This document shows, piece by piece, positions 1 through 64,000 of a DNA stretch of 64,000 nt. Each line of letters opens with the position of its first letter. Positions within the stretch are counted from its first letter, which is position 1. Below the pieces are notes generated by a model that saw only the letters and a list, made by a program, of their open reading frames with translations, did not search any database and was not told where the DNA came from. The position numbers and the translations under genes were made by a program. Source of the DNA: a virus; IMG/VR virus record IMGVR_UViG_3300032236_000601, positions 1 through 64,000 of that record; one strand, written 5' to 3'.

Positions 1-104
1 CTTGCAATATTCGCAGAATCTAAACGAACATTGTTAATCAAATGACATACTGCACAGTTTTCAGCAGTTGGATCTTTTATGGTACACATTAGATCATGCT
101 TCAT
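1..104 (-). CDS. Small cysteine-containing protein, truncated by the window edge
   Basis: This reading frame starts with ATG at 104 and is open to the edge of the window, so only the first 34 residues are visible. It contains three cysteines, with a C-x-x-C pair (NCAVCHL), which suggests metal binding. Its start overlaps the stop of the upstream gene as ATGA, a usual sign of translational coupling. I do not recognise the family. Confidence 0.55.
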   Translation of the reverse strand, partial: MKHDLMCTIKDPTAENCAVCHLINNVRLDSANIA

Positions 105-298
105 ACTATATTCCTAACATTGTCTCTCATTTTATTAATAAGAGATGAGTCAATAACAATTTTTGTTGCATTGTAGAATGAATCAATTATATCGTTATCT
201 GGAGCAGATAGCAAGTATTCTCCACCAAACATATATCCACTACCTACATGATAAAAAGTATCATAATATGCTATATACACAAATTCTTCATTATTCAC
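101..298 (-). CDS. Hypothetical protein, 65 aa, leaderless GTG start
   Basis: A short soluble-looking protein with an aromatic N-terminal half (YIAYYDTFYHVGSGYMFGG) and a basic C-terminus. I do not recognise the family. The GTG start at 298 is supported by a -10 box (TGATAGAAT) that ends exactly six bases upstream, so translation would start at the first base of the transcript. The stop overlaps the next start as ATGA. Confidence 0.6.
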   Translation of the reverse strand: MNNEEFVYIAYYDTFYHVGSGYMFGGEYLLSAPDNDIIDSFYNATKIVIDSSLINKMRDNVRNIV

Positions 299-304
299 AT
301 AATA

Positions 305-310
305 ATTCTA
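305..310 (-). promoter_or_regulatory. Extended -10 promoter for the 65-aa gene (leaderless)
   Basis: On the minus strand this is TG-A-TAGAAT followed by six bases and then GTG. The predicted +1 coincides with base 298, the start codon. No clear -35 is seen. It belongs to the leaderless promoter set described in the findings. Confidence 0.6.
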
Positions 311-325
311 TCACGAATAATTGAA

Positions 326-478
326 CTAAACTTCATAAGGAACACTAATAAAGTCAGACTTTCCATCACAAGAATATCTAATGATCAATCTTTGACTCAT
401 AATAATAATGCTCTCTATATCTATTTTTTCAGGTTCTAAACCTACCAGCCTAGACAAAGTGTAGACTGGATCAATCAT
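326..478 (-). CDS. Small hypothetical protein, 50 aa
   Basis: An ATG-to-TAG frame on the minus strand fills the gap between the HAD gene (ending 489) and the 65-aa gene. The product starts MIDPVYTLSRLVGLEPEKID and ends with a beta-rich stretch (ISVPYEV). It follows the HAD stop by ten bases and probably belongs to the same transcript. Family unknown. The compact spacing makes it likely to be a real gene. Confidence 0.5.
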   Translation of the reverse strand: MIDPVYTLSRLVGLEPEKIDIESIIIMSQRLIIRYSCDGKSDFISVPYEV

Positions 479-488
479 GTCAATCCAT

Positions 489-884
489 CTAATTTTTTCC
501 ATTTATTGTCCAAAAGTTTTTATTAAGGGTTGTTGGAGATAGGGATTCTGGGGAAACAACCTTTTTAACCCCCGCCTTTTTATATGCAGCACGCATAGTT
601 GGATTATTATCAATTGCTAAAACAACATCGTCCATTGAACTTGCAATACGTTGTTTATATGACGCTGTTTGAGAACTTGATCCAGGATTCATTGTTAATG
701 AATCATACTTAATTCCAGCAGACTTTAACTCACTAATAGTTTTTGCCCTATCAGATTGTGGTCTACCAGTAACCAAGGCAATCTTATATGATTGATGTGA
801 ATTAATCCAGTCTACCGTTTTCTTTATTGGTTTAGCCCCACTAGACAGTAAGGTTCCGTCAATATCACAAATTATGGTAGACAT
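489..884 (-). CDS. HAD-superfamily phosphatase (polynucleotide 3'-phosphatase-like)
   Basis: A 131-residue HAD hydrolase. Motif I is CDIDGTLL near the N-terminus, with D7 the expected nucleophile and D9 the acid/base. Motif II is the VTGRP segment, and the C-terminal IDNNPTMRAAYKKAGV segment resembles the acidic motif IV loop. The small size and lack of a large cap resemble the phosphatase domain of T4 polynucleotide kinase, so a nucleic-acid or nucleotide 3'-phosphatase role is plausible but not proven. A leaderless promoter lies immediately upstream. A second HAD gene (2145-2606) lies in the same region. Confidence 0.75.
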   Translation of the reverse strand: MSTIICDIDGTLLSSGAKPIKKTVDWINSHQSYKIALVTGRPQSDRAKTISELKSAGIKYDSLTMNPGSSSQTASYKQRIASSMDDVVLAIDNNPTMRAAYKKAGVKKVVSPESLSPTTLNKNFWTINGKN

Positions 885-890
885 AATTAA

Positions 891-896
891 ATTATA
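891..896 (-). promoter_or_regulatory. -10 promoter for the HAD gene (leaderless)
   Basis: On the minus strand AGGATATAAT is followed by six bases and ATG at 884. The same AGGATATAAT string precedes the tRNA-Asn gene. No -35 is obvious. Confidence 0.55.
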
Positions 897-898
897 TC

Positions 899-1078
899 CT
901 ACTTGTTTTTAGAGTCTGTTGTATAAAAGCCAGATCCACTAAACATTACTGGGGTAGATGTAAAAATCTTATTTACTTTTCCACCACACGTTGGACAGGT
1001 TTCTAAACTATTATGAGACATTGGCTGATAATAATCAAAATTACCACACTTATAGCATTTATAAACATATGTAGGCAT
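899..1078 (-). CDS. FmdB-like zinc ribbon protein, 59 aa
   Basis: This small frame begins MPTYVYKCYKCGNFD and carries two knuckles, C-Y-K-C and C-P-T-C-G, about 22 residues apart. The arrangement matches FmdB-type putative regulatory zinc ribbons (N-terminal MPxYxYxCxxCG). The ATG overlaps the TAA of the upstream gene by one base (TAATG), supporting the start and co-translation. It probably binds one zinc ion; its target is unknown. Confidence 0.7.
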   Translation of the reverse strand: MPTYVYKCYKCGNFDYYQPMSHNSLETCPTCGGKVNKIFTSTPVMFSGSGFYTTDSKNK

Positions 1079-1380
1079 TATTCTTCATCTTCCATAGCAT
1101 ATTCTTCAAGCATTACCACTAATTGATCTGCTAATTCATTATTAGATGAGTATTTATCATTAAGAATCTTCTTTACTAACTTCCATGCCCCATCTGCACG
1201 AGAATATCGGGTAACTGTACCTGATTCTGGATCATCTGGTCTATCCGTATAATCATATGCATATGCATAGTTACCAAACTTATAACTTCCAGTACCATCA
1301 TTAGCAATAAGCATGGTACCAATTCTTTGAGCATCCTCTTCAATTCCATAAGGAACCAATTCAATTGTTACCCTAAGCAT
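1078..1380 (-). CDS. Conserved phage hypothetical protein, 100 aa
   Basis: The product begins MLRVTIELVPYG and has an acidic tail (LEEYAMEDEE). An opening of this type is, to my memory, common among actinophage hypothetical proteins. I chose ATG at 1380 rather than the longer start at 1404 because a GGAG ribosome site sits just upstream and the overlap with the preceding stop (1373) stays at 8 nt. A central tyrosine-rich stretch (FGNYAYAYDYTD) suggests beta structure. Function unknown. Confidence 0.6.
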   Translation of the reverse strand: MLRVTIELVPYGIEEDAQRIGTMLIANDGTGSYKFGNYAYAYDYTDRPDDPESGTVTRYSRADGAWKLVKKILNDKYSSNNELADQLVVMLEEYAMEDEE

Positions 1381-1639
1381 TGCTGTCTCCAAAGTTTCTT
1401 TCATCGTCGGAAAGTATATCAGTAATTACAGAGTCAGGAAAGTTATGTCCAGCATCCATATGTTCTCCAAGATGATCAATCATATCCATAGTATTGTATG
1501 CATGAAATGATCCATTCATCTTTACTTTTGCATTTTCTGCAATAGGCATAAGTGGGCAGGAAGTACAAATAAGATATCCAGCCGTGTCCATATAAATATA
1601 AAGATCACTACCCTCTTGCCCCCATCTGCTATAAGCCAT
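1373..1639 (-). CDS. Conserved phage hypothetical protein, 88 aa
   Basis: The N-terminus MAYSRWGQEGSDLYIYMD followed by a C-T-S-C pair resembles a small protein family found in actinophages, where the Cys pair and the start of the sequence are usually kept. No catalytic motif is seen. It is tightly coupled to both neighbours (1-nt overlap upstream, 8-nt downstream), so it belongs to the 2152-899 operon. Confidence 0.6.
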   Translation of the reverse strand: MAYSRWGQEGSDLYIYMDTAGYLICTSCPLMPIAENAKVKMNGSFHAYNTMDMIDHLGEHMDAGHNFPDSVITDILSDDERNFGDSNA

Positions 1640-1950
1640 TACTTACTATTCTTCTTCCATTCTGAATATTCGATAGTCTCATCATCAATAAACTTATTGG
1701 TATATGACGATGGAGTATACGTTGACTTCTTAATATCACTTGATTCCATCATGGCCTTCTTTTCGGACAACTCATAATTCTTACTAATTGCCCAGGACAG
1801 GGCAACGCCAAGGGTTTCTGATACTGTAGCAAAACTAGCACAAATATCTCCTGGATGATGACGCTCATTCTTCTTAAAATAATTACATTCTTCAAGAGCG
1901 TTAACAACAAGTGCAGCAAACTCTGTAGTAGTCATATAAAGTTCTTTCAT
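1639..1950 (-). CDS. Hypothetical protein, 103 aa
   Basis: A mostly helical first half (TEFAALVVNALEECNYFKKN) is followed by a polar tail. It starts with ATG at 1950 behind a GGAG site and ends one base into the next gene. I do not recognise a family. An alternative start at the second methionine would shorten it by only five residues. Confidence 0.55.
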   Translation of the reverse strand: MKELYMTTTEFAALVVNALEECNYFKKNERHHPGDICASFATVSETLGVALSWAISKNYELSEKKAMMESSDIKKSTYTPSSYTNKFIDDETIEYSEWKKNSK

Positions 1951-1951
1951 T

Positions 1952-2152
1952 TTATCTCCAAGGTCTAGGATCTACTTTTTGTATTTTTTCTTGTTTAATT
2001 TCTGTGTGACATTTGCATCCACACTTACCATGATTAAATTGATACCTACATCCATCATGATCTTTTGTCATGCAGAAGCCACTTGGTTGAACCAATTGTC
2101 TTTCTGGTGTGTATGGATATGAAAGAACATCTTCCTTCTTTTTTCTAGCCAT
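1952..2152 (-). CDS. Cysteine/histidine-rich small protein, 66 aa
   Basis: After a basic N-terminus (MARKKKE) comes a compact cluster C-x5-H-x2-C...H-x2-C-x-C-x-C-H (residues about 27-50). It is probably a zinc-binding module. The same spacing occurs at the C-terminus of the glycosyltransferase at 12814-13881. The gene overlaps the upstream HAD gene by 8 nt. Confidence 0.6.
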   Translation of the reverse strand: MARKKKEDVLSYPYTPERQLVQPSGFCMTKDHDGCRYQFNHGKCGCKCHTEIKQEKIQKVDPRPWR

Positions 2153-2606
2153 GTTGCCAACCTTCTACGACAGTGCAAGGAATATTTTCTTCTTTCCACA
2201 GTTTAATGATTTCTGGATTATCATCCCATGCATGAATAGGAATCCATTCCTTTTTAATCTGATTAAGAATATCTTTCTTTACTTCATAATCTTTTCTATT
2301 GTCATCATTGCCTCGCATAAATAACGCATTACTAGGAACATTGTTAAGTGCAAGCCAGATAGCAGTTTGATTCCTCCACTTTGCTTTACGAGCAGTCACA
2401 ACAATTACATCAATATTGAGTAAGTGGCATACTTGTGCAGCATTAACAACGTGGGAATTGGCTGGAACATTGACAGATTCTTCATGAAATTTATCAAAAT
2501 GCTTAATTACCCTACGTTTGGTTTCATCAAATTTGGTAAGATGATGACGAATAGATGATACATTTGCTAGAGTTCCGTCCATGTCAAAGATGACTGCTTC
2601 CCTCAT
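2145..2606 (-). CDS. HAD-superfamily phosphatase, 153 aa (Pnkp phosphatase-like)
   Basis: Motif I is FDMDGTLANV (D8 nucleophile, D10). Motif II is the VVTARKAKWRNQT segment, where T/S-A-R is typical of the T4 Pnkp phosphatase family. The motif IV region is HAWDDNPEIIKLW. About 150 residues is the size of a stand-alone polynucleotide 3'-phosphatase domain. Removal of 3'-phosphates during DNA or RNA repair is inferred from family likeness. A consensus promoter with a 32-nt leader lies upstream, and the gene heads the cluster running to 899. Confidence 0.75.
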   Translation of the reverse strand: MREAVIFDMDGTLANVSSIRHHLTKFDETKRRVIKHFDKFHEESVNVPANSHVVNAAQVCHLLNIDVIVVTARKAKWRNQTAIWLALNNVPSNALFMRGNDDNRKDYEVKKDILNQIKKEWIPIHAWDDNPEIIKLWKEENIPCTVVEGWQHG

Positions 2607-2644
2607 TTTGCCCCGTATCTCAGTGCGCCAGTTTCCGTGTAATT

Positions 2645-2673
2645 ATTATAGCGGAGCACCAGAAAAATGTCAA
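2645..2673 (-). promoter_or_regulatory. Consensus sigma-70-type promoter
   Basis: On the minus strand TTGACA (2673-2668), a 17-base spacer, then TATAAT (2650-2645): a perfect match to the vegetative consensus. Predicted +1 is near 2638, giving a 32-nt leader to ATG 2606. The -35 box overlaps the stop codon of the upstream glycosyltransferase. Confidence 0.85.
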
Positions 2674-3347
2674 CCCCATAGTTCAGAAAACTTTATCTTA
2701 TCATCTGAAGTATCTTTATCTTTATCTCCAGAATAATCAGTGTCAGTAGTAACAGATATGGCATGATCACATCCTACTCCGACAATGGTGCAAATTTTAC
2801 CCCCGCGAGATTCACATCTTCTGTAAAGGTCATCATCTCCCCACCACAATTTAAAATCTGGATGAATAGCATAATCTTGATCTTTCCAAAAATCAGCATC
2901 AATCATAAAGGCCCACCCTGCACGATGCATCCAACTTATTTCCTTTGATTGCACATTGCCTATTGGCTCAAAAGAACCTTTAGTTTTATCAATCGTGGCA
3001 ATTTTATAGTGACCCATATAGTCTGCCATTATCTTTAATGCCATATGGGGAAGTCGAATGTCATTATTTAATATTGCTAACTTTACTCCGCCAATATTTG
3101 CAGCCTTTGCAATCATATCATTCCACATTTTATAAAAGTTCCACCCCGTGGCATTAAAATATCTTAGACGGTCATCAATCTTTCCTCTATGAATTATCCA
3201 ACGCATAGTTTGATCAGTCGAACCATTATCATAAATCCATATTTCATCAATCTTGTCTGCAAGCAATAAAGATTCTACTAATGGTGCAGTCCACTCAAGA
3301 TGATTTTTTACTGGTATAGCAGCAATAATCAATTCTTTATCCCCCAA
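2670..3347 (-). CDS. Family 2-type glycosyltransferase, 225 aa
   Basis: A GT-A fold glycosyltransferase. The nucleotide-sugar half shows IAAIPVKNHLEW and IWIYDNGSTDQT, matching the GT2 pattern of an N-terminal strand followed by D-N-x-S-x-D. LAILNNDIRLP supplies the acidic D-x-D-like site, and WWGDDDLYRRC is the acceptor-side acidic motif. No membrane helix is visible. It overlaps the methyltransferase gene by 19 nt, so the two probably act together, for example in building or modifying a glycan on virion, DNA or host envelope. The target cannot be read from the sequence. Confidence 0.8.
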   Translation of the reverse strand: MGDKELIIAAIPVKNHLEWTAPLVESLLLADKIDEIWIYDNGSTDQTMRWIIHRGKIDDRLRYFNATGWNFYKMWNDMIAKAANIGGVKLAILNNDIRLPHMALKIMADYMGHYKIATIDKTKGSFEPIGNVQSKEISWMHRAGWAFMIDADFWKDQDYAIHPDFKLWWGDDDLYRRCESRGGKICTIVGVGCDHAISVTTDTDYSGDKDKDTSDDKIKFSELWG

Positions 3348-3853
3348 AAATAAAGATCACGAGATTTTACATTATAGGTAAATTGATGCTTATCAAACAT
3401 TGAGTATATATCTAAGTTATTATAAAAATCGTGGGCACTAAGATTTTTATAGTAGTCCCACTTTAAGGTGAATGGAGAATTGGCTGGGGTAGTCCTTGTA
3501 GTGCCATGCTCTGGCCTACCATCACTAGCACAAGTAAAAATAACAAAACTTTTTGCCATTCTATGCATATTGACAAATGTTTCTAGCCAGTATGGGTTGT
3601 GCTCAAAGCATTCTGCGCTGACCGCTACATCAAAATAATTATCTGGAAAGTCAACATTTTGTCCTTCAGCAATTTGATCCACACCTGGACCCTCATCAAG
3701 ATCAATACCAATATAACTTTTAGCATTATAAAAATCTCTAACTGATCCATTAATATCCAGTGAACCTATTTCAATTACATCTACATTATCAAAATAGTGG
3801 GGCATTAAATCTTTAACAGATTGAAAAAATACCCTTTGTTCGTCATGTGCCAT
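3329..3853 (-). CDS. SAM-dependent methyltransferase (class I), 174 aa
   Basis: A Rossmann-type methyltransferase. Motif I is the VIEIGSLDINGSVRDFY segment (about 27-43), the acidic residue of motif II is in YIGIDLDEGPG (D51 or D53), and motif post-I is DNYFDVAVSAECFEHN. This order matches the Methyltransf_11 family (small molecules, lipids or sugars) rather than DNA methylases; no DPPY or PCQ motif is seen. It starts 11 nt after a GGAG site and lies just downstream of tRNA-Asn. The overlap with the GT gene suggests a sugar-modifying pair. Confidence 0.8.
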   Translation of the reverse strand: MAHDEQRVFFQSVKDLMPHYFDNVDVIEIGSLDINGSVRDFYNAKSYIGIDLDEGPGVDQIAEGQNVDFPDNYFDVAVSAECFEHNPYWLETFVNMHRMAKSFVIFTCASDGRPEHGTTRTTPANSPFTLKWDYYKNLSAHDFYNNLDIYSMFDKHQFTYNVKSRDLYFWGIKN

Positions 3854-3869
3854 TGACTTCTCCTTTACG

Positions 3870-3941
3870 CTGATCTGGGAGGACTCGAACCTCCAACCTA
3901 GCGATTAACAGTCGCTCACTCTGCCATTGAGTTACAGATCA
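3870..3941 (-). tRNA. tRNA-Asn (GTT)
   Basis: A full cloverleaf folds on the minus strand: acceptor TGATCTG/CAGATCA, D-stem ACTC/GAGT, anticodon stem AGCGA/TCGCT with loop CTGTTAA (anticodon GTT), T-stem GGAGG/CCTCC with loop TTCGAGT. The discriminator base is G and no CCA is encoded. A -10 box places the transcript start about four bases before the 5' end. Confidence 0.95.
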
Positions 3942-3951
3942 CTATGCGTAA

Positions 3952-3990
3952 ATTATATCCTATGCCTTACTGTTTATGCAAGGCATAGGA
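3952..3990 (-). promoter_or_regulatory. Hairpin fused to a promoter for tRNA-Asn
   Basis: A perfect 11-bp inverted repeat (3958-3968 with 3980-3990; arm TCCTATGCCTT) follows the stop of the 130-aa secreted protein gene. It is immediately followed by TATAAT (3957-3952). A TTGCAT in the hairpin loop is 18 bases from this -10. The element can act as terminator of the upstream gene and promoter of the tRNA. There is no U-tract, so termination would be atypical. Confidence 0.6.
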
Positions 3991-3998
3991 CACAATCA

Positions 3999-4391
3999 TT
4001 ATGGATTAAGTGTTACACGAACTGTACTGAATTGACCAGTAAATATATTGGTAGTTATGGTGGTGGCATTTGTTGCTACTGGTCCAGTATAAGTTGCCGC
4101 AACAACATCATTTAAAATAAACTCTACCTGTGTAGTTTTACATGAAGAATCTATTCCGCTAACAGTTATGCTGGTAACTTTTACTCCATTAGAACTAGTA
4201 TTTCCATATGTATATGCAGTTGTTACGCCATTAGTGTCGCAACTTGTTGCAGTCACCTGTCCCAATGCGGGAAACATTGGTGCTACAACATTCATAGCAT
4301 CAATCGCATATGCCGTTCCTAAACTTGCAAAAACTCCAACAGATAGCACTGCTCCTGTTATTAATAAAACTGTTTTCTTATTCTTTTTCAT
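3999..4391 (-). CDS. Secreted protein with signal peptide, 130 aa
   Basis: The N-terminus is basic (MKKNKK), then hydrophobic (TVLLITGAVLSVGVFASLG), with a plausible signal peptidase site near TAYA. The remaining ~100 residues are Thr/Val/Asn-rich and beta-type, with two cysteines (TSCDTNG, SSCKTT) that could form a disulphide. It resembles a small Ig-like extracellular domain, but I cannot assign a family. It lies in a row of three secreted or membrane genes (5294-3999). Exposure on the infected cell surface is inferred. Confidence 0.6.
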   Translation of the reverse strand: MKKNKKTVLLITGAVLSVGVFASLGTAYAIDAMNVVAPMFPALGQVTATSCDTNGVTTAYTYGNTSSNGVKVTSITVSGIDSSCKTTQVEFILNDVVAATYTGPVATNATTITTNIFTGQFSTVRVTLNP

Positions 4392-4421
4392 TTTATTTTC
4401 CTATTCTATATAGTTTATTTG

Positions 4422-4523
4422 TTAACGATTGCCAAATGCCCATGCTATTAATAAAAATAATGCTATACAAACTATCTCTACAGCAAAAAATATTGCAAGA
4501 CCACTAAAGAAATCTTTTTTCAT
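4422..4523 (-). CDS. Single-span small membrane protein, 33 aa
   Basis: This mini-gene starts with ATG at 4523 behind a GAGG ribosome site. After MKKDFFSG it is almost wholly hydrophobic (LAIFFAVEIVCIALFLLIAW) and ends GNR. One transmembrane helix with a single internal Glu is predicted. It lies between two genes for exported proteins and is probably co-transcribed with them. A role as holin, pinholin or envelope modulator is possible but unproven. Confidence 0.55.
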   Translation of the reverse strand: MKKDFFSGLAIFFAVEIVCIALFLLIAWAFGNR

Positions 4524-4589
4524 TTTAAAAACCTCATTTATATTTTAGGTAATGGCTGCTCAAGGTGACCTGAGCAGCCATCCCCCTAA

Positions 4590-5294
4590 CTAGTTGCCAT
4601 ACATTGGGATGGTACGAGTGCAAACATACCCACCTGTATAGCCATTAGGCCAATATGACCACGATGCTCCCCATCCTGTTGGACAGGTTTGATTAAAGTT
4701 TCTTCCATATTGCTGTAGCCAATCAGGTGACCCTGCTGGTACTGGTGCAATTGGTGGAACTGGTGGTTTTGGTGGCTTTGGATGACAATGCCTAAAACTA
4801 TCTCCCATAAAGAAAGAGAAGTTTCCTCCATCAGTCATGTAACACTCGTGATGCTGCCCCTGGTTTCCGTTGCCATCATTATCTTGGTTATTGTTATCTC
4901 CATTGTTTTGATTGCCTCCGTTACCGCCCTGGCCTCCGCCTCCGTTGTTACCGCCGTTACCATTTCCGTTATTTCCTTGACCTCCACCATTTCCTTGACC
5001 TCCATTGCCACTGTTTCCACCGTTGCCGTTGCCATTACCGTTATTTCCATTTCCGTTTCCATTGTTTCCGTTTCCATTACCGTTATTGCCACCGCCCTGG
5101 TTTCCGTTTCCTTGGCCCTGATTTCCCTGACCTTGATGACCATTGCTGTTTCCGCTATTACCATTGCCGTTGCTACCATTGTTCTGATTATTTCCCCCAT
5201 TATTGTTTCCATTGCCAGGGGCCGCAGAAGCAATTGGTGCATAAATCATGCCTGCTGCTACTAAAATTCCTGCTGTTGCTAAAACTCTTTTCAT
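4590..5294 (-). CDS. Secreted Asn/Gly-repeat protein with Cys C-terminal domain, 234 aa
   Basis: Residues 1-24 form a clear signal peptide (MKRVLATAGILVAAGMIYAP then an A-S-A cleavage site). Residues about 26-150 are almost pure Asn/Gly with some Gln and Ser, in imperfect GNGN/NGNG repeats. A proline-rich hinge (KPPKPPVPPIAPVP) then leads to a compact aromatic C-terminal domain. That end has four cysteines, two in HHEC and RHCH and two in NQTC and YVCTR. It starts behind a GAGGAG ribosome site. Such an extended, flexible secreted protein is unusual for a phage. It could coat the infected cell or modify the wall surface; this is inference. Confidence 0.7.
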   Translation of the reverse strand: MKRVLATAGILVAAGMIYAPIASAAPGNGNNNGGNNQNNGSNGNGNSGNSNGHQGQGNQGQGNGNQGGGNNGNGNGNNGNGNGNNGNGNGNGGNSGNGGQGNGGGQGNNGNGNGGNNGGGGQGGNGGNQNNGDNNNQDNDGNGNQGQHHECYMTDGGNFSFFMGDSFRHCHPKPPKPPVPPIAPVPAGSPDWLQQYGRNFNQTCPTGWGASWSYWPNGYTGGYVCTRTIPMYGN

Positions 5295-5319
5295 ATTTAA
5301 AATCTCCTCGTTTTTAATG

Positions 5320-5350
5320 GATACTATTACTAGTTCCTAGTTTCAGTATC
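5320..5350. repeat. 31-bp palindrome upstream of the Asn/Gly-repeat gene
   Basis: Two nested inverted repeats share one centre at 5335: GATACT/AGTATC outside and ACTAG/CTAGT inside. They lie 26-56 bases upstream of the ATG at 5294, where a promoter or 5' leader is expected. This suits a repressor operator or a leader hairpin. Confidence 0.5.
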
Positions 5351-5433
5351 TACCTATTAGACGAAAAACATTACTGATAAGAGCAGTCATGATTGGTCAG
5401 ACAAAATAATTGACCATTAACACAAAATAAAAA

Positions 5434-5460
5434 AACACACTGCTATAATGCAAGTGTGTT
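5434..5460. promoter_or_regulatory. Plus-strand leaderless promoter inside a terminator-like hairpin
   Basis: On the plus strand TGCTATAAT (5441-5449) is followed by six bases and GTG at 5456. The -10 lies in the loop of a 7-bp inverted repeat (5434-5440 with 5454-5460). Read on the minus strand, the hairpin is followed by seven T residues, so it looks like an intrinsic terminator for antisense transcription arriving from the right. One element may therefore start the plus-strand gene and stop minus-strand read-through. Confidence 0.65.
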
Positions 5461-5791
5461 TAATAGTATTATGAAAAAAGTAAGTTTATTGTTTCAAGAA
5501 GGCCCAACTTGGTCTGTTAGAAGAACCTTTGTTTTTCTCGCTGGAACATTTTGTGTTGCAATTATCTTATATGTGGTTGTTAGATGGAATGATATTTCAT
5601 TTGCATCCCCGCTAGTAATTGGAGCATTTGGAGTGTTAGGGACAGTGGTAACCGCATATGTTGGCGGTACAGTTTATAAAGAACATGGAGAAAAAAAAGA
5701 AGAAACTTCACAAGCATTAGATGTTCTAAATGCTAATGAAGTCAGGCAAGCAAGACAAATGAAACACGATGAAGACTTTCCAACATTATAG
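5456..5791 (+). CDS. Two-span membrane protein, 111 aa; only plus-strand gene
   Basis: Two hydrophobic segments (about 25-42 and 52-71) are followed by a charged cytoplasmic-type tail (YKEHGEKKEE onwards). The topology and size resemble small phage membrane proteins, including some holin-like ones, but no family motif is seen. I keep the GTG start at 5456 because it coincides with the predicted +1 of the promoter. ATG at 5471 would lose only five residues but has no ribosome site. The gene is convergent with the HNH/tRNA-Thr unit and divergent from the secreted-protein genes. Confidence 0.65.
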   Translation: MFNSIMKKVSLLFQEGPTWSVRRTFVFLAGTFCVAIILYVVVRWNDISFASPLVIGAFGVLGTVVTAYVGGTVYKEHGEKKEETSQALDVLNANEVRQARQMKHDEDFPTL

Positions 5792-5824
5792 CATTCAATA
5801 CAGATACAAAATATAGTTTATAAG

Positions 5825-5896
5825 AGCCACTAGAAGGTACTGCCCCCTCTTATCCTGTTTACAAGACAGGCGCATTACTGTTTATGCTATAGCGGC
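5825..5896 (-). tRNA. tRNA-Thr (TGT)-like, non-canonical D and T loops
   Basis: The minus strand folds into a cloverleaf: acceptor GCCGCTA/TAGTGGC (one G-T pair), D-stem GCAT/ATGC, anticodon stem CCTGT/ACAGG with loop CTTGTAA (anticodon TGT), and a 5-bp T-stem GAGGG/CCTTC with one G-T pair. The T-loop is GGCAGTA rather than TTCRANY, and the D-loop AAACAGTA lacks the G18-G19 pair. Both partners of the usual elbow contact are thus missing. It may be a divergent functional tRNA or a decaying one. Its first 15 bases are the last codons and stop of the HNH gene. Confidence 0.55.
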
Positions 5897-6283
5897 GTTG
5901 GTGCGCTTATGAGTTCTTTCTCTATGACAATTAGAACATACAACTTCACACTTTTCAATTTCTTTTAATATATCCTCTATTGAATGCCAATATACCATTT
6001 GACCAATATTTTCAACCTTGAATCCATTAACATGATCAAAATCTAAAACATAGTATGGATACATTATTTTACAGTCAACGCACCCAGAGTCTTCTTTTAT
6101 TTTGGCAATCATCAATCTTATCTCTGTTCTTCTTTTTTGAGATCTTTCCCCTGTTTTTCTCTTTTGATCATCTCCTAAATGATATGAAATTGTTCCTTTG
6201 GAGCAACCTAAATATTCTTGTATTTCTCTATAAGTTTTTCCCTCTGACCTTAGACGAATAATTTCTTCTCTATATTTAGTCAT
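5882..6283 (-). CDS. HNH endonuclease with N-terminal helix-turn-helix, 133 aa
   Basis: Residues 1-35 contain a resolvase-like HTH (KTYREIQEYLGCSKGTISYH). The C-terminal half has an HNH/zinc core: C-V-D-C, VLDFDHVNG, then EVVCSNCHRERTH. This is the layout of small phage HNH nucleases that bind a site and nick DNA, often as homing enzymes. Its promoter is a perfect 25-bp palindrome, so autoregulation through the HTH is plausible. Translation is predicted to be leaderless from ATG 6283. The gene ends inside the tRNA-Thr-like gene. Confidence 0.8.
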   Translation of the reverse strand: MTKYREEIIRLRSEGKTYREIQEYLGCSKGTISYHLGDDQKRKTGERSQKRRTEIRLMIAKIKEDSGCVDCKIMYPYYVLDFDHVNGFKVENIGQMVYWHSIEDILKEIEKCEVVCSNCHRERTHKRTNAAIA

Positions 6284-6284
6284 G

Positions 6285-6309
6285 GTTCAATTATATCATA
6301 TAATTGAAC
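6285..6309. promoter_or_regulatory. Perfect 25-bp palindrome carrying a -10 box on both strands
   Basis: Twelve bases (GTTCAATTATAT), a single central C, then the exact reverse complement. On the minus strand TGATATAAT ends six bases before ATG 6283 of the HNH gene. By symmetry the plus strand carries TATAAT at 6299-6304, pointing away. It suits a dimeric repressor operator overlapping the promoter. Confidence 0.75.
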
Positions 6310-6312
6310 ATA

Positions 6313-6561
6313 TTAATCTGAATTTGCTGCGCTAGACTCACGCTTGACGCTCAACTTATGTCGTTCATCAATAATCTCAAATGCATATGCACGCAATTTA
6401 TCTTCATTTTTTGTAAAGTGGTGTCCACAGAAAAGCAAATCTCCTGATACGCCATTTATCCAAACATAGGCTTGCGCTCCGCAAGAATCACAACGATCAT
6501 GTGCATTAAGCGTATCTGTTTCAGCAGCATCTTCTACCTTGTCAATAATCATGGCTTCCAT
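6313..6561 (-). CDS. DUF7455-type small zinc protein, 82 aa
   Basis: The core DRCDSCGAQAYVWIN...LLFCGHHFTKNEDKL carries C-x2-C and C-x2-H-H, the pattern of the DUF7455 family common in actinophages and actinobacteria. I chose ATG at 6561 because a GGAAGG ribosome site lies seven bases upstream and the promoter then gives a 33-nt leader. An upstream in-frame ATG at 6591 would be almost leaderless. Function unknown; a structural zinc site is likely. Confidence 0.75.
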   Translation of the reverse strand: MEAMIIDKVEDAAETDTLNAHDRCDSCGAQAYVWINGVSGDLLFCGHHFTKNEDKLRAYAFEIIDERHKLSVKRESSAANSD

Positions 6562-6600
6562 GTCATTACCTTCCGTTGTAGGATCTTGCATTCTATTTAT

Positions 6601-6630
6601 ATTATACGCTTGTTTACGCACAATTGTCAA
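6601..6630 (-). promoter_or_regulatory. Consensus promoter directly after the tRNA-Tyr gene
   Basis: On the minus strand TTGACA (6630-6625), 18 bases, TATAAT (6606-6601). The -35 begins two bases past the tRNA discriminator. Predicted +1 is near 6594. Confidence 0.8.
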
Positions 6631-6631
6631 G

Positions 6632-6710
6632 TGCTGGATGTAGGAATCGAACCTACCATGCAATTGCGATTGGTTTACAGCCAACTGCCCCACCTTGGAG
6701 CATATCCAGC
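6632..6710 (-). tRNA. tRNA-Tyr (GTA)
   Basis: Acceptor GCTGGAT/ATCCAGC, D-stem GCTC/GGGC, anticodon stem GTTGG/CCAAT with loop CTGTAAA (anticodon GTA), an extended variable arm (about 12 bases) as expected for bacterial tRNA-Tyr, and T-stem GTAGG/CCTAC with loop TTCGATT. Discriminator A; no CCA encoded. One base separates it from the tRNA-Leu-like gene upstream. Confidence 0.95.
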
Positions 6711-6711
6711 G

Positions 6712-6784
6712 TACCACTAATCGGATTTGAACCGATACTGGCTAGTTCCTAAGACTAGTGCCTCTACCGTTGGGCTATAGTGGC
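6712..6784 (-). tRNA. tRNA-Leu (TAG) with a short variable loop
   Basis: Acceptor GCCACTA/TAGTGGT, D-stem GCC/GGC with GG in the loop, anticodon stem CTAGT/ACTAG with loop CTTAGGA (anticodon TAG, reads CUA), a five-base variable loop, T-stem ATCGG/CCGAT with loop TTCAAAT. G at position 37 suits a CUN-reading leucine tRNA. However, bacterial tRNA-Leu normally has a long variable arm, so its amino-acid identity is uncertain. Its first 10 bases overlap the end of the thioredoxin gene. Confidence 0.8.
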
Positions 6785-7038
6785 TTATCAATATCTAGTG
6801 CCTCAACAAATTGATTCTTTGTCATGGCACCAGAAACTCTTTTTATTACTTCACCATGTTCTTCAGTAATAAAGGTGGGTACTCCACGCACATCATATTG
6901 TAGTGCAGTATCCATGTCTTTGTCAATATCAATTGGTGAATATTCTATGTTTGGATATTCTTCAAGCACACTATTAATAACTGGCTTCATCATTTTGCAT
7001 GGCTGACACCATTCTGCTGTAAAGTGAATTAATTTCAT
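6775..7038 (-). CDS. trxA: Thioredoxin-like protein, 87 aa
   Basis: A compact thioredoxin fold: FTAEWCQPCKMMKP has the redox pair C11-x-x-C14, and GVPTF supplies the cis-proline. It probably reduces phage or host ribonucleotide reductase; the phage encodes a class II enzyme at the right end of the window with a C-terminal Cys pair that needs such a partner. The frame is open upstream through two tRNA genes, but the real start is ATG 7038, behind AAAGG. The last three codons and the stop lie inside tRNA-Leu. Confidence 0.88.
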   Translation of the reverse strand: MKLIHFTAEWCQPCKMMKPVINSVLEEYPNIEYSPIDIDKDMDTALQYDVRGVPTFITEEHGEVIKRVSGAMTKNQFVEALDIDKPL

Positions 7039-7057
7039 TGTTTTACCTTTCTGTAAG

Positions 7058-7130
7058 CGCCCTTGGAGAGACTCGAACTCCCAACTAAAGCGGTAGAAAC
7101 GCTGTACTCTGTCCATTGAGTTACAAGGGC
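7058..7130 (-). tRNA. tRNA-Arg (TCT)
   Basis: Acceptor GCCCTTG/CAAGGGC, D-stem ACTC/GAGT, anticodon arm AGCG/CGCT with loop TTTCTAC (anticodon TCT, reads AGA), T-arm with loop TTCGAGT. Discriminator G; CCA is not encoded. It is four bases downstream of tRNA-Gly. Confidence 0.92.
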
Positions 7131-7131
7131 T

Positions 7132-7208
7132 TGGAGCGAACGATGGGACTCGAACCCACAACAACCTGCTTGGAAGGCAGGAACTCTAGCCAATTGAGTT
7201 ACGTTCGC
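7132..7208 (-). tRNA. tRNA-Gly (TCC), CCA end encoded
   Basis: Acceptor GCGAACG/CGTTCGC, D-stem ACTC/GAGT, anticodon stem CCTGC/GCAGG with loop CTTCCAA (anticodon TCC, reads GGA), T-arm with loop TTCGAGT. The discriminator T (7135) is followed by CCA. It is the only tRNA here with an encoded CCA. Confidence 0.94.
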
Positions 7209-7234
7209 AAGTATTGATCAATTTTATTACAAGA

Positions 7235-7432
7235 TTAACGAGTAACCAAACCAATCTTTGGTGGATACTGCTTTAAGCCCAAACGATAGCAGCGTGTATA
7301 AGCAATTAGATATTGATTTTCTGCTGATTCACCTTGCTTACCTCCGCTGGCACGCTTTAATGCAGTGGCCGCAGTTTCAAGGTTTCTTAGAGCCTTTTCA
7401 TCTTCTTCTGTGTAATCTTCCTTGCGCTTCAT
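7235..7432 (-). CDS. Hypothetical helical protein, 65 aa
   Basis: A charged helical N-terminus (TEEDEKALRNLETAATALKR) is followed by AENQYLIAYTRCYRLGLKQY and a basic end. Short proteins with this kind of C-terminal core are, to my memory, common in actinophages, but no function is known. The ATG at 7432 follows a GGAG site. It is the last gene before the tRNA-Gly/Arg pair. Confidence 0.6.
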   Translation of the reverse strand: MKRKEDYTEEDEKALRNLETAATALKRASGGKQGESAENQYLIAYTRCYRLGLKQYPPKIGLVTR

Positions 7433-7439
7433 AATTCTC

Positions 7440-8270
7440 CTATATATTTGTTATCGCTATTAGCGACGGATTATTGTAGTGATAAGCATACCAAAAGCAA
7501 CGATCTATGTCAAGCATATTGCATATTGTATTGGTTTCACTCATTAATTTAATTTGATCTGGAATGGCATATGGGTTTCCCTTACCGCCTAAATTATAAT
7601 TTGTTTCTGTAATCCACAATGGCTTTTTAGGAGCCTTTGCTAAAGCGTTAATTGCAATCTTACAATCTCTTGTAAATCCTTCAACCCCCTCGCTTTGCTG
7701 TGGATATATATGCATTGCATAAACGTCACAGGGATATCCTGCGCTCTTTAATGAAGAAAGTAGTGCTGCACCCTTAGTATCAAAGCCAGCCTGTCTGCGT
7801 GGCTGCAATGGATAGGAAACCACCTTTGCAGCAGGGTCTATTCTTTTAATAATTTGATATGCTGTCTTTGTTATTGTACCCATCGTTGCATAATCTCCAG
7901 AGTAAAATCTTTTATCTGCTGGCTCATTCCATACTTGATAATACTGAATTCTACCTTTATATCTAGTAACTACAGCCTGAACATATGTGCTCCACATACC
8001 CATATTTGCTGGTGGCCTATTGCTACCCGCTGGCATCCATGCTGCCTGCTTTCCATCTGGACCGCCAAGTGCTGCCCATGCTGGTGGATGACCAATAACT
8101 AAACAAATGCTTCTTTTTCCTGCTGCTGCTACAAATGAATCTAGTGTAGACCAATCAAAAGTTCCACGTTCTTTTTCTATTCTTGCCCACTCTGTTTGAC
8201 AATCCCATAACCTAATCGGTCCAGTAGGCGGCATATCCTGTATTACATTGCTGCCGAATATCGTTGGCAT
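7440..8270 (-). CDS. Glycoside hydrolase-like (TIM barrel) protein, 276 aa
   Basis: This looks like a clan GH-A glycosidase. YYQVWNEPADKRF (E116 in N-E-P) is the acid/base motif and PLWITETNYNLGG (E222) the nucleophile motif, with WDCQTEW and the LVIGHPPAW strand before them, as in GH39- or GH5-like enzymes. No signal peptide is seen. It could cleave host cell-wall or capsule glycans as part of lysis or as a virion-associated depolymerase; its place near the endolysin and a membrane protein favours an envelope target. The substrate is unknown. Confidence 0.72.
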   Translation of the reverse strand: MPTIFGSNVIQDMPPTGPIRLWDCQTEWARIEKERGTFDWSTLDSFVAAAGKRSICLVIGHPPAWAALGGPDGKQAAWMPAGSNRPPANMGMWSTYVQAVVTRYKGRIQYYQVWNEPADKRFYSGDYATMGTITKTAYQIIKRIDPAAKVVSYPLQPRRQAGFDTKGAALLSSLKSAGYPCDVYAMHIYPQQSEGVEGFTRDCKIAINALAKAPKKPLWITETNYNLGGKGNPYAIPDQIKLMSETNTICNMLDIDRCFWYAYHYNNPSLIAITNI

Positions 8271-8277
8271 GACGAAT

Positions 8278-8283
8278 ATTATA
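8278..8283 (-). promoter_or_regulatory. -10 promoter for the glycosidase-like gene
   Basis: On the minus strand TGTATAAT lies seven bases before ATG 8270, giving a one-base leader. The TAA within TATAAT is also the stop codon of the DUF1003 gene. Confidence 0.5.
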
Positions 8284-8764
8284 CATCAAAAGTTAGATCG
8301 TTTATTGTTTTTTCAAACTCTTTTTCATGCATTTCTATTTCATCATTCTTTTTTTTAATATCAAGTTCTAATGAGTGTCTTTCTATTTCATCATTCTTTT
8401 CTTTGATCTCAAATTCAAGATGATCATGCAGAACTTTTTGCATTCTATGAATTTCTTTAATTAAAGGAAAGAACTCTTGAGTCATTATAAGATCTTCTCT
8501 ACCAACCTTGTAAGTATTTTCTGCTAATTCTGTTGCAAGAGCATCTGCACGTTTTGCAGCAATCAAAAGAATTGCTCCTTGCAGTGCAGCAAGACAAGAT
8601 AACAAAAGATTTAAAAGAATGAACGGAAAGGGATCAATTCCCCCTGGTCCTTTAAAAATTATCCATATAATTAAAAACCCTACAGCACTAAATACAAAGG
8701 GCCAAGAACCCATTCCGTTGCGAATTATATCTGCAAATCTGTTTCCTAAACTCATTCTCCCCAT
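8279..8764 (-). CDS. DUF1003 membrane protein with coiled-coil tail, 161 aa
   Basis: The N-terminal half matches DUF1003: RFADIIRNGMGSW, a first membrane helix, GGIDPFPFILLNLLLSCLAA leading into a second helix, then AAKRAD. The C-terminal half is a long charged coiled coil with a partial internal repeat (EIKEKNDEIERHSLELDIKK, then KNDEIEMHEKE). The family is widespread but functionally uncharacterised. In this setting a holin or other lysis-linked role is possible. The leaderless ATG at 8764 follows TGTTATAAT. Confidence 0.75.
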   Translation of the reverse strand: MGRMSLGNRFADIIRNGMGSWPFVFSAVGFLIIWIIFKGPGGIDPFPFILLNLLLSCLAALQGAILLIAAKRADALATELAENTYKVGREDLIMTQEFFPLIKEIHRMQKVLHDHLEFEIKEKNDEIERHSLELDIKKKNDEIEMHEKEFEKTINDLTFDV

Positions 8765-8770
8765 ATTTTT

Positions 8771-8776
8771 ATTATA
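8771..8776 (-). promoter_or_regulatory. Extended -10 promoter for the DUF1003 gene (leaderless)
   Basis: TG-T-TATAAT, six bases, then ATG at 8764 on the minus strand. The predicted +1 is the A of the start codon. Confidence 0.65.
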
Positions 8777-8806
8777 ACAAATTATTTACTAAATCATGAG
8801 GGAATA

Positions 8807-9292
8807 TCAGAAATATCCAGCAAATTCTGTGTTATAAAACAGTGTATGAGTGGGCCAAAAGTAATTACATTTTTCACAACAAGAAATAAACTTATCATCC
8901 ATAAACTCTGCATAATATTCAGGATCTTTGCGATAAAGATTATTACGATGTGATTGATGTATTCTATTATCTCCCCACCACGGAGGCATTACAACATTAT
9001 CTCCACGATTCCAGTTTGATTCGTGGATTTGTTCAATAGCATTCCAGTTCTTTTCAGTCTTGATGCCACGATTATTACACTCCTTATAAATAGCCTTAAG
9101 ATATTCAAACAAGGCCATGTCATAATTGCGCCACATCTTGACAGCAGGATGGTTTGTCCACGGACCAGACCGCTTTCCTGATGCAAGAATATTATAAATT
9201 TGCCTACCCTCTAAGAGTTGTTTGTTAAGTCGTTTATTGTCTATTGATTGTGCAGATAATGTAACATCATTAAAGGGAACAAACGTTTGCAT
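8807..9292 (-). CDS. Pyrimidine-dimer DNA glycosylase-like protein, 161 aa
   Basis: The sequence opens MQTFVPFNDVTLSAQSID and contains LNKQLLEGRQI, NHPAVKMWRNYD, PPWWGDNRIHQSHRNN and LYRKDP. These blocks match the phage and bacterial family annotated as pyrimidine dimer DNA glycosylase-like (MSMEG_6728 type, related in name to T4 endonuclease V). A role in UV-damage repair would suit a phage of sunlit surface water, but the enzymology of this branch is assumed. Its promoter overlaps an 11-bp inverted repeat. Confidence 0.7.
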   Translation of the reverse strand: MQTFVPFNDVTLSAQSIDNKRLNKQLLEGRQIYNILASGKRSGPWTNHPAVKMWRNYDMALFEYLKAIYKECNNRGIKTEKNWNAIEQIHESNWNRGDNVVMPPWWGDNRIHQSHRNNLYRKDPEYYAEFMDDKFISCCEKCNYFWPTHTLFYNTEFAGYF

Positions 9293-9317
9293 AATAATCC
9301 TAACGATAGAAATGACT

Positions 9318-9359
9318 AACCCACCACAAAGTATATTGCTCTGTGGTGGGTTTTGTCAA
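9318..9359 (-). promoter_or_regulatory. Consensus promoter wrapped around an 11-bp inverted repeat
   Basis: Minus strand: TTGACA (9359-9354), 18 bases, TATACT (9335-9330), +1 near 9323, leader 31 nt to ATG 9292. The perfect repeat AACCCACCACA (9318-9328 with 9342-9352) places one arm in the spacer and one across +1, with the -10 in the loop. It could be an operator. On the plus strand it resembles a terminator followed by TTTTG. Confidence 0.75.
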
Positions 9360-9512
9360 CTAGAAATTTCTAGAAAATATAGCATCAATTTCAGCACGCT
9401 CGCTGGATGTTGTTGCATTCGATCTCAATCTTTCCCATTCTCTATATACGTTATCATTTTCGCTTGTGGCTACTTCTGAACGACCAGAGAATATCTTTTT
9501 GATTGTAATCAC
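9360..9512 (-). CDS. Small hypothetical protein, 50 aa
   Basis: I prefer the GTG start at 9512, which has a strong AAAGGAGG site ten bases upstream, over the longer frame from 9563. The product starts (M)ITIKKIFSGRSE and continues as a charged helix (DNVYREWERLRSN). The stop overlaps the -35 region of the next promoter. Family not recognised. Confidence 0.6.
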   Translation of the reverse strand: MITIKKIFSGRSEVATSENDNVYREWERLRSNATTSSERAEIDAIFSRNF

Positions 9513-9563
9513 AGATATTCCTCCTTTTGATTGATACTTCAATCTTATCAGGAATATGTTCAA

Positions 9564-9581
9564 AAGTTAAGCAAATAACTT
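9564..9581. terminator. Weak inverted repeat after the endolysin gene
   Basis: AAGTTA/TAACTT with a six-base loop lies between the endolysin stop and the next gene; on the minus strand it runs into TTTTG-type sequence. It is short, so a terminator role is only tentative. Confidence 0.3.
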
Positions 9582-9594
9582 GTGAAACTGATCA

Positions 9595-10377
9595 CTAGTG
9601 GGTAGCAAAGATCTTCTGATGTGTGGCAAGATCATAGGTTCCAGGATCTGCGGTACCATTTGCTCTATGCCATGCAGCAACAGCATTTACTGGATACTTC
9701 TGCTGTCCACGAACTGGCTCTCCTGTAAAAAGACCTAGATCTTTTAACTTTGAGGCAAGTCTCCAAGTTGCATCTGTTGCTGTTCCAGCCTTTTCTGCTG
9801 AAATAACATCTGAAACTAATGGAACAACTCCATCCCAAGCACCTGTTGCACGAACACCATTATTGTCAATATTAAGTCTCTTAATAACATTCTTAACATC
9901 TTCAAGTGTAGTGTTTCTCTTACATCCTCTATCCCAATACTGAGACAATTCTGTATGCATACCATCACAATGAGGGGTTGACCACCATTCCCCATTTGCC
10001 AGTACCCTATGATTATCAACAGTAACATAGCGAGAAAGAATTTTATCTAAAATATCCTTCTCATCTGTTGTCATGTGTGGGTGACCGTCAGCAGGAAGTA
10101 CGGATGAATAAAGAACATCTACTGCTGTTCCCGATGCATGATTGCTAAGTCCAGTAGTCATTCTAGACTCACGATAGTTATATCCATCGGTTGGACCTGG
10201 ATCTAATTTCATGCGTGCAGGCATTTCTCTCTGCCAATCAGCAAAGAATGCTGCAAACAATGGTGCTGCGTCTACCTGTACCTTAATTACTCTCTTTGTA
10301 CCTGGAATTGTAATAGATCTTAGATGTGCATCTGACCCAGAAACAATAGCAGGCCAACCATTTAGCGTAGTTGCCAT
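9595..10377 (-). CDS. Endolysin: M15-family peptidase (VanY-like), 260 aa
   Basis: The N-terminal domain has the zinc motifs of M15/VanY peptidases: GLSNHASGTAVDVLY (H80 and D87) and HCDGMHTEL (D138, H141). These enzymes cut D-Ala or L-Ala-D-Glu bonds in peptidoglycan. Residues about 155-260 are a second region containing repeated W-rich units (ATGAWDG, DATWRLA, AVAAWHRANG), probably for cell-wall binding. No signal peptide is present, so release would depend on a holin. The ATG at 10377 follows AGGAGAT. It is the best candidate for the main endolysin. Confidence 0.85.
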   Translation of the reverse strand: MATTLNGWPAIVSGSDAHLRSITIPGTKRVIKVQVDAAPLFAAFFADWQREMPARMKLDPGPTDGYNYRESRMTTGLSNHASGTAVDVLYSSVLPADGHPHMTTDEKDILDKILSRYVTVDNHRVLANGEWWSTPHCDGMHTELSQYWDRGCKRNTTLEDVKNVIKRLNIDNNGVRATGAWDGVVPLVSDVISAEKAGTATDATWRLASKLKDLGLFTGEPVRGQQKYPVNAVAAWHRANGTADPGTYDLATHQKIFATH

Positions 10378-10395
10378 AAAAATATCTCCTGTTAA

Positions 10396-10662
10396 TTAGT
10401 TCTTTTGTAAAGGATTGAAACTGCCGCCCCAGACATTCTTCTTAACGTTCCAATCATCTGGAAGCATTGAGAGTGCGCCTAGTGCTCTTGCACGACGAAT
10501 GATGTGCCTTCTTGCAGCATCATAATCAGATGCACGGCCAACGGACTGAATAGCATTTGCTAAATCTTTACGATTTGAAATGGGAAACGATCCGTCTGGC
10601 ATCGCTGTACCAGCAGCAGCCATTCTTTTTCTATCTTTTGAGTTATAATCTTTCTTTTCCAT
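10396..10662 (-). CDS. DUF6582-like basic protein, 88 aa
   Basis: The block DRKRMAAAGTAMPDGSFPIS then NRKDLANAIQSVGRA and RHIIRRARALGALSMLPDDW is a small module seen in many phages, either alone or at the ends of capsid-protease proteins. It is basic and helical. Its role is unknown; an association with DNA or the head is sometimes proposed. A leaderless promoter (TGGTAGAAT) precedes ATG 10662. Confidence 0.7.
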   Translation of the reverse strand: MEKKDYNSKDRKRMAAAGTAMPDGSFPISNRKDLANAIQSVGRASDYDAARRHIIRRARALGALSMLPDDWNVKKNVWGGSFNPLQKN

Positions 10663-10668
10663 AATTTA

Positions 10669-10674
10669 ATTCTA
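10669..10674 (-). promoter_or_regulatory. Extended -10 promoter (leaderless) for the DUF6582-like gene
   Basis: TG-G-TAGAAT, six bases, ATG at 10662 on the minus strand. Confidence 0.6.
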
Positions 10675-10684
10675 CCACCTAATA

Positions 10685-10873
10685 TTATGGCTTAGATGAT
10701 GGCTTTTCATTAGTCTGTGACTTTGCTGATGCCTCAAAAGCCTCAACTTGTGCCTTTAGACGAACAATTTCTGCTGTCATGTTTGCAATTTCAATTTCAT
10801 AGTTCTGAGTAACACGACCATGACGCTGTAGCGTATTGTTTAGTGTAGCCGTGAGAACTTCTACGTCATCCAT
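10685..10873 (-). CDS. Small coiled-coil protein, 62 aa
   Basis: Heptad-like pattern from about residue 20 to 52 (EIEIANMTAEIVRLKAQVEA) with a polar Ser/Lys tail. It overlaps the upstream gene by 8 nt. Likely a small oligomer; function unknown. Confidence 0.55.
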   Translation of the reverse strand: MDDVEVLTATLNNTLQRHGRVTQNYEIEIANMTAEIVRLKAQVEAFEASAKSQTNEKPSSKP

Positions 10874-11072
10874 CTATAATCTCCAATTTATGTTGTTCAA
10901 ACAGTATTCTTGCAATCTCCTTGTTCATCCAGCGATAACCGCTTGAATGCAAGAAGAATCTTTTTTCATTAATTATTGTTGCTTCATTAGTAAGCATTTC
11001 TTTAGACCAATGCTTTTCAAGTATAACAACTCTACATCGTAATCCATTCCTGGAAAATCTAGCGACGTACAT
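10866..11072 (-). CDS. Hypothetical protein, 68 aa
   Basis: A basic, aromatic protein (KRFFLHSSGYRWMNKEIARI) with a central glycine turn. A TATAAA-like box at 11084-11089 may provide a promoter. Family not recognised; the small size and overlap with the next gene suggest a real accessory gene. Confidence 0.5.
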   Translation of the reverse strand: MYVARFSRNGLRCRVVILEKHWSKEMLTNEATIINEKRFFLHSSGYRWMNKEIARILFEQHKLEIIDG

Positions 11073-11079
11073 TGTGTGC

Positions 11080-11517
11080 CTACTTTATAGATACACGTAG
11101 TTGCCATGCCCACTTCTTGTACAGATCATCACGTTCTGCCAGGAAGTTAGCGATACCTTGCTCATTTGCACTTTGTGCAATACCAAAAGCCTTTAGGTTG
11201 TCTACAATTGCAGTCTCAATGGAAGATAGCAAATCGGTAGCCATGCTAATTGGATCAGATCCTACCTCAGATTCCTTAACTGTAGCAAGTTCTAGGAATC
11301 TGCTCATCTTAAATGGAGCATATGCTTGCAATGCACGAATATACTCTGCTGTAGGATCTACAGACTCATATACATCAGAATAAATATCTTCAAAAAGAAT
11401 ATGGAATTCCTTAAAGTTAATTCCTTCAACATTCCAGTGATAGCCGTGGGCCTTGAAGTATACTGCATAAGAGTTAGCAAGTACAACCTTCAGGGCATCT
11501 ACAAGATCTTCATTCAT
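11080..11517 (-). CDS. dps: Dps-like ferritin family protein, 145 aa
   Basis: A four-helix Dps/ferritin-like protein. Ferroxidase-type residues appear in the expected order: HWNVEGINFKEFH (H27, H39) and SVDPTAEYI (D54, E58), matching the H-W-x-(v/r)-G-x-x-F-x-x-x-H and D-x-x-A-E motifs of Dps. It would form a shell that binds and oxidises iron, protecting phage or host DNA from oxidative damage. The true start is ATG 11517, eight codons inside the longest frame, because TGCTATAAT ends six bases upstream (leaderless). Confidence 0.85.
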   Translation of the reverse strand: MNEDLVDALKVVLANSYAVYFKAHGYHWNVEGINFKEFHILFEDIYSDVYESVDPTAEYIRALQAYAPFKMSRFLELATVKESEVGSDPISMATDLLSSIETAIVDNLKAFGIAQSANEQGIANFLAERDDLYKKWAWQLRVSIK

Positions 11518-11523
11518 AATATT

Positions 11524-11529
11524 ATTATA
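11524..11529 (-). promoter_or_regulatory. Extended -10 promoter for dps (leaderless)
   Basis: TG-C-TATAAT, six bases, ATG at 11517 on the minus strand. It overlaps the last codons of the upstream glycosyltransferase gene, so dps can be expressed apart from that operon. Confidence 0.65.
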
Positions 11530-12148
11530 GCACCTCTTCATTCATGTATTCAGAAAGATATTTTTCTTTATTTTTAAGTATGTTTTCGTTTTCCTCTTCA
11601 CGAGGATGCCATAAATGATAGCAGTTTCCTGGTATTCTTTTCAACTCTACGCCAGCCTTTTTACCTACAATTATTAATGATATATCCTCAAAACCCCAGT
11701 CGATATATCCCTCATCGTATGCTCCTATAGAAAAGAAAAAGTCTTTTGGCATTGCGATTGCTCCACCAGTAGCCCAATCTATTGACCAGTTACTTATTTT
11801 TGGAGAAGGCTTTTGTTCATTTATAAATATCTGTCTACTATAATTCGATGGAATAGAATGATATTCAGAAAATGGATGCACCATATATCCTTGACGAGCA
11901 AGTTCTATTGCAGCATCAATTTGTTCATGTGGAACAACTGTGTCTGCATCAAGAAAGAGAACTACATCATCTGTACATTGCTTGGCTCCTAAATTTTTTG
12001 ATCCAGATCTAGAAAATGGTTTTGTGCCATCATCTGCAATTATTGGATTATACTTTTGCATATGCTCTAATACATATTCAAATGATCTATCTCTCCACCA
12101 ATCACCTGAACTTCTCCAAGGAATGACGATGTTAGTTTTTTGTTCCAT
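11525..12148 (-). CDS. Glycosyltransferase (GT2/GT7-like), 207 aa
   Basis: The nucleotide-sugar half has TNIVIPWRSSGDWWRDRSFE, IIADDGTKPFSRSGSKN and VLFLDADTVV (D-x-D metal site). The acceptor half has WATGGAIAMPKDFF and EGYIDWGFEDISLI, the W-G-x-E-D motif typical of the galactosyltransferase-type C-terminal domain (Glyco_transf_7C). It is the last of three consecutive glycosyltransferase genes (13881-11525) that overlap each other, so the three probably build one glycan. Confidence 0.82.
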   Translation of the reverse strand: MEQKTNIVIPWRSSGDWWRDRSFEYVLEHMQKYNPIIADDGTKPFSRSGSKNLGAKQCTDDVVLFLDADTVVPHEQIDAAIELARQGYMVHPFSEYHSIPSNYSRQIFINEQKPSPKISNWSIDWATGGAIAMPKDFFFSIGAYDEGYIDWGFEDISLIIVGKKAGVELKRIPGNCYHLWHPREEENENILKNKEKYLSEYMNEEVL

Positions 12149-12821
12149 TACTTTCCTTACCTATATGTTCTACACTAATCCAGTCAGTCTTTCTATCTCC
12201 CCAAATTCCAGAGACTTTTCCCTCTGATCTAATCTTTTTACCAAATTCACTTTCAGACCAATCACTTTCGGGCCAAGTATATTTGGCAACCCATGCAGGG
12301 AATATGCTTGGATTACATGTCCAAAATGCTTTATGAATGACCCAAGGGTAGTATGGTGGAGTCCTACTATAACGCTGATTAAAATAACATCCAACCTTTT
12401 CTAATGCATCTATGACTCCACCACTTACAATCTCATTTTTATACCAGGGTTGTCTCATAAATGACATTTGAGATAATTCTGGAAACTCTTGTAATACTTT
12501 TATTACGTCATCAATAACAAATGGCTTTAATAAAATAAAGTCATCTTCTATATGTAAACAATACATTGATCCAGAATCTAAGACTGTGCTAAATACTTTT
12601 CTCATTGCCTTCACATACCCCGCTCTATTTTCTGCAACAGGAATTATTTTAAATGAGGGAAATGTTGAGGAAAGCCAATCTCTATATTCAGGATCTCCTG
12701 AATCATCAATAATAAATTTATTATCTATCTGACTATCGTATTGCTCTATCCATGTAGGAAGAGACTTTTCTATATATTGCTTTCTTCCATCTGTAAGAAC
12801 TGTCATACATATATTATTCAT
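12132..12821 (-). CDS. Glycosyltransferase-like protein, 229 aa
   Basis: A GT-A type protein: ICMTVLTDGRKQYIEKSL, FIIDDSGDPEYRDW and MYCLHIEDDFIL (the E-D-D region corresponds to a D-x-D site), followed by an aromatic acceptor domain (PPYYPWVIHKAFWTCNPSIF). I start it at ATG 12821, behind AAGGAG and with an 8-nt overlap on the upstream stop, rather than at 12863. It overlaps the next glycosyltransferase by 17 nt. Confidence 0.72.
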   Translation of the reverse strand: MNNICMTVLTDGRKQYIEKSLPTWIEQYDSQIDNKFIIDDSGDPEYRDWLSSTFPSFKIIPVAENRAGYVKAMRKVFSTVLDSGSMYCLHIEDDFILLKPFVIDDVIKVLQEFPELSQMSFMRQPWYKNEIVSGGVIDALEKVGCYFNQRYSRTPPYYPWVIHKAFWTCNPSIFPAWVAKYTWPESDWSESEFGKKIRSEGKVSGIWGDRKTDWISVEHIGKESNGTKN

Positions 12822-13881
12822 TAATCTCCTTATGACAATCACAATCGCAATGATCTTTTGCAAGACATTGTGAATGCATATTGGAAGAACAGTATCCAGA
12901 CATTGCTACCTCAATCATATTAAAATCTTCATCAAAAACTGTGTCTGTTGTAATAAGACCTAGGTTTACCTTATTATCTATCTCTTCATTATAAAACTTA
13001 GAAAAGTTAATCCCAATCATCTCTTGATAGTCAAGATATTTTTGATAGTTTCCAATTCCATATATGCCTACTTCTTTTGTAAGAAGGATATTCTTTTGAA
13101 CCCTCTGAGATTCCATCTCAAGTGTAGTCCAAGATCTTCCTCCTACATTATCTGCCCAAATCTTTGGACGATCTTCTCGTTTATAAAAGTGCCAAGCAAT
13201 CATTTTGTTGGGGGCATACATATGCCAATCTCTTGTATATGCACGAATAGCAAAACAAAGTTCTTCACCCATAAAACATATTCTTTCATCATATGGAATT
13301 TCATCAACAACATCTCCATGAGTAAAGATTAGTGCTCCTAGAACTGTATGCGTCTTGTGTGGATTAGATTTATCCTCAATCTTTTCTCTTTTACCAGCCC
13401 ATACTGCTGCCCAGGTATTAACAACGCTTGTCCAAGATGGCTCATCCCAAAAATCTGGATCGTCCTTTGGGTAATAATCTGTGTTATCGGTATGAACAAT
13501 GTATGGTGCTGGAAAGTGACTTAAGATAACTTTATGAGTTTTTGCATCGTTAGCACACCATTTATACATTTTAATAAGTTCAGTATCCCATCCCTTACAA
13601 AAACGCATATGAGAATCTGTTTGAAAAAAGAAATCCTCACCATCATATAGTTCCATCGCTAGTTTTCTAGCATATCCAGCACCCTTAGCATCTTTATAAT
13701 GCATATTTACTAAACGAATCTGATCTCCTAGCCAACTAAGATCAATAAACTTGTTTCTTTCATCTTGATTTACTATTCCAAAAACAAGATCTTCTGGATG
13801 ATCTGCATTATGTAATAATGATCTAACAGTCTTTTCTAATTCTAGATCACGATATGATGCTATAGATATGAATATGCTCAT
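12814..13881 (-). CDS. GT60/GlcNAc-type glycosyltransferase with C-terminal Cys/His module, 355 aa
   Basis: FISIASYRDLELEKTVRSLL at the N-terminus, GIVNQDE, and FFQTDSHMRFCKGWD (about 85-99, with the D-x-H metal site) match the GlcNAc-transferase family (PF11397 type). That family adds sugars to proteins in eukaryotes and also occurs in bacteria and phages. After residue about 325 comes an extra GYCSSNMHSQCLAKDHCDCD-type cluster with three further Cys/His residues, probably zinc binding and resembling the 66-aa protein at 1952-2152. It is first in the three-gene glycosyltransferase run. Confidence 0.8.
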   Translation of the reverse strand: MSIFISIASYRDLELEKTVRSLLHNADHPEDLVFGIVNQDERNKFIDLSWLGDQIRLVNMHYKDAKGAGYARKLAMELYDGEDFFFQTDSHMRFCKGWDTELIKMYKWCANDAKTHKVILSHFPAPYIVHTDNTDYYPKDDPDFWDEPSWTSVVNTWAAVWAGKREKIEDKSNPHKTHTVLGALIFTHGDVVDEIPYDERICFMGEELCFAIRAYTRDWHMYAPNKMIAWHFYKREDRPKIWADNVGGRSWTTLEMESQRVQKNILLTKEVGIYGIGNYQKYLDYQEMIGINFSKFYNEEIDNKVNLGLITTDTVFDEDFNMIEVAMSGYCSSNMHSQCLAKDHCDCDCHKEINE

Positions 13882-14147
13882 CCTAATTGCTGTCCCCCAG
13901 GAACATCGTATACTGGATCAATTGTTGAATTAATTCCAAACGCTAGAATAATTCTTCTCATGTCTTGTAGATATTCGATACAGCGCAGTCTTTCTGATTC
14001 AGAAAGATATCTCCATTCACTTTCATAAAACCTAAGTCCAAGAAATGGTGGATTCATATCTGAATACTCAATAACCTCAACAGTGAGATCGTGTGGCGGC
14101 TTAATTGTTTGTAGTGCAGCCCTCATTTTAGGTGTATAGATACTCAT
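13878..14147 (-). CDS. Hypothetical protein, 89 aa
   Basis: Begins MSIYTPKMRAALQTIKPPHD; a core LGLRFYESEWRYLSESERLR suggests a mixed alpha/beta fold. ATG 14147 follows a GGAGAAAG site and overlaps the WhiB stop by 4 nt; the longer start at 14186 is rejected for this reason. It overlaps the next gene by ATGA. Confidence 0.6.
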   Translation of the reverse strand: MSIYTPKMRAALQTIKPPHDLTVEVIEYSDMNPPFLGLRFYESEWRYLSESERLRCIEYLQDMRRIILAFGINSTIDPVYDVPGGQQLG

Positions 14148-14425
14148 TCTTTCTCCATCGTTAATGATTCCCAGGCAATAAACCACTCATCTTTTGTTTT
14201 ATGAGCGTTAAATTCCTTGTCTATTTTACCATCCTTGAGATAAACTCCGCCCCATACACCCCACTCTTTGTTTGATACGCCCCAAGCAAAACAATCTTGG
14301 TTTACTGGGCATCGTTGACAAAGATGATCTATAGATTTAGATATATGGTTGTCCTCTTCATATTTGTCAAAGAATAGATTTGTATCCATTCCAAGACATT
14401 CAGCCTTATGCTTCCACCTGTGCAT
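14144..14425 (-). CDS. whiB: WhiB-like iron-sulphur transcription factor, 93 aa
   Basis: Four cysteines in the Wbl order: C10, then C36-x2-C39-x5-C45 (LCQRCPVNQDC), followed by the G-V-W-G-G turn (56-60) and a basic C-terminal helix region. Wbl proteins hold a [4Fe-4S] cluster and work with the primary sigma factor region 4 to redirect transcription. They are essentially confined to actinobacteria and their phages. I start at ATG 14425 behind a GGGAGAG site. It probably alters host or phage promoter choice and is the strongest host marker in the window. Confidence 0.9.
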   Translation of the reverse strand: MHRWKHKAECLGMDTNLFFDKYEEDNHISKSIDHLCQRCPVNQDCFAWGVSNKEWGVWGGVYLKDGKIDKEFNAHKTKDEWFIAWESLTMEKE

Positions 14426-14636
14426 AGTCTCTCCCGATTGTGTTAGGAAGATACCATCCATCTTCTGTGATGGGGAACACCTTCTTCTTCATCCATACAC
14501 CGTTCTTTATGCAGCCATCTGCCGCATACATTGCGTTGCTACTCTTGGTGTACTTAACTACATTCCAGCCGTCCCACTCTAGATCTTCCCTAGAGTTAAT
14601 AATTGACTGCATTTCTGATTCATTGGTGATTAGCAT
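14406..14636 (-). CDS. Hypothetical protein, 76 aa
   Basis: Begins MLITNESEMQSIINSREDLE, then a tryptophan-rich half (WDGWNVVKYTK, CIKNGVWMKKKVFPITEDGW). ATG 14636 is favoured by an AGGAGAG site. It overlaps the whiB start by 20 nt. Family unknown. Confidence 0.6.
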   Translation of the reverse strand: MLITNESEMQSIINSREDLEWDGWNVVKYTKSSNAMYAADGCIKNGVWMKKKVFPITEDGWYLPNTIGRDYAQVEA

Positions 14637-14643
14637 TTCTCTC

Positions 14644-15003
14644 CTATTCGGATGTATAAACAACACGTTTTATGCCTACTCGCTCAATTAAAACACTACA
14701 GCGAGGGCATGGCTTACTATCCCTATCATTACCATGACGGTTTACTCTTGCAACATATATAATTGCACCCTTTACATTATCCTCTCCTGCTTCACGAATT
14801 GCAACCTCTTCTGCATGATAGGAGCAATCTGTTTTAATGTGTTCAGGAGAAACATAGTGTGGGTTGTTTCTATTTTTATTAAATCCAGTTCCCATAACTC
14901 TGCCGCCTTTTACTAGAACGGCACCGTGCATGTTTCTGGCTTGTGACTTACTAGCAAAATATCTAGCAACGCTCAGGTAGGACTTATCTCTTTTACTTAG
15001 CAT
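14644..15003 (-). CDS. dCMP/cytidine deaminase family protein, 119 aa
   Basis: A zinc-dependent deaminase: YHAEEVAIR (H63, E65) and KPCPRCSVLIE (C99, C102) are the two catalytic motifs. In phages such enzymes make dUMP from dCMP for thymidylate synthesis, which would suit an AT-rich genome. At 119 residues it is on the short side for dCMP deaminases. No thymidylate synthase is seen in the window. Confidence 0.85.
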   Translation of the reverse strand: MLSKRDKSYLSVARYFASKSQARNMHGAVLVKGGRVMGTGFNKNRNNPHYVSPEHIKTDCSYHAEEVAIREAGEDNVKGAIIYVARVNRHGNDRDSKPCPRCSVLIERVGIKRVVYTSE

Positions 15004-15011
15004 GGCATATC

Positions 15012-15356
15012 CTAGTATCGGAAAATGCCAGTCTCCACTCCAGCCAATTCAGCCGATGCCGTCAACTTAGACGGTCGCTGATTAGGATTAGAGAGAAAGG
15101 CAAAATAGTTAAAGTTAGAAATATTTTCCTCAATGTATGAAGGAGGAACTTTATAGAATCGAACTTTAATTCCACGACGCTTTAGACCTTCTTCTGAAAG
15201 ATTACAAAACTCAGAAGTATAAGAGTTAATTTGCGCTGGACCTGCTGTATATACATTAAACTCACCATCATTAACAGATGATAGTGCTACGCCCATTGCA
15301 CGCATAAATACCTGATAGTCTGAGAACTCTTTAGTTCCCTGTACTGCGACGTTCAT
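15012..15356 (-). CDS. Conserved phage protein (Rossmann-like), 114 aa
   Basis: MNVAVQGTKEFSDYQVFMRA, EFNVYTAGPAQIN, GIKVRFYKVPPSYIEENISN and NYFAFLSNPNQR form an alternating beta/alpha pattern. This family is common in actinophages and has no assigned role; the fold suggests nucleotide or nucleoside binding. ATG 15356 follows GGGAATAGG. It overlaps the membrane protein stop at 15358. Confidence 0.6.
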   Translation of the reverse strand: MNVAVQGTKEFSDYQVFMRAMGVALSSVNDGEFNVYTAGPAQINSYTSEFCNLSEEGLKRRGIKVRFYKVPPSYIEENISNFNYFAFLSNPNQRPSKLTASAELAGVETGIFRY

Positions 15357-15357
15357 C

Positions 15358-15678
15358 CTATTCCCTTTCATTATTTATTTCAAGTTCATCTAATATTGTT
15401 AGTAACTGCTCTAATTGTTTTGGTGATAAAGACATTGTATCAATTGGACGAGCAGTTGTAAAGTCTGGCTCACGAGTCACATCAGATTCATAGAAAACAT
15501 TATCGTGAACCCAATATGCTTTTTCATCATATACTGCTACACGAACAATTTCTTTTTCATCATAATCATGCTCAAAATCATCATAGTCATTTTCTTCATT
15601 ATGACTTACTCCCTTTGTCATAATAAATAATAGTCCTATAATTGCCAATACCCAAGGTATTAGTATTAGTAAGGCCAT
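15358..15678 (-). CDS. Single-span membrane protein with acidic domain, 106 aa
   Basis: MALLILIPWVLAIIGLLFIM forms a membrane helix, followed by an acidic histidine-containing linker (SHNEENDYDDFEHDYDE) and a soluble domain. ATG 15678 is preceded by TAGGAG. The N-in/C-out or reverse topology cannot be decided. Function unknown. Confidence 0.6.
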   Translation of the reverse strand: MALLILIPWVLAIIGLLFIMTKGVSHNEENDYDDFEHDYDEKEIVRVAVYDEKAYWVHDNVFYESDVTREPDFTTARPIDTMSLSPKQLEQLLTILDELEINNERE

Positions 15679-15683
15679 GACTC

Positions 15684-16058
15684 CTAGCCTCTCTTTGGAA
15701 AGAACATTCCTTCCCAATTATTTATAATTGGCTGTTCTGATTTTTCTTTTTCTTCTTTTTTAGGATTTCTATTACTTTTAGAACCATTGATAATTTGCTT
15801 AAGTCTATTTATTGTATCTACGTTCGTAATTCCTGGTGGAGTTGAATAAGCAATGCTTGATACATCATTTGCTGAATCACGAGTTGGTGATGGATCATTA
15901 GAAAATCCATCAGACTTCTTTGCGTCTTTTACGTTTGCATATAGTGCAGCCAACTGTGCTTGCGCCTGCTCCTTAGTAGGATGCGTTCCAACGACTCTTC
16001 CAGTTTGACTTTGAACAACTTCATATTTTGAACCTGCTCTTTGTACGTTATATGGCAT
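15684..16058 (-). CDS. Small basic/acidic protein with a Lys/Glu-rich end, 124 aa
   Basis: The N-terminal module (YEVVQSQTGRVVGTHPTKEQ) followed by AQAQLAALYANV is a short domain I recall from phage head-associated or hypothetical proteins. The middle is low complexity and the end has KKEEKEKSEQP. It starts 16 nt after a predicted +1 that follows tRNA-Ile. Its gene order, close to the terminase, is compatible with a virion role. Confidence 0.5.
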   Translation of the reverse strand: MPYNVQRAGSKYEVVQSQTGRVVGTHPTKEQAQAQLAALYANVKDAKKSDGFSNDPSPTRDSANDVSSIAYSTPPGITNVDTINRLKQIINGSKSNRNPKKEEKEKSEQPIINNWEGMFFPKRG

Positions 16059-16080
16059 ATATAATCACATCCTTAATATT

Positions 16081-16086
16081 ATTATA
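16081..16086 (-). promoter_or_regulatory. -10 promoter candidate downstream of tRNA-Ile
   Basis: TATAAT on the minus strand (16086-16081), +1 near 16074, AAGG ribosome site and ATG 16058. Confidence 0.45.
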
Positions 16087-16095
16087 TACTAATTG

Positions 16096-16170
16096 TACGG
16101 CGGGTGAGATTTGAACTCACGATAGACGGCTTATAAGACCGCTGCCAAAACCAGACTAGGCTACCGCCGC
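16096..16170 (-). tRNA. tRNA-Ile (TAT)
   Basis: Acceptor GCGGCGG/CCGCCGT, D-stem GCC/GGC with GG in the loop, anticodon arm GCGGT/GCCGT with loop CTTATAA (anticodon TAT, reads AUA), T-stem GTGAG/CTCAC with loop TTCAAAT; discriminator A. An AUA reader would help translate an AT-rich genome. Confidence 0.92.
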
Positions 16171-16179
16171 ATGTATGGT

Positions 16180-16359
16180 TTACAGATTTATAAGTGCTAG
16201 GATTCCCCAAGTCATAAGACATAGGTTTGCAATTAAACTAATTACAGAAATAATTGGAAAGCGATCTCCCTCTGCAAGAATGTATCCAATATTAAGTAAT
16301 TGCAAACATGAATTTACAGTAAGCAATACAAGAATTGCAATAATAAACCCTACAATCAT
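16180..16359 (-). CDS. Two-span small membrane protein, 59 aa
   Basis: ATG 16359 follows an AAAGGG site, 28 nt after the terminase stop. The product has two hydrophobic segments (IVGFIIAILVLLTVN and SVISLIANLCLMTWGILALI) separated by a short polar loop with EGDR. This hairpin topology and size fit a holin, but no family match is visible. It is the best small holin-like candidate in the window along with the DUF1003 protein. Confidence 0.6.
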   Translation of the reverse strand: MIVGFIIAILVLLTVNSCLQLLNIGYILAEGDRFPIISVISLIANLCLMTWGILALINL

Positions 16360-16386
16360 TTTGTCCCTTTCGTCTGGTTAAGTCTA

Positions 16387-18174
16387 TCAGAGTAATCCGA
16401 ATGAGTCAAGGAAACTTGCAATATCCCTTGGCATTTCTTTTGCTGGAGAAAATAAATCATCATCAAACTCTTTTTCATGTTGTTTAGTAATAGACTTCCA
16501 ATCATGAATATCTATTTCTTGATTAGCATTTCTTGGGGTATGTGCAATTGCATTGTATACTGCCCCCGTCACAGCGTCTGACAAGTCCTTAGATCCTTTT
16601 CGTGGATGGTCAACCTTCTTGTCTGAAACAATTCTCAGTTCACTCATTTCTTGTAAAAGAATATCAATATGAGGCATCATGACACGTTCTTCATAATAAA
16701 GCATTGCAAGATCTTCATAATGCTTCTTACCTACAGAAAGAGTTTCTGTTTTAATTCCAACAGTCTGCAACTCCTGCTGAATGTCAAATGATTGCCAACG
16801 GTCAAACGTTACAAGCCCTAACCTAAACCCTTGTCTACGAAAGTTAATAATCCAATTCTTTACTTCTGAAAGATCTACTGGACCTTCTTTTCTTGGTTCC
16901 CACCAGACAACGGCATCAACAATCACAAAAGGAACAATCTGGGTATAGTCATTGAATGTTCTTACCTGAACCCATTTATCAACATGAGCAATAGCAATAG
17001 CACACTTATCGTGCTTCTGAGCAAGGTCTGCGTGCATAAAGTATCTAACATCTTCCTCAGGCTCCCAGACAGGCTCTATGCGCTTAAATTGATCTACAGG
17101 GTTATGGCGACACATTGCTTTTTCTAACTTATCTTTTTGCTTAAAAAAGGCATCTGAAGAGAATGATGGCATACAAGCAAATCTTTGCATTGCATCTGCA
17201 TAATCTGTCATAAAAGCAATCTTAAAATCATCTATCCTTCTTGTTGGATTTGCTTCCCAGGTTGGGCGTTTAATGGCATAAATTCCTGGATACTTATAAG
17301 AAATAATGTGATCTTCTGTCCATTCAACGATAAACTTATTACCTTCTTGATCTTCTGGTATATCTGGATTAATAATAAATTCATGTGACTTATGTTCAAC
17401 ATCTTTTTCAGCAACTACTTCATCATAACGCTTGGAAATAAAGTCACCTGGATACCTAGGAAATGAAAGAAGAATTACTTTTCCAAAATCTGGAAAACGA
17501 GAATCAACAGAAGCACGGAACGCCTTATAGATTGCATCACCAGTTTTTGCATTTTCATTACCAGATGCCGAATCTTGAGCAAAACCAGAAATCTCATCAA
17601 GGATTGCCAATATAAGGTTTAATCCCTCATGGCTTTCTCTTTCTGAATGTCCTGAATATACGGTTATTGCTTTATCAAATTCAATGCTGTCAACCTTTGC
17701 GTCAAATTTTCCAGCAAACCACGGAGATCTTCCAATCTTATTCTTAAATCCCTTAAAGAATACGTTCTTAGCCTGCTGTGCATTAATGGCAACGTTAATA
17801 ATATCAATAGCGTCACCAGGTGGCTTTCCAAAATATCGCGCAGGATCTTTAAGACAAAGTAATTTATAAACTAGGTAGGCGCAACCAATTGTAGATGTAT
17901 GATCTTTTCCAGATCCCTTTCCTAGTTGAAGAAGAACTTCTGCTTTTGTATATTTCTTATAATGATTTCTTCCAGCATCTTCACCCATAAAACGAATGAG
18001 ATCTTCTTCCTTATAAATTTGACTCATTGCTTCTACAAGATCTCTTTGAATTTGTGACAACTCAGGCTGATCTAAAAAATTTTGATCATGCAAAAATGTG
18101 TCAAGATCTACTGGAGTTTCTTCAAATGGTGAATCATCAAGGGCATCAAGGAATGCAGAAAAATCAAGACTCAT
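16387..18174 (-). CDS. terL: Terminase large subunit, 595 aa
   Basis: The packaging ATPase/nuclease. Walker A is GKGSGKD (85-91), Walker B is LILAILDEIS (187-196, D193 and E194), and a coupling-motif-like LLSFPRYPGD follows near 236. The C-terminal RNase H-like nuclease has D383 (HADLAQKHD), D457 (VTFDRW) and D532 (SKDLSDAV). The whole length is intact. It overlaps the small subunit gene by 11 nt. It cuts concatemers and drives DNA through the portal (57501-59177). Confidence 0.93.
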   Translation of the reverse strand: MSLDFSAFLDALDDSPFEETPVDLDTFLHDQNFLDQPELSQIQRDLVEAMSQIYKEEDLIRFMGEDAGRNHYKKYTKAEVLLQLGKGSGKDHTSTIGCAYLVYKLLCLKDPARYFGKPPGDAIDIINVAINAQQAKNVFFKGFKNKIGRSPWFAGKFDAKVDSIEFDKAITVYSGHSERESHEGLNLILAILDEISGFAQDSASGNENAKTGDAIYKAFRASVDSRFPDFGKVILLSFPRYPGDFISKRYDEVVAEKDVEHKSHEFIINPDIPEDQEGNKFIVEWTEDHIISYKYPGIYAIKRPTWEANPTRRIDDFKIAFMTDYADAMQRFACMPSFSSDAFFKQKDKLEKAMCRHNPVDQFKRIEPVWEPEEDVRYFMHADLAQKHDKCAIAIAHVDKWVQVRTFNDYTQIVPFVIVDAVVWWEPRKEGPVDLSEVKNWIINFRRQGFRLGLVTFDRWQSFDIQQELQTVGIKTETLSVGKKHYEDLAMLYYEERVMMPHIDILLQEMSELRIVSDKKVDHPRKGSKDLSDAVTGAVYNAIAHTPRNANQEIDIHDWKSITKQHEKEFDDDLFSPAKEMPRDIASFLDSFGLL

Positions 18175-18688
18175 GAATAACTACAGCCTCTCCAGTGGGA
18201 CCAGAGACCTCTGCTAAACGCTTTAAAACTTTTGGTTTACAAACTGCACATGAACCAGAAACATCTTTAAGAATTTCCATAAGCAGTTCTTGTTTACGCT
18301 CTGTCTCTAGCAACTGGTCTGCAAGTTCCTTATTTTCTAAAAGCCCAGCCTTTTGAAGCATATCAATGCGCTTAGATTCTATATCAAGAATAAGTTTAAT
18401 TGCGGCTGTTTTTGCAGACAGATTGCTAAGAATAGTTGCTTCATCAATAACTTCATATGCTTGTTTAATTAGTTTTGAATAGTGTTGGTCTGCGCCAGCG
18501 AGTGCTTCACGTGCTCTAGATCTAACAGCCTCGCTGTTGCTTGCCATGCTTTTCCACTCTCGTAACAGAGAGGAAACTCGTGCTCTTGGAATATCAAGTT
18601 CTTTAGAGATTTCAGTTTCATTAAATCCCTTTATATATTCTGTTGCCACACGATTTACTTCTTCCATGTGTTCAATTAATTCACTCAT
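18164..18688 (-). CDS. terS: Terminase small subunit-like DNA-binding protein, 174 aa
   Basis: The N-terminal third has a helix-turn-helix (FNETEISKELDIPRARVSSL), the middle is a long helical region, and the end carries a C-x-x-C pair (CAVCKPK). HTH plus oligomerising helices immediately before terL is the usual terS layout, so it should recognise the packaging site. The C-x-x-C tail is less usual. Transcription starts just upstream from TGCTATAAT with only about four bases of leader. Confidence 0.75.
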   Translation of the reverse strand: MSELIEHMEEVNRVATEYIKGFNETEISKELDIPRARVSSLLREWKSMASNSEAVRSRAREALAGADQHYSKLIKQAYEVIDEATILSNLSAKTAAIKLILDIESKRIDMLQKAGLLENKELADQLLETERKQELLMEILKDVSGSCAVCKPKVLKRLAEVSGPTGEAVVIHES

Positions 18689-18698
18689 AAGACCTCAT

Positions 18699-18759
18699 AT
18701 TATAGCAGTGGCAGGGTAGATTGTTGCCACCAATAGAAAATTAGGTTATCTACCCTGCC
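18699..18759 (-). promoter_or_regulatory. Hairpin plus extended -10 promoter for the terminase genes
   Basis: An 11-bp perfect inverted repeat (18710-18720 with 18749-18759; arm GGCAGGGTAGA) lies right after the transglycosylase stop, followed by TGCTATAAT (18707-18699). +1 is near 18692. There is no U-tract after the stem, so it may serve as terminator, operator, or both. Confidence 0.65.
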
Positions 18760-18764
18760 GACTG

Positions 18765-19304
18765 TTACTTACAATTGCTTGGAAACTTCTTGTACCAAGA
18801 CTTGAATTTAAAATAAATGGACTTTGGTGTATAGCCACCTTCATATTGTCCACGACCACCAATATCCCACGGATAAAAGGTTCGACCATGTTGCGAAATG
18901 CTATAGGCAATCATGATGTTATATTTGCTGGTCAGCAACTTTTGTGTATTCCACCAGGGTTGGCTTGACCATGCTGCGCGGTTGAATTGAAATACTCCAT
19001 AGTCTCCAGTAGAAGAGATATGTGTTGCGGCTCCTCCACTTTCACGCATAGCAATTGACCATGCAATCTTCAATCCTCTACCCTTAAAACCAGCGGCCTT
19101 TAATTCTTTGACCAAATGGTTCTTACAGATAGTTGTTGGCTTTGCTAAAGCCTTATCATTTACGACAGGCTTTGCTAGAGCCTCCGTCGCAATAGGTGCA
19201 TTTGACTTAGCATACACCTGTTCGTTGGTAGCAGCAACTGCACTTGATCCTGAGATCATCATTAGTACAGCCACAATACCTCCTACCAGTTTCGTTTTCG
19301 TCAT
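18765..19304 (-). CDS. Secreted lytic transglycosylase-like protein, 179 aa
   Basis: Residues 1-25 form a signal peptide (MTKTKLVGGIVAVLMMISGS then SAVAA). The mature protein has a repeated ALAKP linker, then an SLT-like core: WSIAMRESGG (E88 the expected catalytic acid) and STGDYGVFQFNRAAW. C60 and C178 could form a disulphide. It would cut peptidoglycan outside the membrane without a holin, as an export-type lysin, for wall remodelling or for superinfection control. It has its own promoter and an AAGGAGG ribosome site. Confidence 0.8.
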   Translation of the reverse strand: MTKTKLVGGIVAVLMMISGSSAVAATNEQVYAKSNAPIATEALAKPVVNDKALAKPTTICKNHLVKELKAAGFKGRGLKIAWSIAMRESGGAATHISSTGDYGVFQFNRAAWSSQPWWNTQKLLTSKYNIMIAYSISQHGRTFYPWDIGGRGQYEGGYTPKSIYFKFKSWYKKFPSNCK

Positions 19305-19336
19305 TTGATTCCTCCTTGCGGCGGCAACATTAAACT

Positions 19337-19366
19337 AGACTAACATATTTTTAGCCAGAAAGTCAA
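19337..19366 (-). promoter_or_regulatory. Promoter for the transglycosylase gene
   Basis: Minus strand TTGACT (19366-19361), 18 bases, TAGTCT (19342-19337); +1 near 19330, 26-nt leader with AAGGAGG before ATG 19304. The -10 is weak, so confidence is moderate. Bases 19367-19414 hold nothing else that I can name. Confidence 0.5.
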
Positions 19367-19414
19367 TATATTTGCTGCCTTTATGAATGGTTTGTGAGAA
19401 TGGTCACAGTAAAA

Positions 19415-19666
19415 TTAATCGTTACTTATAGGATTAATACGCTCAAGCCTATCAATTTCACGATTAATATACCAGGCTGCTTTCTTTAAATCTTCAATCT
19501 GCTTACCCTTAAGTTCTGAACGCATAATGTATTTGATGGCATTGCCAAGACAAAAATTCATGTGTTCTGTAATCTGAATAGTCTCAATTCCACTGGCATG
19601 TGAAGTATAGTGAACTGGATGATTAACCATATCTGATTCTGGTAAGTGCCATTTTTGATCTGTCAT
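19415..19666 (-). CDS. DUF3310 protein, 83 aa
   Basis: VNHPVHYTSHASGIETIQIT, FCLGNAIKYIMRSELKGK and DLKKAAWYINREIDRLE are the signature blocks of DUF3310, a small protein found in very many tailed phages, usually near nucleotide or DNA metabolism genes. No activity is established. It closes the replication operon; its ATG overlaps the previous stop as ATGA. Confidence 0.88.
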   Translation of the reverse strand: MTDQKWHLPESDMVNHPVHYTSHASGIETIQITEHMNFCLGNAIKYIMRSELKGKQIEDLKKAAWYINREIDRLERINPISND

Positions 19667-19815
19667 TTTTTTAATCCAAACTTTTTTAATTGCTTATAAA
19701 TTATTTGAACGCTTACCCCGCACTCCTTAGCAATTTCTTCAGGAGTTTTCTTATCCATAACATAACGTTTCTTCATGTATGCTTCAGATAAATGAAGTCC
19801 TACGTTCTTAGCCAT
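19663..19815 (-). CDS. Small helix-turn-helix protein, 50 aa
   Basis: The real start is ATG 19815 (MAKNVGLHLSEAYMKKRYVM); the longer frame from 19920 lies inside the RuvC-like gene. Residues about 22-48 (KTPEEIAKECGVSVQIIYKQ) form an HTH of the resolvase/sigma type. It could be a small regulator of the operon. Four-base overlap with DUF3310. Confidence 0.65.
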   Translation of the reverse strand: MAKNVGLHLSEAYMKKRYVMDKKTPEEIAKECGVSVQIIYKQLKKFGLKK

Positions 19816-19819
19816 AATT

Positions 19820-20386
19820 TTAGAACACCTTTCCCCAGTTGTCAAGTGCCCATGTACCAATTGCAATTGCATCAGCAACGTCATCATCATCAACATGGAC
19901 ATTAAACTTATCATTGACATACTTGATTGTTCTTTGTTTTCTAAATTCTCTTTCTCTGGACTTATACCATGTAGCAGATTTTCCAGGATTTTGAATCTTA
20001 ATATTTTCTTTTTCTTCTGCTGTAAGACGCTTATTCCCTGTCCAATTCTGCCATTGCATTGGGCTTACACTAGCAATATGATTAGCCCCCGTAAGAGATG
20101 CACAGGCAACCAATGCTCCATGAGACATTGCTAAGTTTGCAGCAGTCTTTGGAGAGTTTAAATAAATAACTTGTTCAATAACAATATACTCAAGAGATTC
20201 AAACTGATTAAAGAACGCTTGTGTCTTATGTGCAGTATCTACAATCTTTTCATAAATATCATTGCCAAAAAACTTAACCTTTCCATACTTTTCTAATTTT
20301 TCATTTTTAAAATATGCAAAAGCAAGACTATTTGTACTAGCATCAATTGCACAAAATGATGAAGGTTTAATTTTCAAATCTTTCAT
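19820..20386 (-). CDS. RuvC-like Holliday junction resolvase, 188 aa
   Basis: An RNase H-like nuclease: FCAIDASTNSLAFAYF (D15), YIVIEQVIYLNSP (E71) and VHVDDDDVADAIAIG (D168/D169, D172) supply the RuvC acidic cluster. The length is that of RuvC. It should resolve branched DNA before packaging, in company with RecA and the PD-(D/E)XK nucleases of the same operon. It overlaps the zinc-finger gene by 20 nt. Confidence 0.8.
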   Translation of the reverse strand: MKDLKIKPSSFCAIDASTNSLAFAYFKNEKLEKYGKVKFFGNDIYEKIVDTAHKTQAFFNQFESLEYIVIEQVIYLNSPKTAANLAMSHGALVACASLTGANHIASVSPMQWQNWTGNKRLTAEEKENIKIQNPGKSATWYKSREREFRKQRTIKYVNDKFNVHVDDDDVADAIAIGTWALDNWGKVF

Positions 20387-20663
20387 ATTCTATTATCCCC
20401 TTAAGTTCTTTTAATGCTTTATCTACCTGCTTAGTATCTATCTTACATACCCAGCAGTATCCAGATGGATTATAGATACTGATGAGAGTTCCACAGCCTC
20501 CAGAGCATCGTCTTTCTTTCTTGCTTAATTTTTGCCTACGCTTTATTTGATATCTTTCATTAACCTTTTCTTTTGTCGCAAGTTCTCTACACTCTTTAGA
20601 GCAATAAATTTGATAACTTACGTTTGGCTGGAATTCATTAGAACACCAGTCGCAGATCTTCAT
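20367..20663 (-). CDS. Double zinc-finger protein, 98 aa
   Basis: Two Cys modules: the first C-D-W-C plus YCSKECRE near the N-terminus, the second C-S-G-G-C-G plus C-W-V-C after residue 50. A basic segment between them (RYQIKRRQKLSKKERR) could touch DNA. It is translationally coupled to the nuclease upstream (ATGA). Probably an accessory DNA-binding factor. Confidence 0.65.
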   Translation of the reverse strand: MKICDWCSNEFQPNVSYQIYCSKECRELATKEKVNERYQIKRRQKLSKKERRCSGGCGTLISIYNPSGYCWVCKIDTKQVDKALKELKGIIEYERFEN

Positions 20664-21427
20664 GCAAGATACTCCAATGGCTCAATTTTCTTTTTACCCT
20701 TTTCTGCTGATAGGCAAGATGCTGCTACTGGACAGCCCTTACAAACCTTTGAATTAGATCGGTATGGCTTCTGTGGAATTTCTCCTGACTTCCATTGAGA
20801 ATATACCTCACGCATCCACTGGAAGGCATATTCTGCCCACTCAATGATCTCTGGCGTTGGCTCTACAGTAATAGCGTGTAATTCATGTGAGTTCTTATTT
20901 TCGTAAAGAAGAATTCCTAACTTCTTTCCTAAAACCTTCATATAAATAGCCAACTGCATTAAGTGATATGATGGTGGCTTTGCGTGCTTACGATAAGCAA
21001 ACGCCTCTTCACGCATTGTCTTAATTTCCACAACAGGCTGCTCTTCTTCCCATTGAACGATAGCATCTGCAAAACCAAAAATGGGTGGATCTTGTGCAAT
21101 AATACGCTTTTCTTTTTCTACCATTATTCCAGCATCCTCAATTGCCTTTTGAATACGCTCATGGCTTAGTGTTCCACTGCTCATATTTGCAACTGCATAA
21201 GCATCGTTATCACTGGTAAACTCAGTTCCACTAAAAGCAAGGAACCAATAGCGTGGACAAGAACCATTTCCATAAACTAAAGTTGATGGGCTAAATGTCT
21301 TCTTCTGTTTAAACTCTGTGCCCTGATCAATAAGATAACCAGACTCAATCTTTTCAATAAACTTTTTGGTATTTATTGGTCCTGCTGGCTGCTTATCTAA
21401 AACTGCCTTCATAAAATTCTTTGCCAT
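20660..21427 (-). CDS. Cas4/RecB-like PD-(D/E)XK nuclease with Fe-S cluster residues, 255 aa
   Basis: GFADAIVQWEEEQPVVEIKT contains the PD-(D/E)XK core (D121, E134, K136), with HLMQLAIYM (Q158) as motif QxxxY-like. C57 together with C229, C232 and C238 (CKGCPVAASC) matches the four-Cys iron-sulphur clamp of Cas4/AddB-type exonucleases. Phages use such enzymes for recombination and end processing. No CRISPR array is present, so an adaptation role has no support here. Confidence 0.82.
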   Translation of the reverse strand: MAKNFMKAVLDKQPAGPINTKKFIEKIESGYLIDQGTEFKQKKTFSPSTLVYGNGSCPRYWFLAFSGTEFTSDNDAYAVANMSSGTLSHERIQKAIEDAGIMVEKEKRIIAQDPPIFGFADAIVQWEEEQPVVEIKTMREEAFAYRKHAKPPSYHLMQLAIYMKVLGKKLGILLYENKNSHELHAITVEPTPEIIEWAEYAFQWMREVYSQWKSGEIPQKPYRSNSKVCKGCPVAASCLSAEKGKKKIEPLEYLA

Positions 21428-21428
21428 T

Positions 21429-21941
21429 TTATCCCTTTGTTAGATTATTTCTATAAAAATAAATTCTGTTTAGCCAATCATTCCATTCATCAAGGCTCAT
21501 ATCGTTTTTTGCATAGTTGCACCTCTTGCAGCATGGCACACTATTTTCTATGGTATATCCATCATTATTATCTATTCTATCTATCCCCACTAAACCATTA
21601 AATCCGCACCAATGGCATGAACGAGATACAATTTCTAAAAACTCAACTCTAGTTAGAGTAAAACTATAACCCTTTTTCCTTGCTCTGTGCCGACAGTTAG
21701 TGAATAATCTATTAGCAACTTTATCCTCTTTAGTTTCATATCTCCAAATTTTACCATCACATCCAGCACACTTTCTACGTAGACCGCTTTGCCTTTTCAC
21801 CCATTTTTCAGTTTTACATATATTACAATACAGAAGAAATCTATAATCAGTTTCTGATTCCCGATTAATTTTTAAAATTTGTCTGCCATCGGAAATAGTG
21901 TCTCCAACATTATACTTTGACTTTCTGCCAACATATTTCAC
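21429..21941 (-). CDS. HNH endonuclease (homing-type), 170 aa
   Basis: The N-terminal part has two zinc knuckles (YCNICKTEKW and KCAGCDGK). The C-terminal HNH core is CHWCGFNGLVGIDRIDNNDG then NSVPCCKRCNYAKND. It sits between replication genes with its own leaderless GTG start, as expected for a mobile free-standing nuclease. If removed, its neighbours would form an unbroken operon. Confidence 0.85.
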   Translation of the reverse strand: MKYVGRKSKYNVGDTISDGRQILKINRESETDYRFLLYCNICKTEKWVKRQSGLRRKCAGCDGKIWRYETKEDKVANRLFTNCRHRARKKGYSFTLTRVEFLEIVSRSCHWCGFNGLVGIDRIDNNDGYTIENSVPCCKRCNYAKNDMSLDEWNDWLNRIYFYRNNLTKG

Positions 21942-21945
21942 ATAT

Positions 21946-22239
21946 CTATTTTACCACATACTTTAAGGTCTGACAAAATTGTTGCAAAGATTCAGCAGCG
22001 GTATAGTATAAATTCTTTTTTGCTCTATCACTTTTGTCTACGTTGGACAACCAAGTCGCTCGCAAACTAAGTTTCATCTGTATTGCCTGCAACCTAACTA
22101 GTTCTGGCACGGCAACCTGAATTGGTATGTCTGGCTTAAACATTACCTTTGCAATAAATTCTAATGCCGTAGTCAGTTCTGGATCGTCCATATATTCTGC
22201 AATCTCGTACAGATCATTTACCTGCTCAAGAGTTGTCAT
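21946..22239 (-). CDS. Helical hypothetical protein, 97 aa
   Basis: Entirely helical by eye (LYEIAEYMDDPELTTALEFI, then LVRLQAIQMKLSLRATWLS). Actinophage proteins of this size with the pattern of a final tyrosine-rich helix occur in replication operons, but without known role. It overlaps the nuclease gene upstream by 14 nt. Confidence 0.6.
   Translation of the reverse strand: MTTLEQVNDLYEIAEYMDDPELTTALEFIAKVMFKPDIPIQVAVPELVRLQAIQMKLSLRATWLSNVDKSDRAKKNLYYTAAESLQQFCQTLKYVVK
21948..21953 (-). promoter_or_regulatory. Extended -10 promoter for the HNH gene (leaderless GTG)
   Basis: TG-G-TAAAAT, six bases, GTG at 21941 on the minus strand, inside the last codons of the upstream gene. Confidence 0.5.
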
Positions 22240-22564
22240 TATTCTTTACTCTTTCTAGTAGATATTCTTCAATAGACCATTCTACCACGCACAGGCGAAT
22301 TGTGCGATCTCCATCACGCAAAACTAATTGCAACATTGGAGACTTTGATCTATCTACTTTCATAGTATCTGTACAAATCTTTGCCCAGGTATCTACTGAT
22401 ATGGTAAATGACTTATTATATTCTTTTACATCTACCACAAACTCATCAAGGCTGCCGTCGCCCTTAACCATGCCACGACCAGAGTTCTTGTGTACCTTGG
22501 CCCCCATGCGCTTTAATTCTGATGCCTCAGTCTTATTCGTTGCCAACCTAGTATCCCCTGCCAT
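22226..22564 (-). CDS. Putative Holliday-junction resolvase/PD-(D/E)XK-like protein, 112 aa
   Basis: SGRGMVKGDGSLDEFVVDVK followed by EYNKSFTISVDTWAKI resembles the core of small Hjc-like nucleases, where G-D...(V/E)-x-K carries the metal site. The acidic/lysine residues would be D36, D40 and D45-x-K47. The assignment is by pattern only. It lies between RecA and the second nuclease group, which fits recombination. Confidence 0.5.
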   Translation of the reverse strand: MAGDTRLATNKTEASELKRMGAKVHKNSGRGMVKGDGSLDEFVVDVKEYNKSFTISVDTWAKICTDTMKVDRSKSPMLQLVLRDGDRTIRLCVVEWSIEEYLLERVKNNDNS

Positions 22565-22715
22565 ATAGGTTTACTTTAGAAATAAACTTACACTCACACA
22601 TCCAAGTAAAGTCATAGGTATCTTTCCAGAACCTCGCTTTTGTTACATTGCTTCTGCATTTTTGACAAGAAAAAGTTCCATCGTATACAGAGAACTTAAT
22701 TTTTGGCTTAGCCAT
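22548..22715 (-). CDS. Zinc-ribbon protein, 55 aa
   Basis: MAKPKIKFSVYDGTFSCQKC, then a MCECKF pair about 24 residues later, gives a C-x2-C / C-x-C metal site. ATG 22715 overlaps the recA stop by 8 nt and the end overlaps the next gene by 17 nt, so the frame fills an otherwise empty 143-base gap in a coupled operon. Role unknown. Confidence 0.65.
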   Translation of the reverse strand: MAKPKIKFSVYDGTFSCQKCRSNVTKARFWKDTYDFTWMCECKFISKVNLYGRGY

Positions 22716-23718
22716 TTGACACCTTCTTAATTAGTGATTCTTGAATATCAAGGTTTTCCTTAACTCCAAGGATTAATTTTTCTCTTCCTTGGTAACGTTC
22801 TCCTTCAACTGTATACCATGCACCGCCTCGTTCAATAAACCCCATGATTTCGGATGTATCAACCAAGTCTGCGATACTGTCCACACCAACTTCATTCCCT
22901 CTGAAGTAAAAGTCATACTCTCCAGTTTGAAATGCAGGGCTGGTTTTTGAGAACTGTACGTCCCATCGAACCTTTCGACCAACCTTTTCTTCAATGACCT
23001 TATCACCGACATAAATCTTCCCCTTAATTGCCTGATTATCTGATTCAGATGAGAATAGTTTAATGATGGTAGAAGAGTAGAACTTTACCGCCATGCCCCC
23101 TGTAGGTTGTTGCTGCGTGTACATCTGACCAATATTGTTACGAGCCTGAGAAATAAGAATTAGCAAAGTAGGCTTAACCTGATTATTTGCATAGTTAAGC
23201 ATCTTTACTGCGTTAGTCATATCTCTGGCTTCTGCACCTATTTGCTTAGTATTTTCTAATTGTTTTAGTTCTGTTGAATCCTTTTCAAAATAAATTGCTG
23301 GTAACAATGCTGAAATGCTATCCACAATAATAAGATCAACACCAGCCTTCATTAGATCAGTACCAACATCTACCATATCGTTCATTGTGCGTGCCGTTGA
23401 AACAATAAGATTTTCTACGTCTACGCCCAACTGTGCAGCCCATTCGGGGGAGAATGTCATTTCTGCGTCGATCCATGCACATACCTTGCCCTCCTTTTGA
23501 GCGTCAGCAATTAATTGTAAACAAAATGAAGACTTTCCAGAGGACTTATTTCCCCATACCAGTACCTGGCGACCATAGGGAAATCCTCCATTCAACGCTC
23601 TATTTAAACCAAAACTTGGTGTCTTAGCAAACTCTGTCTGAGCCATTTCAGACCCAAGAGAAATCTTCTTGCGTAATTTTGGGTTTAGTTGAGCAAGAAT
23701 ATCATCAATATTGGTCAC
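22708..23718 (-). CDS. recA: RecA-family recombinase, 336 aa
   Basis: The ATPase core is complete: Walker A GNKSSGKS (56-63), Walker B DLIIVDSISALLP (128-140, D133) and a glutamine-rich L2-like loop MYTQQQPTGGMAVKF after LILISQARNN. The length is close to cellular RecA but the C-terminal domain is shortened. It would promote strand exchange for recombination-dependent replication and repair. It is coupled by ATGA to mazG. Confidence 0.92.
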   Translation of the reverse strand: MTNIDDILAQLNPKLRKKISLGSEMAQTEFAKTPSFGLNRALNGGFPYGRQVLVWGNKSSGKSSFCLQLIADAQKEGKVCAWIDAEMTFSPEWAAQLGVDVENLIVSTARTMNDMVDVGTDLMKAGVDLIIVDSISALLPAIYFEKDSTELKQLENTKQIGAEARDMTNAVKMLNYANNQVKPTLLILISQARNNIGQMYTQQQPTGGMAVKFYSSTIIKLFSSESDNQAIKGKIYVGDKVIEEKVGRKVRWDVQFSKTSPAFQTGEYDFYFRGNEVGVDSIADLVDTSEIMGFIERGGAWYTVEGERYQGREKLILGVKENLDIQESLIKKVSNG

Positions 23719-24068
23719 GCTAATACCCCATGCAGTCTTGCTCGTGATTCATTAACCTTAGCCTTTGCTTCAAATGTATCATGCAAAGATGGAATCTCAT
23801 ATCCTTGAGTAATTGCGCGATCATCACGCATACCCCAATATAGATCAAGAACTCTGATGATAATGTCTGCCATTTCTTCTACGATCTTTTGACCGCCCTG
23901 CTCTTTTCTGATAGCCTCAAGCACCTCTGTTGCTTCTGAATGAATCATTGCAATTTGCTTAAGATAGAAGATAATGTGAGTATCTTCATTGTTTGGTTCC
24001 CAGAATCCCTTTTCTACAGCAGTATCGTGAAGATCCTTTGCTGTTGAATCTAAATTGATTGTTTTCAT
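23715..24068 (-). CDS. mazG: MazG-like NTP pyrophosphohydrolase, 117 aa
   Basis: MIHSEATEVLEAIRK (E45, E48) and KIVEEMADIIIRVLD (E65, D68) form the E-x-x-E ... E-x-x-D magnesium site of all-alpha NTP pyrophosphatases. Phage versions may clean nucleotide pools or lower (p)ppGpp-like alarm signals. It is coupled at both ends to dnaE and recA. Confidence 0.85.
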   Translation of the reverse strand: MKTINLDSTAKDLHDTAVEKGFWEPNNEDTHIIFYLKQIAMIHSEATEVLEAIRKEQGGQKIVEEMADIIIRVLDLYWGMRDDRAITQGYEIPSLHDTFEAKAKVNESRARLHGVLA

Positions 24069-27000
24069 GCTACTACCTCCTGAAATACTAAGTCCTCATC
24101 TTTTGAGAGACTATAATTAATCTTATATGCGTTACCCTCTTCTATTCGGGTATAGGCCATTGCAAAAGCCGATGGGAACACAATCATGCTCATTAATTCC
24201 CTTCCACTATCAGCAACAACTAGGCTTGCCATTCGCTTTCCAGCCTTAGTGATGCGAGGCTTAAAGGATAGCACGTAATACTCATCTTGTCCATATGGAA
24301 GTTGCTTGTAGTTCAAGAACCGTACCAATGGGCTGTGGCTTTCTCGTATCTCTTCAACAGGAACCGCTTCCACAATCCTGTTAGATCCAACAAGAATAAT
24401 ATAAGTGCGACCCGCTTCGATGGATGTTTCCTCTTCATCAAATACTCCAATTGATCCTGTGCCGTCTAGGATTTCTACACGGCTCCATCCCTTTCCTCGC
24501 TTAATTCCACGGACTACTCCCATGAGAATGAGAGCCTTCTTTTCATCAAAATCATCTACAGAACTAATGTATGCATGATAATGCTGTGGAACCTGAATAT
24601 TAAATTCTGGAAGATTCAAATACTCATACATATTTTCCTTGATCTTTTCATCATTTCGAGGATTATCTGGAAATGTAAGGGCACCTACAGCATTAAGGGA
24701 AGATAGGGCACGACTATTTACACCATTACCTTTAGTAAAGGTAAATTCTTCTACTTCTTTGTAAGACTTAAATGGTCTTCCCTCAATATAACGAGAAGCG
24801 ATCTTATCAGAAATAAACTTGATACTAGAAAGACCGAATCTAATACCCTTTCCCTCAATCTTAAAGTCTATATCGGAGTCATTGATGTGTGGTAAGCGCA
24901 TTGGAATACCAATACGCTTTGCTTCAATCAGATACTCTGTACGACCATCCTTATCTTTTTCATTCTTAAGCAATGCAAAGATAAACTCTAGTGGATAATA
25001 ATACTTTAGCCACGCCGTCCAAAACGAGACAGTTGAATAAGCGACCGCATGAGACTTATTGAATGAGTACCCTGCGTGCGCCTCAAAGTCAGACCACATT
25101 TTTTCAGCAGCCGCCCCACCAAGTGGCCCAGTCGCATTCCTAATAAATAACTCCTTGAATTGATCAAACTCTTTGGCATCCTTTTTCTTTCCAATAATCT
25201 TACGAACCTTGTTTGCTTCACCCATAGTCATACCGCCTAGACGTTGACAGGCAAGCATAACCTGCTCTTGATAAAGGATACACCCATACGTATCTTCAGT
25301 GAACTCTTTTAGAATATTATTTGTATAAACAATACCGCTCTTACCTTGTTTACGAGCAATATACTCCTTACCAATAGTATTCATGGCACCTGGACGCACG
25401 AGAGCGTTAGATGCCACCAGTTCATCAAACTTATGCACGCCCATCTTCACAAGAAGATTAGTGTATGGAGTTGCTTCACATTGGAATACGCCCTTAGTGT
25501 GTCCATCAGAAAGCATGTTGTAAATGTTAGAGTCTTCTAAATCTATTTTGCTTAAGTCTGGACGCTTACCTGTACGATCCTCAATAATATTTAGAGTATC
25601 GTTAATCACAGTAAGAGTCTTAAGCCCCAGTGCATCAATCTTAATTAGACCAATATCTGCTGCTTCCTCCATGTCTACCGCAACAACAGGAAGCCTAACA
25701 TCACTTCCAGTAACATTTCTAGTTTCCATTGGAGCAACCCTAGAGATTGGTAATTTAGATGTAACTACGCCAGCAGCATGAACACCTGTTCCACGAATGC
25801 GGCCCCGCAACTTATCTCCGTACTTTTCTACCTCTGGATACTTGTCACGAAACCACTGTGTGTTTTTAGAAGTTATATATTCCTCCCAAGTATCCACTGT
25901 CTTAAGAGCACGATTAACGTCAGCGAGTGGAACGTTGAAACAACGAGCAACATCTCTAACGACTCCTTTATCCCTGAACTGTAAGAACGTTGCAATTGAT
26001 GCAACATGCTTATACTGTCTCTCTAAATACTCTTTGACTTCCTCACGACGGCTATCTTGAATATCAGAATCTACGTCTGGAAAGTCATCACGATCAATAT
26101 CAATGAATCGGAAGAACAGGAGGCCATACTTAATTGGATCAATATCTGTAATTCCAAGAAGATAGCAAACCAAAGATCCTGCTGAGGAGCCACGACCTGG
26201 GCCAACCATAATGTCATTCTTCTTTGCCCAGTTAAGCATATTCTGAACAACAATAAAGTAAGAGGCAAACTTCTTATCCTTAATGATAGAAAGTTCTTCT
26301 TCAAGTCGATCAACATATTCCTGATTAGTATGCAGATTCTTTTCCTTTAGAGAAGAAATTGCATACTTTCGAATAGTTGCATCAGGATCTTTATGTTCAA
26401 CTGGAAGTAGATTTAAGTTGCGTTGAATCGTATATTCCTCAACCTTGTCAGCAATCTCCATAGTGTTGATAAACATATCTTCACGAGAATCTTCACCCAT
26501 AGCCTCATGCATCTCTTCACCAGAGAGCAGATGAATATCAAACTTATTAAAACTCATCATACGATCTGCGCCATATAAATAATCAAGTCTCTTTAAAGGA
26601 TCATCAATCTTACGAGATTTTTCATAGGTCACATCTTTCTCAAACTTAGCATGAGTATTATTGATAAGCATGATTTCCTGAATAACCTTCTGGTCTACCG
26701 TTGCGTGATGACAATCAGGGGTTACGATGATCTTGTGACCTGCTGCATCAGCAAGTTCAATAAGGGCACGATTCATTCCATCAGAATTATGAGGCATTAC
26801 CTCAACATAGAAATCTTCCCCGAAACGATCTCCAAACCACTTAAGATGAGCCTTTGCAACGGCAAAGTCATCAACCTCAATAGCCTTATTAATGAGGCCA
26901 GACATACATGCCGACGAAACAATAAGACCCTCACGGTACTTTTCAAGCACCTCAAAGTCAATACGGGGCTTTCTATAAAACCCCTCAGTCCATGAAATCT

Positions 27001-27334
27001 CATTTAACCTTCCAAGATTTTCCAAACCCTTATCATTCTTTGCAAGAATAACAATGTGGTTATACACCAGATCAAGTGGCGTTGTGCGCTCAGACTTATC
27101 ACGACGGTCAAAACGATCTGCTGTAATATATCCCTCTACCCCCAAAATGGGCTTGATCCCGCCAGCACGTGCGGCACGGACCATTGGTCGATGACCAGAA
27201 AGCGTTCCATGATCTGTAATTGCAATTGCTGACATGCCATTTTCCTTGGCACGATCTACATACTCTTCTGGAGTTGCAACCCCGTCCATTTGACTATAGT
27301 GAGTATGAACGTGTAGAGGTACATAATTCTTCAT
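24065..27334 (-). CDS. dnaE: DNA polymerase III alpha subunit (DnaE type), 1089 aa
   Basis: A C-family replicase. The PHP domain is at the N-terminus (HVHTHYS at 8-14, ITDHG at 39-43). The palm has GPGRGSSAGSL (378-388) and the catalytic FPDVDSDI (418-425). Helix-hairpin-helix and an OB-type domain (RGKGWSRVEILDGTGSIGVF) lie near the end. The PHP metal residues look intact, so it may proofread. No clamp or clamp loader is seen in the window, so it may use the host clamp. It has a consensus promoter and a 30-nt leader. Confidence 0.95.
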   Translation of the reverse strand: MKNYVPLHVHTHYSQMDGVATPEEYVDRAKENGMSAIAITDHGTLSGHRPMVRAARAGGIKPILGVEGYITADRFDRRDKSERTTPLDLVYNHIVILAKNDKGLENLGRLNEISWTEGFYRKPRIDFEVLEKYREGLIVSSACMSGLINKAIEVDDFAVAKAHLKWFGDRFGEDFYVEVMPHNSDGMNRALIELADAAGHKIIVTPDCHHATVDQKVIQEIMLINNTHAKFEKDVTYEKSRKIDDPLKRLDYLYGADRMMSFNKFDIHLLSGEEMHEAMGEDSREDMFINTMEIADKVEEYTIQRNLNLLPVEHKDPDATIRKYAISSLKEKNLHTNQEYVDRLEEELSIIKDKKFASYFIVVQNMLNWAKKNDIMVGPGRGSSAGSLVCYLLGITDIDPIKYGLLFFRFIDIDRDDFPDVDSDIQDSRREEVKEYLERQYKHVASIATFLQFRDKGVVRDVARCFNVPLADVNRALKTVDTWEEYITSKNTQWFRDKYPEVEKYGDKLRGRIRGTGVHAAGVVTSKLPISRVAPMETRNVTGSDVRLPVVAVDMEEAADIGLIKIDALGLKTLTVINDTLNIIEDRTGKRPDLSKIDLEDSNIYNMLSDGHTKGVFQCEATPYTNLLVKMGVHKFDELVASNALVRPGAMNTIGKEYIARKQGKSGIVYTNNILKEFTEDTYGCILYQEQVMLACQRLGGMTMGEANKVRKIIGKKKDAKEFDQFKELFIRNATGPLGGAAAEKMWSDFEAHAGYSFNKSHAVAYSTVSFWTAWLKYYYPLEFIFALLKNEKDKDGRTEYLIEAKRIGIPMRLPHINDSDIDFKIEGKGIRFGLSSIKFISDKIASRYIEGRPFKSYKEVEEFTFTKGNGVNSRALSSLNAVGALTFPDNPRNDEKIKENMYEYLNLPEFNIQVPQHYHAYISSVDDFDEKKALILMGVVRGIKRGKGWSRVEILDGTGSIGVFDEEETSIEAGRTYIILVGSNRIVEAVPVEEIRESHSPLVRFLNYKQLPYGQDEYYVLSFKPRITKAGKRMASLVVADSGRELMSMIVFPSAFAMAYTRIEEGNAYKINYSLSKDEDLVFQEVVA

Positions 27335-27356
27335 TAATTTCCTTAAATTGGTGTAA

Positions 27357-27399
27357 GGGGCGATAGATATATTCTACCGCCCCAAACAACATGTGTCAA
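27357..27399 (-). promoter_or_regulatory. Consensus promoter for dnaE wrapped by an inverted repeat
   Basis: Minus strand TTGACA (27399-27394), 17 bases, TAGAAT (27376-27371), +1 near 27364. GGGGCG/CGCCCC arms (27357-27362 with 27378-27383) place the -10 in a hairpin loop, as at 9318-9359. Confidence 0.8.
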
Positions 27400-28059
27400 T
27401 TACCAGTCTAGATTCTTGGTGTCACTAGATCCTGGAGAATCAAAGCCAAGATAGAATGACTCTTGCTCTGCATATGTTACTTCACGAACAACCTTTTCAA
27501 GATTGAATGGCTCTACGCCCTTCCAATCAAACTTATCCTTATCTGGATCTCCTGGAAGCAGGATGTAGGTTGTATCAGTTCCACTGCCCTGGCGCTTCAT
27601 ACGCCATACACGATTGCTGATTGAACCAGTCTCAATTGCATATTCCTTTAGAGTATTGAATGCAGACTGCTTTCCAACACCCTGTGACCAAACTGCTACA
27701 TATGGATCTTCTAGACCATCATCTACAAGAAGGTTGGTGTAGAAACGATAGCGAGCACGCCATCCACTCTTTGGCTCCTTGCGAGCCATCTCACAGCCAA
27801 AGCATCGACCCTCTGCCTCAATAGTGCAGACTGCCTTACGCTTATAATCCTTTGGATTTGTGTGCTCAGACACAACAATTGCGAGATCACGTGCTGAATC
27901 ATAATTTGGAGAATCCTCATCTAGTTCATTAACAAAACGAACCTTGGCACTCTGTCCATCCTCTAACTTAAGCCAGCGAACCTTTGACCCGCCCTCAGAT
28001 GATACTGATGGACGATCTAGAGCCTTCTCCATCTCCTTTAAACCCTTCATAATTCCCAT
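27400..28059 (-). CDS. Phage single-stranded DNA-binding protein (gp32-like), 219 aa
   Basis: An OB-fold type protein: VRWLKLEDGQSAKVRFVNEL, a zinc-like CTIEAEGRCFGCE segment with three Cys, RARYRFYTNLLV and the acidic C-terminal tail (DSPGSSDTKNLDW). The layout matches phage gp32-like SSBs, whose acidic tails recruit other replication proteins. It lies between primase and polymerase. Two close starts (28059 and 28050) are possible; GGAG sits upstream. Confidence 0.78.
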   Translation of the reverse strand: MGIMKGLKEMEKALDRPSVSSEGGSKVRWLKLEDGQSAKVRFVNELDEDSPNYDSARDLAIVVSEHTNPKDYKRKAVCTIEAEGRCFGCEMARKEPKSGWRARYRFYTNLLVDDGLEDPYVAVWSQGVGKQSAFNTLKEYAIETGSISNRVWRMKRQGSGTDTTYILLPGDPDKDKFDWKGVEPFNLEKVVREVTYAEQESFYLGFDSPGSSDTKNLDW

Positions 28060-28072
28060 AATAATACGCTCC

Positions 28073-29017
28073 TTAATACATTGATAATAGTGGGTCTTGC
28101 ATTTTTTCTGTTAATTTAAAGATATCGTCGTCTGTCATGTCTCCAATATCCTTAAATCTTTGTGGCAGACCAATGACTGTTGCCCGATGTTTCATTCGGT
28201 TTACTATTTTTTCTGTCATTGTCTTTCCTGCATCATCGTTATCTGGAATAACTATAACGTTATTAAATGATTTTGTCAAGAGGTCTAGTTGAACCTTTGA
28301 GATATATACCCCAAGAGTTGCAATTGCTGGAACGCCACATTGATCTAATCGAATAGCATCAAATGACGACTCCACAACATAAACAGAATCAAACCTTTTT
28401 ACACGATGAAGATTAAATAATACCTTTGACTTAGGTAGTCCAGGTGTATGAATGAAATTCTTTCCCTCAACACTGCGCCCAATAAAGCCCACATACATTT
28501 TACCGTCAGGGCTTTGAACTGGAATAGTAACCATGTCACGATTTTCGCTATATCCCAAAGAAAATTTATTTATAGAGTCAGGATTTAGCCTACGACCCTC
28601 AAAATACCTTATGGCTCTTGGACTATTAATTGCTTGACCGTTTAGTCTCTTTATAAGAAGTTCATCAAATGGTGAATAGTCAACTTTTTCCTCAAGCATC
28701 TTATCTAGACTGTCAACTATATTTGACTCTACCTTTGCGGAATCAATGAATCTGCTTGCTTCAAAGTAGGTTTTTTGAGTTAAATGCATTACAAGTTCAA
28801 TTAATGATCGGGACTCATGACAGGAAAAACAAAAGAAAGTCCCCTTATCTTTACTGACTTCACCAGCGGGTGTACGATAATTATTGTGATAAGGACAGAA
28901 AATCAAATAGTCTGAATCTACTTCTGATTCAATGGTGATTCCAGACCCTGATATGACTCTCCTGACCTGCTCTGAGGAGTATATATCGGCCTGTTCTTGT
29001 CTAAACCGTCTATACAT
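28073..29017 (-). CDS. dnaG: DnaG-type primase, 314 aa
   Basis: An N-terminal CHC2-like zinc site is given by FCPYHNN (C41, H44) and FFCFSCHES (C63, C66). A TOPRIM core follows: VYVVESSFDAIRL (E216) and VIVIPDNDDAGK (D259-D262). It is shorter than cellular DnaG and lacks the C-terminal helicase-binding domain, as usual for phage primases. The first ~100 bases overlap the upstream gene, and the zinc domain begins too early for a shorter start. Confidence 0.88.
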   Translation of the reverse strand: MYRRFRQEQADIYSSEQVRRVISGSGITIESEVDSDYLIFCPYHNNYRTPAGEVSKDKGTFFCFSCHESRSLIELVMHLTQKTYFEASRFIDSAKVESNIVDSLDKMLEEKVDYSPFDELLIKRLNGQAINSPRAIRYFEGRRLNPDSINKFSLGYSENRDMVTIPVQSPDGKMYVGFIGRSVEGKNFIHTPGLPKSKVLFNLHRVKRFDSVYVVESSFDAIRLDQCGVPAIATLGVYISKVQLDLLTKSFNNVIVIPDNDDAGKTMTEKIVNRMKHRATVIGLPQRFKDIGDMTDDDIFKLTEKMQDPLLSMY

Positions 29018-29253
29018 GCGGCTGCCTTCTTTCCTAAATACGATCCATATACGCTTAATGTAAATTCATAATAATTACCTGTAAATGATAGCGACCAGTC
29101 GGGGTCTATGTCAAGACGTTGAACATAACCTTCTGAACGCATAGAATCTCTTAGTAGTCTGATATATTCTTCTTTCATGCGTGGAATAAAAATATCATCA
29201 GTAATTTGACCTTCTAGATGAAATCTTTTTATTCTTTTATGCATGAATATCAT
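28918..29253 (-). CDS. Hypothetical protein overlapping primase, 111 aa
   Basis: Begins MIFMHKRIKRFHLEG and contains LDIDPDWSLSFTGNYYEFTL with a beta-rich centre. It has its own leaderless promoter and shares its last 100 bases with the primase in another frame. It may be a replication accessory factor. Family not recognised. Confidence 0.65.
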   Translation of the reverse strand: MIFMHKRIKRFHLEGQITDDIFIPRMKEEYIRLLRDSMRSEGYVQRLDIDPDWSLSFTGNYYEFTLSVYGSYLGKKAAACIDGLDKNRPIYTPQSRSGESYQGLESPLNQK

Positions 29254-29259
29254 GCAGTA

Positions 29260-29265
29260 ATTATA
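29260..29265 (-). promoter_or_regulatory. Extended -10 promoter (leaderless) ahead of the primase unit
   Basis: TG-A-TATAAT, six bases, ATG at 29253 on the minus strand. Confidence 0.65.
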
Positions 29266-29282
29266 TCAGTTAGTTTTAATTA

Positions 29283-29684
29283 TTAGATTTCGGTTACGGT
29301 CATAATTGGACCATCAGTTTCTCCGAAATTCCAGTTACCGCCACTAATGGCAACAACCTTTGCGGAGTATGTGTATGTTCCTGCTCCAACACTGTCAATA
29401 AAATGCAGTGTGTAAGGAACATTTTCAGAAGCAGCAGAAGATTCTGCCCAAATAACATTTCCAATTTGTGTGCTATCACGGAATAGTTTTATACGAACCC
29501 ATGATGCCGCTGATTGATTTTCTGCATCTCCAGTTACAAATATTTCAACTGGGTTACCCTTTGTTGTAATTGTTGCAGAAATAAAAGTTGCTGGAAGACT
29601 TGCAGATGAAGCAACAGAAACCTTTGTGCCTACAGTTTGAACAAAGTTTCTCTGTCTTGATACTGGATTATAAAATCTAGCCAT
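29283..29684 (-). CDS. Probable virion surface/fibre protein, 133 aa
   Basis: A beta-rich, Ser/Thr/Ala-rich protein (VGTKVSVASSASLPATFISA) with a jelly-roll-like pattern (VRIKLFRDSTQIGNVIW). It looks like a small tail or head decoration protein rather than an enzyme. It overlaps the 95-aa gene by 1 nt, and the pair lies within the replication block, far from the other structural genes. Confidence 0.55.
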   Translation of the reverse strand: MARFYNPVSRQRNFVQTVGTKVSVASSASLPATFISATITTKGNPVEIFVTGDAENQSAASWVRIKLFRDSTQIGNVIWAESSAASENVPYTLHFIDSVGAGTYTYSAKVVAISGGNWNFGETDGPIMTVTEI

Positions 29685-29971
29685 TAAACATCTTCACTTT
29701 CCAGGCCTAGTTGAATAACTGCTGCTTGAGAAGATGATGCAGATGATACTGCATAGATAACCTCACCAAAGCGTAGTTCTACTGACCATGCTGCGCCTGG
29801 AAGAATTCTGTATCCATAATTTGACGTAGATACACCATCTCCACCAATATAGATAGTGGCGGTATCAGAAATATTCTGGATAGTAATGTCTCTTCCTGAG
29901 TGATCTCCTGTTACAGAAACTGCTGTTTGAGTTGAATTATTTAAAGTTACTAGGTTATGTGTGACTGCCAT
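29684..29971 (-). CDS. Probable virion decoration-type protein, 95 aa
   Basis: Beta-rich: NSTQTAVSVTGDHSGRDITI then the TIYIGGDGVSTSNYGYRILP region and a final VIQLGLESEDV. This type of sequence is found in small structural proteins of phages. It starts with a leaderless ATG behind TGGTATAAT. Confidence 0.55.
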   Translation of the reverse strand: MAVTHNLVTLNNSTQTAVSVTGDHSGRDITIQNISDTATIYIGGDGVSTSNYGYRILPGAAWSVELRFGEVIYAVSSASSSQAAVIQLGLESEDV

Positions 29972-29977
29972 GATTTT

Positions 29978-29983
29978 ATTATA
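29978..29983 (-). promoter_or_regulatory. Extended -10 promoter (leaderless) for the small virion-like pair
   Basis: TG-G-TATAAT, six bases, ATG 29971 on the minus strand; it lies just after the helicase stop codon at 29989. Confidence 0.65.
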
Positions 29984-29988
29984 CCACC

Positions 29989-31203
29989 TTACTCAAAGTC
30001 CTTGTAGATAAATCTACCAGAATCAAAATCTACTTGCACAACAAACTCTCCTAAAAATCCATTTCTATTCTTTCTAAATACTGCTTCAAGAACATCACTA
30101 TTTGCAGCACGACCAAGAGCGAGTAGCCAGTCAGCATCGTATGCAATCTGTCGTGACCAAGAGGTCTGACCAAGCGTGGGAACACTATTCATATCTGTAA
30201 CATCATCAGGTGTCGCAGACGAAATTGCAACAATGGGAATCTGTTCAGAGATGGCGAGTAACTTTAGTTCACGACTAAGATTCTTCATCTTAACTACCTC
30301 GTTATCTGTACGCTGATTACTAGTCATAAGATTAAGGTAGTCTACGAATACGATATCGGGCTTATATTGGTCGATCTTGCCCCTCAGAACGCTAGGTGAG
30401 ACCTCTCCAATTCCGTCATTAGAAATAATGTGAATGCTTGGCTTACCATCAAATGTTTTGTGCATCCACTTTTTCATCATATCTGTCTCTACATCTCCAC
30501 GAGATAACTTACGATGACTCCACATACCCTGCCCAATAATAGTAAATACACGATTGCGTACCTCTGTCTCTGTCATTTCTAGAGATACGATTAGTGGTGA
30601 TTTGCCATTCTTCCATGCCTGTACAGCAAGATAAAGAGCCATCCAAGACTTACCAATAGCAGGATACGCAAGAAGTACGCCTAACTGACCTGGAGTAATT
30701 CCTGCTGGGAGATAGTTATCAAAGCCAGCCAATCCAGTATAGATACCATGAGTTCCACTTTCCTGCAATCTCTTTACATTTTCAAAGTATGCAATTGCAT
30801 CATCAACATTTGATACATCTAGATCTCTTGCTGTAGAAGTAATATGCTTTAGCCTTGCTGTCTCAGACATAAGGGTTTCGAGTGCAGTAATTGAATCACC
30901 ATCTTGCACCTGACTTGCAGCAGAACGCAACATAATCTTTACATTATCATTTAGAAAATCTGTTCTTAATTCATCAAGATGATGCTTTGTCGCTCCAGTA
31001 TCTTTTATGTAATCAAAGTCTGGAAACTTCTGCTCAACGATATCAATTGGGGGAACAGTCTGATTCTGCTCATAATAATTACGAATAAAATCCCATATAT
31101 CTGAATGTGTCCTCAACATCTGTCCAGCATTGGCCTGCAACAGAATGTGAACCTGCTTATCATTTAATACTGCTGAAAGAGTCTTTGCTTCTAGGTTAGC
31201 CAT
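29989..31203 (-). CDS. dnaB: DnaB-like replicative helicase, 404 aa
   Basis: The C-terminal RecA-like motor starts with TGLAGFDNYLPAGITPGQLG, then Walker A A-Y-P-A-I-G-K-S (179-186, first glycine replaced by alanine), PLIVSLEMTETEVRNR (motif H1a), DIVFVDYLNLM (Walker B) and QIAYDADWLLAL. The N-terminal 120 residues resemble the DnaB collar. It should unwind the fork for the phage polymerase. It overlaps the gene upstream by 8 nt. Confidence 0.9.
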   Translation of the reverse strand: MANLEAKTLSAVLNDKQVHILLQANAGQMLRTHSDIWDFIRNYYEQNQTVPPIDIVEQKFPDFDYIKDTGATKHHLDELRTDFLNDNVKIMLRSAASQVQDGDSITALETLMSETARLKHITSTARDLDVSNVDDAIAYFENVKRLQESGTHGIYTGLAGFDNYLPAGITPGQLGVLLAYPAIGKSWMALYLAVQAWKNGKSPLIVSLEMTETEVRNRVFTIIGQGMWSHRKLSRGDVETDMMKKWMHKTFDGKPSIHIISNDGIGEVSPSVLRGKIDQYKPDIVFVDYLNLMTSNQRTDNEVVKMKNLSRELKLLAISEQIPIVAISSATPDDVTDMNSVPTLGQTSWSRQIAYDADWLLALGRAANSDVLEAVFRKNRNGFLGEFVVQVDFDSGRFIYKDFE

Positions 31204-31504
31204 TCATCCATTCCTTTGCTTTTTCACGCATCTCTGCTCTAAATTCTTTATCTTGCCTATCTGCCTGCTCAGCAGAAATAATCTTTTCTACATTGTTTGA
31301 ATACCAAGACCATGTTGGTCTTGAGTTTACCATAAAATAGTATCGCATAGCATTGCTTAATTCATCAAACGTAAATGACTCAAGTAACGCATCTGCTGCC
31401 CACTGTTCTTTATTTTTATTAAGAGTAGGCTTAATGATTCCGTTTATCTTACAATGCTTTTCAAATAGACTAATCAATGCAAATCTATCTTTGCGATCTA
31501 CCAT
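31196..31504 (-). CDS. Possible helicase-loader-like protein, 102 aa
   Basis: Helical; contains WAADALLESFTFDELSNAMR and SRPTWSWYSNNVEKIISAEQ with a charged C-terminal helix. A small helical protein directly before dnaB is often a loader or partner, but I see no signature motif, so the role is inferred from position alone. Confidence 0.5.
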   Translation of the reverse strand: MVDRKDRFALISLFEKHCKINGIIKPTLNKNKEQWAADALLESFTFDELSNAMRYYFMVNSRPTWSWYSNNVEKIISAEQADRQDKEFRAEMREKAKEWMNG

Positions 31505-31512
31505 TCTAATCC

Positions 31513-31698
31513 TTAAACATAAATATTAATGTAGAACAAATTTTCATCTTCGATATATCCAACATGGCTGGCACTCCACCAGTCAATGTTTAAACGCTTA
31601 AGCATCTTATACATATTCTTCAATGCTTCTGCTGGATTATTTCCATATGCAACAAAAACCCTTGGGTTATCATTTGTTGCCTCATATGCAATCTTCAT
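31513..31698 (-). CDS. Hypothetical protein, 61 aa
   Basis: MKIAYEATNDNPRVFVAYGN followed by a helix (ALKNMYKMLKRLNIDWW) and a beta end (NLFYINIYV). It overlaps the previous gene as ATGA-type coupling (31695-31698). Unknown. Confidence 0.55.
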   Translation of the reverse strand: MKIAYEATNDNPRVFVAYGNNPAEALKNMYKMLKRLNIDWWSASHVGYIEDENLFYINIYV

Positions 31699-31913
31699 GT
31701 AAGTTCATCCTTTGCTTCTTGTAGTTTCATACTTAACTCATTTTCCACCAGAGCATAAACACGATCTGATGCCTGTCGTGTGGTTTCTCCCTCACGAACA
31801 TGATCACTAATTTGGCAATCTAAACGTAGCGACTGGAAATTACCTATATTCAATGTATAACCCAGTGACCACTGGATTTTTGTTGGCTCCATCGGAGTCC
31901 TTTCTCTAGTCAT
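31695..31913 (-). CDS. Conserved phage hypothetical protein, 72 aa
   Basis: QWSLGYTLNIGNFQSLRLDC followed by DRVYALVENELSMKL is a pattern seen in small phage proteins next to replication genes, sometimes linked to ssDNA annealing operons. I cannot assign a role. The leaderless ATG at 31913 has both a -35 and a -10. Confidence 0.6.
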   Translation of the reverse strand: MTRERTPMEPTKIQWSLGYTLNIGNFQSLRLDCQISDHVREGETTRQASDRVYALVENELSMKLQEAKDELT

Positions 31914-31919
31914 GGCAAT

Positions 31920-31949
31920 AGCATAATGTATGTGCTATGTTTTTGTCAA
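31920..31949 (-). promoter_or_regulatory. Promoter with -35 and leaderless start for the helicase operon
   Basis: Minus strand TTGACA (31949-31944), 18 bases, TATGCT (31925-31920), six bases, ATG 31913. It combines a consensus -35 with the leaderless spacing. Confidence 0.65.
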
Positions 31950-31952
31950 GAC

Positions 31953-32495
31953 CTACATGGTTTCCCCAAATACTGGGATGAACCTTCCATCATCACCCTT
32001 GACATAATATATCATGCCGTCACCCATAGCATATCTTAATTCTTGTTCTGTGGGTGTTTTATTGTTGGTTACAAGACCATCTTTTCTTGCTCTTCCCATA
32101 TGGGTTTGAGCCATTAAATTTCTTGCTTCCCATATATGATCTTCTGAATAATAACTTAAATGATGAAATGCGGTTACTCCACCTGGTAGTTCGCCTACTG
32201 GTGGAGGAAGAAAACCATTCCTAACTAATCTTGGAATACTTTTTCTGTGATAATTAAGTAATTTTGCTGCTTCTGATACGGTATAAGCACGTCTGCGCTT
32301 CCTTTTGAATTCTACCACGCTTGTAGTCATATTGCAATCTTTAGTGCAATTAAATAAAACAACAGTTCCAGATGCACGGCTCATGTGAACAATTCTTACT
32401 AGATCTCCATCAAGAAACCAAGTTCTTCTTCTTGGTCTTTTTATGACTGGCAGATCCAGGCTTTCATTCTCATTCTTTCCATTTGCCACAGCCAT
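31953..32495 (-). CDS. MerR/excisionase-type HTH regulator, 180 aa
   Basis: The winged-HTH core is YTVSEAAKLLNYHRKSIPRL followed by VRNGFLPPPV (about 71-100), preceded by basic RRRTWFLDGDLVRIVH and KRKRRR. This could be an excisionase-like or MerR-type DNA-binding protein. No integrase is present to support recombination, so a transcription role over the replication or late genes is more likely. It overlaps the zinc-ribbon gene upstream by 55 nt. Confidence 0.7.
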   Translation of the reverse strand: MAVANGKNENESLDLPVIKRPRRRTWFLDGDLVRIVHMSRASGTVVLFNCTKDCNMTTSVVEFKRKRRRAYTVSEAAKLLNYHRKSIPRLVRNGFLPPPVGELPGGVTAFHHLSYYSEDHIWEARNLMAQTHMGRARKDGLVTNNKTPTEQELRYAMGDGMIYYVKGDDGRFIPVFGETM

Positions 32496-32635
32496 GCTGA
32501 TTCTCCATCGGTCTTGCTAAAATCATGATAAAACTTTCTATATCCACAACGAATACAAAATGTTTCCATATGATTATATTCTGAAAATGCACGGTCGATA
32601 AACATTCTACCTTTGCACTTTGGGCATTTTATCAT
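32441..32635 (-). CDS. Zinc-ribbon protein, 64 aa
   Basis: MIKCPKCKGRMFIDRAFSEY and ETFCIRCGYRKF form a two-knuckle C-x2-C zinc ribbon, as in transcription-factor-type ribbons. ATG 32635 lies three bases after the predicted +1. It precedes and overlaps the HTH regulator gene, so the two may act together. Confidence 0.65.
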   Translation of the reverse strand: MIKCPKCKGRMFIDRAFSEYNHMETFCIRCGYRKFYHDFSKTDGESAWLWQMERMRMKAWICQS

Positions 32636-32644
32636 AATTCGCAA

Positions 32645-32650
32645 ATTATA
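32645..32650 (-). promoter_or_regulatory. Extended -10 promoter, three-base leader
   Basis: TG-A-TATAAT on the minus strand; predicted +1 at 32638, where ATT precedes ATG 32635. Confidence 0.55.
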
Positions 32651-33097
32651 TCATGCGGGGATACCAACGGCTATTAAATTAACAGTTATTGTAGTTAATC
32701 CGCCCGTATTAAATTGAATAACACCATCTACTCTAGATGTAGTAATTGAATTAATAATTGGTACTGCATCATTTCCAATTACAGAAGTTCCTCTATTTAC
32801 TATTGTTGCGGTAACAATAGGAGGATATTTAAAGCCTGAATAGTCAAAGTGGAATGGTTCTGGGGATGCCACCGTTACATTTTTATTAATAGTAACATCT
32901 ACATATGATGCAACAATTTTTGATGCCCTAGTTTGAACCTGCTGAACTCCATTATCCCTTGTAGTCACTGTAGTGTAATTATATGTTGCTGAAGATAACT
33001 CATTTTCAATTTCATTAACTGTATTGGCAACTGTATAAAGCCAGGTAACATCTATGGGTTGCCCACGGTCTGGAAGAGGAATTTTGCTTATGCTCAT
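32651..33097 (-). CDS. Virion-associated protein (tail fibre end), 148 aa
   Basis: A short helical N-terminus (VTWLYTVANTVNEIENELSS) is followed by beta strands with a VDVTINKNVTVASPEPFHFD and YPPIVTATIVN segment, similar to the C-terminal H-type lectin-like domains of tail proteins. It is the last gene of the structural block and has its own leaderless promoter. Confidence 0.6.
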   Translation of the reverse strand: MSISKIPLPDRGQPIDVTWLYTVANTVNEIENELSSATYNYTTVTTRDNGVQQVQTRASKIVASYVDVTINKNVTVASPEPFHFDYSGFKYPPIVTATIVNRGTSVIGNDAVPIINSITTSRVDGVIQFNTGGLTTITVNLIAVGIPA

Positions 33098-33103
33098 AAC
33101 GAA

Positions 33104-33109
33104 ATTATA
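33104..33109 (-). promoter_or_regulatory. Extended -10 promoter (leaderless)
   Basis: TG-G-TATAAT, six bases, ATG 33097 on the minus strand. It partly overlaps the stop region of the upstream tail gene. Confidence 0.65.
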
Positions 33110-33112
33110 CCA

Positions 33113-33910
33113 TTACAGAGCCAATGTTGCAATATACATTCTAAACGGATACCCAGATATTGTGCATGATCCAGTTAGAGTTCCATTTAAATCTATTATG
33201 TTTGTACCAGCAAATGCATCTTGATCTGTGGGATGCAGGCTTATTGAATTATAATTTATTGCTCTTACGTAATATGTTCCATTAGAAAGACCACCGATTG
33301 GATTAGATGAATTATAAACAATTGGAACCCCTGTACTATAGTTGCTACCGCTTTGAAAAAATATGGAATTATCTGTTAAGTTTATGTTTGATGAATTTTG
33401 TAATATAGTATCTTGACGATAATATCTTGATATTGGATATCCTGGTCTGTATATTTCTATATTAATTCCTGTTGGAGTAACAAGTGCATTTGTAATTGGA
33501 TCTGGGTATTGCGATGGAATAACAATGTTTGTTGATGTTGCAGTAATTCTTTGTAGATAGTACCAGTTTGCTGGATTACCGCTTGAAGTCCACTGTATCC
33601 AAACATCATATTCTGGGGATTCTTGTATATGATTAAGAGTTCCGTCATTATCTTTGTAAATTGAAACAGAATCCCAGGAGACTGAAACATATGCTGGGCT
33701 TGCTGTTGTATTTTTTTGTGCTGAAATTTGTGCCTTAGTAAGTCCTGATCCACGAACAAAAACAATTGTAGGGTCTATAGAATAGATTGGACTCCATTCA
33801 GAAATTCTATTAAAGTCATCTGAAAGAATTCTAAATCTTATTTGTGCATGTGGATTACTAACACTAGTATTAATAAAATTACTTGCTGGAACAATAACTT
33901 TCTTTGACAT
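33113..33910 (-). CDS. Minor tail/fibre protein, 265 aa
   Basis: Beta-rich. It has an N-terminal domain with IRFRILSDDFNRISEWSPIY, a central VWIQWTSSGNPANWYYLQ stretch, and a C-terminal module (GLSNGTYYVRAINYNSISLH then PTDQDAF) that is common in phage tail proteins. Its ATG overlaps the TAA of the previous gene. Probably part of the receptor-binding tip. Confidence 0.65.
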   Translation of the reverse strand: MSKKVIVPASNFINTSVSNPHAQIRFRILSDDFNRISEWSPIYSIDPTIVFVRGSGLTKAQISAQKNTTASPAYVSVSWDSVSIYKDNDGTLNHIQESPEYDVWIQWTSSGNPANWYYLQRITATSTNIVIPSQYPDPITNALVTPTGINIEIYRPGYPISRYYRQDTILQNSSNINLTDNSIFFQSGSNYSTGVPIVYNSSNPIGGLSNGTYYVRAINYNSISLHPTDQDAFAGTNIIDLNGTLTGSCTISGYPFRMYIATLAL

Positions 33911-35400
33911 TAAGAAACTCCGACAGAAAATCTAAAATCAATATAATTATTAGTATTCGCTAATTTTGAAATAGTTGTTGCGCCTGAAGTTTGAACGATA
34001 GAGTATCCAGACATTTTATATATTGGATTTTCTAAAGTATTATCAATTCTAAATCCATCAAATGCTACAAAGAAATTTGATGTTGCTAATGGTGCAGATC
34101 CCATTGCAGCACTATCAACCATTACCCAAATTTTACATACACGAATATCTGGTGCGCTAAAGTCTGATGATGTATAAAATTGAATATATGGGAGCGTAGA
34201 ATCTTTCATATTGCCTGATAAATAGTTAGAATGATCTATATTTTGAGAAATTTGCCATGAAGATACAAAGTATCTATTCGTAGAAGAAAGAGTCTGCGAA
34301 GGAATATATATTTGTGCCTTTGCATATGAATTACTAGTTTGAGATTCATTTTTATAAAATTCCATCAAGATCTTTATATTATTAAATGAACTTGATCCTT
34401 GCTCAACTATATCTAAAGCAGATAATGCCAGTTTTAATAAATCTGTTGGATTATTGCCAGATATGTCAAAATTAATATTATTAAGATGAATATGTGTTCC
34501 TTGAGCAAGCCAGGTTCCGACAACATTTGAAAGTGTCCAAGGTGTGCCCACTGTCCCTGATCCATTTGATGGTATTCCTGATGATGGATATATTACTGAC
34601 ATATCTCCACGAACAAGAAGGGTAGTATCTAGATTTCTTGGCCCCTCTTTTCTTGATAATCTTTGTGGAAACTTAAATACCGTATCTGTGGTTGGAACAA
34701 ACATTGTTGTTTGTGGATTTGTTGATATGTCAATATCACCCGATCCATCAGTTTTAGCAATAGTATTTGTTTTTAATACTGGGCTGGCTATGGTATTCCC
34801 AGTATGGTACTGCCAATCTTGAGAAAAGTTAAAAATCATCTTGCTATCATATTGACCCGCTAAAACATTGTTTGCTGCTGACCAAATGCCAACTTCAGTT
34901 ATTTCATATTTATTTGATGAAGGAAGTTCTGCTGTAAAAGAAATTTTAGTCCTAGAAACAACTACAGAAGCGTTTGTAGATAAAGCGTTAGAGGCAACAT
35001 CTAATGCAATTAAAGAATAACTAATTGTATATGTTGTAATAGATGTAACGGTATACGAACCATTAAATATTGAGTTTCCATTTCCAGAAACCCCAGAAAC
35101 AATGATAGATTCTCCGATGAGTATATTATGTGCCGTCGCTGTAGTTATGGTTGCCACATTGGAAGACAGGGCTACATTTGTAACAACAAATAATTGTGAA
35201 TCATCAATAAATCCTTTGGATGAAATTGGAACCCTGGTCATTTCAAAATCCATCATTTGTTTACCGATGGCATTTGCAGGTACTGAGTCTGTAATATTTA
35301 AAGGAACTGCTCCACAACCAATGGATAAATGCGTGGCAAAATTAGAAACTTGACCAAGTATATATTTTGAAATTATCTGTTTGCCGTCATTAGTTATCAT
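33910..35400 (-). CDS. Minor tail protein, 496 aa
   Basis: The N-terminus (MITNDGKQIISKYILGQVSN) followed by FATHLSIGCG is typical of tail proteins that attach to the tip complex. Around residues 95-145 lies a TAHNILIGESIIVSGVSG module ending NGSYTVTSI, also found in the 1841-aa protein. The C-terminal half is beta-rich (VRGDMSVIYPSSG; VCKIWVMVDSAAMG). Likely a fibre or baseplate component; no enzyme motif. Confidence 0.65.
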   Translation of the reverse strand: MITNDGKQIISKYILGQVSNFATHLSIGCGAVPLNITDSVPANAIGKQMMDFEMTRVPISSKGFIDDSQLFVVTNVALSSNVATITTATAHNILIGESIIVSGVSGNGNSIFNGSYTVTSITTYTISYSLIALDVASNALSTNASVVVSRTKISFTAELPSSNKYEITEVGIWSAANNVLAGQYDSKMIFNFSQDWQYHTGNTIASPVLKTNTIAKTDGSGDIDISTNPQTTMFVPTTDTVFKFPQRLSRKEGPRNLDTTLLVRGDMSVIYPSSGIPSNGSGTVGTPWTLSNVVGTWLAQGTHIHLNNINFDISGNNPTDLLKLALSALDIVEQGSSSFNNIKILMEFYKNESQTSNSYAKAQIYIPSQTLSSTNRYFVSSWQISQNIDHSNYLSGNMKDSTLPYIQFYTSSDFSAPDIRVCKIWVMVDSAAMGSAPLATSNFFVAFDGFRIDNTLENPIYKMSGYSIVQTSGATTISKLANTNNYIDFRFSVGVS

Positions 35401-35414
35401 TGATTATCACCATG

Positions 35415-36053
35415 TTATCCATCAGATCCTATTAAGTTAATTGTACCATTGGTAAGTATTTCAACCTGTATCTGTTCATCATTATTAACAGATTCTACTT
35501 CTACTACAAGGTTCCCGCCTGTGTCAAAATATACAGATATTGGTGCTCTTGAGGATAAGTCTATTGAAAATCTAGAAAAATAATCTATTCCATTATTTGT
35601 TGCCACAATATTATTTGGATTAAAAATTCTATTAATTGTTTCTAAATTTGCAATTGGACTATAGGACACTTGCTGTCCATCAATTAAGTCTGCTCTTGAA
35701 ATATTAGAGAGTTCTACGCCTCCAATATCTTCAAAAAGTAATTGTTCTATTTGAGCAATCTCAACATTACTATTATCAAAAACAATAGTATCAAGGGGTG
35801 CCAACTTTACATTTTCACCAACATTGGTCATTGGCACAAACGTTGGAAGATTTGGTGTGGGAGATGGTGCAGCAGGTTGGGGTGATGGAGAAGATGATTG
35901 TGTTGCTGGAAGTGCAGCAAGTGGATTGCCTTTATCTAAAACCACATTAGATGAATCTGGGATAGATCCTGGAGTTCCATCTGGAACAGGAACATCATGT
36001 GCTGGAATAAAAAATCCCATAGGGGATGAATCTGGAACATGAATATGAGCCAC
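35415..36053 (-). CDS. Tail-associated protein with Pro-rich linker, 212 aa
   Basis: A GTG start at 36053 behind GGAGGT. The N-terminus is His/Pro-rich (AHIHVPDSSPMGFFIPAHDV), then a Ser/Pro linker (SSSPSPQPAAPSPTP), then an acidic beta domain. Lies directly downstream of the 1841-aa tail protein. Probably an assembly or fibre-attachment component. Confidence 0.55.
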   Translation of the reverse strand: MAHIHVPDSSPMGFFIPAHDVPVPDGTPGSIPDSSNVVLDKGNPLAALPATQSSSPSPQPAAPSPTPNLPTFVPMTNVGENVKLAPLDTIVFDNSNVEIAQIEQLLFEDIGGVELSNISRADLIDGQQVSYSPIANLETINRIFNPNNIVATNNGIDYFSRFSIDLSSRAPISVYFDTGGNLVVEVESVNNDEQIQVEILTNGTINLIGSDG

Positions 36054-36054
36054 G

Positions 36055-39000
36055 TTATACCTCCGCTAAGTGAACGGTGGTTGTTACTGCACCGTTACCC
36101 TTTTGATATTCAATATTATAAACAACAAACCTCGTATTTTCTGGGGCAACATATGGAATTCCATTAAAGTCTGAGTGAGAGATTTGCACAATGTCCCCTA
36201 ATTGCAAATGTGGAGTAGCAAAAGTTACAACCCCTACAGTTCTTTTTGGATAAATTACTCTTTTAATTGTCCAATCCATCATTGATTCTGCTGCTGCTGT
36301 CGTTTGCACATATTGTGCATTAATAGAAAAATCATTTTGTCCATATTTACTTCTGCTGTTTAATATATCTGTATATAATTTTTGATATTGACCAGCATTA
36401 TTTGATCCTGAATAAATAGAATCTGTAAAGTTGCTATTCTTTTTAAAATAGTCATCCACTGTAAGAGAATGTGTTGTATTTTGAGTAAAAGAAATTCCAA
36501 GAATTCTTAAATAGTTTCCAGATGTATCGTCTAAGTTTATGTTTTTATCTACGTTATTAAAGATTAAGAATTCTGCTCCATATGAGCCTGCATAAAATCC
36601 TGATACAGTATACCCCTGAGTTCTGTTAAATGTTGGAGCAAGAACCGCATAAAGTGCAGGGAAAGCCCTGTCATACTTTATGTTGAAGTATGCCGCCTCT
36701 CTCATAATCGTACCAAATTCTTCATAATACAAGTCATATTTTGGATCATTTTGAGCACTTATTCCAGAAAGGTAGGTGCTCTGAACCATTCCACTAAGTG
36801 AATATCTTTGTAAACCGTTACTTTCTGTTAAAGAGTCAGTATTAAATATCTGAGAAACTGGGGCTTGTAATAATTTTGCAGTACTTTCAGAAAAATTATC
36901 AGAAAGGGCGTATACATTTTCAAACATTATCCTTGAGTTTCCACGAACAAAAAGAGCCATATTGTTATAAATTGGAAGTGGGCTATCGTCTGTTGCAACT
37001 GCAACTTGTTGACCGTTAATATACAGGTAGAATGTTCTTGTTGTTGTGTTATCAACATATTCTGCTGAAAGATCATATACTGTAGAAACTTCACTTGTGG
37101 TAAGCCTTGCTTGAGAGGTAAACTTTCCATCATCTATCAAAATTCCTGCAAACCCTCTCCATAAAATCTTTGGAATTGCAATTGTATTTATACCTTGTAT
37201 AGATCCTAACGGAGACAAAGTATTTAATGATATTGCTGTATCGGTAGTATTTGTTTGATATTGTATTGATCTTGAGTCTGGTATGTTTGTAATTGTATAT
37301 GTTTCTGGGCTTGAGCCAAATCCTATATTTGAAACAATAATCTGCTCACCCTGAACAAAAGAATGATCTCTTAATGTATATAAGGTTACAATTGCTGGAC
37401 TATTAGTTGATCCAGCACTTCTTTCTACTTGAATAATATCTGCTGCATTATATCCAGAAACTATTTTATAGAAGAATACATCAGATATTAAACTATCTGA
37501 TGTTAAAGACTTAGATACATCTCCCCCAGAAGAAGATGTTGTAGTAAGCGGATTATATGTTGCAGTTCCCGTCGTTATTGTTGGAGTACCTGGGTCTGCC
37601 GATACTGTAACAATAAATTGACTTGTTGTTGCAGAAGTAACAATACCCTTTACAACGTTATATGCTGTTGGGGCTAATCCAGTTATGGTTACTTGTTGAC
37701 CTGTAGAAAAGTTATTATTTGCAGTATATGTAATAAGCCAATTGCTTCCAGATGCTGTTCTAGTTACCGCAGTTATTGAGGCACTTGTTATAGTTGGTGG
37801 AGTAATTTGATATTGAAATTGCTTCCTATCCGATGATATTTGAGTTATTATAAATTCACCATTTAGTGTTGTATATCCATTTGTTTTGTTATTATCATCA
37901 ATAAGACCCGCTACCGCTACAGAATCTCCTATATTAAACTCATGTGGAGTAGTTAATGTTACGGTAACAAGATCATTTGTTGCGGTTGTTAATGTGCTTG
38001 AGGATACTGAATAATTAATTACATTAGAATTATTTTTATAAGAAGATATTGATGTTTGCGATAAAGCAGCAATTTCAAAATAATATCCAACATTTGTATC
38101 TTTATTTAAAGAAAATGCTATGCCACCACTTCCACCAGTAATTGAAACTTGCTGTGCTGGGTCAGTTGACATAACAGAACTTGGTGAATAAATATTAAAG
38201 GCACCGACTGGTGTTTGACTAACATTTGATCCTTGCTCAACTCTTCCAATTACTCTAACCCTAGTTCCAAAATGTGAGTATGGCTTTTGTAATGGCTTAT
38301 ATGCATATGAAACAAAATTTACTGGATTGATTGCATCTGGAACTGTTGGACCATTGAAAACTAATGCTGAAGACTGTACTGTTCCAGAAAGTGCTGACTT
38401 ATAATAATTTGCAGAACTCTCAGTTATATTTGTATTAGCCATAAAGTTTTTTATAACACTATTTCTTGTAGCCTTCTTTGCAATGTCTGATGCCAGGTAT
38501 GTTTGATTATTTATAACTTTTTGAAATCCTGCATTAACGACTCCCGTATTACTTGGATAGTTAATAGTTTGATTAGTATTAAATAAATAATCTTGTGCAT
38601 CCTGAATAGATCCATGTATGTAATTATCATCTACCCAGGTTGATGTTGAAGGAATTCCTGCTGTATGTTCAACAATTGGTGTTCCAAATTGACCACGACC
38701 GTGTGTAATAACAATGCCATCTTGTATATTTGTATATATCCTTACGTTTCCAGTTGGATACATCTTTCCATTAAAAGATAGTTTTGCAAAATAATCTTGA
38801 TATTGTTGATTATTCTCAATCCAAACATTTCCTACCCCCGCTACAGAATATTCAACGGCATCGTATCTAATAATTTCACCATTTGCATAAAAATATCCAG
38901 CATAGTTTCCTAAATAATAAACACTTTCTCCAAAATCTAAAGTCGCATTGCTTATCGGTTGAGATGTTAACGTTCCTCCAGTTACAGATGTTTTTGTCAT

Positions 39001-41580
39001 ATCTCCATATGTATTTGTTTGATAAATAATATAATAATTATTAGAATTATTAAAATAATTATTAAGCGTAGTTGATGTAGAAGAACTAATGGTTAGCCCT
39101 GCATTAATTAAAAATGCTTGTAGGTCTGCTGCATCTACACTTCCAAGAACAGACCAAGATCCATCCATTGTGCTATCTACCCCGTTTACTGTAATATTAC
39201 TATTAGTGGCAAAATCAATATTTTGTGCAACTTCAAGAATTACTGTATCTAGTGGTTGAACTACTGTTGCTGCTCCCAACCTTGTTTTACTTAAAACCGA
39301 ATATGCTGTATATCCAACTGTTGGTATAGTTGCTGGTAAATCTGTTTTTAATGGCATAGCAGATAAAGAATAGCCAGATGATGTTTGTGCTGATTCATTA
39401 ATCGTTCTAGAATCTTGTTGTCCAGCAACCTCCCAAAGAAGGACGGGCTTATATACATAGTTTTGAGATTCAGCAATATATGGTGCTTGAGCAATTGATC
39501 CAATTGATTTTTGAATATAACGAGTTGTATAGTTAATGACACCACCGTTAAAGGTTTTCTTTTCTTGTGAAGCAATATTAATAATATTTGGAAGCATTGT
39601 TGATCCATTGACTACAGTTTCTTTACCATATAATGTCATATCTGTTGATCTTGATGCTGTAGTGGGTAGCAAATAATTTTTAGACATAATAACTAAATTG
39701 TTGTATTCATCAAAAAACATTGCTGATTGTGATGAAATTGCTAATTGTTGTAAAGATTCTGCAATATTTTGATTTGGGCCTACGAAGAAGAAAGGAATTA
39801 TTAATTCTTCATCGTCTGCCGTTCTTTTAAATACATAGTTGCTAAATCCAATGCTATCAAGCAATGTTGTTACAGCATAACTTAATGATACATTTGTCAA
39901 TAGCATCTCTGGAGACTTTTTGGATTCTAAGAAGTAGAATAAGTCTCTTACATTAAAGGTTAGGGTAGCGAATGCATCACTTACTTGAGGAATTGTTTCT
40001 GAATACATTGTCTTTATTGGCATATAGTAATCATATTCATTAACATTTTTTACAATGTCATAAAATAAAAACTTAATTTTTCCATTTGAATATTGACTAA
40101 CAACACTTCCTGTACCAGCAATTGGATCAAAAATATTTTGTTCATTAAACGTAAGATCATCATCAAAAATACTTATTGTGCCAGTTGATGCAAGCAATGA
40201 TCCTGTTGGAAGAGAATAAGTTCCCAAGTCTGAAAGAGTTTTTGTTATTGTAAATGATTGAATTTTTTCAGTTACGTTGCCCACCAATCTTGGTGAAAGT
40301 TCAATTAAATCAAAGGTACAGTTTGCTTTATTCATGGTATCAACAACAATTCTTAATCCATAGATCATTTGAAATTCTCTAAAGATTTTTGTTGTTCCTG
40401 AAACATAGTATGGGGGATTGTTAAAGGTTTTTAATACATGGGTGTCTTTTGTAATATCTGTTCCTGAAAGAATCCATGTATAGTTTGCATCATATGTCTG
40501 CCAACTTCCTCCATCGCTAATATACAAAACTCCCTTATCTGTGCTAGATGTTTTATATAAATAAGCATATCCAAGGGGCAGTATCGCATCATTTGTTGGT
40601 GGTGTAAACACTTCTCCTGCAAAAGTATATGTATTTACATATGCGTCTGGGATAATTAATCCATATTCAATTTCTACCTGACCATCTGAACCAATCACTG
40701 GTGATCCATCATTACGAACTGATGATTCCGAAAATGACATTAAATCTATCCAGTTATTACTAGAATCAAGTGCTTGAATTCTCCAAATTGATGGAACTGT
40801 TCTATTAGACAATCCATAAAATGGATCTGGTTGATTTGCAACATTATCAATTCTAAATGGACCATTATCAACATCGCCAACATTAGTTTGCATCTTTATC
40901 GTTACCCTGTTTGCTGGAACAGGATTATTGTAAACTACAAAAGGGGCTGCATCATAAATATAATAAGAATTGCCTGTTTTTATTGTTAAAGATAGTCCAA
41001 ATGGATTTTCTGTACTTAAATTATTTACATCAGTAGATACTTCTGTACGAAAGGAGGTCCAATATTTAAAATCATCATATCTTGATGACATATAGTACCT
41101 TGGTCTTCTTGCATAATTTACTGTTCCATTTCTATAACCAGCGGTAATATCATCCAGGTACTGACCAGAAACACCTAAATATAATAGTTTATTTATTCCA
41201 GATCTTGGCCTATTTTGCTTAAAACAGTCTTCAAGTGAATACATTAATTTAATTTTTTGTTTTGGTGTGGTATATGTTAAAAGAGTTTGTGATAAAAGGT
41301 CTGTATCGGCAAACCCAGCATTAACTACGGTATCTGAATCTGTGGCTCCTGTATAGTACCCCTTAAATCCAGCAGCATTGTTTACTGGATCTACCACATC
41401 ATATACAGGACGAATTGATGAATAATAAATATCTTTTGATCCTGGTCGATAGCGATAGTTACCAACTAAAGAAATGTTGTAGGATTGATTTAAATTCCAC
41501 TCTGCCCAGATTTCTTGCTGGTTTTCAATGGTATGCCCTTGCTCAAGTTTAGTCTTTAAATCATTATTTAATTGAAACAT
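36055..41580 (-). CDS. Large tail-tip/baseplate protein, 1841 aa
   Basis: The position after the Dit-like protein is that of the tail-lysin/hub protein. The N-terminal ~250 residues describe shell-like domains (WAEWNLNQSYNISLVGNYRY). The middle contains a hub-like region (QNIAESLQQLAISSQSAMFF). Further on are repeated modules of the type TPHEFNIGDSVAVAGL and GQQVTITGLAP, then a LamG-like part (FYLYINGQQVAVATDD) and a C-terminal LQLGDIVQISH domain. No peptidase motif is obvious. Likely hub plus receptor-binding function. Confidence 0.72.
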   Translation of the reverse strand: MFQLNNDLKTKLEQGHTIENQQEIWAEWNLNQSYNISLVGNYRYRPGSKDIYYSSIRPVYDVVDPVNNAAGFKGYYTGATDSDTVVNAGFADTDLLSQTLLTYTTPKQKIKLMYSLEDCFKQNRPRSGINKLLYLGVSGQYLDDITAGYRNGTVNYARRPRYYMSSRYDDFKYWTSFRTEVSTDVNNLSTENPFGLSLTIKTGNSYYIYDAAPFVVYNNPVPANRVTIKMQTNVGDVDNGPFRIDNVANQPDPFYGLSNRTVPSIWRIQALDSSNNWIDLMSFSESSVRNDGSPVIGSDGQVEIEYGLIIPDAYVNTYTFAGEVFTPPTNDAILPLGYAYLYKTSSTDKGVLYISDGGSWQTYDANYTWILSGTDITKDTHVLKTFNNPPYYVSGTTKIFREFQMIYGLRIVVDTMNKANCTFDLIELSPRLVGNVTEKIQSFTITKTLSDLGTYSLPTGSLLASTGTISIFDDDLTFNEQNIFDPIAGTGSVVSQYSNGKIKFLFYDIVKNVNEYDYYMPIKTMYSETIPQVSDAFATLTFNVRDLFYFLESKKSPEMLLTNVSLSYAVTTLLDSIGFSNYVFKRTADDEELIIPFFFVGPNQNIAESLQQLAISSQSAMFFDEYNNLVIMSKNYLLPTTASRSTDMTLYGKETVVNGSTMLPNIINIASQEKKTFNGGVINYTTRYIQKSIGSIAQAPYIAESQNYVYKPVLLWEVAGQQDSRTINESAQTSSGYSLSAMPLKTDLPATIPTVGYTAYSVLSKTRLGAATVVQPLDTVILEVAQNIDFATNSNITVNGVDSTMDGSWSVLGSVDAADLQAFLINAGLTISSSTSTTLNNYFNNSNNYYIIYQTNTYGDMTKTSVTGGTLTSQPISNATLDFGESVYYLGNYAGYFYANGEIIRYDAVEYSVAGVGNVWIENNQQYQDYFAKLSFNGKMYPTGNVRIYTNIQDGIVITHGRGQFGTPIVEHTAGIPSTSTWVDDNYIHGSIQDAQDYLFNTNQTINYPSNTGVVNAGFQKVINNQTYLASDIAKKATRNSVIKNFMANTNITESSANYYKSALSGTVQSSALVFNGPTVPDAINPVNFVSYAYKPLQKPYSHFGTRVRVIGRVEQGSNVSQTPVGAFNIYSPSSVMSTDPAQQVSITGGSGGIAFSLNKDTNVGYYFEIAALSQTSISSYKNNSNVINYSVSSSTLTTATNDLVTVTLTTPHEFNIGDSVAVAGLIDDNNKTNGYTTLNGEFIITQISSDRKQFQYQITPPTITSASITAVTRTASGSNWLITYTANNNFSTGQQVTITGLAPTAYNVVKGIVTSATTSQFIVTVSADPGTPTITTGTATYNPLTTTSSSGGDVSKSLTSDSLISDVFFYKIVSGYNAADIIQVERSAGSTNSPAIVTLYTLRDHSFVQGEQIIVSNIGFGSSPETYTITNIPDSRSIQYQTNTTDTAISLNTLSPLGSIQGINTIAIPKILWRGFAGILIDDGKFTSQARLTTSEVSTVYDLSAEYVDNTTTRTFYLYINGQQVAVATDDSPLPIYNNMALFVRGNSRIMFENVYALSDNFSESTAKLLQAPVSQIFNTDSLTESNGLQRYSLSGMVQSTYLSGISAQNDPKYDLYYEEFGTIMREAAYFNIKYDRAFPALYAVLAPTFNRTQGYTVSGFYAGSYGAEFLIFNNVDKNINLDDTSGNYLRILGISFTQNTTHSLTVDDYFKKNSNFTDSIYSGSNNAGQYQKLYTDILNSRSKYGQNDFSINAQYVQTTAAAESMMDWTIKRVIYPKRTVGVVTFATPHLQLGDIVQISHSDFNGIPYVAPENTRFVVYNIEYQKGNGAVTTTVHLAEV

Positions 41581-42242
41581 TATACTTCTTCCAATGATAC
41601 AGAAACTGACCAGAGATCGTGATTGGTTGCACCACGCTTTTGAATGCTATATTGAAAACCAGAAAAATACATTTGTCGTATATCTGTGTAAATCCCCAAG
41701 TAATTAAATGATTGATCTGTTATTTGACCAGCAACCGTTTCATTATTAAACTTATCATATCCTAAATACACCCAAAATGGTCCACTATGAGTTTCATACC
41801 AATCAAGTAGTTCTACTCCACCTGCTCCACCATCGACAGTATACTGTTCACTAGAGTATCCATTTGTTGGATTTCCATTAGAATAATAGTTATCAGATGG
41901 TGCCCCATTTGATGAAAATATTACATTTCTTGAAAATGATCGTGAAGGAAGCATATCCCATGAAACAGATAATGTAATCTTATCAGCAATGTGATATGAA
42001 CGCATCGTTCCATTAATCATTCTTTGACGATTTTCAATTCTTTGTTGACTAATTTGCATTTCTTTTCTGTTATGATCAGAACAAATAATAAAGTCTTGTT
42101 TTTCTATACCGCTTGGAAATCTTACTCCATTATCAACACTTCCAGAGTCGTTAGCCCAAAGCATTGCTTGTGGTCTAGCCCATTTTTTTCTACCAGAAAT
42201 GTAGGCAGATGTTGACGTTGCCCCATTGGGATTAATATCCAT
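41580..42242 (-). CDS. Distal tail (Dit-like) protein, 220 aa
   Basis: Begins MDINPNGATSTSAYISGRKK and contains KITLSVSWDMLPSR, LLDWYETHSGPFWVYLGYDK and a final LWSVSVSLEEV. The size, beta content and position between tape measure and hub gene are those of Dit-type or minor tail proteins. It overlaps the tape measure by 11 nt and the next gene by 1 nt. Confidence 0.68.
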   Translation of the reverse strand: MDINPNGATSTSAYISGRKKWARPQAMLWANDSGSVDNGVRFPSGIEKQDFIICSDHNRKEMQISQQRIENRQRMINGTMRSYHIADKITLSVSWDMLPSRSFSRNVIFSSNGAPSDNYYSNGNPTNGYSSEQYTVDGGAGGVELLDWYETHSGPFWVYLGYDKFNNETVAGQITDQSFNYLGIYTDIRQMYFSGFQYSIQKRGATNHDLWSVSVSLEEV

Positions 42243-45200
42243 TTATTCTCCTAATTGAACTATTGTCAACATTTCTAATTTTTGTCATAACCACATTAGC
42301 AATCTCATCTGCGCTGGCTCCTGGGTTTGTTACAGGAACGCTAACGCTATATGTATTATACACTGGAGCATGGATCTTTGTCGATGCTGAACCCCTGACA
42401 CTGCCCCCAGATCCTGGGAATGAATATCCTGGCATAACAGCGCTATTCTGATTCATTGCAGAAAGCATAGACATTCCATATCTATCAACTGCTGCCTTAC
42501 GCATTACAAATTCTCCTGGCATTAACATGGCTAATACAGAGTCCATCGCTGGATGCCCCCCACCATTTGCATATCCTCTAATCATTCCACCATTTGCTTT
42601 GCCAGGTAGTGCGATAGTTAGCCCCATGCCATTTGATAGCAATGTTTGTCCATTAGAAGTATATGTTTGTGGTGTTGTTGCATTTGATATACCAGATGCA
42701 CCACTTATATCCATGTGGTTTCCAGTGGCATCATTGTACGATCTTACTGCTGCTGCTGCTTCAAGCCATGCATCTGCAATTTTCTTAAGTGATCCAATTT
42801 GTGAATTTGTGGCTTGATCAATTGAAGTTTTCATATTGTCCCATTGATCATGAGTATAACCATTAACTGTATTTATTGCTGTTGCTACCTCTAAGTTTGT
42901 ACTATAGTTTGTCAATAATTCTTGATATTGCTTATTTTGTAGTTGTAAGGTTTCCATAGTTCCATGCTGAATATCATAAATGTCACTATTAAGATCTCTA
43001 ATCTTAAGGTTATTGTTATAAATCTTATCTTCTTCAGCAGTAACCTGTAGGGTTGTTTGATAATCTTGTTCCTTGATATTGCTAATTTGTTGTTCTGCTT
43101 GTAATCTAGTTAATCCACCTGGAGTCTTAAGTGCATCAATTTGATTTTGCATTGCATTTTGCATACCAGTTCTAACCTCATTGGTTGCATATTGAACCTG
43201 GCTTGCTTGCATTTGCTGTTGTGCTTGTGCAGCAGCATAAATATCTCCTGTACTAAGAGCCTTAGAAATATTTAACTGACTATTTTGTATATCAAGAATA
43301 TGCTGATTTGCGGCGGCAATTGCATCAAGAGCCTTTAATCTCTTGTCATATGCAGTCTTAATTACAGTTTCTTGTTGTGACATAATATCTAGATCATGAG
43401 TTAATGCACTTGAAACTCTATCTCTTATTGTTACCTGCCTGTTAAGATCATCAATGCCCTGTTGAGTTAAATTATTTTCATGAGTAAGAGAATCAATTTG
43501 CTTTTGCTTTGCATCAACAAGATCTTGCTGTTGTTGAATTTGTTCATCATTGATTTTAACTTGCAACTGCATTTGGTTTGTAGTCATGCCATTAGCCTCA
43601 AGGAACTTTGCTTGCTGATCTAAAAGTGTTTTATCATCTAATGCTTTGAATGCAGCGTCTACTGCTGTTGTAAACTCTCCAATTTTTGTTTGTGAATCAG
43701 ACATTTCACTTTGCAACTTTTCTGATGCAGTCATTGTTGCTTCAGCAAGAGCCTTTTGTGCTGCTGCACCAGCCTTTACATTTTCAACAAATTGCTTCCA
43801 TTGTGTACTTCCCTTTTTCAAAGTATCTGCTTGCATAACTAGAGCATCATTAGATAAAATAAAATCTCTTTGATTCTTATCAAATCCACTATTTGGCATC
43901 ATCAATGATGTTGCAACTCTTGCTTTTTGCTGATTTAAAGCAATTTGCTTGTTTACATCATACATAGTGGTACCAAAAAGACCATTAGTATAATCAGAAA
44001 CAAGTTTTCTCATCTTGGCAGAACTCATTTTATAAAGTTCTTCGGCATTCTTTAATCCAGCATCTCCTGTACCAATTGCATCAAGAATTGCTTGTGGAAT
44101 ATTTCCAAATTTACCCTTAATTTTATTAATCATTGCGGGGTATGTGTTAGCAGTTCCAGCAGCATCGGCAATAAATTGTTGAATTGTTGTTAGTGATTTT
44201 GAGCCGCCGCTGGTGCTATTAGGATCTTTAGGTGGTTTAGGATTTTTAGTATCAAGTGTATTTTGAATATCTTGAGCATTAAATGCATCAGCGTAACTCT
44301 TAAGATAATTTTGAAGTTGTGTTGGATTCATTTGCTTTCCTGAAGCATCCTGAATTTGAATCGCAGCCATTACTGCAAATTTAAATGAATTTGGCTTTTT
44401 TGAAAAATCATCTAAACTCATTCCCATTGCTTTTAGATCTGCTTTTACAGTTTGAGGACTTATTCCACCATCCTTACCGCCTCCAAAAATAATCTGCGCT
44501 CTTTTCATTGGACTTGGTGTTTTATTAAAGATTTTAATTCCATTAACTAGGTTTTCTAATCTTTTTTCTCCATCATTAGAGTCTATGGTTATTTTTGATC
44601 TAAAATTAGTTGGAACACTGCTAAATGCATCTAATGCATCTGATATTGATGTAAGGTCTTTTACGTTTGCCTTAGTTATTTCAGTATAAATTGTTTTTTT
44701 AAGTTTGTCATCTGTAACAGATTCTACCGCTCCAAGTGCTTTAGTATATTTATCAATTTCTTCTGGAGTAATATTTGCTTGCTTTTTTACAACAATGTCT
44801 AAATTCTTTCTTCCTTGAGTATCCAGGGAATACCATGAATCTAATGTTTTTTGAGCACCTTTAACATCTCCAGTTTGTTCTAAGTTTAATACAAGATTAG
44901 TTACATTATTTGCATTATCTCCAGTATTTAAAAGTGTCTGCAATTGTGAAATGTTTATGCCCTTTGTTTGAACGTCATAAATAAGTTTTTGCACTTGAGT
45001 AGCATTGTCTGTGCCAATGGCTCCACCTTTTGCTTTTTCAGCCAGAGAATTTATTATTGAATAAGCATCAATACCACCGTTGGCATTAGATATTGCATCA
45101 AATGCTGCATTTCTGGCATTTGCTCCTAGTGGATTATATAAATTATTGCTTTGAATTGCATCACTGGTAGAATTTTTTAAAAATTGGTTTCTAGCATCTG

Positions 45201-48200
45201 CTTCCTTTTGTGTTAAACTACTTTGATCTTCTTGCAATTTCTTTAATTTCTCTGCTTCTTTTGTAGTTAATTGTCTTTTATTCTTAATTGTTTCTAATTT
45301 ATCAATTTGACTTTGAAGTGCTTGATTTGCTTGAATATCATTTTGTTTTTGCTGATTTGCAAAATTTATTGCAGCAGTCTGATATGCCGTAGTCGCTTTT
45401 ACTGCATCATTAAAATTACCGCCAAAGCCAAGTGTTGATCCTAGTCCCCCATTATTTGCCATTGCTTCTTGCATATTTGTAATAAGTGTTTGTAGGTTTT
45501 GTTTACTTGATTGTTCAATTTTTACATAAACTGTTACTGGATCTTTGTAAATATCTTTTCCATCTGGACCAATCATTGATGTAATTTTTCCAAGAATCTG
45601 TGGAGTAAGTTTTGTTTGTCCTAATTGATTGGATATTGCATATGCTAAAGATTTTGCCTGATCTGGACTTATTGCGTTAGAAACAACCATTTGTGTTAAT
45701 TTATTAGATAGAGTATCAACAAAATTTTGAGCACCCATTTCAAGACTGGCCTGTGCTTCTGAAGAAAATGCTTTTCCGCTTTCTGTTTGCAAAAAGCCTT
45801 GTGCTTTATCTAATTGTGGTGATGAAAGGCCAGTGTATTGTTTAAACTGGGAACTTGTTTGCTTTTGAATTGTAAGAGTATTTCCATAATAATTTGCAGC
45901 ACCCTGAAGTTCATTTGCTGTAATTATTTCAGCATCTCCTAATTTCTTTCCAGCGGCTATAGCATTATCAATACTCTTTCTCCAAAGAACCATTGCTGCA
46001 ATAACTCCACCTATAACTGCTGCGGCTGCTAAAAATGGTGCGGCTGCAAGAGCCATAGAGGCAGCAAATCCTAAAAGTTCTGCCGTTGTTATATCTTCTG
46101 CTACAGCAAATGCTCCTGTAGAAATCATTTGATTAATAATAAGTACCTTTAATCCTCCAAAGAGTGCAGCAATGCCCTGAGCACCAAAAATAAATGGCAT
46201 AATACTTTGTGCTACCTGACCAACACTGTTGTTCATCATAGACAAGCCAAGAGTAACAGTATCTAAACCAGTGCTTAGTGCAATCATCTTGCCTGCACCC
46301 ATTTTCATTTTTGAAGATACGTTCTTTGAATTATTACTTACTTCTTCTGTTGCAGTAATCTCACCACTTAATGCTTTTTCTTGTGCCGCCATTAAACCAG
46401 AAGCGATACCGATATTTCCTTGACCACCTGGTAATCCAAATGGCACTATTTTATTTGGAATTTTGGGTGTATTTTCTGCAATAATTCCTGAACTTGTTTG
46501 TGGCATATTTGCAGAAGATGCATATAATGCCGATCCAGCCATTCCAAATGCCATAATTGGTTTGCCAGATTGTGCTGTTGCTATTGCTTTTGTTGCCGCC
46601 TCTCCAACCTGTGTTGCTTGATCAATAACAGATTGCTCTCCTTCCTTCATTCCAACAACTAGTCCGTCGGTAATATCTTTACCAGTTTTCTTTGTTTTCT
46701 TTGAAGGAGATTGTGTTTGTGCAGATGAATTTATTGAACCTATTGCTGAATTTCCAAGGGATTCACCCATTTTTGTTGCTTCAACTGCAAACTCTGAAGT
46801 GAACTGTGAAAAGTTTTTACTAATTGATGCAAGTCTAATTTTTGTTTCAACGTCTAATTTTTTCCATATTTCAACAACCTTATCTGTTTCAACATTTAAT
46901 TCTGATGCCATTGGAGCAAGATCTATTTGTTGTGGTCCTAAATAATATGGAACATTTCCAACAGATACCATTCCAGCCTTATATTGCTTACGACGAGATT
47001 CGGCCCTATATGCTGTACCAAAAAATTTTCCAAGCGAAATTCTTCTGCCGCGAACTCTTGATCCAGTTTCTGGATTTATGCCCGATGATGCTGGATCGGT
47101 AATTGATGTTGGATTTGACATCGCTAATCTAGCCTGCTTTACTGCATCACTTCCAGATGCAGCAACTTCATCATATGCATTAGTAACAATTTTTCCAAAA
47201 TTTTCTTCAGTCAAGATAATATTATCTTTTTGTTTTGATAATTGTTGACCAATCTTTTGTGTAATTTGTTCAACAGTTGATTTAATACTTACTGGATCAA
47301 CGCCAGCCTTTTTAAGTTGTAGTTCAAGTTCTCCATGAGCAAATGCACTATTTTCAATTAAATCTTTCTTTGCCATTCCAAATGTTGCTGTTCCAGCATT
47401 TAGTGCAGAATTAAGTTCTTGTGAGACATTGACAACCTCATTAGTATATACTTTTACACTTTTGCCAGCGGCTTTTGCTGCTTCTATTGCTCTTTGAGCA
47501 CTAGGAGTAGCATTTTTTGAAATTTCAGATAATTCTTCATCAGTTGCAACTTTTGGTAAAACAAAGTGTGCAGATGAAAATCCTCCACCAACACTCACAA
47601 CTCCACTTGCATATCCAGGAAGATTTCCAGAGTTCATTGCGCTAAGTATTGGTCCATACTTTTGTGTGGCCTGCTTTGTTATTACAGTTTCTCCTGGTGT
47701 AAGCATTGCTGGAATGGTATCTCCATTACCACTTCCTGGAACAATTCCACCAGTAGCCATCTTTCTTACTGGACTTCCTAACATTGTTGGAAGATTTTCT
47801 GCTGCTGATGTTGCTGCTTTAGCATATCTTTGATATGCAAGAATTAATTCATCAAGTGATTGCTTTTGAATATTAATAGATTCTGTAAGTGAAGTAGTTT
47901 TTCCTTCCAATGAGGCTGCCGCCGCAGCAGCATCTAATTCCTCAGTCTTCATATACTTAAAGATTGATCCACCATCTTTAATTCTATTAAAGAAATTATT
48001 TACAATTGAGATTCCCTTGACTATGTTACCCGCAAAGTTTCCAAACAAACCGATACCCATAATTAATGCTGGTACAACAAGACCGAATCCCGCTATAAGT
48101 ATTGTAATAAAGTTTTTAACTCCTGGGCTTAGTGAGTTAATTTTGTCAAATATATTTGAAAATAATGTAAGAACTGGAGTAACAATCTTTAGGAACATTT

Positions 48201-49725
48201 CTCCAATTGGTGCAATAGCAATTTTAAGTTTTTCTACTGCCCCTTGAAATTTTGCGGTAGTTGATTGTTCAATTTGACTTAAAGATTTGTCAGACATTGT
48301 TGCAAGTTGCTGGGTATTCATTCCAAGAAGTTGCATGGCCTGCGCTACCTGACCAGTCTTTTGGTTTAGACCATCAAACAGTGCTCCAATACGAGCAAAC
48401 TGATACTTACCGAATACCTTTGCAAGCACTTGCTCTCTATCAAACTTATTAAGACCTTCTAGAGATGCACCAAATTGAGTAACAAGGCCCATAAGGTTTC
48501 CCTTATTTTCTTGAACCATTTGTTGAAGATTGATGTGATATTTAGAAAGTTCAGTTGTTGCAGCCTTAGTAGGATTAATCAATGATGCAAGTCCAGACTT
48601 TAATGCGTTTGCACCCTGTTCTGCACTTACACCACCAGCCTTCATTGCTACAAGCATGACGGCTAGGTCTTTTACGTTACCACCTAGACCCTGAATTACA
48701 GGGGCAACACGAGGAATAGCACTTGTAAGATCGTCTACAGTAAGAACTGTTTGGTTTGCCACAGCACCGATGAAGTCTACTGTTGGTGCTAATTGCTGAT
48801 TACTTAGTTTAAATGCAGTCTGCAAGGTAATTGTTGTGGTCAAAGCCTTTTGATAATCAATTTGACCAATTGTTGCCAGCCTTAAAGACTGTTCTGTCTG
48901 AGAGGTTAGTTGCTGATTCTGAAAACCTGCTGCTGCTGCATCGGCAGCAACCTTCATGGTATCTTGCAGAGAAATACCATACTTGGTATATTCAACACCT
49001 AGAGCCTTGACTGCATCCAAGTTCTTTTGAGTCTCTGCTGCTGGAGTGGTAATATCTCCATATACTCTCTTAAAGTCTCTTGCTTGCTGATCAAGTTGCA
49101 TAAATGTCTTTGCAGCATATGCTCCAAACGCAGCAAGGGGTACGCTGAATCCAACCATCAACTGGCGACCAGCCCATTGGGTATTCTTACCCCAGTTGAT
49201 CATTGATGTTGAACCATCGCTCAGCAACTTATTAAAAATTTGTTGTCTTTGAATTCCTACAGCAAATTCTTGATTTTGCAAATGCATTGGCTGAATAGCC
49301 AGCGTTTTAGTAAATCCATTTTGTGCTTGACCAAGTGCTACATATTGTGTCTGAAGTTTCTTAACTCTTTCTTCAGCAAGAGCCATAATATCATTATGCT
49401 GTTGAGAAAATACTTTTCCAAAATTCTGAGTAGAAGCAATTCCATATTTAAAATATTCTCCCAGCGATAATTTACTCTTATCAATCGCTGATCCAAGTCT
49501 TGATACACTTGATTCAACATTTCTAACTGATGTAGAGAATTGACCAATTGCCCCGACTTGTGATGCAAAGTTATTAACTAGATTCTTTTGTGATGCAGCA
49601 GCGCTAGCATTTGTTTGCAAGACAGCCTTATTAAAGGCATTAATTTCACCCTGTAGTTGTCTTAAGGACTCAATAGCACTAGTAGCATTTACGCCTATAT
49701 TAATATTTGCGTTTACATCACTCAC
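42232..49725 (-). CDS. Tail tape measure protein, 2497 aa
   Basis: A very long, helical, Ala/Gln-rich protein with an N-terminal TP901-type region (AVKALGVEYTKYGISLQDTM region), membrane-like hydrophobic stretches around 540-570 (FITILIAGFGLVVPALIMGI) and 1200-1260. Tail-type GG..PGE motifs occur (GGIVPGSGNGDTIPAMLTPG; GGGHPAMDSVLAMLMPGEF). Using the usual ~0.15 nm per residue, the tail would be near 375 nm. The GTG start at 49725 has an AGAGG site. No lysozyme domain is evident. Confidence 0.92.
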   Translation of the reverse strand: MSDVNANINIGVNATSAIESLRQLQGEINAFNKAVLQTNASAAASQKNLVNNFASQVGAIGQFSTSVRNVESSVSRLGSAIDKSKLSLGEYFKYGIASTQNFGKVFSQQHNDIMALAEERVKKLQTQYVALGQAQNGFTKTLAIQPMHLQNQEFAVGIQRQQIFNKLLSDGSTSMINWGKNTQWAGRQLMVGFSVPLAAFGAYAAKTFMQLDQQARDFKRVYGDITTPAAETQKNLDAVKALGVEYTKYGISLQDTMKVAADAAAAGFQNQQLTSQTEQSLRLATIGQIDYQKALTTTITLQTAFKLSNQQLAPTVDFIGAVANQTVLTVDDLTSAIPRVAPVIQGLGGNVKDLAVMLVAMKAGGVSAEQGANALKSGLASLINPTKAATTELSKYHINLQQMVQENKGNLMGLVTQFGASLEGLNKFDREQVLAKVFGKYQFARIGALFDGLNQKTGQVAQAMQLLGMNTQQLATMSDKSLSQIEQSTTAKFQGAVEKLKIAIAPIGEMFLKIVTPVLTLFSNIFDKINSLSPGVKNFITILIAGFGLVVPALIMGIGLFGNFAGNIVKGISIVNNFFNRIKDGGSIFKYMKTEELDAAAAAASLEGKTTSLTESINIQKQSLDELILAYQRYAKAATSAAENLPTMLGSPVRKMATGGIVPGSGNGDTIPAMLTPGETVITKQATQKYGPILSAMNSGNLPGYASGVVSVGGGFSSAHFVLPKVATDEELSEISKNATPSAQRAIEAAKAAGKSVKVYTNEVVNVSQELNSALNAGTATFGMAKKDLIENSAFAHGELELQLKKAGVDPVSIKSTVEQITQKIGQQLSKQKDNIILTEENFGKIVTNAYDEVAASGSDAVKQARLAMSNPTSITDPASSGINPETGSRVRGRRISLGKFFGTAYRAESRRKQYKAGMVSVGNVPYYLGPQQIDLAPMASELNVETDKVVEIWKKLDVETKIRLASISKNFSQFTSEFAVEATKMGESLGNSAIGSINSSAQTQSPSKKTKKTGKDITDGLVVGMKEGEQSVIDQATQVGEAATKAIATAQSGKPIMAFGMAGSALYASSANMPQTSSGIIAENTPKIPNKIVPFGLPGGQGNIGIASGLMAAQEKALSGEITATEEVSNNSKNVSSKMKMGAGKMIALSTGLDTVTLGLSMMNNSVGQVAQSIMPFIFGAQGIAALFGGLKVLIINQMISTGAFAVAEDITTAELLGFAASMALAAAPFLAAAAVIGGVIAAMVLWRKSIDNAIAAGKKLGDAEIITANELQGAANYYGNTLTIQKQTSSQFKQYTGLSSPQLDKAQGFLQTESGKAFSSEAQASLEMGAQNFVDTLSNKLTQMVVSNAISPDQAKSLAYAISNQLGQTKLTPQILGKITSMIGPDGKDIYKDPVTVYVKIEQSSKQNLQTLITNMQEAMANNGGLGSTLGFGGNFNDAVKATTAYQTAAINFANQQKQNDIQANQALQSQIDKLETIKNKRQLTTKEAEKLKKLQEDQSSLTQKEADARNQFLKNSTSDAIQSNNLYNPLGANARNAAFDAISNANGGIDAYSIINSLAEKAKGGAIGTDNATQVQKLIYDVQTKGINISQLQTLLNTGDNANNVTNLVLNLEQTGDVKGAQKTLDSWYSLDTQGRKNLDIVVKKQANITPEEIDKYTKALGAVESVTDDKLKKTIYTEITKANVKDLTSISDALDAFSSVPTNFRSKITIDSNDGEKRLENLVNGIKIFNKTPSPMKRAQIIFGGGKDGGISPQTVKADLKAMGMSLDDFSKKPNSFKFAVMAAIQIQDASGKQMNPTQLQNYLKSYADAFNAQDIQNTLDTKNPKPPKDPNSTSGGSKSLTTIQQFIADAAGTANTYPAMINKIKGKFGNIPQAILDAIGTGDAGLKNAEELYKMSSAKMRKLVSDYTNGLFGTTMYDVNKQIALNQQKARVATSLMMPNSGFDKNQRDFILSNDALVMQADTLKKGSTQWKQFVENVKAGAAAQKALAEATMTASEKLQSEMSDSQTKIGEFTTAVDAAFKALDDKTLLDQQAKFLEANGMTTNQMQLQVKINDEQIQQQQDLVDAKQKQIDSLTHENNLTQQGIDDLNRQVTIRDRVSSALTHDLDIMSQQETVIKTAYDKRLKALDAIAAANQHILDIQNSQLNISKALSTGDIYAAAQAQQQMQASQVQYATNEVRTGMQNAMQNQIDALKTPGGLTRLQAEQQISNIKEQDYQTTLQVTAEEDKIYNNNLKIRDLNSDIYDIQHGTMETLQLQNKQYQELLTNYSTNLEVATAINTVNGYTHDQWDNMKTSIDQATNSQIGSLKKIADAWLEAAAAVRSYNDATGNHMDISGASGISNATTPQTYTSNGQTLLSNGMGLTIALPGKANGGMIRGYANGGGHPAMDSVLAMLMPGEFVMRKAAVDRYGMSMLSAMNQNSAVMPGYSFPGSGGSVRGSASTKIHAPVYNTYSVSVPVTNPGASADEIANVVMTKIRNVDNSSIRRINGY

Positions 49726-49744
49726 AGATTAGCACCTCTTTAAT

Positions 49745-49750
49745 ATTATA
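49745..49750 (-). promoter_or_regulatory. -10 promoter candidate before the tape measure gene
   Basis: TGTATAAT on the minus strand (TATAAT 49750-49745), +1 near 49738, leader 13 nt with AAAGAGG before GTG 49725. Confidence 0.4.
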
Positions 49751-49762
49751 CACTAGAGGACT

Positions 49763-50454
49763 TTACCAGGAAGGGTTTTCTAGATCTTTTGCATTAGTGT
49801 AATCAAGACCATTTCCTATACCGAAACCTTCTCTTTGAGCAGCCATACCCTGCAAAGAAAGCACATCGTTTGGATCAGATGTTTGTCCACCACTAAAAGC
49901 CTTGGTAAGTTTATCTTGCCAAATTTTTTCACCATCTTCTTCTGCTCCATCAAGTTCTACACCTTGAAGGGCAGCAAGAAATTTACGGTCATTAGACTCT
50001 TGCTTTCGTTTAGCGACGAGAATTTCAGTTAGTTCTGACATAGAAAGATTATCTTCTAATTCTTGAAAATCTTTCCAATTTCCTAAAAGAAATATTTCTG
50101 ATTCTAGTGGAACTAGGTCTAGTTCAGACCAGGAATCCCCGCCGCTGGAATGTTTCCCTGGTCATCAAACTTAATGCCAGCAGCAGCCTCAATAATCTTG
50201 TATACGCTTGGAAGATCCAAGTTATCCTCTAGAGTTGCACGATCATCTGCATATGATGGATTGTATTGCTTCATAGCAATTTGAACACAATCAACAAGCA
50301 CATCCATTGACTTATCATTATCTGCTGCAACTTCTTGCAGTCCCTCAAACTTCTTCATGAAGTCACGTAGTAGAGAAATCTTGAGTGGACGCATCTTAAT
50401 CTTAGTTCCGTCCAGTAGTTCTATTTCTGATGTTTCATAAACTGATGTAGCCAT
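49763..50454 (-). CDS. Tail assembly chaperone GT, made by -1 frameshift (about 230 aa)
   Basis: The T frame (stop at 49763) is open far upstream of its first ATG and overlaps the 3' end of the G gene. A GGGAAAC slippery heptamer at 50158-50152 is read as G-GGA-AAC in the G frame. Slipping back one base joins residue 101 of G to 129 residues of the T frame (beginning H-S-S-G-G-D). This is the conserved siphophage arrangement, in which GT helps load the tape measure with tail tube protein. The shorter ATG frame at 50041 is therefore unlikely to be a separate gene. Confidence 0.85.
50119..50454 (-). CDS. Tail assembly chaperone G, 111 aa
   Basis: Begins MATSVYETSEIELLDGTKIK followed by MRPLKISLLRDFMKKF, the start pattern of gpG-type chaperones (target list 'E-L-x-D-G-x-x-I/V'). 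It ends with NIPAAGIPGLN. It lies between the major tail protein and tape measure genes. Ribosomes that do not slip at 50152-50158 make this short form. ATG 50454 follows GGAAAGG. Confidence 0.85.
   Translation of the reverse strand: MATSVYETSEIELLDGTKIKMRPLKISLLRDFMKKFEGLQEVAADNDKSMDVLVDCVQIAMKQYNPSYADDRATLEDNLDLPSVYKIIEAAAGIKFDDQGNIPAAGIPGLN
50152..50158 (-). promoter_or_regulatory. -1 frameshift slippery site GGGAAAC
   Basis: In the G frame the heptamer reads G GGA AAC, the X-XXY-YYZ form. After a one-base slip the reading continues as CAT TCC AGC without a stop to 49763. Downstream, AACTAG-AC-CTAGTT and CCAG..CTGG repeats could form a stimulatory structure. Confidence 0.85.
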
Positions 50455-50483
50455 TATTATCCTTTCCAGATTTGGTTAGATAA

Positions 50484-50524
50484 AGTATATCATGAGAAAG
50501 CCCCCCTAGCAACTGCTAGAGGGG
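50484..50524 (-). promoter_or_regulatory. Terminator hairpin and extended -10 promoter between tail genes
   Basis: The hairpin 50501-50510 with 50515-50524 (one mismatch, loop AACT on the plus strand) follows the major tail gene. On the minus strand it runs into CTTTCTC. TG-A-TATACT then follows, with TATACT at 50489-50484 and +1 near 50477. This would let tail tube protein and chaperones be made at different levels. Confidence 0.65.
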
Positions 50525-50553
50525 ACATTCCCTATTAAATTATTGTTTTGTTA

Positions 50554-51234
50554 TCAGGATGATGGTACTAGACGATCAACAATGCGTCCATAAGAACCAT
50601 TTGCTGCTGGCAGCAAACGGAAGTTTACGGCGAACATTGATGGTGCATCACGCTTTGCGTCTACTATAACGTTATCAATTGATAGCGCACGGTATCCGAC
50701 ATAGATTCTTTCGATTGAAGAACCAACCTGGCAATCGCCAGTTCCTGGCCCTACTGCAAGAACACCACGCTCTACTGGGCAGTCACCGATTGAACCTGAA
50801 GTAAGATCAAGGAAGTTAGCATAGTTTGTTCCACTGGCATTGTTTGCAGCAAGTGGGCTATCCATCTTGATATCATCAGTCTTATCTGTGTACTTTGCTG
50901 CAATAGCAACAAGCAGGTTATCTAGAGTCGCTTCTGCGAAAGAAGTCTTTAGTCTTACCTGCATACCTGTCTTATATAGTCTAGCAGCATCAAGCAACTG
51001 ATCAACAGCAACCTCATTGAATGCTGGCTGGAAATCTAGTTCCAGACCGTTTGATGTATATCCTACGTTACGAACAACAGAACTTGACTGTAGTGTGTCC
51101 TTGTAAGATGTACCAGCAGTGAATGTTGGAAGTGCTGGGGATGTGTTTAGATAATCAAACTCAGCAGCAGAACTAATGAATAGTGCTGCGGCTCCAACGA
51201 TAATCTGCTTTGAATTACCACGGGTATAAGCCAT
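50554..51234 (-). CDS. Major tail (tube) protein, 226 aa
   Basis: MAYTRGNSKQIIVGAAALFI, then GTSYKDTLQSSSVVRNVGYT and SNGLELDFQPAFNEVAVDQL resemble phage tail tube proteins, which begin with a 'V-G-A-A-x-L' strand and carry a long loop. Length and place (just before chaperone G) agree. ATG 51234 follows a strong GAGGTG site, as expected for a highly made virion protein. Confidence 0.82.
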   Translation of the reverse strand: MAYTRGNSKQIIVGAAALFISSAAEFDYLNTSPALPTFTAGTSYKDTLQSSSVVRNVGYTSNGLELDFQPAFNEVAVDQLLDAARLYKTGMQVRLKTSFAEATLDNLLVAIAAKYTDKTDDIKMDSPLAANNASGTNYANFLDLTSGSIGDCPVERGVLAVGPGTGDCQVGSSIERIYVGYRALSIDNVIVDAKRDAPSMFAVNFRLLPAANGSYGRIVDRLVPSS

Positions 51235-51289
51235 ATTTTTTCACCTCTATATTCTTTAAAATAGTTTGGCGGTTTGTTTCCTCTAGATA

Positions 51290-51295
51290 ATTATA
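51290..51295 (-). promoter_or_regulatory. -10 promoter for the major tail gene
   Basis: CAGTATAAT on the minus strand, +1 near 51283, leader of about 49 nt ending in GAGGTGAAAA before ATG 51234. No clear -35. Confidence 0.45.
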
Positions 51296-51303
51296 CTGAG
51301 TCT

Positions 51304-51813
51304 TTATGAAAGTAAAGATTCTAAAGTATCTGTAAAGTGATAGGTGCAATCTATCATAAATTTAGTAATATAGTATGGCCTATTACTGAATTCTCTAGCA
51401 TGTTCTGGGTTTCTTAATTGAAAAACATTGGTTTTATGAAAAAATATGTGGGCAGGATTAGTCTGTTGAGAATTCCACTGATTAATGTCTTTAGCAGAAT
51501 CATCTTGTCTATCAAGAATTGTTTGAATGGCTGCCCCCCAAAGTAAAGTTTGCTTTTCATTTCCCTTCAAATCAAAAACAATGTGTTCTGATTTAATATA
51601 TGGAAATGGATTATTGGTTGCTTGAATCATTCGATCATATACCACATATGCTTTATCTTCCCAGATACTTGTTCCCGTTGCGGCATCCCCTAGAGGGAAG
51701 AATGGTGTTATTTTTCCATATTCTTTACCTAAAGATGGTTGAATTCTTTTCATTGTGGCCCACAGATAATTGCTTACTGTGACTGCTGGTACTGGAAAAA
51801 CTGATAATGGCAT
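51304..51813 (-). CDS. Tail terminator/completion protein, 169 aa
   Basis: Starts MPLSVFPVPAVTVSNYLWAT and contains AYVVYDRMIQATNNPFPYIK and CTYHFTDTLESLLS. Position directly before the tail tube gene and size of about 170 residues fit the protein that caps the tail tube. It overlaps the previous gene by one base. No sequence motif proves it. Confidence 0.6.
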   Translation of the reverse strand: MPLSVFPVPAVTVSNYLWATMKRIQPSLGKEYGKITPFFPLGDAATGTSIWEDKAYVVYDRMIQATNNPFPYIKSEHIVFDLKGNEKQTLLWGAAIQTILDRQDDSAKDINQWNSQQTNPAHIFFHKTNVFQLRNPEHAREFSNRPYYITKFMIDCTYHFTDTLESLLS

Positions 51814-52487
51814 TACAACATCATCCCCGCATCATTAAGATATTGTCTTCCTGCTCTTACTCCCCTAGATCTGCCGCCACCACGGGCACCTTCTGGAAAA
51901 TTAGAAGTATATTCTGTTAGTTCAGATAAATGCTTCATAAATGGTTGCAAAATTGCATTAGTAAAATATGAATCAAAGAATTCTGAAACAATTTTACCAA
52001 AACTACCTGCCACTCCATCTCCGCCAGGATGTTCTATAGTGACAGAGTGACTAACGAACACTGGTTCTCCATTTACTTCAAATTCTAGTGGGTGACCTGG
52101 TTTTGGAGTAATTGTTATTGCAATTCCATTTTCCATCACATTTGCCTTATCTGGAAATGGTTGTTTTGAAGTTTTGCTTATAGATTTTGATTGTAGAAAA
52201 GAGCCGTAAAGCATAATATTATTTTTATCTGCCTTTACATTAATACTAAATAGTCTAGCAGAAGAATCTCCTACCTTATTCCACTCATATACGTGATGCA
52301 AAGTTTGTGGACTCATTCTTGCATTAACATCAATATACATACCAAGTGCTTCGGCAGCGAAACCGCCTAACCTTCTATTGAACTCTATTCTATCTAATTC
52401 TATACCTTCTAAAAATCCTTGTGAATATAAAACTGAATTATCTAATATTTTATTTAAGTTTAAGTTATCAATCTTAAGAGACAGCAT
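51813..52487 (-). CDS. Neck protein (HK97 gp10-like), 224 aa
   Basis: Begins MLSLKIDNLNLNKILDNSVL. A central beta part (ARLFSINVKADKNNIMLYGS) and the Gly/Arg-rich end ARGGGRSRGVRAGRQ are typical of head-tail joining proteins. The assignment rests mainly on gene order between connector and tail terminator. It overlaps the upstream gene by 14 nt. Confidence 0.55.
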   Translation of the reverse strand: MLSLKIDNLNLNKILDNSVLYSQGFLEGIELDRIEFNRRLGGFAAEALGMYIDVNARMSPQTLHHVYEWNKVGDSSARLFSINVKADKNNIMLYGSFLQSKSISKTSKQPFPDKANVMENGIAITITPKPGHPLEFEVNGEPVFVSHSVTIEHPGGDGVAGSFGKIVSEFFDSYFTNAILQPFMKHLSELTEYTSNFPEGARGGGRSRGVRAGRQYLNDAGMML

Positions 52488-52950
52488 TATTAAGTACCTG
52501 CCTATCTGATCTATTTAATTGAGTCTTATAATAATCTGGTCTATTAAATGGACCGATAAATGGTTGAAAGGACTTTATTTCAAAAATAGTTGGCTCTCCA
52601 ACATAATTTCCGTTGCTCTCAATAAAGAACATATCTGTTTCACATGTTGCTCCACGAATATTGGTTACAAGTATGTGGGATAATGGATGATAGACTCCAT
52701 CAGAAGCCTTACGAATATCATCCTTAAATCTTCCAAATATTGCTGTTTGCATTTTATCGAATACTTTATCCTCAAAAGCAAATTGATTATTTTGATCTCC
52801 AAATGGATAAAATGAGCATGGTCTAGTTGCATCAAATTCCCATTGTTTTACTACCTCGTTATATTCATTTTGAATATCTTGGGCATAATAAACATCACAA
52901 TCCATTTGAAAAAATAATCCACGATTCTTTCTAAATAGACCATCAGCCAC
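52474..52950 (-). CDS. Head closure/stopper-like protein, 158 aa
   Basis: MADGLFRKNRGLFFQMDCDV and CSFYPFGDQNNQFAFEDKVF are followed by a beta-rich end (IFEIKSFQPFIGPFNRPDYY). Order in the neck cluster suits a stopper that seals DNA in the capsid. One-base overlap with the connector. No diagnostic motif. Confidence 0.5.
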   Translation of the reverse strand: MADGLFRKNRGLFFQMDCDVYYAQDIQNEYNEVVKQWEFDATRPCSFYPFGDQNNQFAFEDKVFDKMQTAIFGRFKDDIRKASDGVYHPLSHILVTNIRGATCETDMFFIESNGNYVGEPTIFEIKSFQPFIGPFNRPDYYKTQLNRSDRQVLNNAVS

Positions 52951-53963
52951 TATAGTACACCTATGCGATGATATGGGCGTGGGTATGCAGAAAGAATTCT
53001 GTCAACAATTCTATTTCCAGTATCTTTGAATGCTTCTGGATCAAATACCACGGTAAATTGATCACTCTTAAAGTTAGTTACATATGAATTAATATATGGC
53101 AGATTATTGCATTGCATATCACTTATAAGAAGTTTTGTAGCCTGCTTAATATCTTGTGGAATAATAGGCCACCCTGCTTCTATAATTACCGTATAATCCC
53201 AGGATTCTGGGAACATGGCTGTATTTGCAGCCATATCAACAAAAGTCTTTGTATCATAAATTGCATCTGAGAAGTTTGGTGAATCATTTGTATTATAAAG
53301 AGTAAATGAATCAGATGCTCCTCTTGGATTCATAACTGGTCTTGATTGCAATCTATTTATACCATTTGCAGTTGGCATATAAACTGTTATTGAAGTCTTA
53401 TCTGGAGAAATGATATATTCTCTTGTATTTGTCCAGGTATTTGGATCGCTAGGTTCAGTGTCATATACGATAACATCATTCTCATAAACCCTGACAATTT
53501 TATTAATTCTAAATGGAATTGCTAAGTAATCTGCTCCAAGTCCAGTTGTTTCAACAACTTCACGAGTATACATAAATCCACCAGTTATGGAGTTAATTAG
53601 TGATCTTGAAATAGATTCATACATTGCTGCATCAGCAACATCATCTGGGGTATCTGCAATTGTTCTTGGATCAACATATGGACGCATAATGGTTAGAGTA
53701 TCTGTCCAAACAAGATCTCCACGAGTTGCTACCCCATTTACCTCACCAGTCTTTACATAAATCTCTACAACATATTCTGCATCATATCTTGAAAAATAAT
53801 CTGGAAGATTTGTGGTTATATTTCCTTGTGAATCAGATGTTACATAAATTTCAACAAGATCTTCTGCAAACTTATTCATGATTGCAATGACATAATCTGT
53901 ACTTGCATCAACATCGGAACAAGCAAAAACTAGTGGGAATGGCTTTAGCCTATTTATTTCCAT
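52950..53963 (-). CDS. Head-tail connector/adaptor protein, 337 aa
   Basis: The C-terminal part (WDYTVIIEAGWPIIPQDIKQ, then ATKLLISDMQCNN) resembles the helical adaptor that binds under the portal (gp6/gp15 type). The N-terminal ~200 residues are an added beta-rich region (DASTDYVIAIMNKFAEDLVE). This is longer than simple adaptors (about 100-150 aa), so it is possibly a fusion with a decoration domain. Confidence 0.6.
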   Translation of the reverse strand: MEINRLKPFPLVFACSDVDASTDYVIAIMNKFAEDLVEIYVTSDSQGNITTNLPDYFSRYDAEYVVEIYVKTGEVNGVATRGDLVWTDTLTIMRPYVDPRTIADTPDDVADAAMYESISRSLINSITGGFMYTREVVETTGLGADYLAIPFRINKIVRVYENDVIVYDTEPSDPNTWTNTREYIISPDKTSITVYMPTANGINRLQSRPVMNPRGASDSFTLYNTNDSPNFSDAIYDTKTFVDMAANTAMFPESWDYTVIIEAGWPIIPQDIKQATKLLISDMQCNNLPYINSYVTNFKSDQFTVVFDPEAFKDTGNRIVDRILSAYPRPYHRIGVL

Positions 53964-53966
53964 ATA

Positions 53967-54413
53967 TTATTTACCGTAATAAGTTGCAATCTCTTCTGGT
54001 GTAGCAGTACGAATCCCATTAAGAGTTAACCACTTATCTGCGGCCTCCTTAGTTACAATATTATATCCTCTTACAATCTTTCCAACTTCATGCCAACTAA
54101 TATTCTTTTCTGACCAAAGTGCCTTTTTATTTTCTTCAATTGAATGCTCAACTACTTGTTCTACTGGTTCTATCTTTTGCAATGCACGATCTGCTGCTCC
54201 TGAACCTACAACATTATTACCATCTACACGAGTATTAGATCTTGGAACTCTTGGTGTATTAGAAACTGGATTTGGATTAATGACATTTTCTGAAACAGGA
54301 GTAGTTGCCTCAGATATATTTTCTGAAATAACAGCGTCTGGTGCTGAAGCAGCAACCTTTTTTGTTGCCCTTGGCTTTCGGGCTGGCTTTGGAATCTCTA
54401 TTTCTTCAGACAT
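53967..54413 (-). CDS. Hypothetical structural protein with Ala/Pro linker, 148 aa
   Basis: Basic N-terminus (KPARKPRATKKVAASAP), a low-complexity Ser/Asn/Pro middle, and a C-terminal module WHEVGKIVRGYNIVTKEAAD then KWLTLNGIRTATPEEIA. The end module resembles small phage head proteins that follow the capsid gene. Probably a capsid-associated factor. ATG 54413 has an AAAGG site. Confidence 0.5.
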   Translation of the reverse strand: MSEEIEIPKPARKPRATKKVAASAPDAVISENISEATTPVSENVINPNPVSNTPRVPRSNTRVDGNNVVGSGAADRALQKIEPVEQVVEHSIEENKKALWSEKNISWHEVGKIVRGYNIVTKEAADKWLTLNGIRTATPEEIATYYGK

Positions 54414-54435
54414 TTTATACCTTTCTCTTATTGCA

Positions 54436-54441
54436 ATTATA
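54436..54441 (-). promoter_or_regulatory. Extended -10 promoter after the capsid terminator
   Basis: TG-A-TATAAT on the minus strand; +1 near 54429, 16-nt leader with AAAGG before ATG 54413. Confidence 0.55.
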
Positions 54442-54455
54442 TCAGAATATGCTTA

Positions 54456-54483
54456 AGAGGGGCAGCCGTTAGGCCACCCCTCT
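54456..54483 (-). terminator. GC-rich hairpin after the capsid gene
   Basis: AGAGGGG/CCCCTCT outer arms with an inner GGCC/GGC helix lie 22 bases after the capsid stop. It is the most stable hairpin of the structural block and probably limits capsid-level transcription into the neck genes; the trailing sequence is only TTAAGC. Confidence 0.65.
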
Positions 54484-54504
54484 CAAACAGTGAATGATTA
54501 CTTA

Positions 54505-55665
54505 TTAGGAAACCATTGCTGTTGGGTTTGCATATGCAACTGCGTCTAGTTCTTCCCATGTTAGACCAAAACGGACGAATACTGTGTACTCAATTGTGTC
54601 CTTCTTTGGCTTGTACTCACGGTTGACTGTAATGTCACGCTGGAATCCCCATACACGGTTCTGTGGGAATGTTAGATCAACATATGCCCCAGGGTAGTAT
54701 GGAACTTCCTGAACGTCTACACCTAGAACACGAGTTGTACGTGCGCCACCAAATGTCTGTCCCATACCTGATAGGTAATCCTCACGACGCTGTGGTGTAC
54801 CAGCAACACGTGGGTCAAGTGCTGCTGCAATAGCGTCAGCAAGTGTACCATTGTGCTTGACGATGTTTGCGAAAACATCTGTACCAGCGTAGAACTTTAG
54901 ACCAGACTTGATTGCACGGTACTTACGTGGCAATGCGTAGATCATCTGCTGCATTGTCTCTGGGGTCCAGCCGCTTGTAATATCTACGACTGCCTCATGA
55001 GCATATCCACCAGAAGCAACCTGATGAACGAATCCACTCATAATTCCTAGGAATGGATCAGAACCTCCGTTGCCATTGATAGCAAGATCCTCAAGATCGT
55101 TACCGAAAGCATTTGTCATTAGACGAACTAGATGATCTTCTAGTGCTGCACCTTCGATGTTGTCCTCAAGGGCTTCTGTTGAAACTTCCCAATCCAGACG
55201 GATCTTCTTTGTGGTTAGTTCAACCTTTGTGAATGTTGCACCAGCGTTTGTATACTCACCCAGAGCCTGTGAAGCAGCGCGAATAACACGCTCTCCAACG
55301 TTGACCTTCTCAAGTTCAATCGTGTTTGCACGCATTGTAACTCTACGACCATCTTGGGCGAGAACTGTTGCGTCCCAAACATAGTCGATAAACATACGAG
55401 CCTGCTCGGGATTTAGAATGCCACCAGGGGCACCTACTGGATTAACAGCGTTTGGTCCTGATGTTGAACCATAGTTTGCTGCTGGAATGTTGCCTGGAGT
55501 TCCCCAAGGATCACTTCCTAGGTTAGTTGTTCCACCGATTCCAGTGTTAGCGACTGCACCCTGGCCCTGATATAGACCTGGCTCAGTACCACCAACATGC
55601 CCAGTACCTGTTGTACCTGGCTGGTTCTTCTCTAGAGTATTCTCTAGATTAATTTCTTCTGCCAT
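54505..55665 (-). CDS. Major capsid protein (HK97 fold), 386 aa
   Basis: The N-terminal ~90 residues are Gly/Asn/Pro-rich (a probable removable delta/scaffold part). The core shows LDWEVSTEALEDNIEGAALE, DLAINGNGGSDPFLGIMSGF, MIYALPRKYRAIKSGLKFYA and FVRFGLTWEELDAVAYANPT. These are typical HK97-type capsid blocks (E-loop/P-domain/A-domain order). A GGAGGTGAAAG site precedes ATG 55665, as expected for the most abundant virion protein. Codon choice looks more GC-rich than in neighbouring genes. Confidence 0.88.
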   Translation of the reverse strand: MAEEINLENTLEKNQPGTTGTGHVGGTEPGLYQGQGAVANTGIGGTTNLGSDPWGTPGNIPAANYGSTSGPNAVNPVGAPGGILNPEQARMFIDYVWDATVLAQDGRRVTMRANTIELEKVNVGERVIRAASQALGEYTNAGATFTKVELTTKKIRLDWEVSTEALEDNIEGAALEDHLVRLMTNAFGNDLEDLAINGNGGSDPFLGIMSGFVHQVASGGYAHEAVVDITSGWTPETMQQMIYALPRKYRAIKSGLKFYAGTDVFANIVKHNGTLADAIAAALDPRVAGTPQRREDYLSGMGQTFGGARTTRVLGVDVQEVPYYPGAYVDLTFPQNRVWGFQRDITVNREYKPKKDTIEYTVFVRFGLTWEELDAVAYANPTAMVS

Positions 55666-55702
55666 TGACTTTCACCTCCATATTTTTCTTTCTTATTTTT
55701 TG

Positions 55703-57466
55703 TTATAGGTCGGCATTTGTGAGGAAACGACCGCCCCACATGGATTTCTCCATGATTACTGGTTGTTCCTGCAAGATCTCGCCAAGATCAGCAGACTTAC
55801 GGAAAGCGGTATCCTTCTCTACAGCATCTACACGCTTACCAAAACTATCTTTTACTGCATTTACCTCATTGCTAATTCCAGCAACTGACTTGTTAACGCC
55901 TTCAATCTTGGCATCAAGAGCCTTTACTGTTTCAGCAAGATTGGATAGTGCGATTGTAAGTGATTGATTAATTTCCTTAATCATATTGAAAGCCTCATCA
56001 GCCTTCTTTGTTTGATCAAGTTCATTATCAAATCCCTCAGTATAACCAGGCATATTTGCTACTGGAGTATCCTCATCGTCAACGCCAATTTCAGTGTCTA
56101 CACCCTTCTTGGCCTCTGCCTTTTCATCAGCATCAGTTTCAGATGCTGCCTCTTCTGGAGTTTCCTCTTCATCAGTAGCCATACCCTTATCAACCTTCAT
56201 ACCATAACACTTATCGCACATTGAGTCATTCATGCTATCAGTTGAGCATGACATTCCGCATTCCTTGCAGTTAGCCATTGACTTCTCTGTATTTGAATCA
56301 TCTTCAGCGTCATCATCATCATCTTCAATGTCAATTTCGACAGCCTTAACAGTCTCTGAAACGGTTGCATCGCTATGGTTTACAGCGAGGGATGTTCCTT
56401 CTGGATTTACCTGTGTGTCATTCTCTGAATCGTAAAAGTTACCCTTTTCGATTTCGTCTACAATAACAATGTCTGAGTCCATCTTGCTAACCTCCTTTAC
56501 CTCTGATTTACTAATCGCATTAACTTTTTCTAATGAAGAAATATTTTTGATAACACGACGATTGGTGGGTACAATTGTACCGTCTTTTTGTGAATATACT
56601 TTCAAAATAGTAATTGGATCACTTGTTGTAGCATTATGGATAATTTCTTCTGTGGAAAGTCTTGCACCACCCTTAACAATTACTTGGATAACTTTTCCAT
56701 ATCCACCATTAAACTTAACAAATGTATTCTCAATAATACCTTTTTGTATTTCAGTATTTCTAATATCAACAACTAATGACTTTACAACAGAAGCCTTTTC
56801 TGTATCATTGCTCTCTACAAATCCAATGTTCATCATTGACTTATCACACTGTGGGCAAGAGCATGAAGAATCTTCAGACATTTTAACAATGTCACACTTT
56901 CTGCACCAATAAACATTCTCTGTTGAAGTCTTTGATAAATAACCAGAAATTACACCTTTTTCAATGCTAAATACATTGGCAAATTGATTTGCTGGATTAT
57001 CAACTAAAGATAATTCGCTTAATGAATAATCTTTAATTACTTGATAAGACTTGCCAAGATCTTCATCATATACCTTTTCTGAGTCATGAATCTCTCCACC
57101 AATTGAAAACCCTGTAAGCGTTCCATCAAGAACCTTTTCCCAGGTATCCTGGGCACCCTTACTTACATAAGCAGATACTACAATTCCATTATAAAACTTC
57201 TTTGACTCTGGATCAAAATATGAATCTTCCTTAAAGGAAACTACTTTGCCAACAGCAATTGGTTGATGCATCTCACGAATATTTCCACGGAAATTTTCAA
57301 ATGCCCTTACGCTCGCCTCTTTAGGAACAACGTCACCTTGGCGATCAAGATTATCAAGAGTAGCGAATCCAGTTACAATTCTACGCTCTTTATCTACCTT
57401 ATTAATTGGCATAGAAAGACGAATATGGTCTTTCTCTGTTGACCAATATGCCTTATTTATTTCCAT
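55703..57466 (-). CDS. Prohead protease fused to a zinc-ribbon/acidic scaffold-like region, 587 aa
   Basis: Residues 1-170 are a phage protease (S78/XkdF type): IVTGFATLDNLDRQGDVVPK, REMHQPIAVGK (H67) and GTLTGFSIGGEI (S121). Residues 186-210 form a zinc ribbon (C188, C191, C204, C207). A second C-x2-C/C-x2-C ribbon lies near 410-440 (ANCKECGMSC, MCDKCYG). Between and after are acidic and coiled-coil segments typical of scaffolds (MIKEINQSLTIALSNLAETV). The protease usually cuts capsid delta domains. I start at ATG 57466 because the first start (57484) overlaps the -10 box. Confidence 0.78.
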   Translation of the reverse strand: MEINKAYWSTEKDHIRLSMPINKVDKERRIVTGFATLDNLDRQGDVVPKEASVRAFENFRGNIREMHQPIAVGKVVSFKEDSYFDPESKKFYNGIVVSAYVSKGAQDTWEKVLDGTLTGFSIGGEIHDSEKVYDEDLGKSYQVIKDYSLSELSLVDNPANQFANVFSIEKGVISGYLSKTSTENVYWCRKCDIVKMSEDSSCSCPQCDKSMMNIGFVESNDTEKASVVKSLVVDIRNTEIQKGIIENTFVKFNGGYGKVIQVIVKGGARLSTEEIIHNATTSDPITILKVYSQKDGTIVPTNRRVIKNISSLEKVNAISKSEVKEVSKMDSDIVIVDEIEKGNFYDSENDTQVNPEGTSLAVNHSDATVSETVKAVEIDIEDDDDDAEDDSNTEKSMANCKECGMSCSTDSMNDSMCDKCYGMKVDKGMATDEEETPEEAASETDADEKAEAKKGVDTEIGVDDEDTPVANMPGYTEGFDNELDQTKKADEAFNMIKEINQSLTIALSNLAETVKALDAKIEGVNKSVAGISNEVNAVKDSFGKRVDAVEKDTAFRKSADLGEILQEQPVIMEKSMWGGRFLTNADL

Positions 57467-57475
57467 ATCATTCCC

Positions 57476-57481
57476 ATTATA
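57476..57481 (-). promoter_or_regulatory. -10 promoter for the protease/capsid genes
   Basis: TGTATAAT on the minus strand, +1 near 57469, three bases before ATG 57466. Confidence 0.4.
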
Positions 57482-57500
57482 CATTAATTTTTATATAATA

Positions 57501-59177
57501 TTAATTTTTAGAACCTTGTCCCTTTGGATTTCTTCCAGTAACAGCACCTGGTCCATCGGATTGATTATTTTTTCTTTCTTGATCTCTTGACTTATTGCCT
57601 TGCATATTACCCTTGGCATCTGCTGCTTGACGAGGACTTAGTTGAACTGGTTCGTCTCCACCATCTCTTTGTGGATAACCAATTGCCTCTCTAACCTCAT
57701 TTGGAACCAAAACTTGATCTTTAACATAAGTGTCATAAATTTGTGATTGAGCAATTTCATCAATAAGGCTGACCTGATTAAAGGATAACTTTACAACGTC
57801 AGTTTTTTCTTTAACAATTTTATTAATTGCTTTTTCTATTTGCTCTTGCAATGGAGCGCAAACTTGATCACGGAATGTACGATCTTGAGACATTGCTGCT
57901 GATAGAGCACTTGAATCTACTCCGCCTAATTTAGAAAGTGGAACCTGATGGGCCATGAGAATATCATCACGATTCTGCTTCCTATACTGTGAAAATGATG
58001 CCTCTTGTACACCGTTTTCTACAGGATGCATTTCAAACTCAATCTTATTACCTTCAGAATCTCCTGGAAGTGGTATATAAAGAGTTCTGTGCGACTGCCC
58101 CTTAAGTCCTGTCTGGAAGAACCTAAATAGCCTATCCTCTGCATCTGCTGTTAACTTTGCACCCTTAACAGTAATGATATATCTTGGAACAGCCTTATTC
58201 TCAAAGTATTCAATGTTATATCTGGCAGCCATTAAGTCACCCTGAAGTGAGGTCATTGCTGCAACAATATCTGGAATACCGTAGAAAGTATTTAGTGGAG
58301 AATATTCTCTTAGATGAATTACCTCGTTTGGACGAGGATCTTCTGTTACTGGATTTGGATTATTAGCACCAAAATTACGGAAGTATGTAATTGTTCCAGC
58401 AATAATCTGAATATATCCATCATGCAAACGACGTACACGCATTGTTGTTGAAGGAATGTGACCAATATATCCAATTTCGCCTGTTACTGTGCGACCAACT
58501 TCAATATATCCATTTCCAGTTGCCTGCATATCTGTAACAACCTTTTCTAATGTCTTTGTTAGGCTATCCTCATCATTAAGATCTTCTAGCCAATCAGACA
58601 TTTGAATCTTTAGTTGTTCAATTCTTCTCTTTGCCTTTTCTTTATTTGACTCATTATCCATTGATTCTAACTTCATCATGGTTTCAGTTGTCATATCAAA
58701 CTTGTATCCAATACCGACGGTATTTGAAACCTTGGCATCAATTGCTGCGTGATTAGCAAAAGAAGTATCGTAGTATGCTGAAAGTTCATATAGATTATAT
58801 GGTGGAGTAATAAGATCAAAAATTCCATAACCATTACGATATACCTGGCCTGGATTAATCTTCTTTGATCCTACAGTTCTATCAACATTTTGACCAACAG
58901 ATCTAGCATCACTCAGGTATCTACGAGAAATCTGACCATCTGGATCTCTTGGAACTTGATTTACTAAGAGATTGTTTGCTCCTGTACTAGAGAGTGCCAT
59001 TCCTGGTGGTGGTGGTGCTGTTTTTTCTGCACGCTGTTGTCTGCGTTTAAAATTCTTGTTTAATCCTCTAAGATCAGAAAGTTCTTCCCAACTCTTATTG
59101 AATGGGTCTGCATTACCAAATTCATTTTCAATAATTTGATCTGCCATCTTTGCATCAATTAAAAAACTTTCACTCAT
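57501..59177 (-). CDS. Portal protein, 558 aa
   Basis: Contains YNLYELSAYYDTSFANHAAI (wing region), DMQATGNGYIEVGR, LREYSPLNTFYGIPDIVAAM and the VPLSKLGGVDSSALSAAMSQ block; these are HK97-type portal hallmarks (PF04860 type). The C-terminal 40 residues are a polar Asn/Gly/Lys tail. It forms the dodecameric entry ring and docks the terminase. One-base overlap with the gene upstream. Confidence 0.9.
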   Translation of the reverse strand: MSESFLIDAKMADQIIENEFGNADPFNKSWEELSDLRGLNKNFKRRQQRAEKTAPPPPGMALSSTGANNLLVNQVPRDPDGQISRRYLSDARSVGQNVDRTVGSKKINPGQVYRNGYGIFDLITPPYNLYELSAYYDTSFANHAAIDAKVSNTVGIGYKFDMTTETMMKLESMDNESNKEKAKRRIEQLKIQMSDWLEDLNDEDSLTKTLEKVVTDMQATGNGYIEVGRTVTGEIGYIGHIPSTTMRVRRLHDGYIQIIAGTITYFRNFGANNPNPVTEDPRPNEVIHLREYSPLNTFYGIPDIVAAMTSLQGDLMAARYNIEYFENKAVPRYIITVKGAKLTADAEDRLFRFFQTGLKGQSHRTLYIPLPGDSEGNKIEFEMHPVENGVQEASFSQYRKQNRDDILMAHQVPLSKLGGVDSSALSAAMSQDRTFRDQVCAPLQEQIEKAINKIVKEKTDVVKLSFNQVSLIDEIAQSQIYDTYVKDQVLVPNEVREAIGYPQRDGGDEPVQLSPRQAADAKGNMQGNKSRDQERKNNQSDGPGAVTGRNPKGQGSKN

Positions 59178-59569
59178 TATTCTGCTCCCCCATAAACTTG
59201 AGAGGTCTTTTTGGCTGCTGCGACGGCACCAAGATCATTCATAGTTGGAATAAGACCCTGTTCCATTCGCTGTACTTGTTCATCATATTCTTCATCTGTT
59301 GCACGACCAATACCAGCATAGAACCAGGGTGATCCCTCTGGTTGACCATATGCTGCGGCTGCCTCACGAATCTTAGCCATCTGACCAATATCTCCCTCAA
59401 TTGAAGGAATGTTTAACATTCTTCCTTCATCATCCTTAAATAAATGTCCATCAGGAAGTCTCCAAAAATAAAGTCCCCAGGCATAGCCAAACATTGCCTT
59501 TTGTCCATCTGCTTTATCTATAACTGATATCTTTGTTTTACCAAGAGTTGGTCTTTTTCTATTACTCAT
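59177..59569 (-). CDS. Small head-associated conserved protein, 130 aa
   Basis: KTKISVIDKADGQKAMFGYA then WGLYFWRLPDGHLFKDDEGR is a family found just before the portal gene in actinophages. It may be a packaging or head-assembly helper; no motif gives an activity. I start at ATG 59569, one base after the predicted +1; the longer start (59578) would lie before +1. Confidence 0.6.
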   Translation of the reverse strand: MSNRKRPTLGKTKISVIDKADGQKAMFGYAWGLYFWRLPDGHLFKDDEGRMLNIPSIEGDIGQMAKIREAAAAYGQPEGSPWFYAGIGRATDEEYDEQVQRMEQGLIPTMNDLGAVAAAKKTSQVYGGAE

Positions 59570-59576
59570 AACCACC

Positions 59577-59582
59577 ATTGTA
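59577..59582 (-). promoter_or_regulatory. Extended -10 promoter for the head gene unit
   Basis: TG-G-TACAAT on the minus strand, +1 at 59570, ATG 59569 (one-base leader). Confidence 0.45.
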
Positions 59583-59587
59583 CCAGA

Positions 59588-62500
59588 TTATGCAGGTTTT
59601 GCATATATATCTAACCATGTTGCGCTTGTAATAAATTCAGTATCAAGCGCTTTAACCGTTATTCCATAATTATCATCAACTGTTATGCTATTTGTTCCAG
59701 TATATGCTTGATATATTTCTTTTGGAGTTATTGTATTGGAAATCTTTTGATTTATTACATAAACTGTTTGCCATGTTTGTTTTGCTGCATTCCAATAACT
59801 CCAGGTGTATGGGCTACTATTATTATTACCATCAACATATTCAATAAAGTTCCATGTACGTGTATTGGTATCAACCTTAAATCCAAGTCCAGACGATTGA
59901 TAATAAGAAATATTATTAAAAGTGAATCCTCCAAATAAACTTATTCCTCCTGAAGAAAATCCTCCGAAATCAAGTTCGTTTGGAAATACAACTCCTATGC
60001 AAGTCCATTCATCATTATTTAATGTTGCACTGCTAACAATTCTTCCATTTTGATAAAGATTATTTGATGTAGACTGTAAATATGGATCACCAGTTATATT
60101 TAATATCTGATCAAAAGTAATTGTTGTTGATGTTCCATTATCGTAATCATCAACATAAACATTACCAGATGCTGCTCCACCATCTATTACATATCCATCT
60201 AATTCAATATATGAAGTCATTACTGCTTGATTACTATTTTTAGATATTGAACATAAAAACTTTCCATCCTTATGCGTTATTTCAAAAACTTTTATATTAT
60301 TGGTATCTGGAATAAATGATGGATTGACCATAAACTGCATTGCAGAAACCTTATAGTCTTTAGATAAACTTTCATTTATTGGAATAAATAGTTGATTTTC
60401 ATACTGATGATTAAAATCATTTACCGTTTCATTTATTAAACGAATTCCAGACTTTTTTGAATTATACAAATATGGACTAGAAGACTTATAAATTAGTAAT
60501 GGATTTTTATTTTTATATGTTGTATTAAATTCATATGCTGTGGCTATATAAGCATTCTTTCCCCATTTTGTCCCCACATAATTCTTTTGATTATTTGTTC
60601 CTGAAGCAACATCATAATTAAGATTTTTTGCAGAAATTTCAAAACTATTTATTTTTAATGGATTCTTTAATATTGATCTTTGACTTACTTGCATATGAAC
60701 AACCATTGCATAGTCTTTGAATGGTTTAGATTTTGGTGGATATATAATAACGTTATCTGAAATGGCAAAAGCAGTATTGTATGCTTGATTTGGTAAAAGA
60801 GTAGTATTTATACTATCTGCATCAATAACTCTATTTACTGGTAAAGATTTTTGATTATTAAATGATGATAGTGGTGTATTTGCTCCTGTAGATAGTCTTT
60901 GAAATGTTACATATGATTGAACTGATGATTGAGAAACAAATATCAAAGATGATTCGTTTTTATTTTTTAAATTAGTGTATGTACTATATGTAGAGTTTAC
61001 ATTTAAATATGTACTACCTTGAAAACTATTTTGCAATCCTAAATAATTCCAGGCAGATGAATATTCAACGCTTTCATATCCTATATTTAGTTGAAGCATA
61101 TCTAAGTCATAAACATTATTTCCATTTTCATCCTTTACATATGTTGCAAAATAAGTTAGTGGAAAATATTCTTCCCATTCACCGTATATAGATATGTCTA
61201 AGAATAAGTTTCCATACTCATATTCTGGAAGCAGTGTATAACTTGTAATATGATTTAAAAGATTTTTTTGTGCATCTAATGTATTTAGCACGATACCATT
61301 AGAGTCAAAATTTGATGATATGTTAGAGTATTCTGATTTATTAGAAAATCCGATAGAATATATCTTGCCTTCAAATGTATTTGTTCCATTTCCACCTATA
61401 TATACCTGAACAGATGCTGGTGAAGAAAAGAATTTTGAAACATCATATCCATATGCAGTTGAAATTAAATCAATATTTACTCCAACTGCAAATGGTGTAT
61501 TTAGAGATATTGTTAAATTATTATTTGTAACATTAACGTTATTTAAATAATACGTTATGTTAGTTCCGTTTACTCTTATATCAAAATATTGATTGCTACT
61601 TGTGTTATAAAAACTAATAAGAGTTCTATCAGTATTAATAGAAGACTCTATCTCAAATATTCCATATATTGCTGAAACCCTATCATTAAGAATATTTAAA
61701 TTTGAAAACTTTAGATAACAATTTTCTTGATACTGAATTCCATTTGTGTTCCAAGATGTTACACCTGCTGTTGTTGTTGTGTTTGGCCTAAATGTAATAA
61801 AGTTTGGTCCAGGTGTGGTTGAATACACTATATTATTTATATTAAGATTATCTGCATACCATTGCTTTAAGTCTCTACCGCCAATATTTATTGTAGGAAG
61901 TTTATAGTCTGGAACAGATAAATAATCTCTTGTTGCATTAAGATTATTAAAATATCCAGAATCCCAGCGGTATACGTCTGGATAAATTACGCTTGCATCA
62001 TATTGAGATGTTGGAAATTCAATTGTGGTTGAAGTTCCTGTATATGAATTATCAAAAGACTGTACGCTTGGTGCTCCTTGACCATAAACAAATCTACGCT
62101 TTGCTACATTCTCTGGAACAACATATGGATAAATAGAAATACAATCAACCTCAAAGATACTTGTTGATGAATAAGAGTATATACCCCACCAATCTCTAAG
62201 TTGCGAGAGGGTTACAGTATTTTTTGAAAAGGGCATGGATATTACTTGCTCTCCATTAATCATGAGTGTGGCAATATCATTTTTAACTGATATGCTTAAA
62301 AGCATTGGCCTATACCACTGTGAAACAAAATGAGATGCTATTTCATTATCTATTACTAAAGTGATAAATCCTTCTTTTACATAAACACCATCTCTTGTAT
62401 CAAGGGGACCAATTATTTTTTGAGAAACACTTGTAGATGGATTTATCTTAATCCACATCTCTAATGTATAGTTTTTACTTCTACCATTTTCATGCAACAT

Positions 62501-63340
62501 TCCTTTTCCTGGAAAAACAAGAGATGGAACTCCGTACGAATCAGAAGATATAATCTTAGTTGAACGATCTGTTCCATAAATAATAGGAAGAGCATCATTT
62601 TTAGCAAGAAGTTTATTATCTTTTACTATGTAATATGCACTATCACTTAGTATTCCATATGCATTTACTCCAAGATATGATAAGTTTAATTCTGATGGCA
62701 ATGATGTTGCTATTGTTCCTGGGTCATCATAACAAGTTGTTTCTGATCCCTGACCGACTGATAGACCATTCATACACATTGTAACTGATGCAGTATCTGA
62801 TGATGGAATACTAGTAAAAGAGATTATGATAAATATTGATATGCTAGTTCCTGTTTTCCAGTCTTTTGGTAATGTATATGTATTATTAAAATTAATCCAT
62901 GATGTAGATGATGGAGCAGGAATAGCATTAGACTTAATTTGTACTTGAGTTCCTGAAGAATTTTGATAATTATATCCAACTTGATATGAAGAAACATATG
63001 TTGGATTTTGATAAAGAAAAAAGTTTACACAAAAATTAGATATAGAAAGATTGATATTTGTTGAAGTAAAAAGTGCTGGACTAGTTAAAGTTACTTGTGT
63101 TCCTGTTGCAACAAATGATGAATAGATTCCTCCTCCAGAAAATGGAGATTGCGTTGGTGTTGGATTAACACTAGGTATTGAAGGCTCTATCGCTGTAAAG
63201 TTACTTCCAGTCCAATTAGAAAATTTTCTAGCACTATCATCTATTAAAGATAAATAATGCACATCTTCATCAAGGGTCCACATGGAAATTGGATGCTCTG
63301 CATATACCCTAGTTGCATATTGGTTTGCAGCGGAAGTCAT
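59588..63340 (-). CDS. Large virion protein with LamG-like domains, 1250 aa
   Basis: Beta-rich throughout, with an N-terminal YAEHPISMWTLDEDVHYLSL and a ConA/LamG-like domain (YTLEMWIKINPSTSVSQKII ... VIDNEIASHFVSQWY ... ATLMINGEQVI). Later segments repeat jelly-roll-like strands rich in Asn/Ser/Tyr. It is probably an appendage or adhesion protein (head or tail fibre) that binds host glycans. Its position before the portal is unusual for a tail fibre. I start at ATG 63340: TGCTATAAT ends six bases upstream (leaderless), whereas the start at 63370 lies upstream of this -10. Confidence 0.7.
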   Translation of the reverse strand: MTSAANQYATRVYAEHPISMWTLDEDVHYLSLIDDSARKFSNWTGSNFTAIEPSIPSVNPTPTQSPFSGGGIYSSFVATGTQVTLTSPALFTSTNINLSISNFCVNFFLYQNPTYVSSYQVGYNYQNSSGTQVQIKSNAIPAPSSTSWINFNNTYTLPKDWKTGTSISIFIIISFTSIPSSDTASVTMCMNGLSVGQGSETTCYDDPGTIATSLPSELNLSYLGVNAYGILSDSAYYIVKDNKLLAKNDALPIIYGTDRSTKIISSDSYGVPSLVFPGKGMLHENGRSKNYTLEMWIKINPSTSVSQKIIGPLDTRDGVYVKEGFITLVIDNEIASHFVSQWYRPMLLSISVKNDIATLMINGEQVISMPFSKNTVTLSQLRDWWGIYSYSSTSIFEVDCISIYPYVVPENVAKRRFVYGQGAPSVQSFDNSYTGTSTTIEFPTSQYDASVIYPDVYRWDSGYFNNLNATRDYLSVPDYKLPTINIGGRDLKQWYADNLNINNIVYSTTPGPNFITFRPNTTTTAGVTSWNTNGIQYQENCYLKFSNLNILNDRVSAIYGIFEIESSINTDRTLISFYNTSSNQYFDIRVNGTNITYYLNNVNVTNNNLTISLNTPFAVGVNIDLISTAYGYDVSKFFSSPASVQVYIGGNGTNTFEGKIYSIGFSNKSEYSNISSNFDSNGIVLNTLDAQKNLLNHITSYTLLPEYEYGNLFLDISIYGEWEEYFPLTYFATYVKDENGNNVYDLDMLQLNIGYESVEYSSAWNYLGLQNSFQGSTYLNVNSTYSTYTNLKNKNESSLIFVSQSSVQSYVTFQRLSTGANTPLSSFNNQKSLPVNRVIDADSINTTLLPNQAYNTAFAISDNVIIYPPKSKPFKDYAMVVHMQVSQRSILKNPLKINSFEISAKNLNYDVASGTNNQKNYVGTKWGKNAYIATAYEFNTTYKNKNPLLIYKSSSPYLYNSKKSGIRLINETVNDFNHQYENQLFIPINESLSKDYKVSAMQFMVNPSFIPDTNNIKVFEITHKDGKFLCSISKNSNQAVMTSYIELDGYVIDGGAASGNVYVDDYDNGTSTTITFDQILNITGDPYLQSTSNNLYQNGRIVSSATLNNDEWTCIGVVFPNELDFGGFSSGGISLFGGFTFNNISYYQSSGLGFKVDTNTRTWNFIEYVDGNNNSSPYTWSYWNAAKQTWQTVYVINQKISNTITPKEIYQAYTGTNSITVDDNYGITVKALDTEFITSATWLDIYAKPA

Positions 63341-63346
63341 ATACAC

Positions 63347-63381
63347 ATTATAGCAAGAAGGGGTAGCCAAAAGACTACCCC
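63347..63381 (-). promoter_or_regulatory. Terminator hairpin and leaderless promoter at the reductase/virion boundary
   Basis: The hairpin GGGGTAG/CTACCCC (63360-63366 with 63375-63381) follows the reductase stop. On the minus strand it is followed by TTCTTGCTATAATGTGTATATG, that is, TG-C-TATAAT (TATAAT 63352-63347), six bases and ATG 63340. It marks the boundary between an early-type gene and the structural block. Confidence 0.75.
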
Positions 63382-63398
63382 CTCATGCAACCGACCTA

Positions 63399-64000
63399 TT
63401 ATGCTGAAATAAGATCTACCACATCACAAGAATTAGCAACACAAGCCAACTCCTGACTTCCAGTAGTTGTATCTTCTAATTCATATAGTGGTAAAGATTC
63501 CCAAGGTATGTCCTTTGGCATCTTTGATAAAGCAATTTGATATTCTTCTTTTGTTATTTCTTGATATGGTGCTTGCTTGTAAGAATGCTCTGACGCAGGT
63601 AGGAAAGAAACTCCTCCAATAGAATCAAAGTTTTTGTATACCCAAGCGCCTACCTCTAACCATTCATCTTCTGAAACATTAATGGTTACTGATGGATTAT
63701 GCTCTGTCCAGTGCTGACGATATACCTTCCAAATTTCAAGATGCTCAATAGCAGAAAGATCCTTGGTTACGATAGCATTCTTTGGAGCCTTTGTTGGAAA
63801 ATAGAATACTGTTGTAGCATCTGGCTTCATAACATCTGGTTCATTTGGAACACCAAAATCTTTAAGGAATTGAGTCAAAGGATCTTTATTATCTGCACGC
63901 ACAGAACGAATATAATATTCTGAATACCACGGATGAATTCCACTGGAAACTCCTGTTAGTTGACTTACAGTTCCACTAGGCTTTACTGTAGTTACAGCAA
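63399..64000 (-). CDS. nrdJ: Class II (B12-dependent) ribonucleotide reductase, C-terminal part
   Basis: About 200 residues are visible; the gene runs beyond the window. The sequence VTTVKPSGTVSQLTGVSSGI, then HPWYSEYYIRS, TTVFYFPTKAPKNAI and SFLPASEHSYKQAPYQ, matches monomeric class II ribonucleoside triphosphate reductases. The end has C-VANS-C (14th and 9th residues from the end), the C-x4-C redox pair that receives electrons from thioredoxin. The phage thioredoxin (6775-7038) could supply them. It makes deoxynucleotides without oxygen but needs adenosylcobalamin from host or medium. Confidence 0.9.
   Translation of the reverse strand, partial: AVTTVKPSGTVSQLTGVSSGIHPWYSEYYIRSVRADNKDPLTQFLKDFGVPNEPDVMKPDATTVFYFPTKAPKNAIVTKDLSAIEHLEIWKVYRQHWTEHNPSVTINVSEDEWLEVGAWVYKNFDSIGGVSFLPASEHSYKQAPYQEITKEEYQIALSKMPKDIPWESLPLYELEDTTTGSQELACVANSCDVVDLISA

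Follow-up and report, generated by a model that had tools for sequence, protein, structure and literature searches.

Leaderless gene architecture is already known from Actinobacteria, from Deinococcus-Thermus and from the phage phiYS40. In Actinobacteria, ~20% of genes are leaderless (PMC3160421), which agrees with the statement in the preliminary description of the present DNA that leaderless mRNAs are common in these bacteria. Such genes in M. tuberculosis, M. smegmatis and Streptomyces carry a TANNNT element ~12 bp before the start (PMC3160421, PMC3898074, PMC4633059), and in mycobacteria an ATG or GTG at +1 is both necessary and sufficient for leaderless initiation (PMC4633059). In Deinococcus-Thermus, a -10 element lying a few bp before the open reading frame produces leaderless mRNA, with a specific spacing being required and a -35 element being unneeded (PMC12340547). 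Among phages, the middle and late mRNAs of Thermus phage phiYS40 are mostly leaderless (PMC3594737).

The stretch of DNA analyzed here, referred to as the window, covers positions 1-64000 of a metagenomic virus record (IMGVR_UViG_3300032236_000601) that is 67,785 bp long and has 36.6% GC. Its sites share with the leaderless genes of Actinobacteria the -10 placement that would make the start codon +1; however, the phage has near-consensus TATAAT and frequent TGn, whereas high-GC hosts have degenerate TAnnnT. The geometry is also that of the -10-adjacent open reading frames of Deinococcus-Thermus, but those are experimentally proven cellular genes of another phylum, whereas the phage sites are predicted from sequence. 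PhiYS40 is likewise a phage with a peak of TAnnnT six bases before the start (N6, where Nx denotes x intervening bases), found in its first 50 kb before 11 genes vs 2.2, with the strict form TGnTAnAAT absent at N6 in the same 50 kb; it has an unrelated host, and its leaderless transcripts have been reported, whereas those of the present phage are predicted from the DNA. The first 50 kb of Thermus phage P23-45 showed no TAnnnT-N6 excess. Consistent leaderless use by one phage had been called notable at the outset; phiYS40 provides a precedent (PMC3594737). The present phage would apply this known mode with unusual consistency, and its relatives retain the geometry.

A low-GC phage with a likely actinobacterial host

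Nearly all genes of the phage are held on the minus strand. The encoded replication and recombination proteins include a DnaE-type DNA polymerase, RecA, a DnaB-like helicase and a primase, and the packaging and virion proteins include terminase, portal, head-maturation protease and capsid protein, in addition to a 2497-aa minor-tail (tape-measure-like) protein. The polymerase is ~53% identical and the capsid protein ~44% identical to the counterparts in Streptomyces phages (BillNye and kin), BillNye being a member of Stanwilliamsviridae. Among named phages these Streptomyces phages are the nearest kin, and this kinship suggests that the host is likely an actinobacterium. BillNye itself has a GC content of 53% and a weak N6 signal (TGnTAnnnT before 4 genes vs 0.44). 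A related polymerase is carried by ~140 IMG/VR stretches, and the kinship with Streptomyces phages together with the low GC suggests a lake as the probable source of the virus. A scan of cellular genomes with the DNA polymerase recovered Pedobacter and Mesonia loci only, at 32-33% identity, with no close relative, and DUF7455 occurred in none of 14 control genomes and was uninformative for the host. Among the part of the proteins scanned with Pfam, none was an obvious sigma factor or WhiB protein.

A -10 element six bases before the start codon

Thirteen genes had been described as having a -10 box at N6. A TAnnnT hexamer does end exactly six bases before ATG or GTG at all 13 listed starts, as TAnAAT at 12 of them and as TATGCT at 31913, and the assignment to a gene holds for 12; for 31913, comparison with homologues places the gene start elsewhere. 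The upstream TGn was confirmed at 11 of the 13 sites, corresponding to 11 of the 12 valid ones, which makes these extended -10 elements in which a -35 is presumed to be functionally dispensable. A clear -35 is indeed missing at 12 of the 13, the exception being 31913 (TTGACA-N18). From a -10 exactly six bases before the start codon, a leaderless mRNA is predicted. The sites precede genes of several functional classes (Dps-like, HNH, helicase-adjacent and large structural-region genes; Table 1), and 5456 is the only plus-strand site among those listed. Four further genes, said to deviate by 1-3 bases, were recovered at N7 (8270 and 59569), N8 (1404) and N9 (32635), and an additional N6 site is located beyond the window at 66172.

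Table 1. Promoter-start elements and the genes that follow them, in window coordinates
Element	Position	Strand	Gene
TGATAGAAT-N6-GTG	296..313	-	101-298, 65 aa, no assigned function
TATAAT-N6-ATG without TG	882..896	-	489-884, HAD phosphatase-like
TGATATACT-N8-ATG (uncertain)	1402..1421	-	1078-1404
TGCTATAAT-N6-GTG	5441..5458	+	5456-5791, 111 aa
TGATATAAT-N6-ATG	6281..6298	-	5882-6283, HTH + HNH endonuclease
TATAAT-N7-ATG, TG directly adjacent	8268..8283	-	7440-8270, GH10-like
TGTTATAAT-N6-ATG	8762..8779	-	8279-8764, DUF1003
TGGTAGAAT-N6-ATG	10660..10677	-	10396-10662
TGCTATAAT-N6-ATG	11515..11532	-	11080-11517, Dps/ferritin-like
TGGTAAAAT-N6-GTG	21939..21956	-	21429-21941, endonuclease VII/HNH-like
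TGATATAAT-N6-ATG	29251..29268	-	28918-29253, phrog_17515
TGGTATAAT-N6-ATG	29969..29986	-	29684-29971, directly follows DnaB-like helicase gene
TTGACA-N18-TATGCT promoter, ~21-nt predicted leader with AGAAAGGA	31892..31949	-	true start 31892
TGATATAAT-N9-ATG	32633..32653	-	32441-32635, Zn-ribbon
TGGTATAAT-N6-ATG	33095..33112	-	32651-33097; relatives leaderless or SD-led
TGGTACAAT-N7-ATG	59567..59585	-	59177-59569, adjoins portal gene
TGCTATAAT-N6-ATG	63338..63355	-	59588-63340, 1250 aa; relatives leaderless or SD-led

A candidate start with TGnTAnAAT upstream at N6 was found for 12 of the 85 called genes (66172 included), whereas the other offsets averaged 0.34 genes each (Poisson P ~4e-15). 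A raw scan that made no use of gene calls yielded 12 matches; in 300 order-3 Markov sequences the average was 1.1, and none had more than 6. In the raw scan of the window, the start codons at N6 were 8 ATG, 3 GTG and 1 TTG. The entire record contains 29 copies of TGnTAnAAT on both strands, and 12 of these lie exactly six bases before an ATG or GTG start. No N6 peak was present in 50 kb each of T4, P-SSM2 and Staphylococcus phage K (34, 36 and 29% GC).

Conservation of the spacing in related phages

Fifteen related viral records, taken in stretches and labelled within G001-G016, were compared. An N6 peak was detected in 12 of them, with 4-14 TGnTAnAAT-N6-[AG]TG matches vs 0.8-1.7 per offset, and was absent in three, two of which are fragments. 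In a pooled set of 16 records, deduplicated at 70% identity and scored by the first downstream ORF start, the 628 copies of TGnTAnA[AC]T comprised 85 with a start at N6 and 27 with one at N7; diverged orthologues are present among the deduplicated sites, so that these counts are not all independent origins. Six scrambled motifs in the same set gave 0-8 at N6 and 2-6 at N7, with no comparable peak.

Each of the 33 homologues (43-82% identity) of the gene starting at 29253 has TATAAT at a spacing of N5-N8, and the majority have it at N6 or N7. The end of DnaB lies 21-46 bp upstream in some of these homologues and 526-2101 bp upstream in others, and as the spacing is kept despite this varying distance, the promoter travels with its gene and not with the neighbour. 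The offset is similarly conserved for 29971 (a -10-like hexamer at N5-N7 in 12/12 homologues, at N6 in 10), 10662 (N6 preserved in G001, G003 and G005), 11517 (N7 in 2/2), 59569 (N6 or N7 in 13/13 homologues with an aligned N-terminus), 5456 (TATAAT-N6-ATG/GTG in 3/3) and 66172. The gene at 8270 has two homologues, one with N6 and one with N7, and the promoter is absent in both of two distant homologues of the gene at 884. For the Zn-ribbon gene at 32635, six related phages show N8 or N9 before similar Zn-ribbon-like starts (MLxCxxC). A related group of sites at N9, often shaped ANT-ATG, may represent a form with a 3-nt leader. Usable N-terminal homologues were lacking among the relatives for four starts: none was found for 298 or 8764, those of 6283 align in the C-terminal part only, and those of 21941 are weak, with N8.

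Signatures of probable transcription initiation at the start codon

Bacterial transcription starts usually prefer a pyrimidine at -1 and a purine at +1. A pyrimidine directly precedes the start codon at 101 of 112 leaderless sites vs 173 of 417 genes with a Shine-Dalgarno (SD) sequence (P 6e-22), as is expected of a transcription start at the start codon, and the transcription +1 is probably the first base of that codon. An SD-like sequence was present in just three of the 112 pooled sites, and the start codons of this set, from a scan that covered ATG and GTG and not TTG, were 103 ATG and 9 GTG. A hidden -35 was considered and rejected: in this TGn-selected set, a -35-like hexamer was found at a spacing of 17 bp in 13/112 sites vs ~5 at other spacings, a weak enrichment at that spacing.

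Proposed interchangeable leader forms

Across the pooled starts, offsets of N10-14 are scarce (10) compared with N15-19 (50). Among 42 SD-led promoters with N12-20, the SD begins 4-6 bases past the -10 in 31, a position that coincides with the predicted +1. These start-offset and SD-position counts suggest leaders of either ~0-3 nt or ~9-13 nt, the latter containing little beyond the SD and its spacer. Both forms occur behind the same promoter within the families of 33097 and 63340: ATG comes next in some phages, and a GGAG-type SD plus ATG in others. By parsimony, the form switched at least four times in the first family and at least twice in the second, as read from quick protein trees in which several forks are weakly supported. 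On balance, we favor for this phage lineage a single portable module, a promoter that comes in two interconvertible translation forms, in which either the start codon would stand at +1 (0-3-nt leader) or a leader of ~9-13 nt would open with the SD, with gain or loss of ~9-10 bp between the -10 and the ATG switching one form into the other and with leaders of 4-8 nt being rare.

Alternative readings of the starts

The leaderless interpretation put forward in the preliminary description is supported by the exact offset, the fixed-spacing conservation, the -1 pyrimidine, the absence of SD sequences, the bimodal leaders and the signal in phiYS40. It is highly probable that extended -10 promoters, mostly without a -35, yield leaderless or near-leaderless (0-3 nt) mRNAs that would be translated without a Shine-Dalgarno.

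The alternative that survives best holds that the -10 promoters are real and the annotated starts are wrong, with the true starts located downstream behind an SD. This is exactly the case at 31913, which was ruled out as a leaderless start. The ATG at that position is missing in the homologues compared, and a start at 31892 lies 21 bases downstream behind a AGAAAGGA Shine-Dalgarno. The nearest homologues have ATG or GTG at the 31892 position with a GAAAGG-type SD, and a TTGACA-like element is found upstream in several homologues. By sequence, 31892..31949 reads as an ordinary promoter with a predicted leader of ~21 nt, and the false site 31913 shows that an ATG may fall at +1 by chance. An in-frame downstream codon with an SD-like sequence also exists for 298 and 1404, the latter being an internal ATG at codon 8, preceded by an SD-like GGAG, that provides an alternative SD-led start. 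However, none of the other 11 N6 sites in the window has an SD-preceded in-frame start within 24 codons downstream, and the start codon is held at a fixed offset in homologues; as a general account, misplaced starts are therefore unlikely.

A real promoter could also be accompanied by translation mainly from longer readthrough transcripts through translational coupling, leaving the leaderless RNA as a minor species. Most of the leaderless genes lie within ~60 bp of an upstream same-strand gene, and readthrough transcripts are thus likely to exist. Even so, a longer transcript gives these genes no SD, and selection on the leaderless start is evident from the start offset, the -1 pyrimidine and the scarcity of 4-8-nt leaders, making this reading less probable still. 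Chance or a codon-usage artefact, in which TATAAT near ATG is simply expected at 36.6% GC, can draw on both elements being common and on the modest N6 excess of the loose TAnnnT alone (13 vs 4.2), but it retains almost no credibility, being refuted by the offset, scramble and AT-rich phage controls, by Markov sequences that never attain the observed count and by spacing kept in diverged homologues, all of which bear out the original view that the spacing is hard to explain by chance.

Implications for actinophage gene expression

For leaderless expression from these promoters, we infer the sigma factor, start site, actinobacterial host and 5'-AUG/GUG translation route as follows. The primary sigma holoenzyme of the host would read the TGnTATAAT extended -10, mostly without a -35, and RNA polymerase would begin at the initial base of the start codon, leaving a leader of 0-3 nt, after which ribosomes would begin on the 5' AUG or GUG with the Shine-Dalgarno not being used. 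The putative promoter-plus-start module of ~18 bp overlaps or abuts the end of the preceding gene, a placement that suits a compact genome, and stays with its gene when neighbours are exchanged.

In a limited search of the open-access literature, no description was found of lineage-wide leaderless use by actinophages or of a two-form leader, and within that search these are the new elements here. Natural pairs from the 33097 and 63340 families could help to explain why a phage picks a leaderless rather than an SD-led start and how the forms interconvert. For a large group of uncultured actinophages of the lake type, the architecture makes both start codons and transcription starts predictable with single-base precision, where annotation programs that rely on a Shine-Dalgarno may put starts in the wrong place or overlook them.

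Promoter classes and leader forms

Besides the extended -10 type, this phage has a second class of promoter with a -35 element, represented by the conserved one ahead of the gene starting at 31892. When the related viral records were pooled with that of the window, the 9-base spacer between -10 hexamer and ATG in the N9 class was often seen to end in ANT, including in unrelated genes, as if the A were the +1 of a 3-nt leader. Directly upstream of the 63340 promoter, the hairpin looks like a candidate terminator abutting the next promoter; a similar hairpin occurs in the relative G007.

Features of the window, all on the minus strand
Feature	Position	Remarks
TTGACA-N18-TATGCT promoter	31892-31949	conserved; Shine-Dalgarno-led start at 31892
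Hairpin GGGTAG..CTACCC, then TTCTT	63356-63380	directly upstream of 63340 promoter
Leaderless gene and its follower	29283-29971	between DnaB-like gene and gene 29253
tRNA match in Rfam	5825-5896	46.7 bits
Small Zn-ribbon protein gene	32441-32635	near-leaderless
HAD/PNKP-type phosphatase genes	489-884, 2145-2606	two in one phage
Dps/ferritin-like gene, adjoining glycosyltransferase-like genes	11080-13881	

Gene order and gene content

Gene-order comparison placed gene 29253 directly after DnaB in many relatives, with no intervening pair. Despite the Rfam match, ARAGORN called no tRNA at that locus; just downstream, at 5793 (-), lies an extended -10 (TGn directly before the hexamer) without an assigned gene. 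The Zn-ribbon protein, whose gene has similar starts in six relatives, weakly matched a TFIIB-type zinc-binding domain, with an E-value of 1e-5 that did not pass the cut-off. Finally, the adjacency of Dps/ferritin-like and glycosyltransferase-like genes suggests DNA protection and sugar modification functions.

Follow-up and report, generated by a model that had tools for sequence, protein, structure and literature searches.

The gene block at positions 3999–5791 of this viral DNA raises the question of whether its four adjacent genes form one functional cassette acting on the host envelope, for example by surface masking or superinfection exclusion, as had been proposed in a sequence-only reading, or whether its members have to be explained separately. 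The window, i.e., the whole stretch of 64,000 nucleotides analysed here, comprises positions 1–64000 of a 67,785-base virus record (67.8 kb), the source of which is an uncultured phage of aquatic actinobacteria (actinophage). The terminase of the record is ~54% identical to Streptomyces phage terminases, and the first 12 kb, when compared with known phages by megablast, showed similarity to the tRNA-Asn only. Since close IMG/VR relatives (identity up to 91%) extend to about 100 kb, the record is probably a fragment. Searches of the 67.8-kb record detected neither an integrase nor a large serine recombinase.

Gene Content of the Block

The four open reading frames (ORFs) of the sequence-only reading were confirmed at their positions. 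On the minus strand lie SP3999 (3999..4391), coding for a predicted 130-aa exported protein with a signal peptide and a six-stranded Ig-like sandwich, as based on homologues, a structural model and a tree; TM4422 (4422..4523), a 33-aa single-span membrane peptide recognised by its ORF and hydropathy; and AG4590 (4590..5294), a predicted 234-aa exported protein identified from its signal peptide, composition and C-terminal domain. The plus-strand gene TM5456 (5471..5791) encodes a two-span holin-family protein (phrog_14936, hhalign) of 106 aa when translated from the ATG at 5471, which aligns with the start of its homologue; an alternative GTG start at 5456 (5456–5791) would yield 111 aa. Hydropathy agreed with the proposed topologies, revealing signal-peptide-like N-termini for the products of SP3999 and AG4590, one membrane span in TM4422 and two in the plus-strand product read from 5471. 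A good ribosome-binding site (Shine–Dalgarno, SD) is present upstream of all three minus-strand genes, and none was seen before the plus-strand gene. A tblastn search with the 33-aa peptide gave no match in 82 loci. Judged from the dN/dS ratio of SP3999 and from homologues of the AG4590 C-terminal domain and of the plus-strand gene, the four ORFs are regarded as real and not as chance occurrences.

All homology-supported genes except TM5456 are on the minus strand; the remaining plus-strand ORFs of at least 60 aa are few and short and have no homology support, so that TM5456 keeps its place as the sole plus-strand gene. The block is adjoined by a minus-strand gene for an HNH endonuclease-like protein with an HTH motif (5882..6283; PHROGs 3106/2255). 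Elsewhere in the window, a GH10-like protein (7440–8270; PF00331, E 1.5e-9) that is kept in several relatives, a DUF1003 membrane protein (8279–8764; E 1.2e-16) with no relative among the fetched loci and, adjoining the terminase, a secreted lysozyme-like protein (18765–19304) retained by several relatives were observed.

Borders, Hairpins and Transcription Units

The view that tRNA-like genes bound the block proved correct. Its left border is a minus-strand tRNA-Asn(GTT) at 3869..3941, detected with ARAGORN, and its right border a divergent tRNA-Thr(TGT) at 5825..5896, likewise on the minus strand, which was missed by ARAGORN and was found with Rfam model RF00005 (46.7 bits vs. a cut-off of 29). 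The tRNA-Thr and the end of the HNH gene share 15 nt. The D-loop and T-loop of this tRNA are atypical, and it is perhaps degenerate or highly unusual.

Folding of the minus-strand transcript revealed a hairpin from an inverted repeat directly 3' of the SP3999 stop codon (3952..3996; −29.1 kcal/mol, z −8.0), which suggests the 3' end of the SP3999 transcript or a terminator ahead of the tRNA-Asn, closing a 4422–3999 unit, and another directly 3' of the AG4590 stop codon (4541..4592; −29.5 kcal/mol, z −5.1), which is likely the 3' end of the AG4590 unit. Both were absent from the sequence-only reading and are stronger than the two palindromes that it had listed. Of the latter, the imperfect palindrome in the AG4590 leader (5320..5350, minus strand) is weak on the transcribed strand (z −1.7), and the one at 5434–5460 fared better: it forms a minus-strand hairpin with a U-run (5432..5461; −12.5 kcal/mol, z −2.5), suggesting an intrinsic terminator for minus-strand transcripts coming from the HNH/tRNA side, and it holds a putative extended −10 element for the plus-strand gene, TGCTATAAT (5441..5449, plus strand), which is a perfect match by local sequence. 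The sigma-70 scan demands a −35 box, and TGCTATAAT is absent from its list; as the general sigma-70/terminator scan performed at chance level, the promoter and terminator readings refer to local sequence and folding. Taken this way, the block suggests three units: AG4590 alone and TM4422 together with SP3999 on the minus strand, and TM5456 on the plus strand.

A 16-nt direct repeat (15/16 match) brackets the block, with one copy in the loop of the 3952–3996 hairpin (3964..3979) and the other in the D-arm of the tRNA-Thr (5872..5887). Only 0.04% of random flank pairs of this genome equal a repeat of this quality, but it was spotted post hoc and was not seen in relatives. It is suggestive of a recombination or insertion scar.

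The Plus-Strand Gene Belongs to a Holin Family

The product of TM5456 shows hydropathy (KD) peaks at residues 19–37 and 42–60 and a charged C-terminus, and it matches phrog_14936 with an E value of 5.5e-10. A homologue with 42% identity was found in one of 22 relative records, namely, in the 101.7-kb phage behind L008 (L096), where it follows tail-type genes, overlaps an r1t holin gene (PF16945, E 5.4e-20) and shares its strand with the other genes. The L096 homologue also matches Stenotrophomonas and Pseudomonas phage proteins annotated as holins, whose genes immediately precede those for endolysin and spanin; the holin label of these proteins was likely assigned by context and not by experiment. 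When the profile of TM5456 and its relative was compared with two annotated holins using hhalign, probabilities of 97.7% and 97.1% were obtained. Tblastn searches of annotated phages with SP3999, the plus-strand gene and the AG4590 tail gave no match, and the link of TM5456 to holins thus came via L096.

In the window, an M15 endolysin-like gene lies 3.8 kb from TM5456 on the opposite strand. A search of the record itself for an r1t holin gave no match; the control likewise matched nowhere, hence this search was uninformative. From its homologues, TM5456 is classified as a holin-family gene, belonging to lysis by family and with a predicted permeabilising function. With the relatives of the plus-strand gene being in the tail-end/lysis region, the proposal that all four genes make up one functional cassette was not upheld.

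SP3999 Encodes an Ig-like Protein of Host Origin

The AlphaFold model of SP3999 revealed a six-stranded sandwich of high confidence (residues 55–130 mostly >90). A Foldseek search gave no significant match (best E 0.21), and VIA-align returned generic Ig/FN3-like sandwiches only, with Z values up to 7.1, so the modelled structure indicates a fold class and no function. The protein has no anchor.

Five or more other phage records contain homologues, with identities of 66% (L001/L002), 54% (L088), 48% (L015) and 43% (L090/L091), and these adjoin tRNA-Asn in L001, L002 and L088. Further homologues are encoded on chromosomal-looking contigs with cellular neighbours from two 'Ca. Nanopelagicales' metagenome-assembled genomes (MAGs) and one Actinomycetales MAG; these host copies share 45–50% identity, the same architecture and the conserved C51/C84 with SP3999. 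In hosts, the homologue is rare, being present in 4 of 166 genomes of the order, with one of these matches marginal. In the tree, the L015 copy nests with the MAG sequences (support 98/99), which means that phages received the family at least twice. Based on homology and tree topology, we classify the SP3999 family as host-derived and as acquired by phages on at least two occasions. Comparison of the closest phage copies, L001 and L002, gave a dN of 0.055 and a dS of 0.445; with a dN/dS of about 0.12, the phage SP3999 copies are under purifying selection.

On the host contig L093/G023:C25, an SP3999 homologue and a protein with the AG4590-type tail are encoded 2.6 kb apart. This co-location was dropped as evidence, its chance occurrence being ~2.5% by our own estimate at six copies per genome.

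The C-Terminal Domain of AG4590

AG4590 is composed of a signal peptide, a 123-aa Gly/Asn/Gln-rich stretch of low complexity, in which 81% of the residues are Gly or Asn, a Pro-rich spacer and a C-terminal domain of ~45 aa (4590..4742, minus strand). Alignment of host and phage copies defined the domain as W-x-Q-x2-G-R...C...S-W-x2-W...G-G-x-V-C, with invariant W, Q, GR, C, SW, W, GG, V and C. Neither Pfam nor NCBIfam contained a match to it, and a literature search returned no paper on it. A model of the 45-aa tail, calculated from three sequences, is of moderate confidence (mean pLDDT 77). Pfam/NCBIfam matches to RHS_repeat, DUF92, DUF998, SLATT and midcut-by-XrtH were under the cut-off and were taken as chance.

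A single-sequence search detected the domain in 39 of 166 genomes of the order of G023, which holds the 'Ca. Nanopelagicales' MAG JAFMHB01, at up to 22 copies each. In a profile search covering 296 genomes of the class, almost all matches fell within that order, where a genome has as many as 24 copies; outside it, only two genomes gave matches, which were marginal (E 3–4e-4). Given this near order-specificity, the host of the phage is probably a member of the order of G023. Of the approximately 20 host proteins that were read, most have an N-terminal signal peptide, then one of several unrelated middles (beta-propellers, a C-type lectin domain and Gly-rich stretches among them) and, at or close to the C-terminus, the domain. 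Paralogous secreted families of 11–24 copies with the common 45-aa tail were seen in G053, G054, G055, G108 and other host genomes.

In phages, the same domain (68% identity) was found at L119:4278–5135 in a protein that consists of a signal peptide, an Ice_binding domain (E 1.5e-25) and a PT-repeat stalk ahead of it. This protein belongs to a 105.8-kb relative phage that also has the L088 copy of SP3999 and is the only other phage in which an AG4590-type tail protein and SP3999 occur together, at a distance of about 6 kb.

Because one tail behind exchangeable middles fits surface attachment, the position and copy number of the domain lead us to infer a role in attachment to the cell surface; it could alternatively mediate protein–protein or carbohydrate binding or lead to release. 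An LPXTG-like C-terminus is absent from AG4590 and SP3999, and sortase anchoring cannot be claimed here, since no sortase was found in the 67.8-kb record, which may be incomplete.

A Variable tRNA Island in Related Phages

In L015, L088, L001 and L002, the SP3999 gene is located near the DUF7455 gene in the corresponding tRNA-rich stretch, with differing neighbours. Other secreted genes fill the island in relatives, i.e., those for DUF732, a transglycosylase-like protein and a stalk-sortase: the island of L015 carries a stalk-sortase (PF04203, E 2.9e-20), that of L054 a secreted DUF732 protein, and in L001/L002 the neighbour of SP3999 is a lysozyme-like secreted protein. The four genes of the window occur together in no relative examined; members of the block are scattered and swapped, and the conservation of the block expected from the cassette proposal was, to this extent, contradicted. 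The island is best read, from gene content, as a variable hot spot for exported host-derived genes and not as a fixed module.

The stalk-sortase genes were found in two forms. In L015, the protein is encoded by a single in-frame ORF of 413 aa. At L120:2693–3707 (the L002 phage), L001:9262–10096 and L126:5902–7055, the ORF for a secreted KICHATAS/PT-repeat stalk terminates within a sortase ORF in the −1 frame that lacks a good start, and canonical slippery heptamers in the right frame are present at the end of the stalk ORF (T TTA AAA in two relatives, T TTT TTA in the third). Programmed −1 frameshifting likely produces the stalk-sortase fusion in these three relatives.

Possible Function of the Exported Proteins

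As the explanation of the locus, we favour, with reasonable likelihood, an island of changing content that holds surface-protein genes taken from hosts and lies next to a displaced holin gene. An aquatic actinophage lineage would gather host genes for exported proteins in its tRNA-rich island; AG4590 and SP3999 would be made during the lytic infection, exported through the host Sec system and place material of host type at or close to the cell surface. AG4590 would probably be held in the envelope by its C-terminal domain, exposing the disordered Gly/Asn stalk, and SP3999 would contribute a small Ig-like domain. TM5456 would stand outside this surface role as a holin-family gene that has moved out of a lysis region and is transcribed from a promoter of its own. 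The envelope part of the sequence-only reading is retained in this form and without the plus-strand protein, as an envelope role is likeliest for a host-like exported pair that lies between tRNAs and for which relatives have secreted genes in the same island.

Redecoration of the infected cell by the exported proteins may follow from these features; the benefit to the phage is speculative. The most natural candidate is altered adsorption, by which competing or sister phages would be blocked (superinfection exclusion) or progeny would be kept from sticking to the altered cell. No homology to known exclusion proteins was detected in Pfam, PHROGs or NCBIfam. As no integrase was found, the phage is unlikely to profit from the proteins in lysogeny, and the short lytic cycle, leaving a surface change less time to act, counts against the favoured explanation.

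The main rival is that the exported proteins serve release, either by acting with the holin-family protein to weaken or cross the envelope or by stopping debris from trapping progeny. The SP3999 homologue of L090/L091 indeed lies directly after a small transmembrane protein and before a small, holin-looking one, SP3999 adjoins the lysozyme-like secreted protein in L001/L002, and the M15 endolysin and other envelope genes are within 6 kb in the window. We nevertheless consider a release function unlikely: neither protein has an enzymatic domain, the host relatives are not known lysins, and four other phages have SP3999 among tRNAs or beside the sortase, far from holin genes. A dedicated four-gene module for superinfection exclusion or surface masking, combining a membrane pair with receptor-covering secreted proteins, is very unlikely, with the holin family of the two-span protein residing in tail-end/lysis regions, the plus-strand gene having its own promoter on the other strand and no relative retaining all four genes together; the adjacency of the genes between tRNA genes, the host-like secreted proteins and the presence of two membrane proteins would be in its favour.

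Purifying selection on the phage SP3999 copies, the repeated acquisition of SP3999 and its persistence in five or more further phage records, together with intact signals and SD sequences, argue against the block being neutral cargo, that is, host genes that recombination brought into a tRNA-rich hot spot with an HNH gene and that are functionless for the phage. This is considered quite improbable, even though the 16-nt direct repeat around the block with one copy in a tRNA, the adjoining HNH gene and the gene content varying between relatives would be accounted for. Tail proteins often contain Gly-rich and Ig-like domains, which would speak for AG4590 and SP3999 being virion or tail-associated proteins that aid adsorption. 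Both have clear signal peptides, which are unexpected for virion proteins assembled in the cytoplasm, and their genes are far from the tail genes (29–68 kb in the record), making this reading highly improbable.

For the favoured island of surface-protein genes, a wider and rather doubtful generalisation is that largely lytic aquatic actinophages systematically capture host secreted genes in a tRNA island and rebuild the surface of the infected cell in the lytic cycle via a host-specific C-terminal envelope domain, with the displayed module (Gly/Asn stalk, ice-binding-like, Ig-like) being exchanged and relatives using their own −1-frameshift stalk-sortase.

Significance and Comparison with Known Systems

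Host-derived exported cargo in phages is of an already known kind. Within the libraries searched, the new element would be that aquatic actinophages use an undescribed C-terminal domain, which is nearly order-specific and is combined with exchangeable stalks. Aquatic actinobacteria, 'Ca. Nanopelagicales' being one example, rank among the most common bacteria of fresh water, and few phages that infect them have been cultured (PMC10202952). As a nearly order-specific marker, the domain would offer a direct clue for host assignment of uncultured phages, and it points to an undescribed route of protein display that these bacteria may use; if phages indeed use it to redecorate cells in lytic infection, this would be a step in the arms race.

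The block resembles phage morons and cargo of the lysogenic-conversion type in comprising small extra units with their own signals, host origin and exported products. It differs from them in its position in a tRNA island, in a host-order-specific C-terminal domain that is not in Pfam or NCBIfam and in its probable expression in the lytic cycle, as no integrase was found in the record. The holins of Bradleyvirinae (the 'putative holin' of Stenotrophomonas phage AXL_1 and the holin of Pseudomonas phage ZQG1; phrog_14936) have two transmembrane spans as in TM5456 and share with it the core S/TW..RR..F..FC...YV..R...A......G.....G (hhalign 97–98%), whereas TM5456 is on the strand opposite to all other genes, distant from the endolysin and equipped with a longer charged tail. 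The host secreted proteins with the W-Q-GR-C-SW-W-GG-VC domain have the same layout as AG4590, with a variable middle (including Gly-rich ones) and a domain 35–57% identical, and the 123-aa Gly/Asn/Gln-rich stretch is absent from those read here. The ice-binding-like (DUF3494, PF11999) protein of L119 shares with AG4590 the signal peptide, a low-complexity stalk and the same domain; in place of the bare low-complexity stretch of AG4590, it carries a folded DUF3494 domain.
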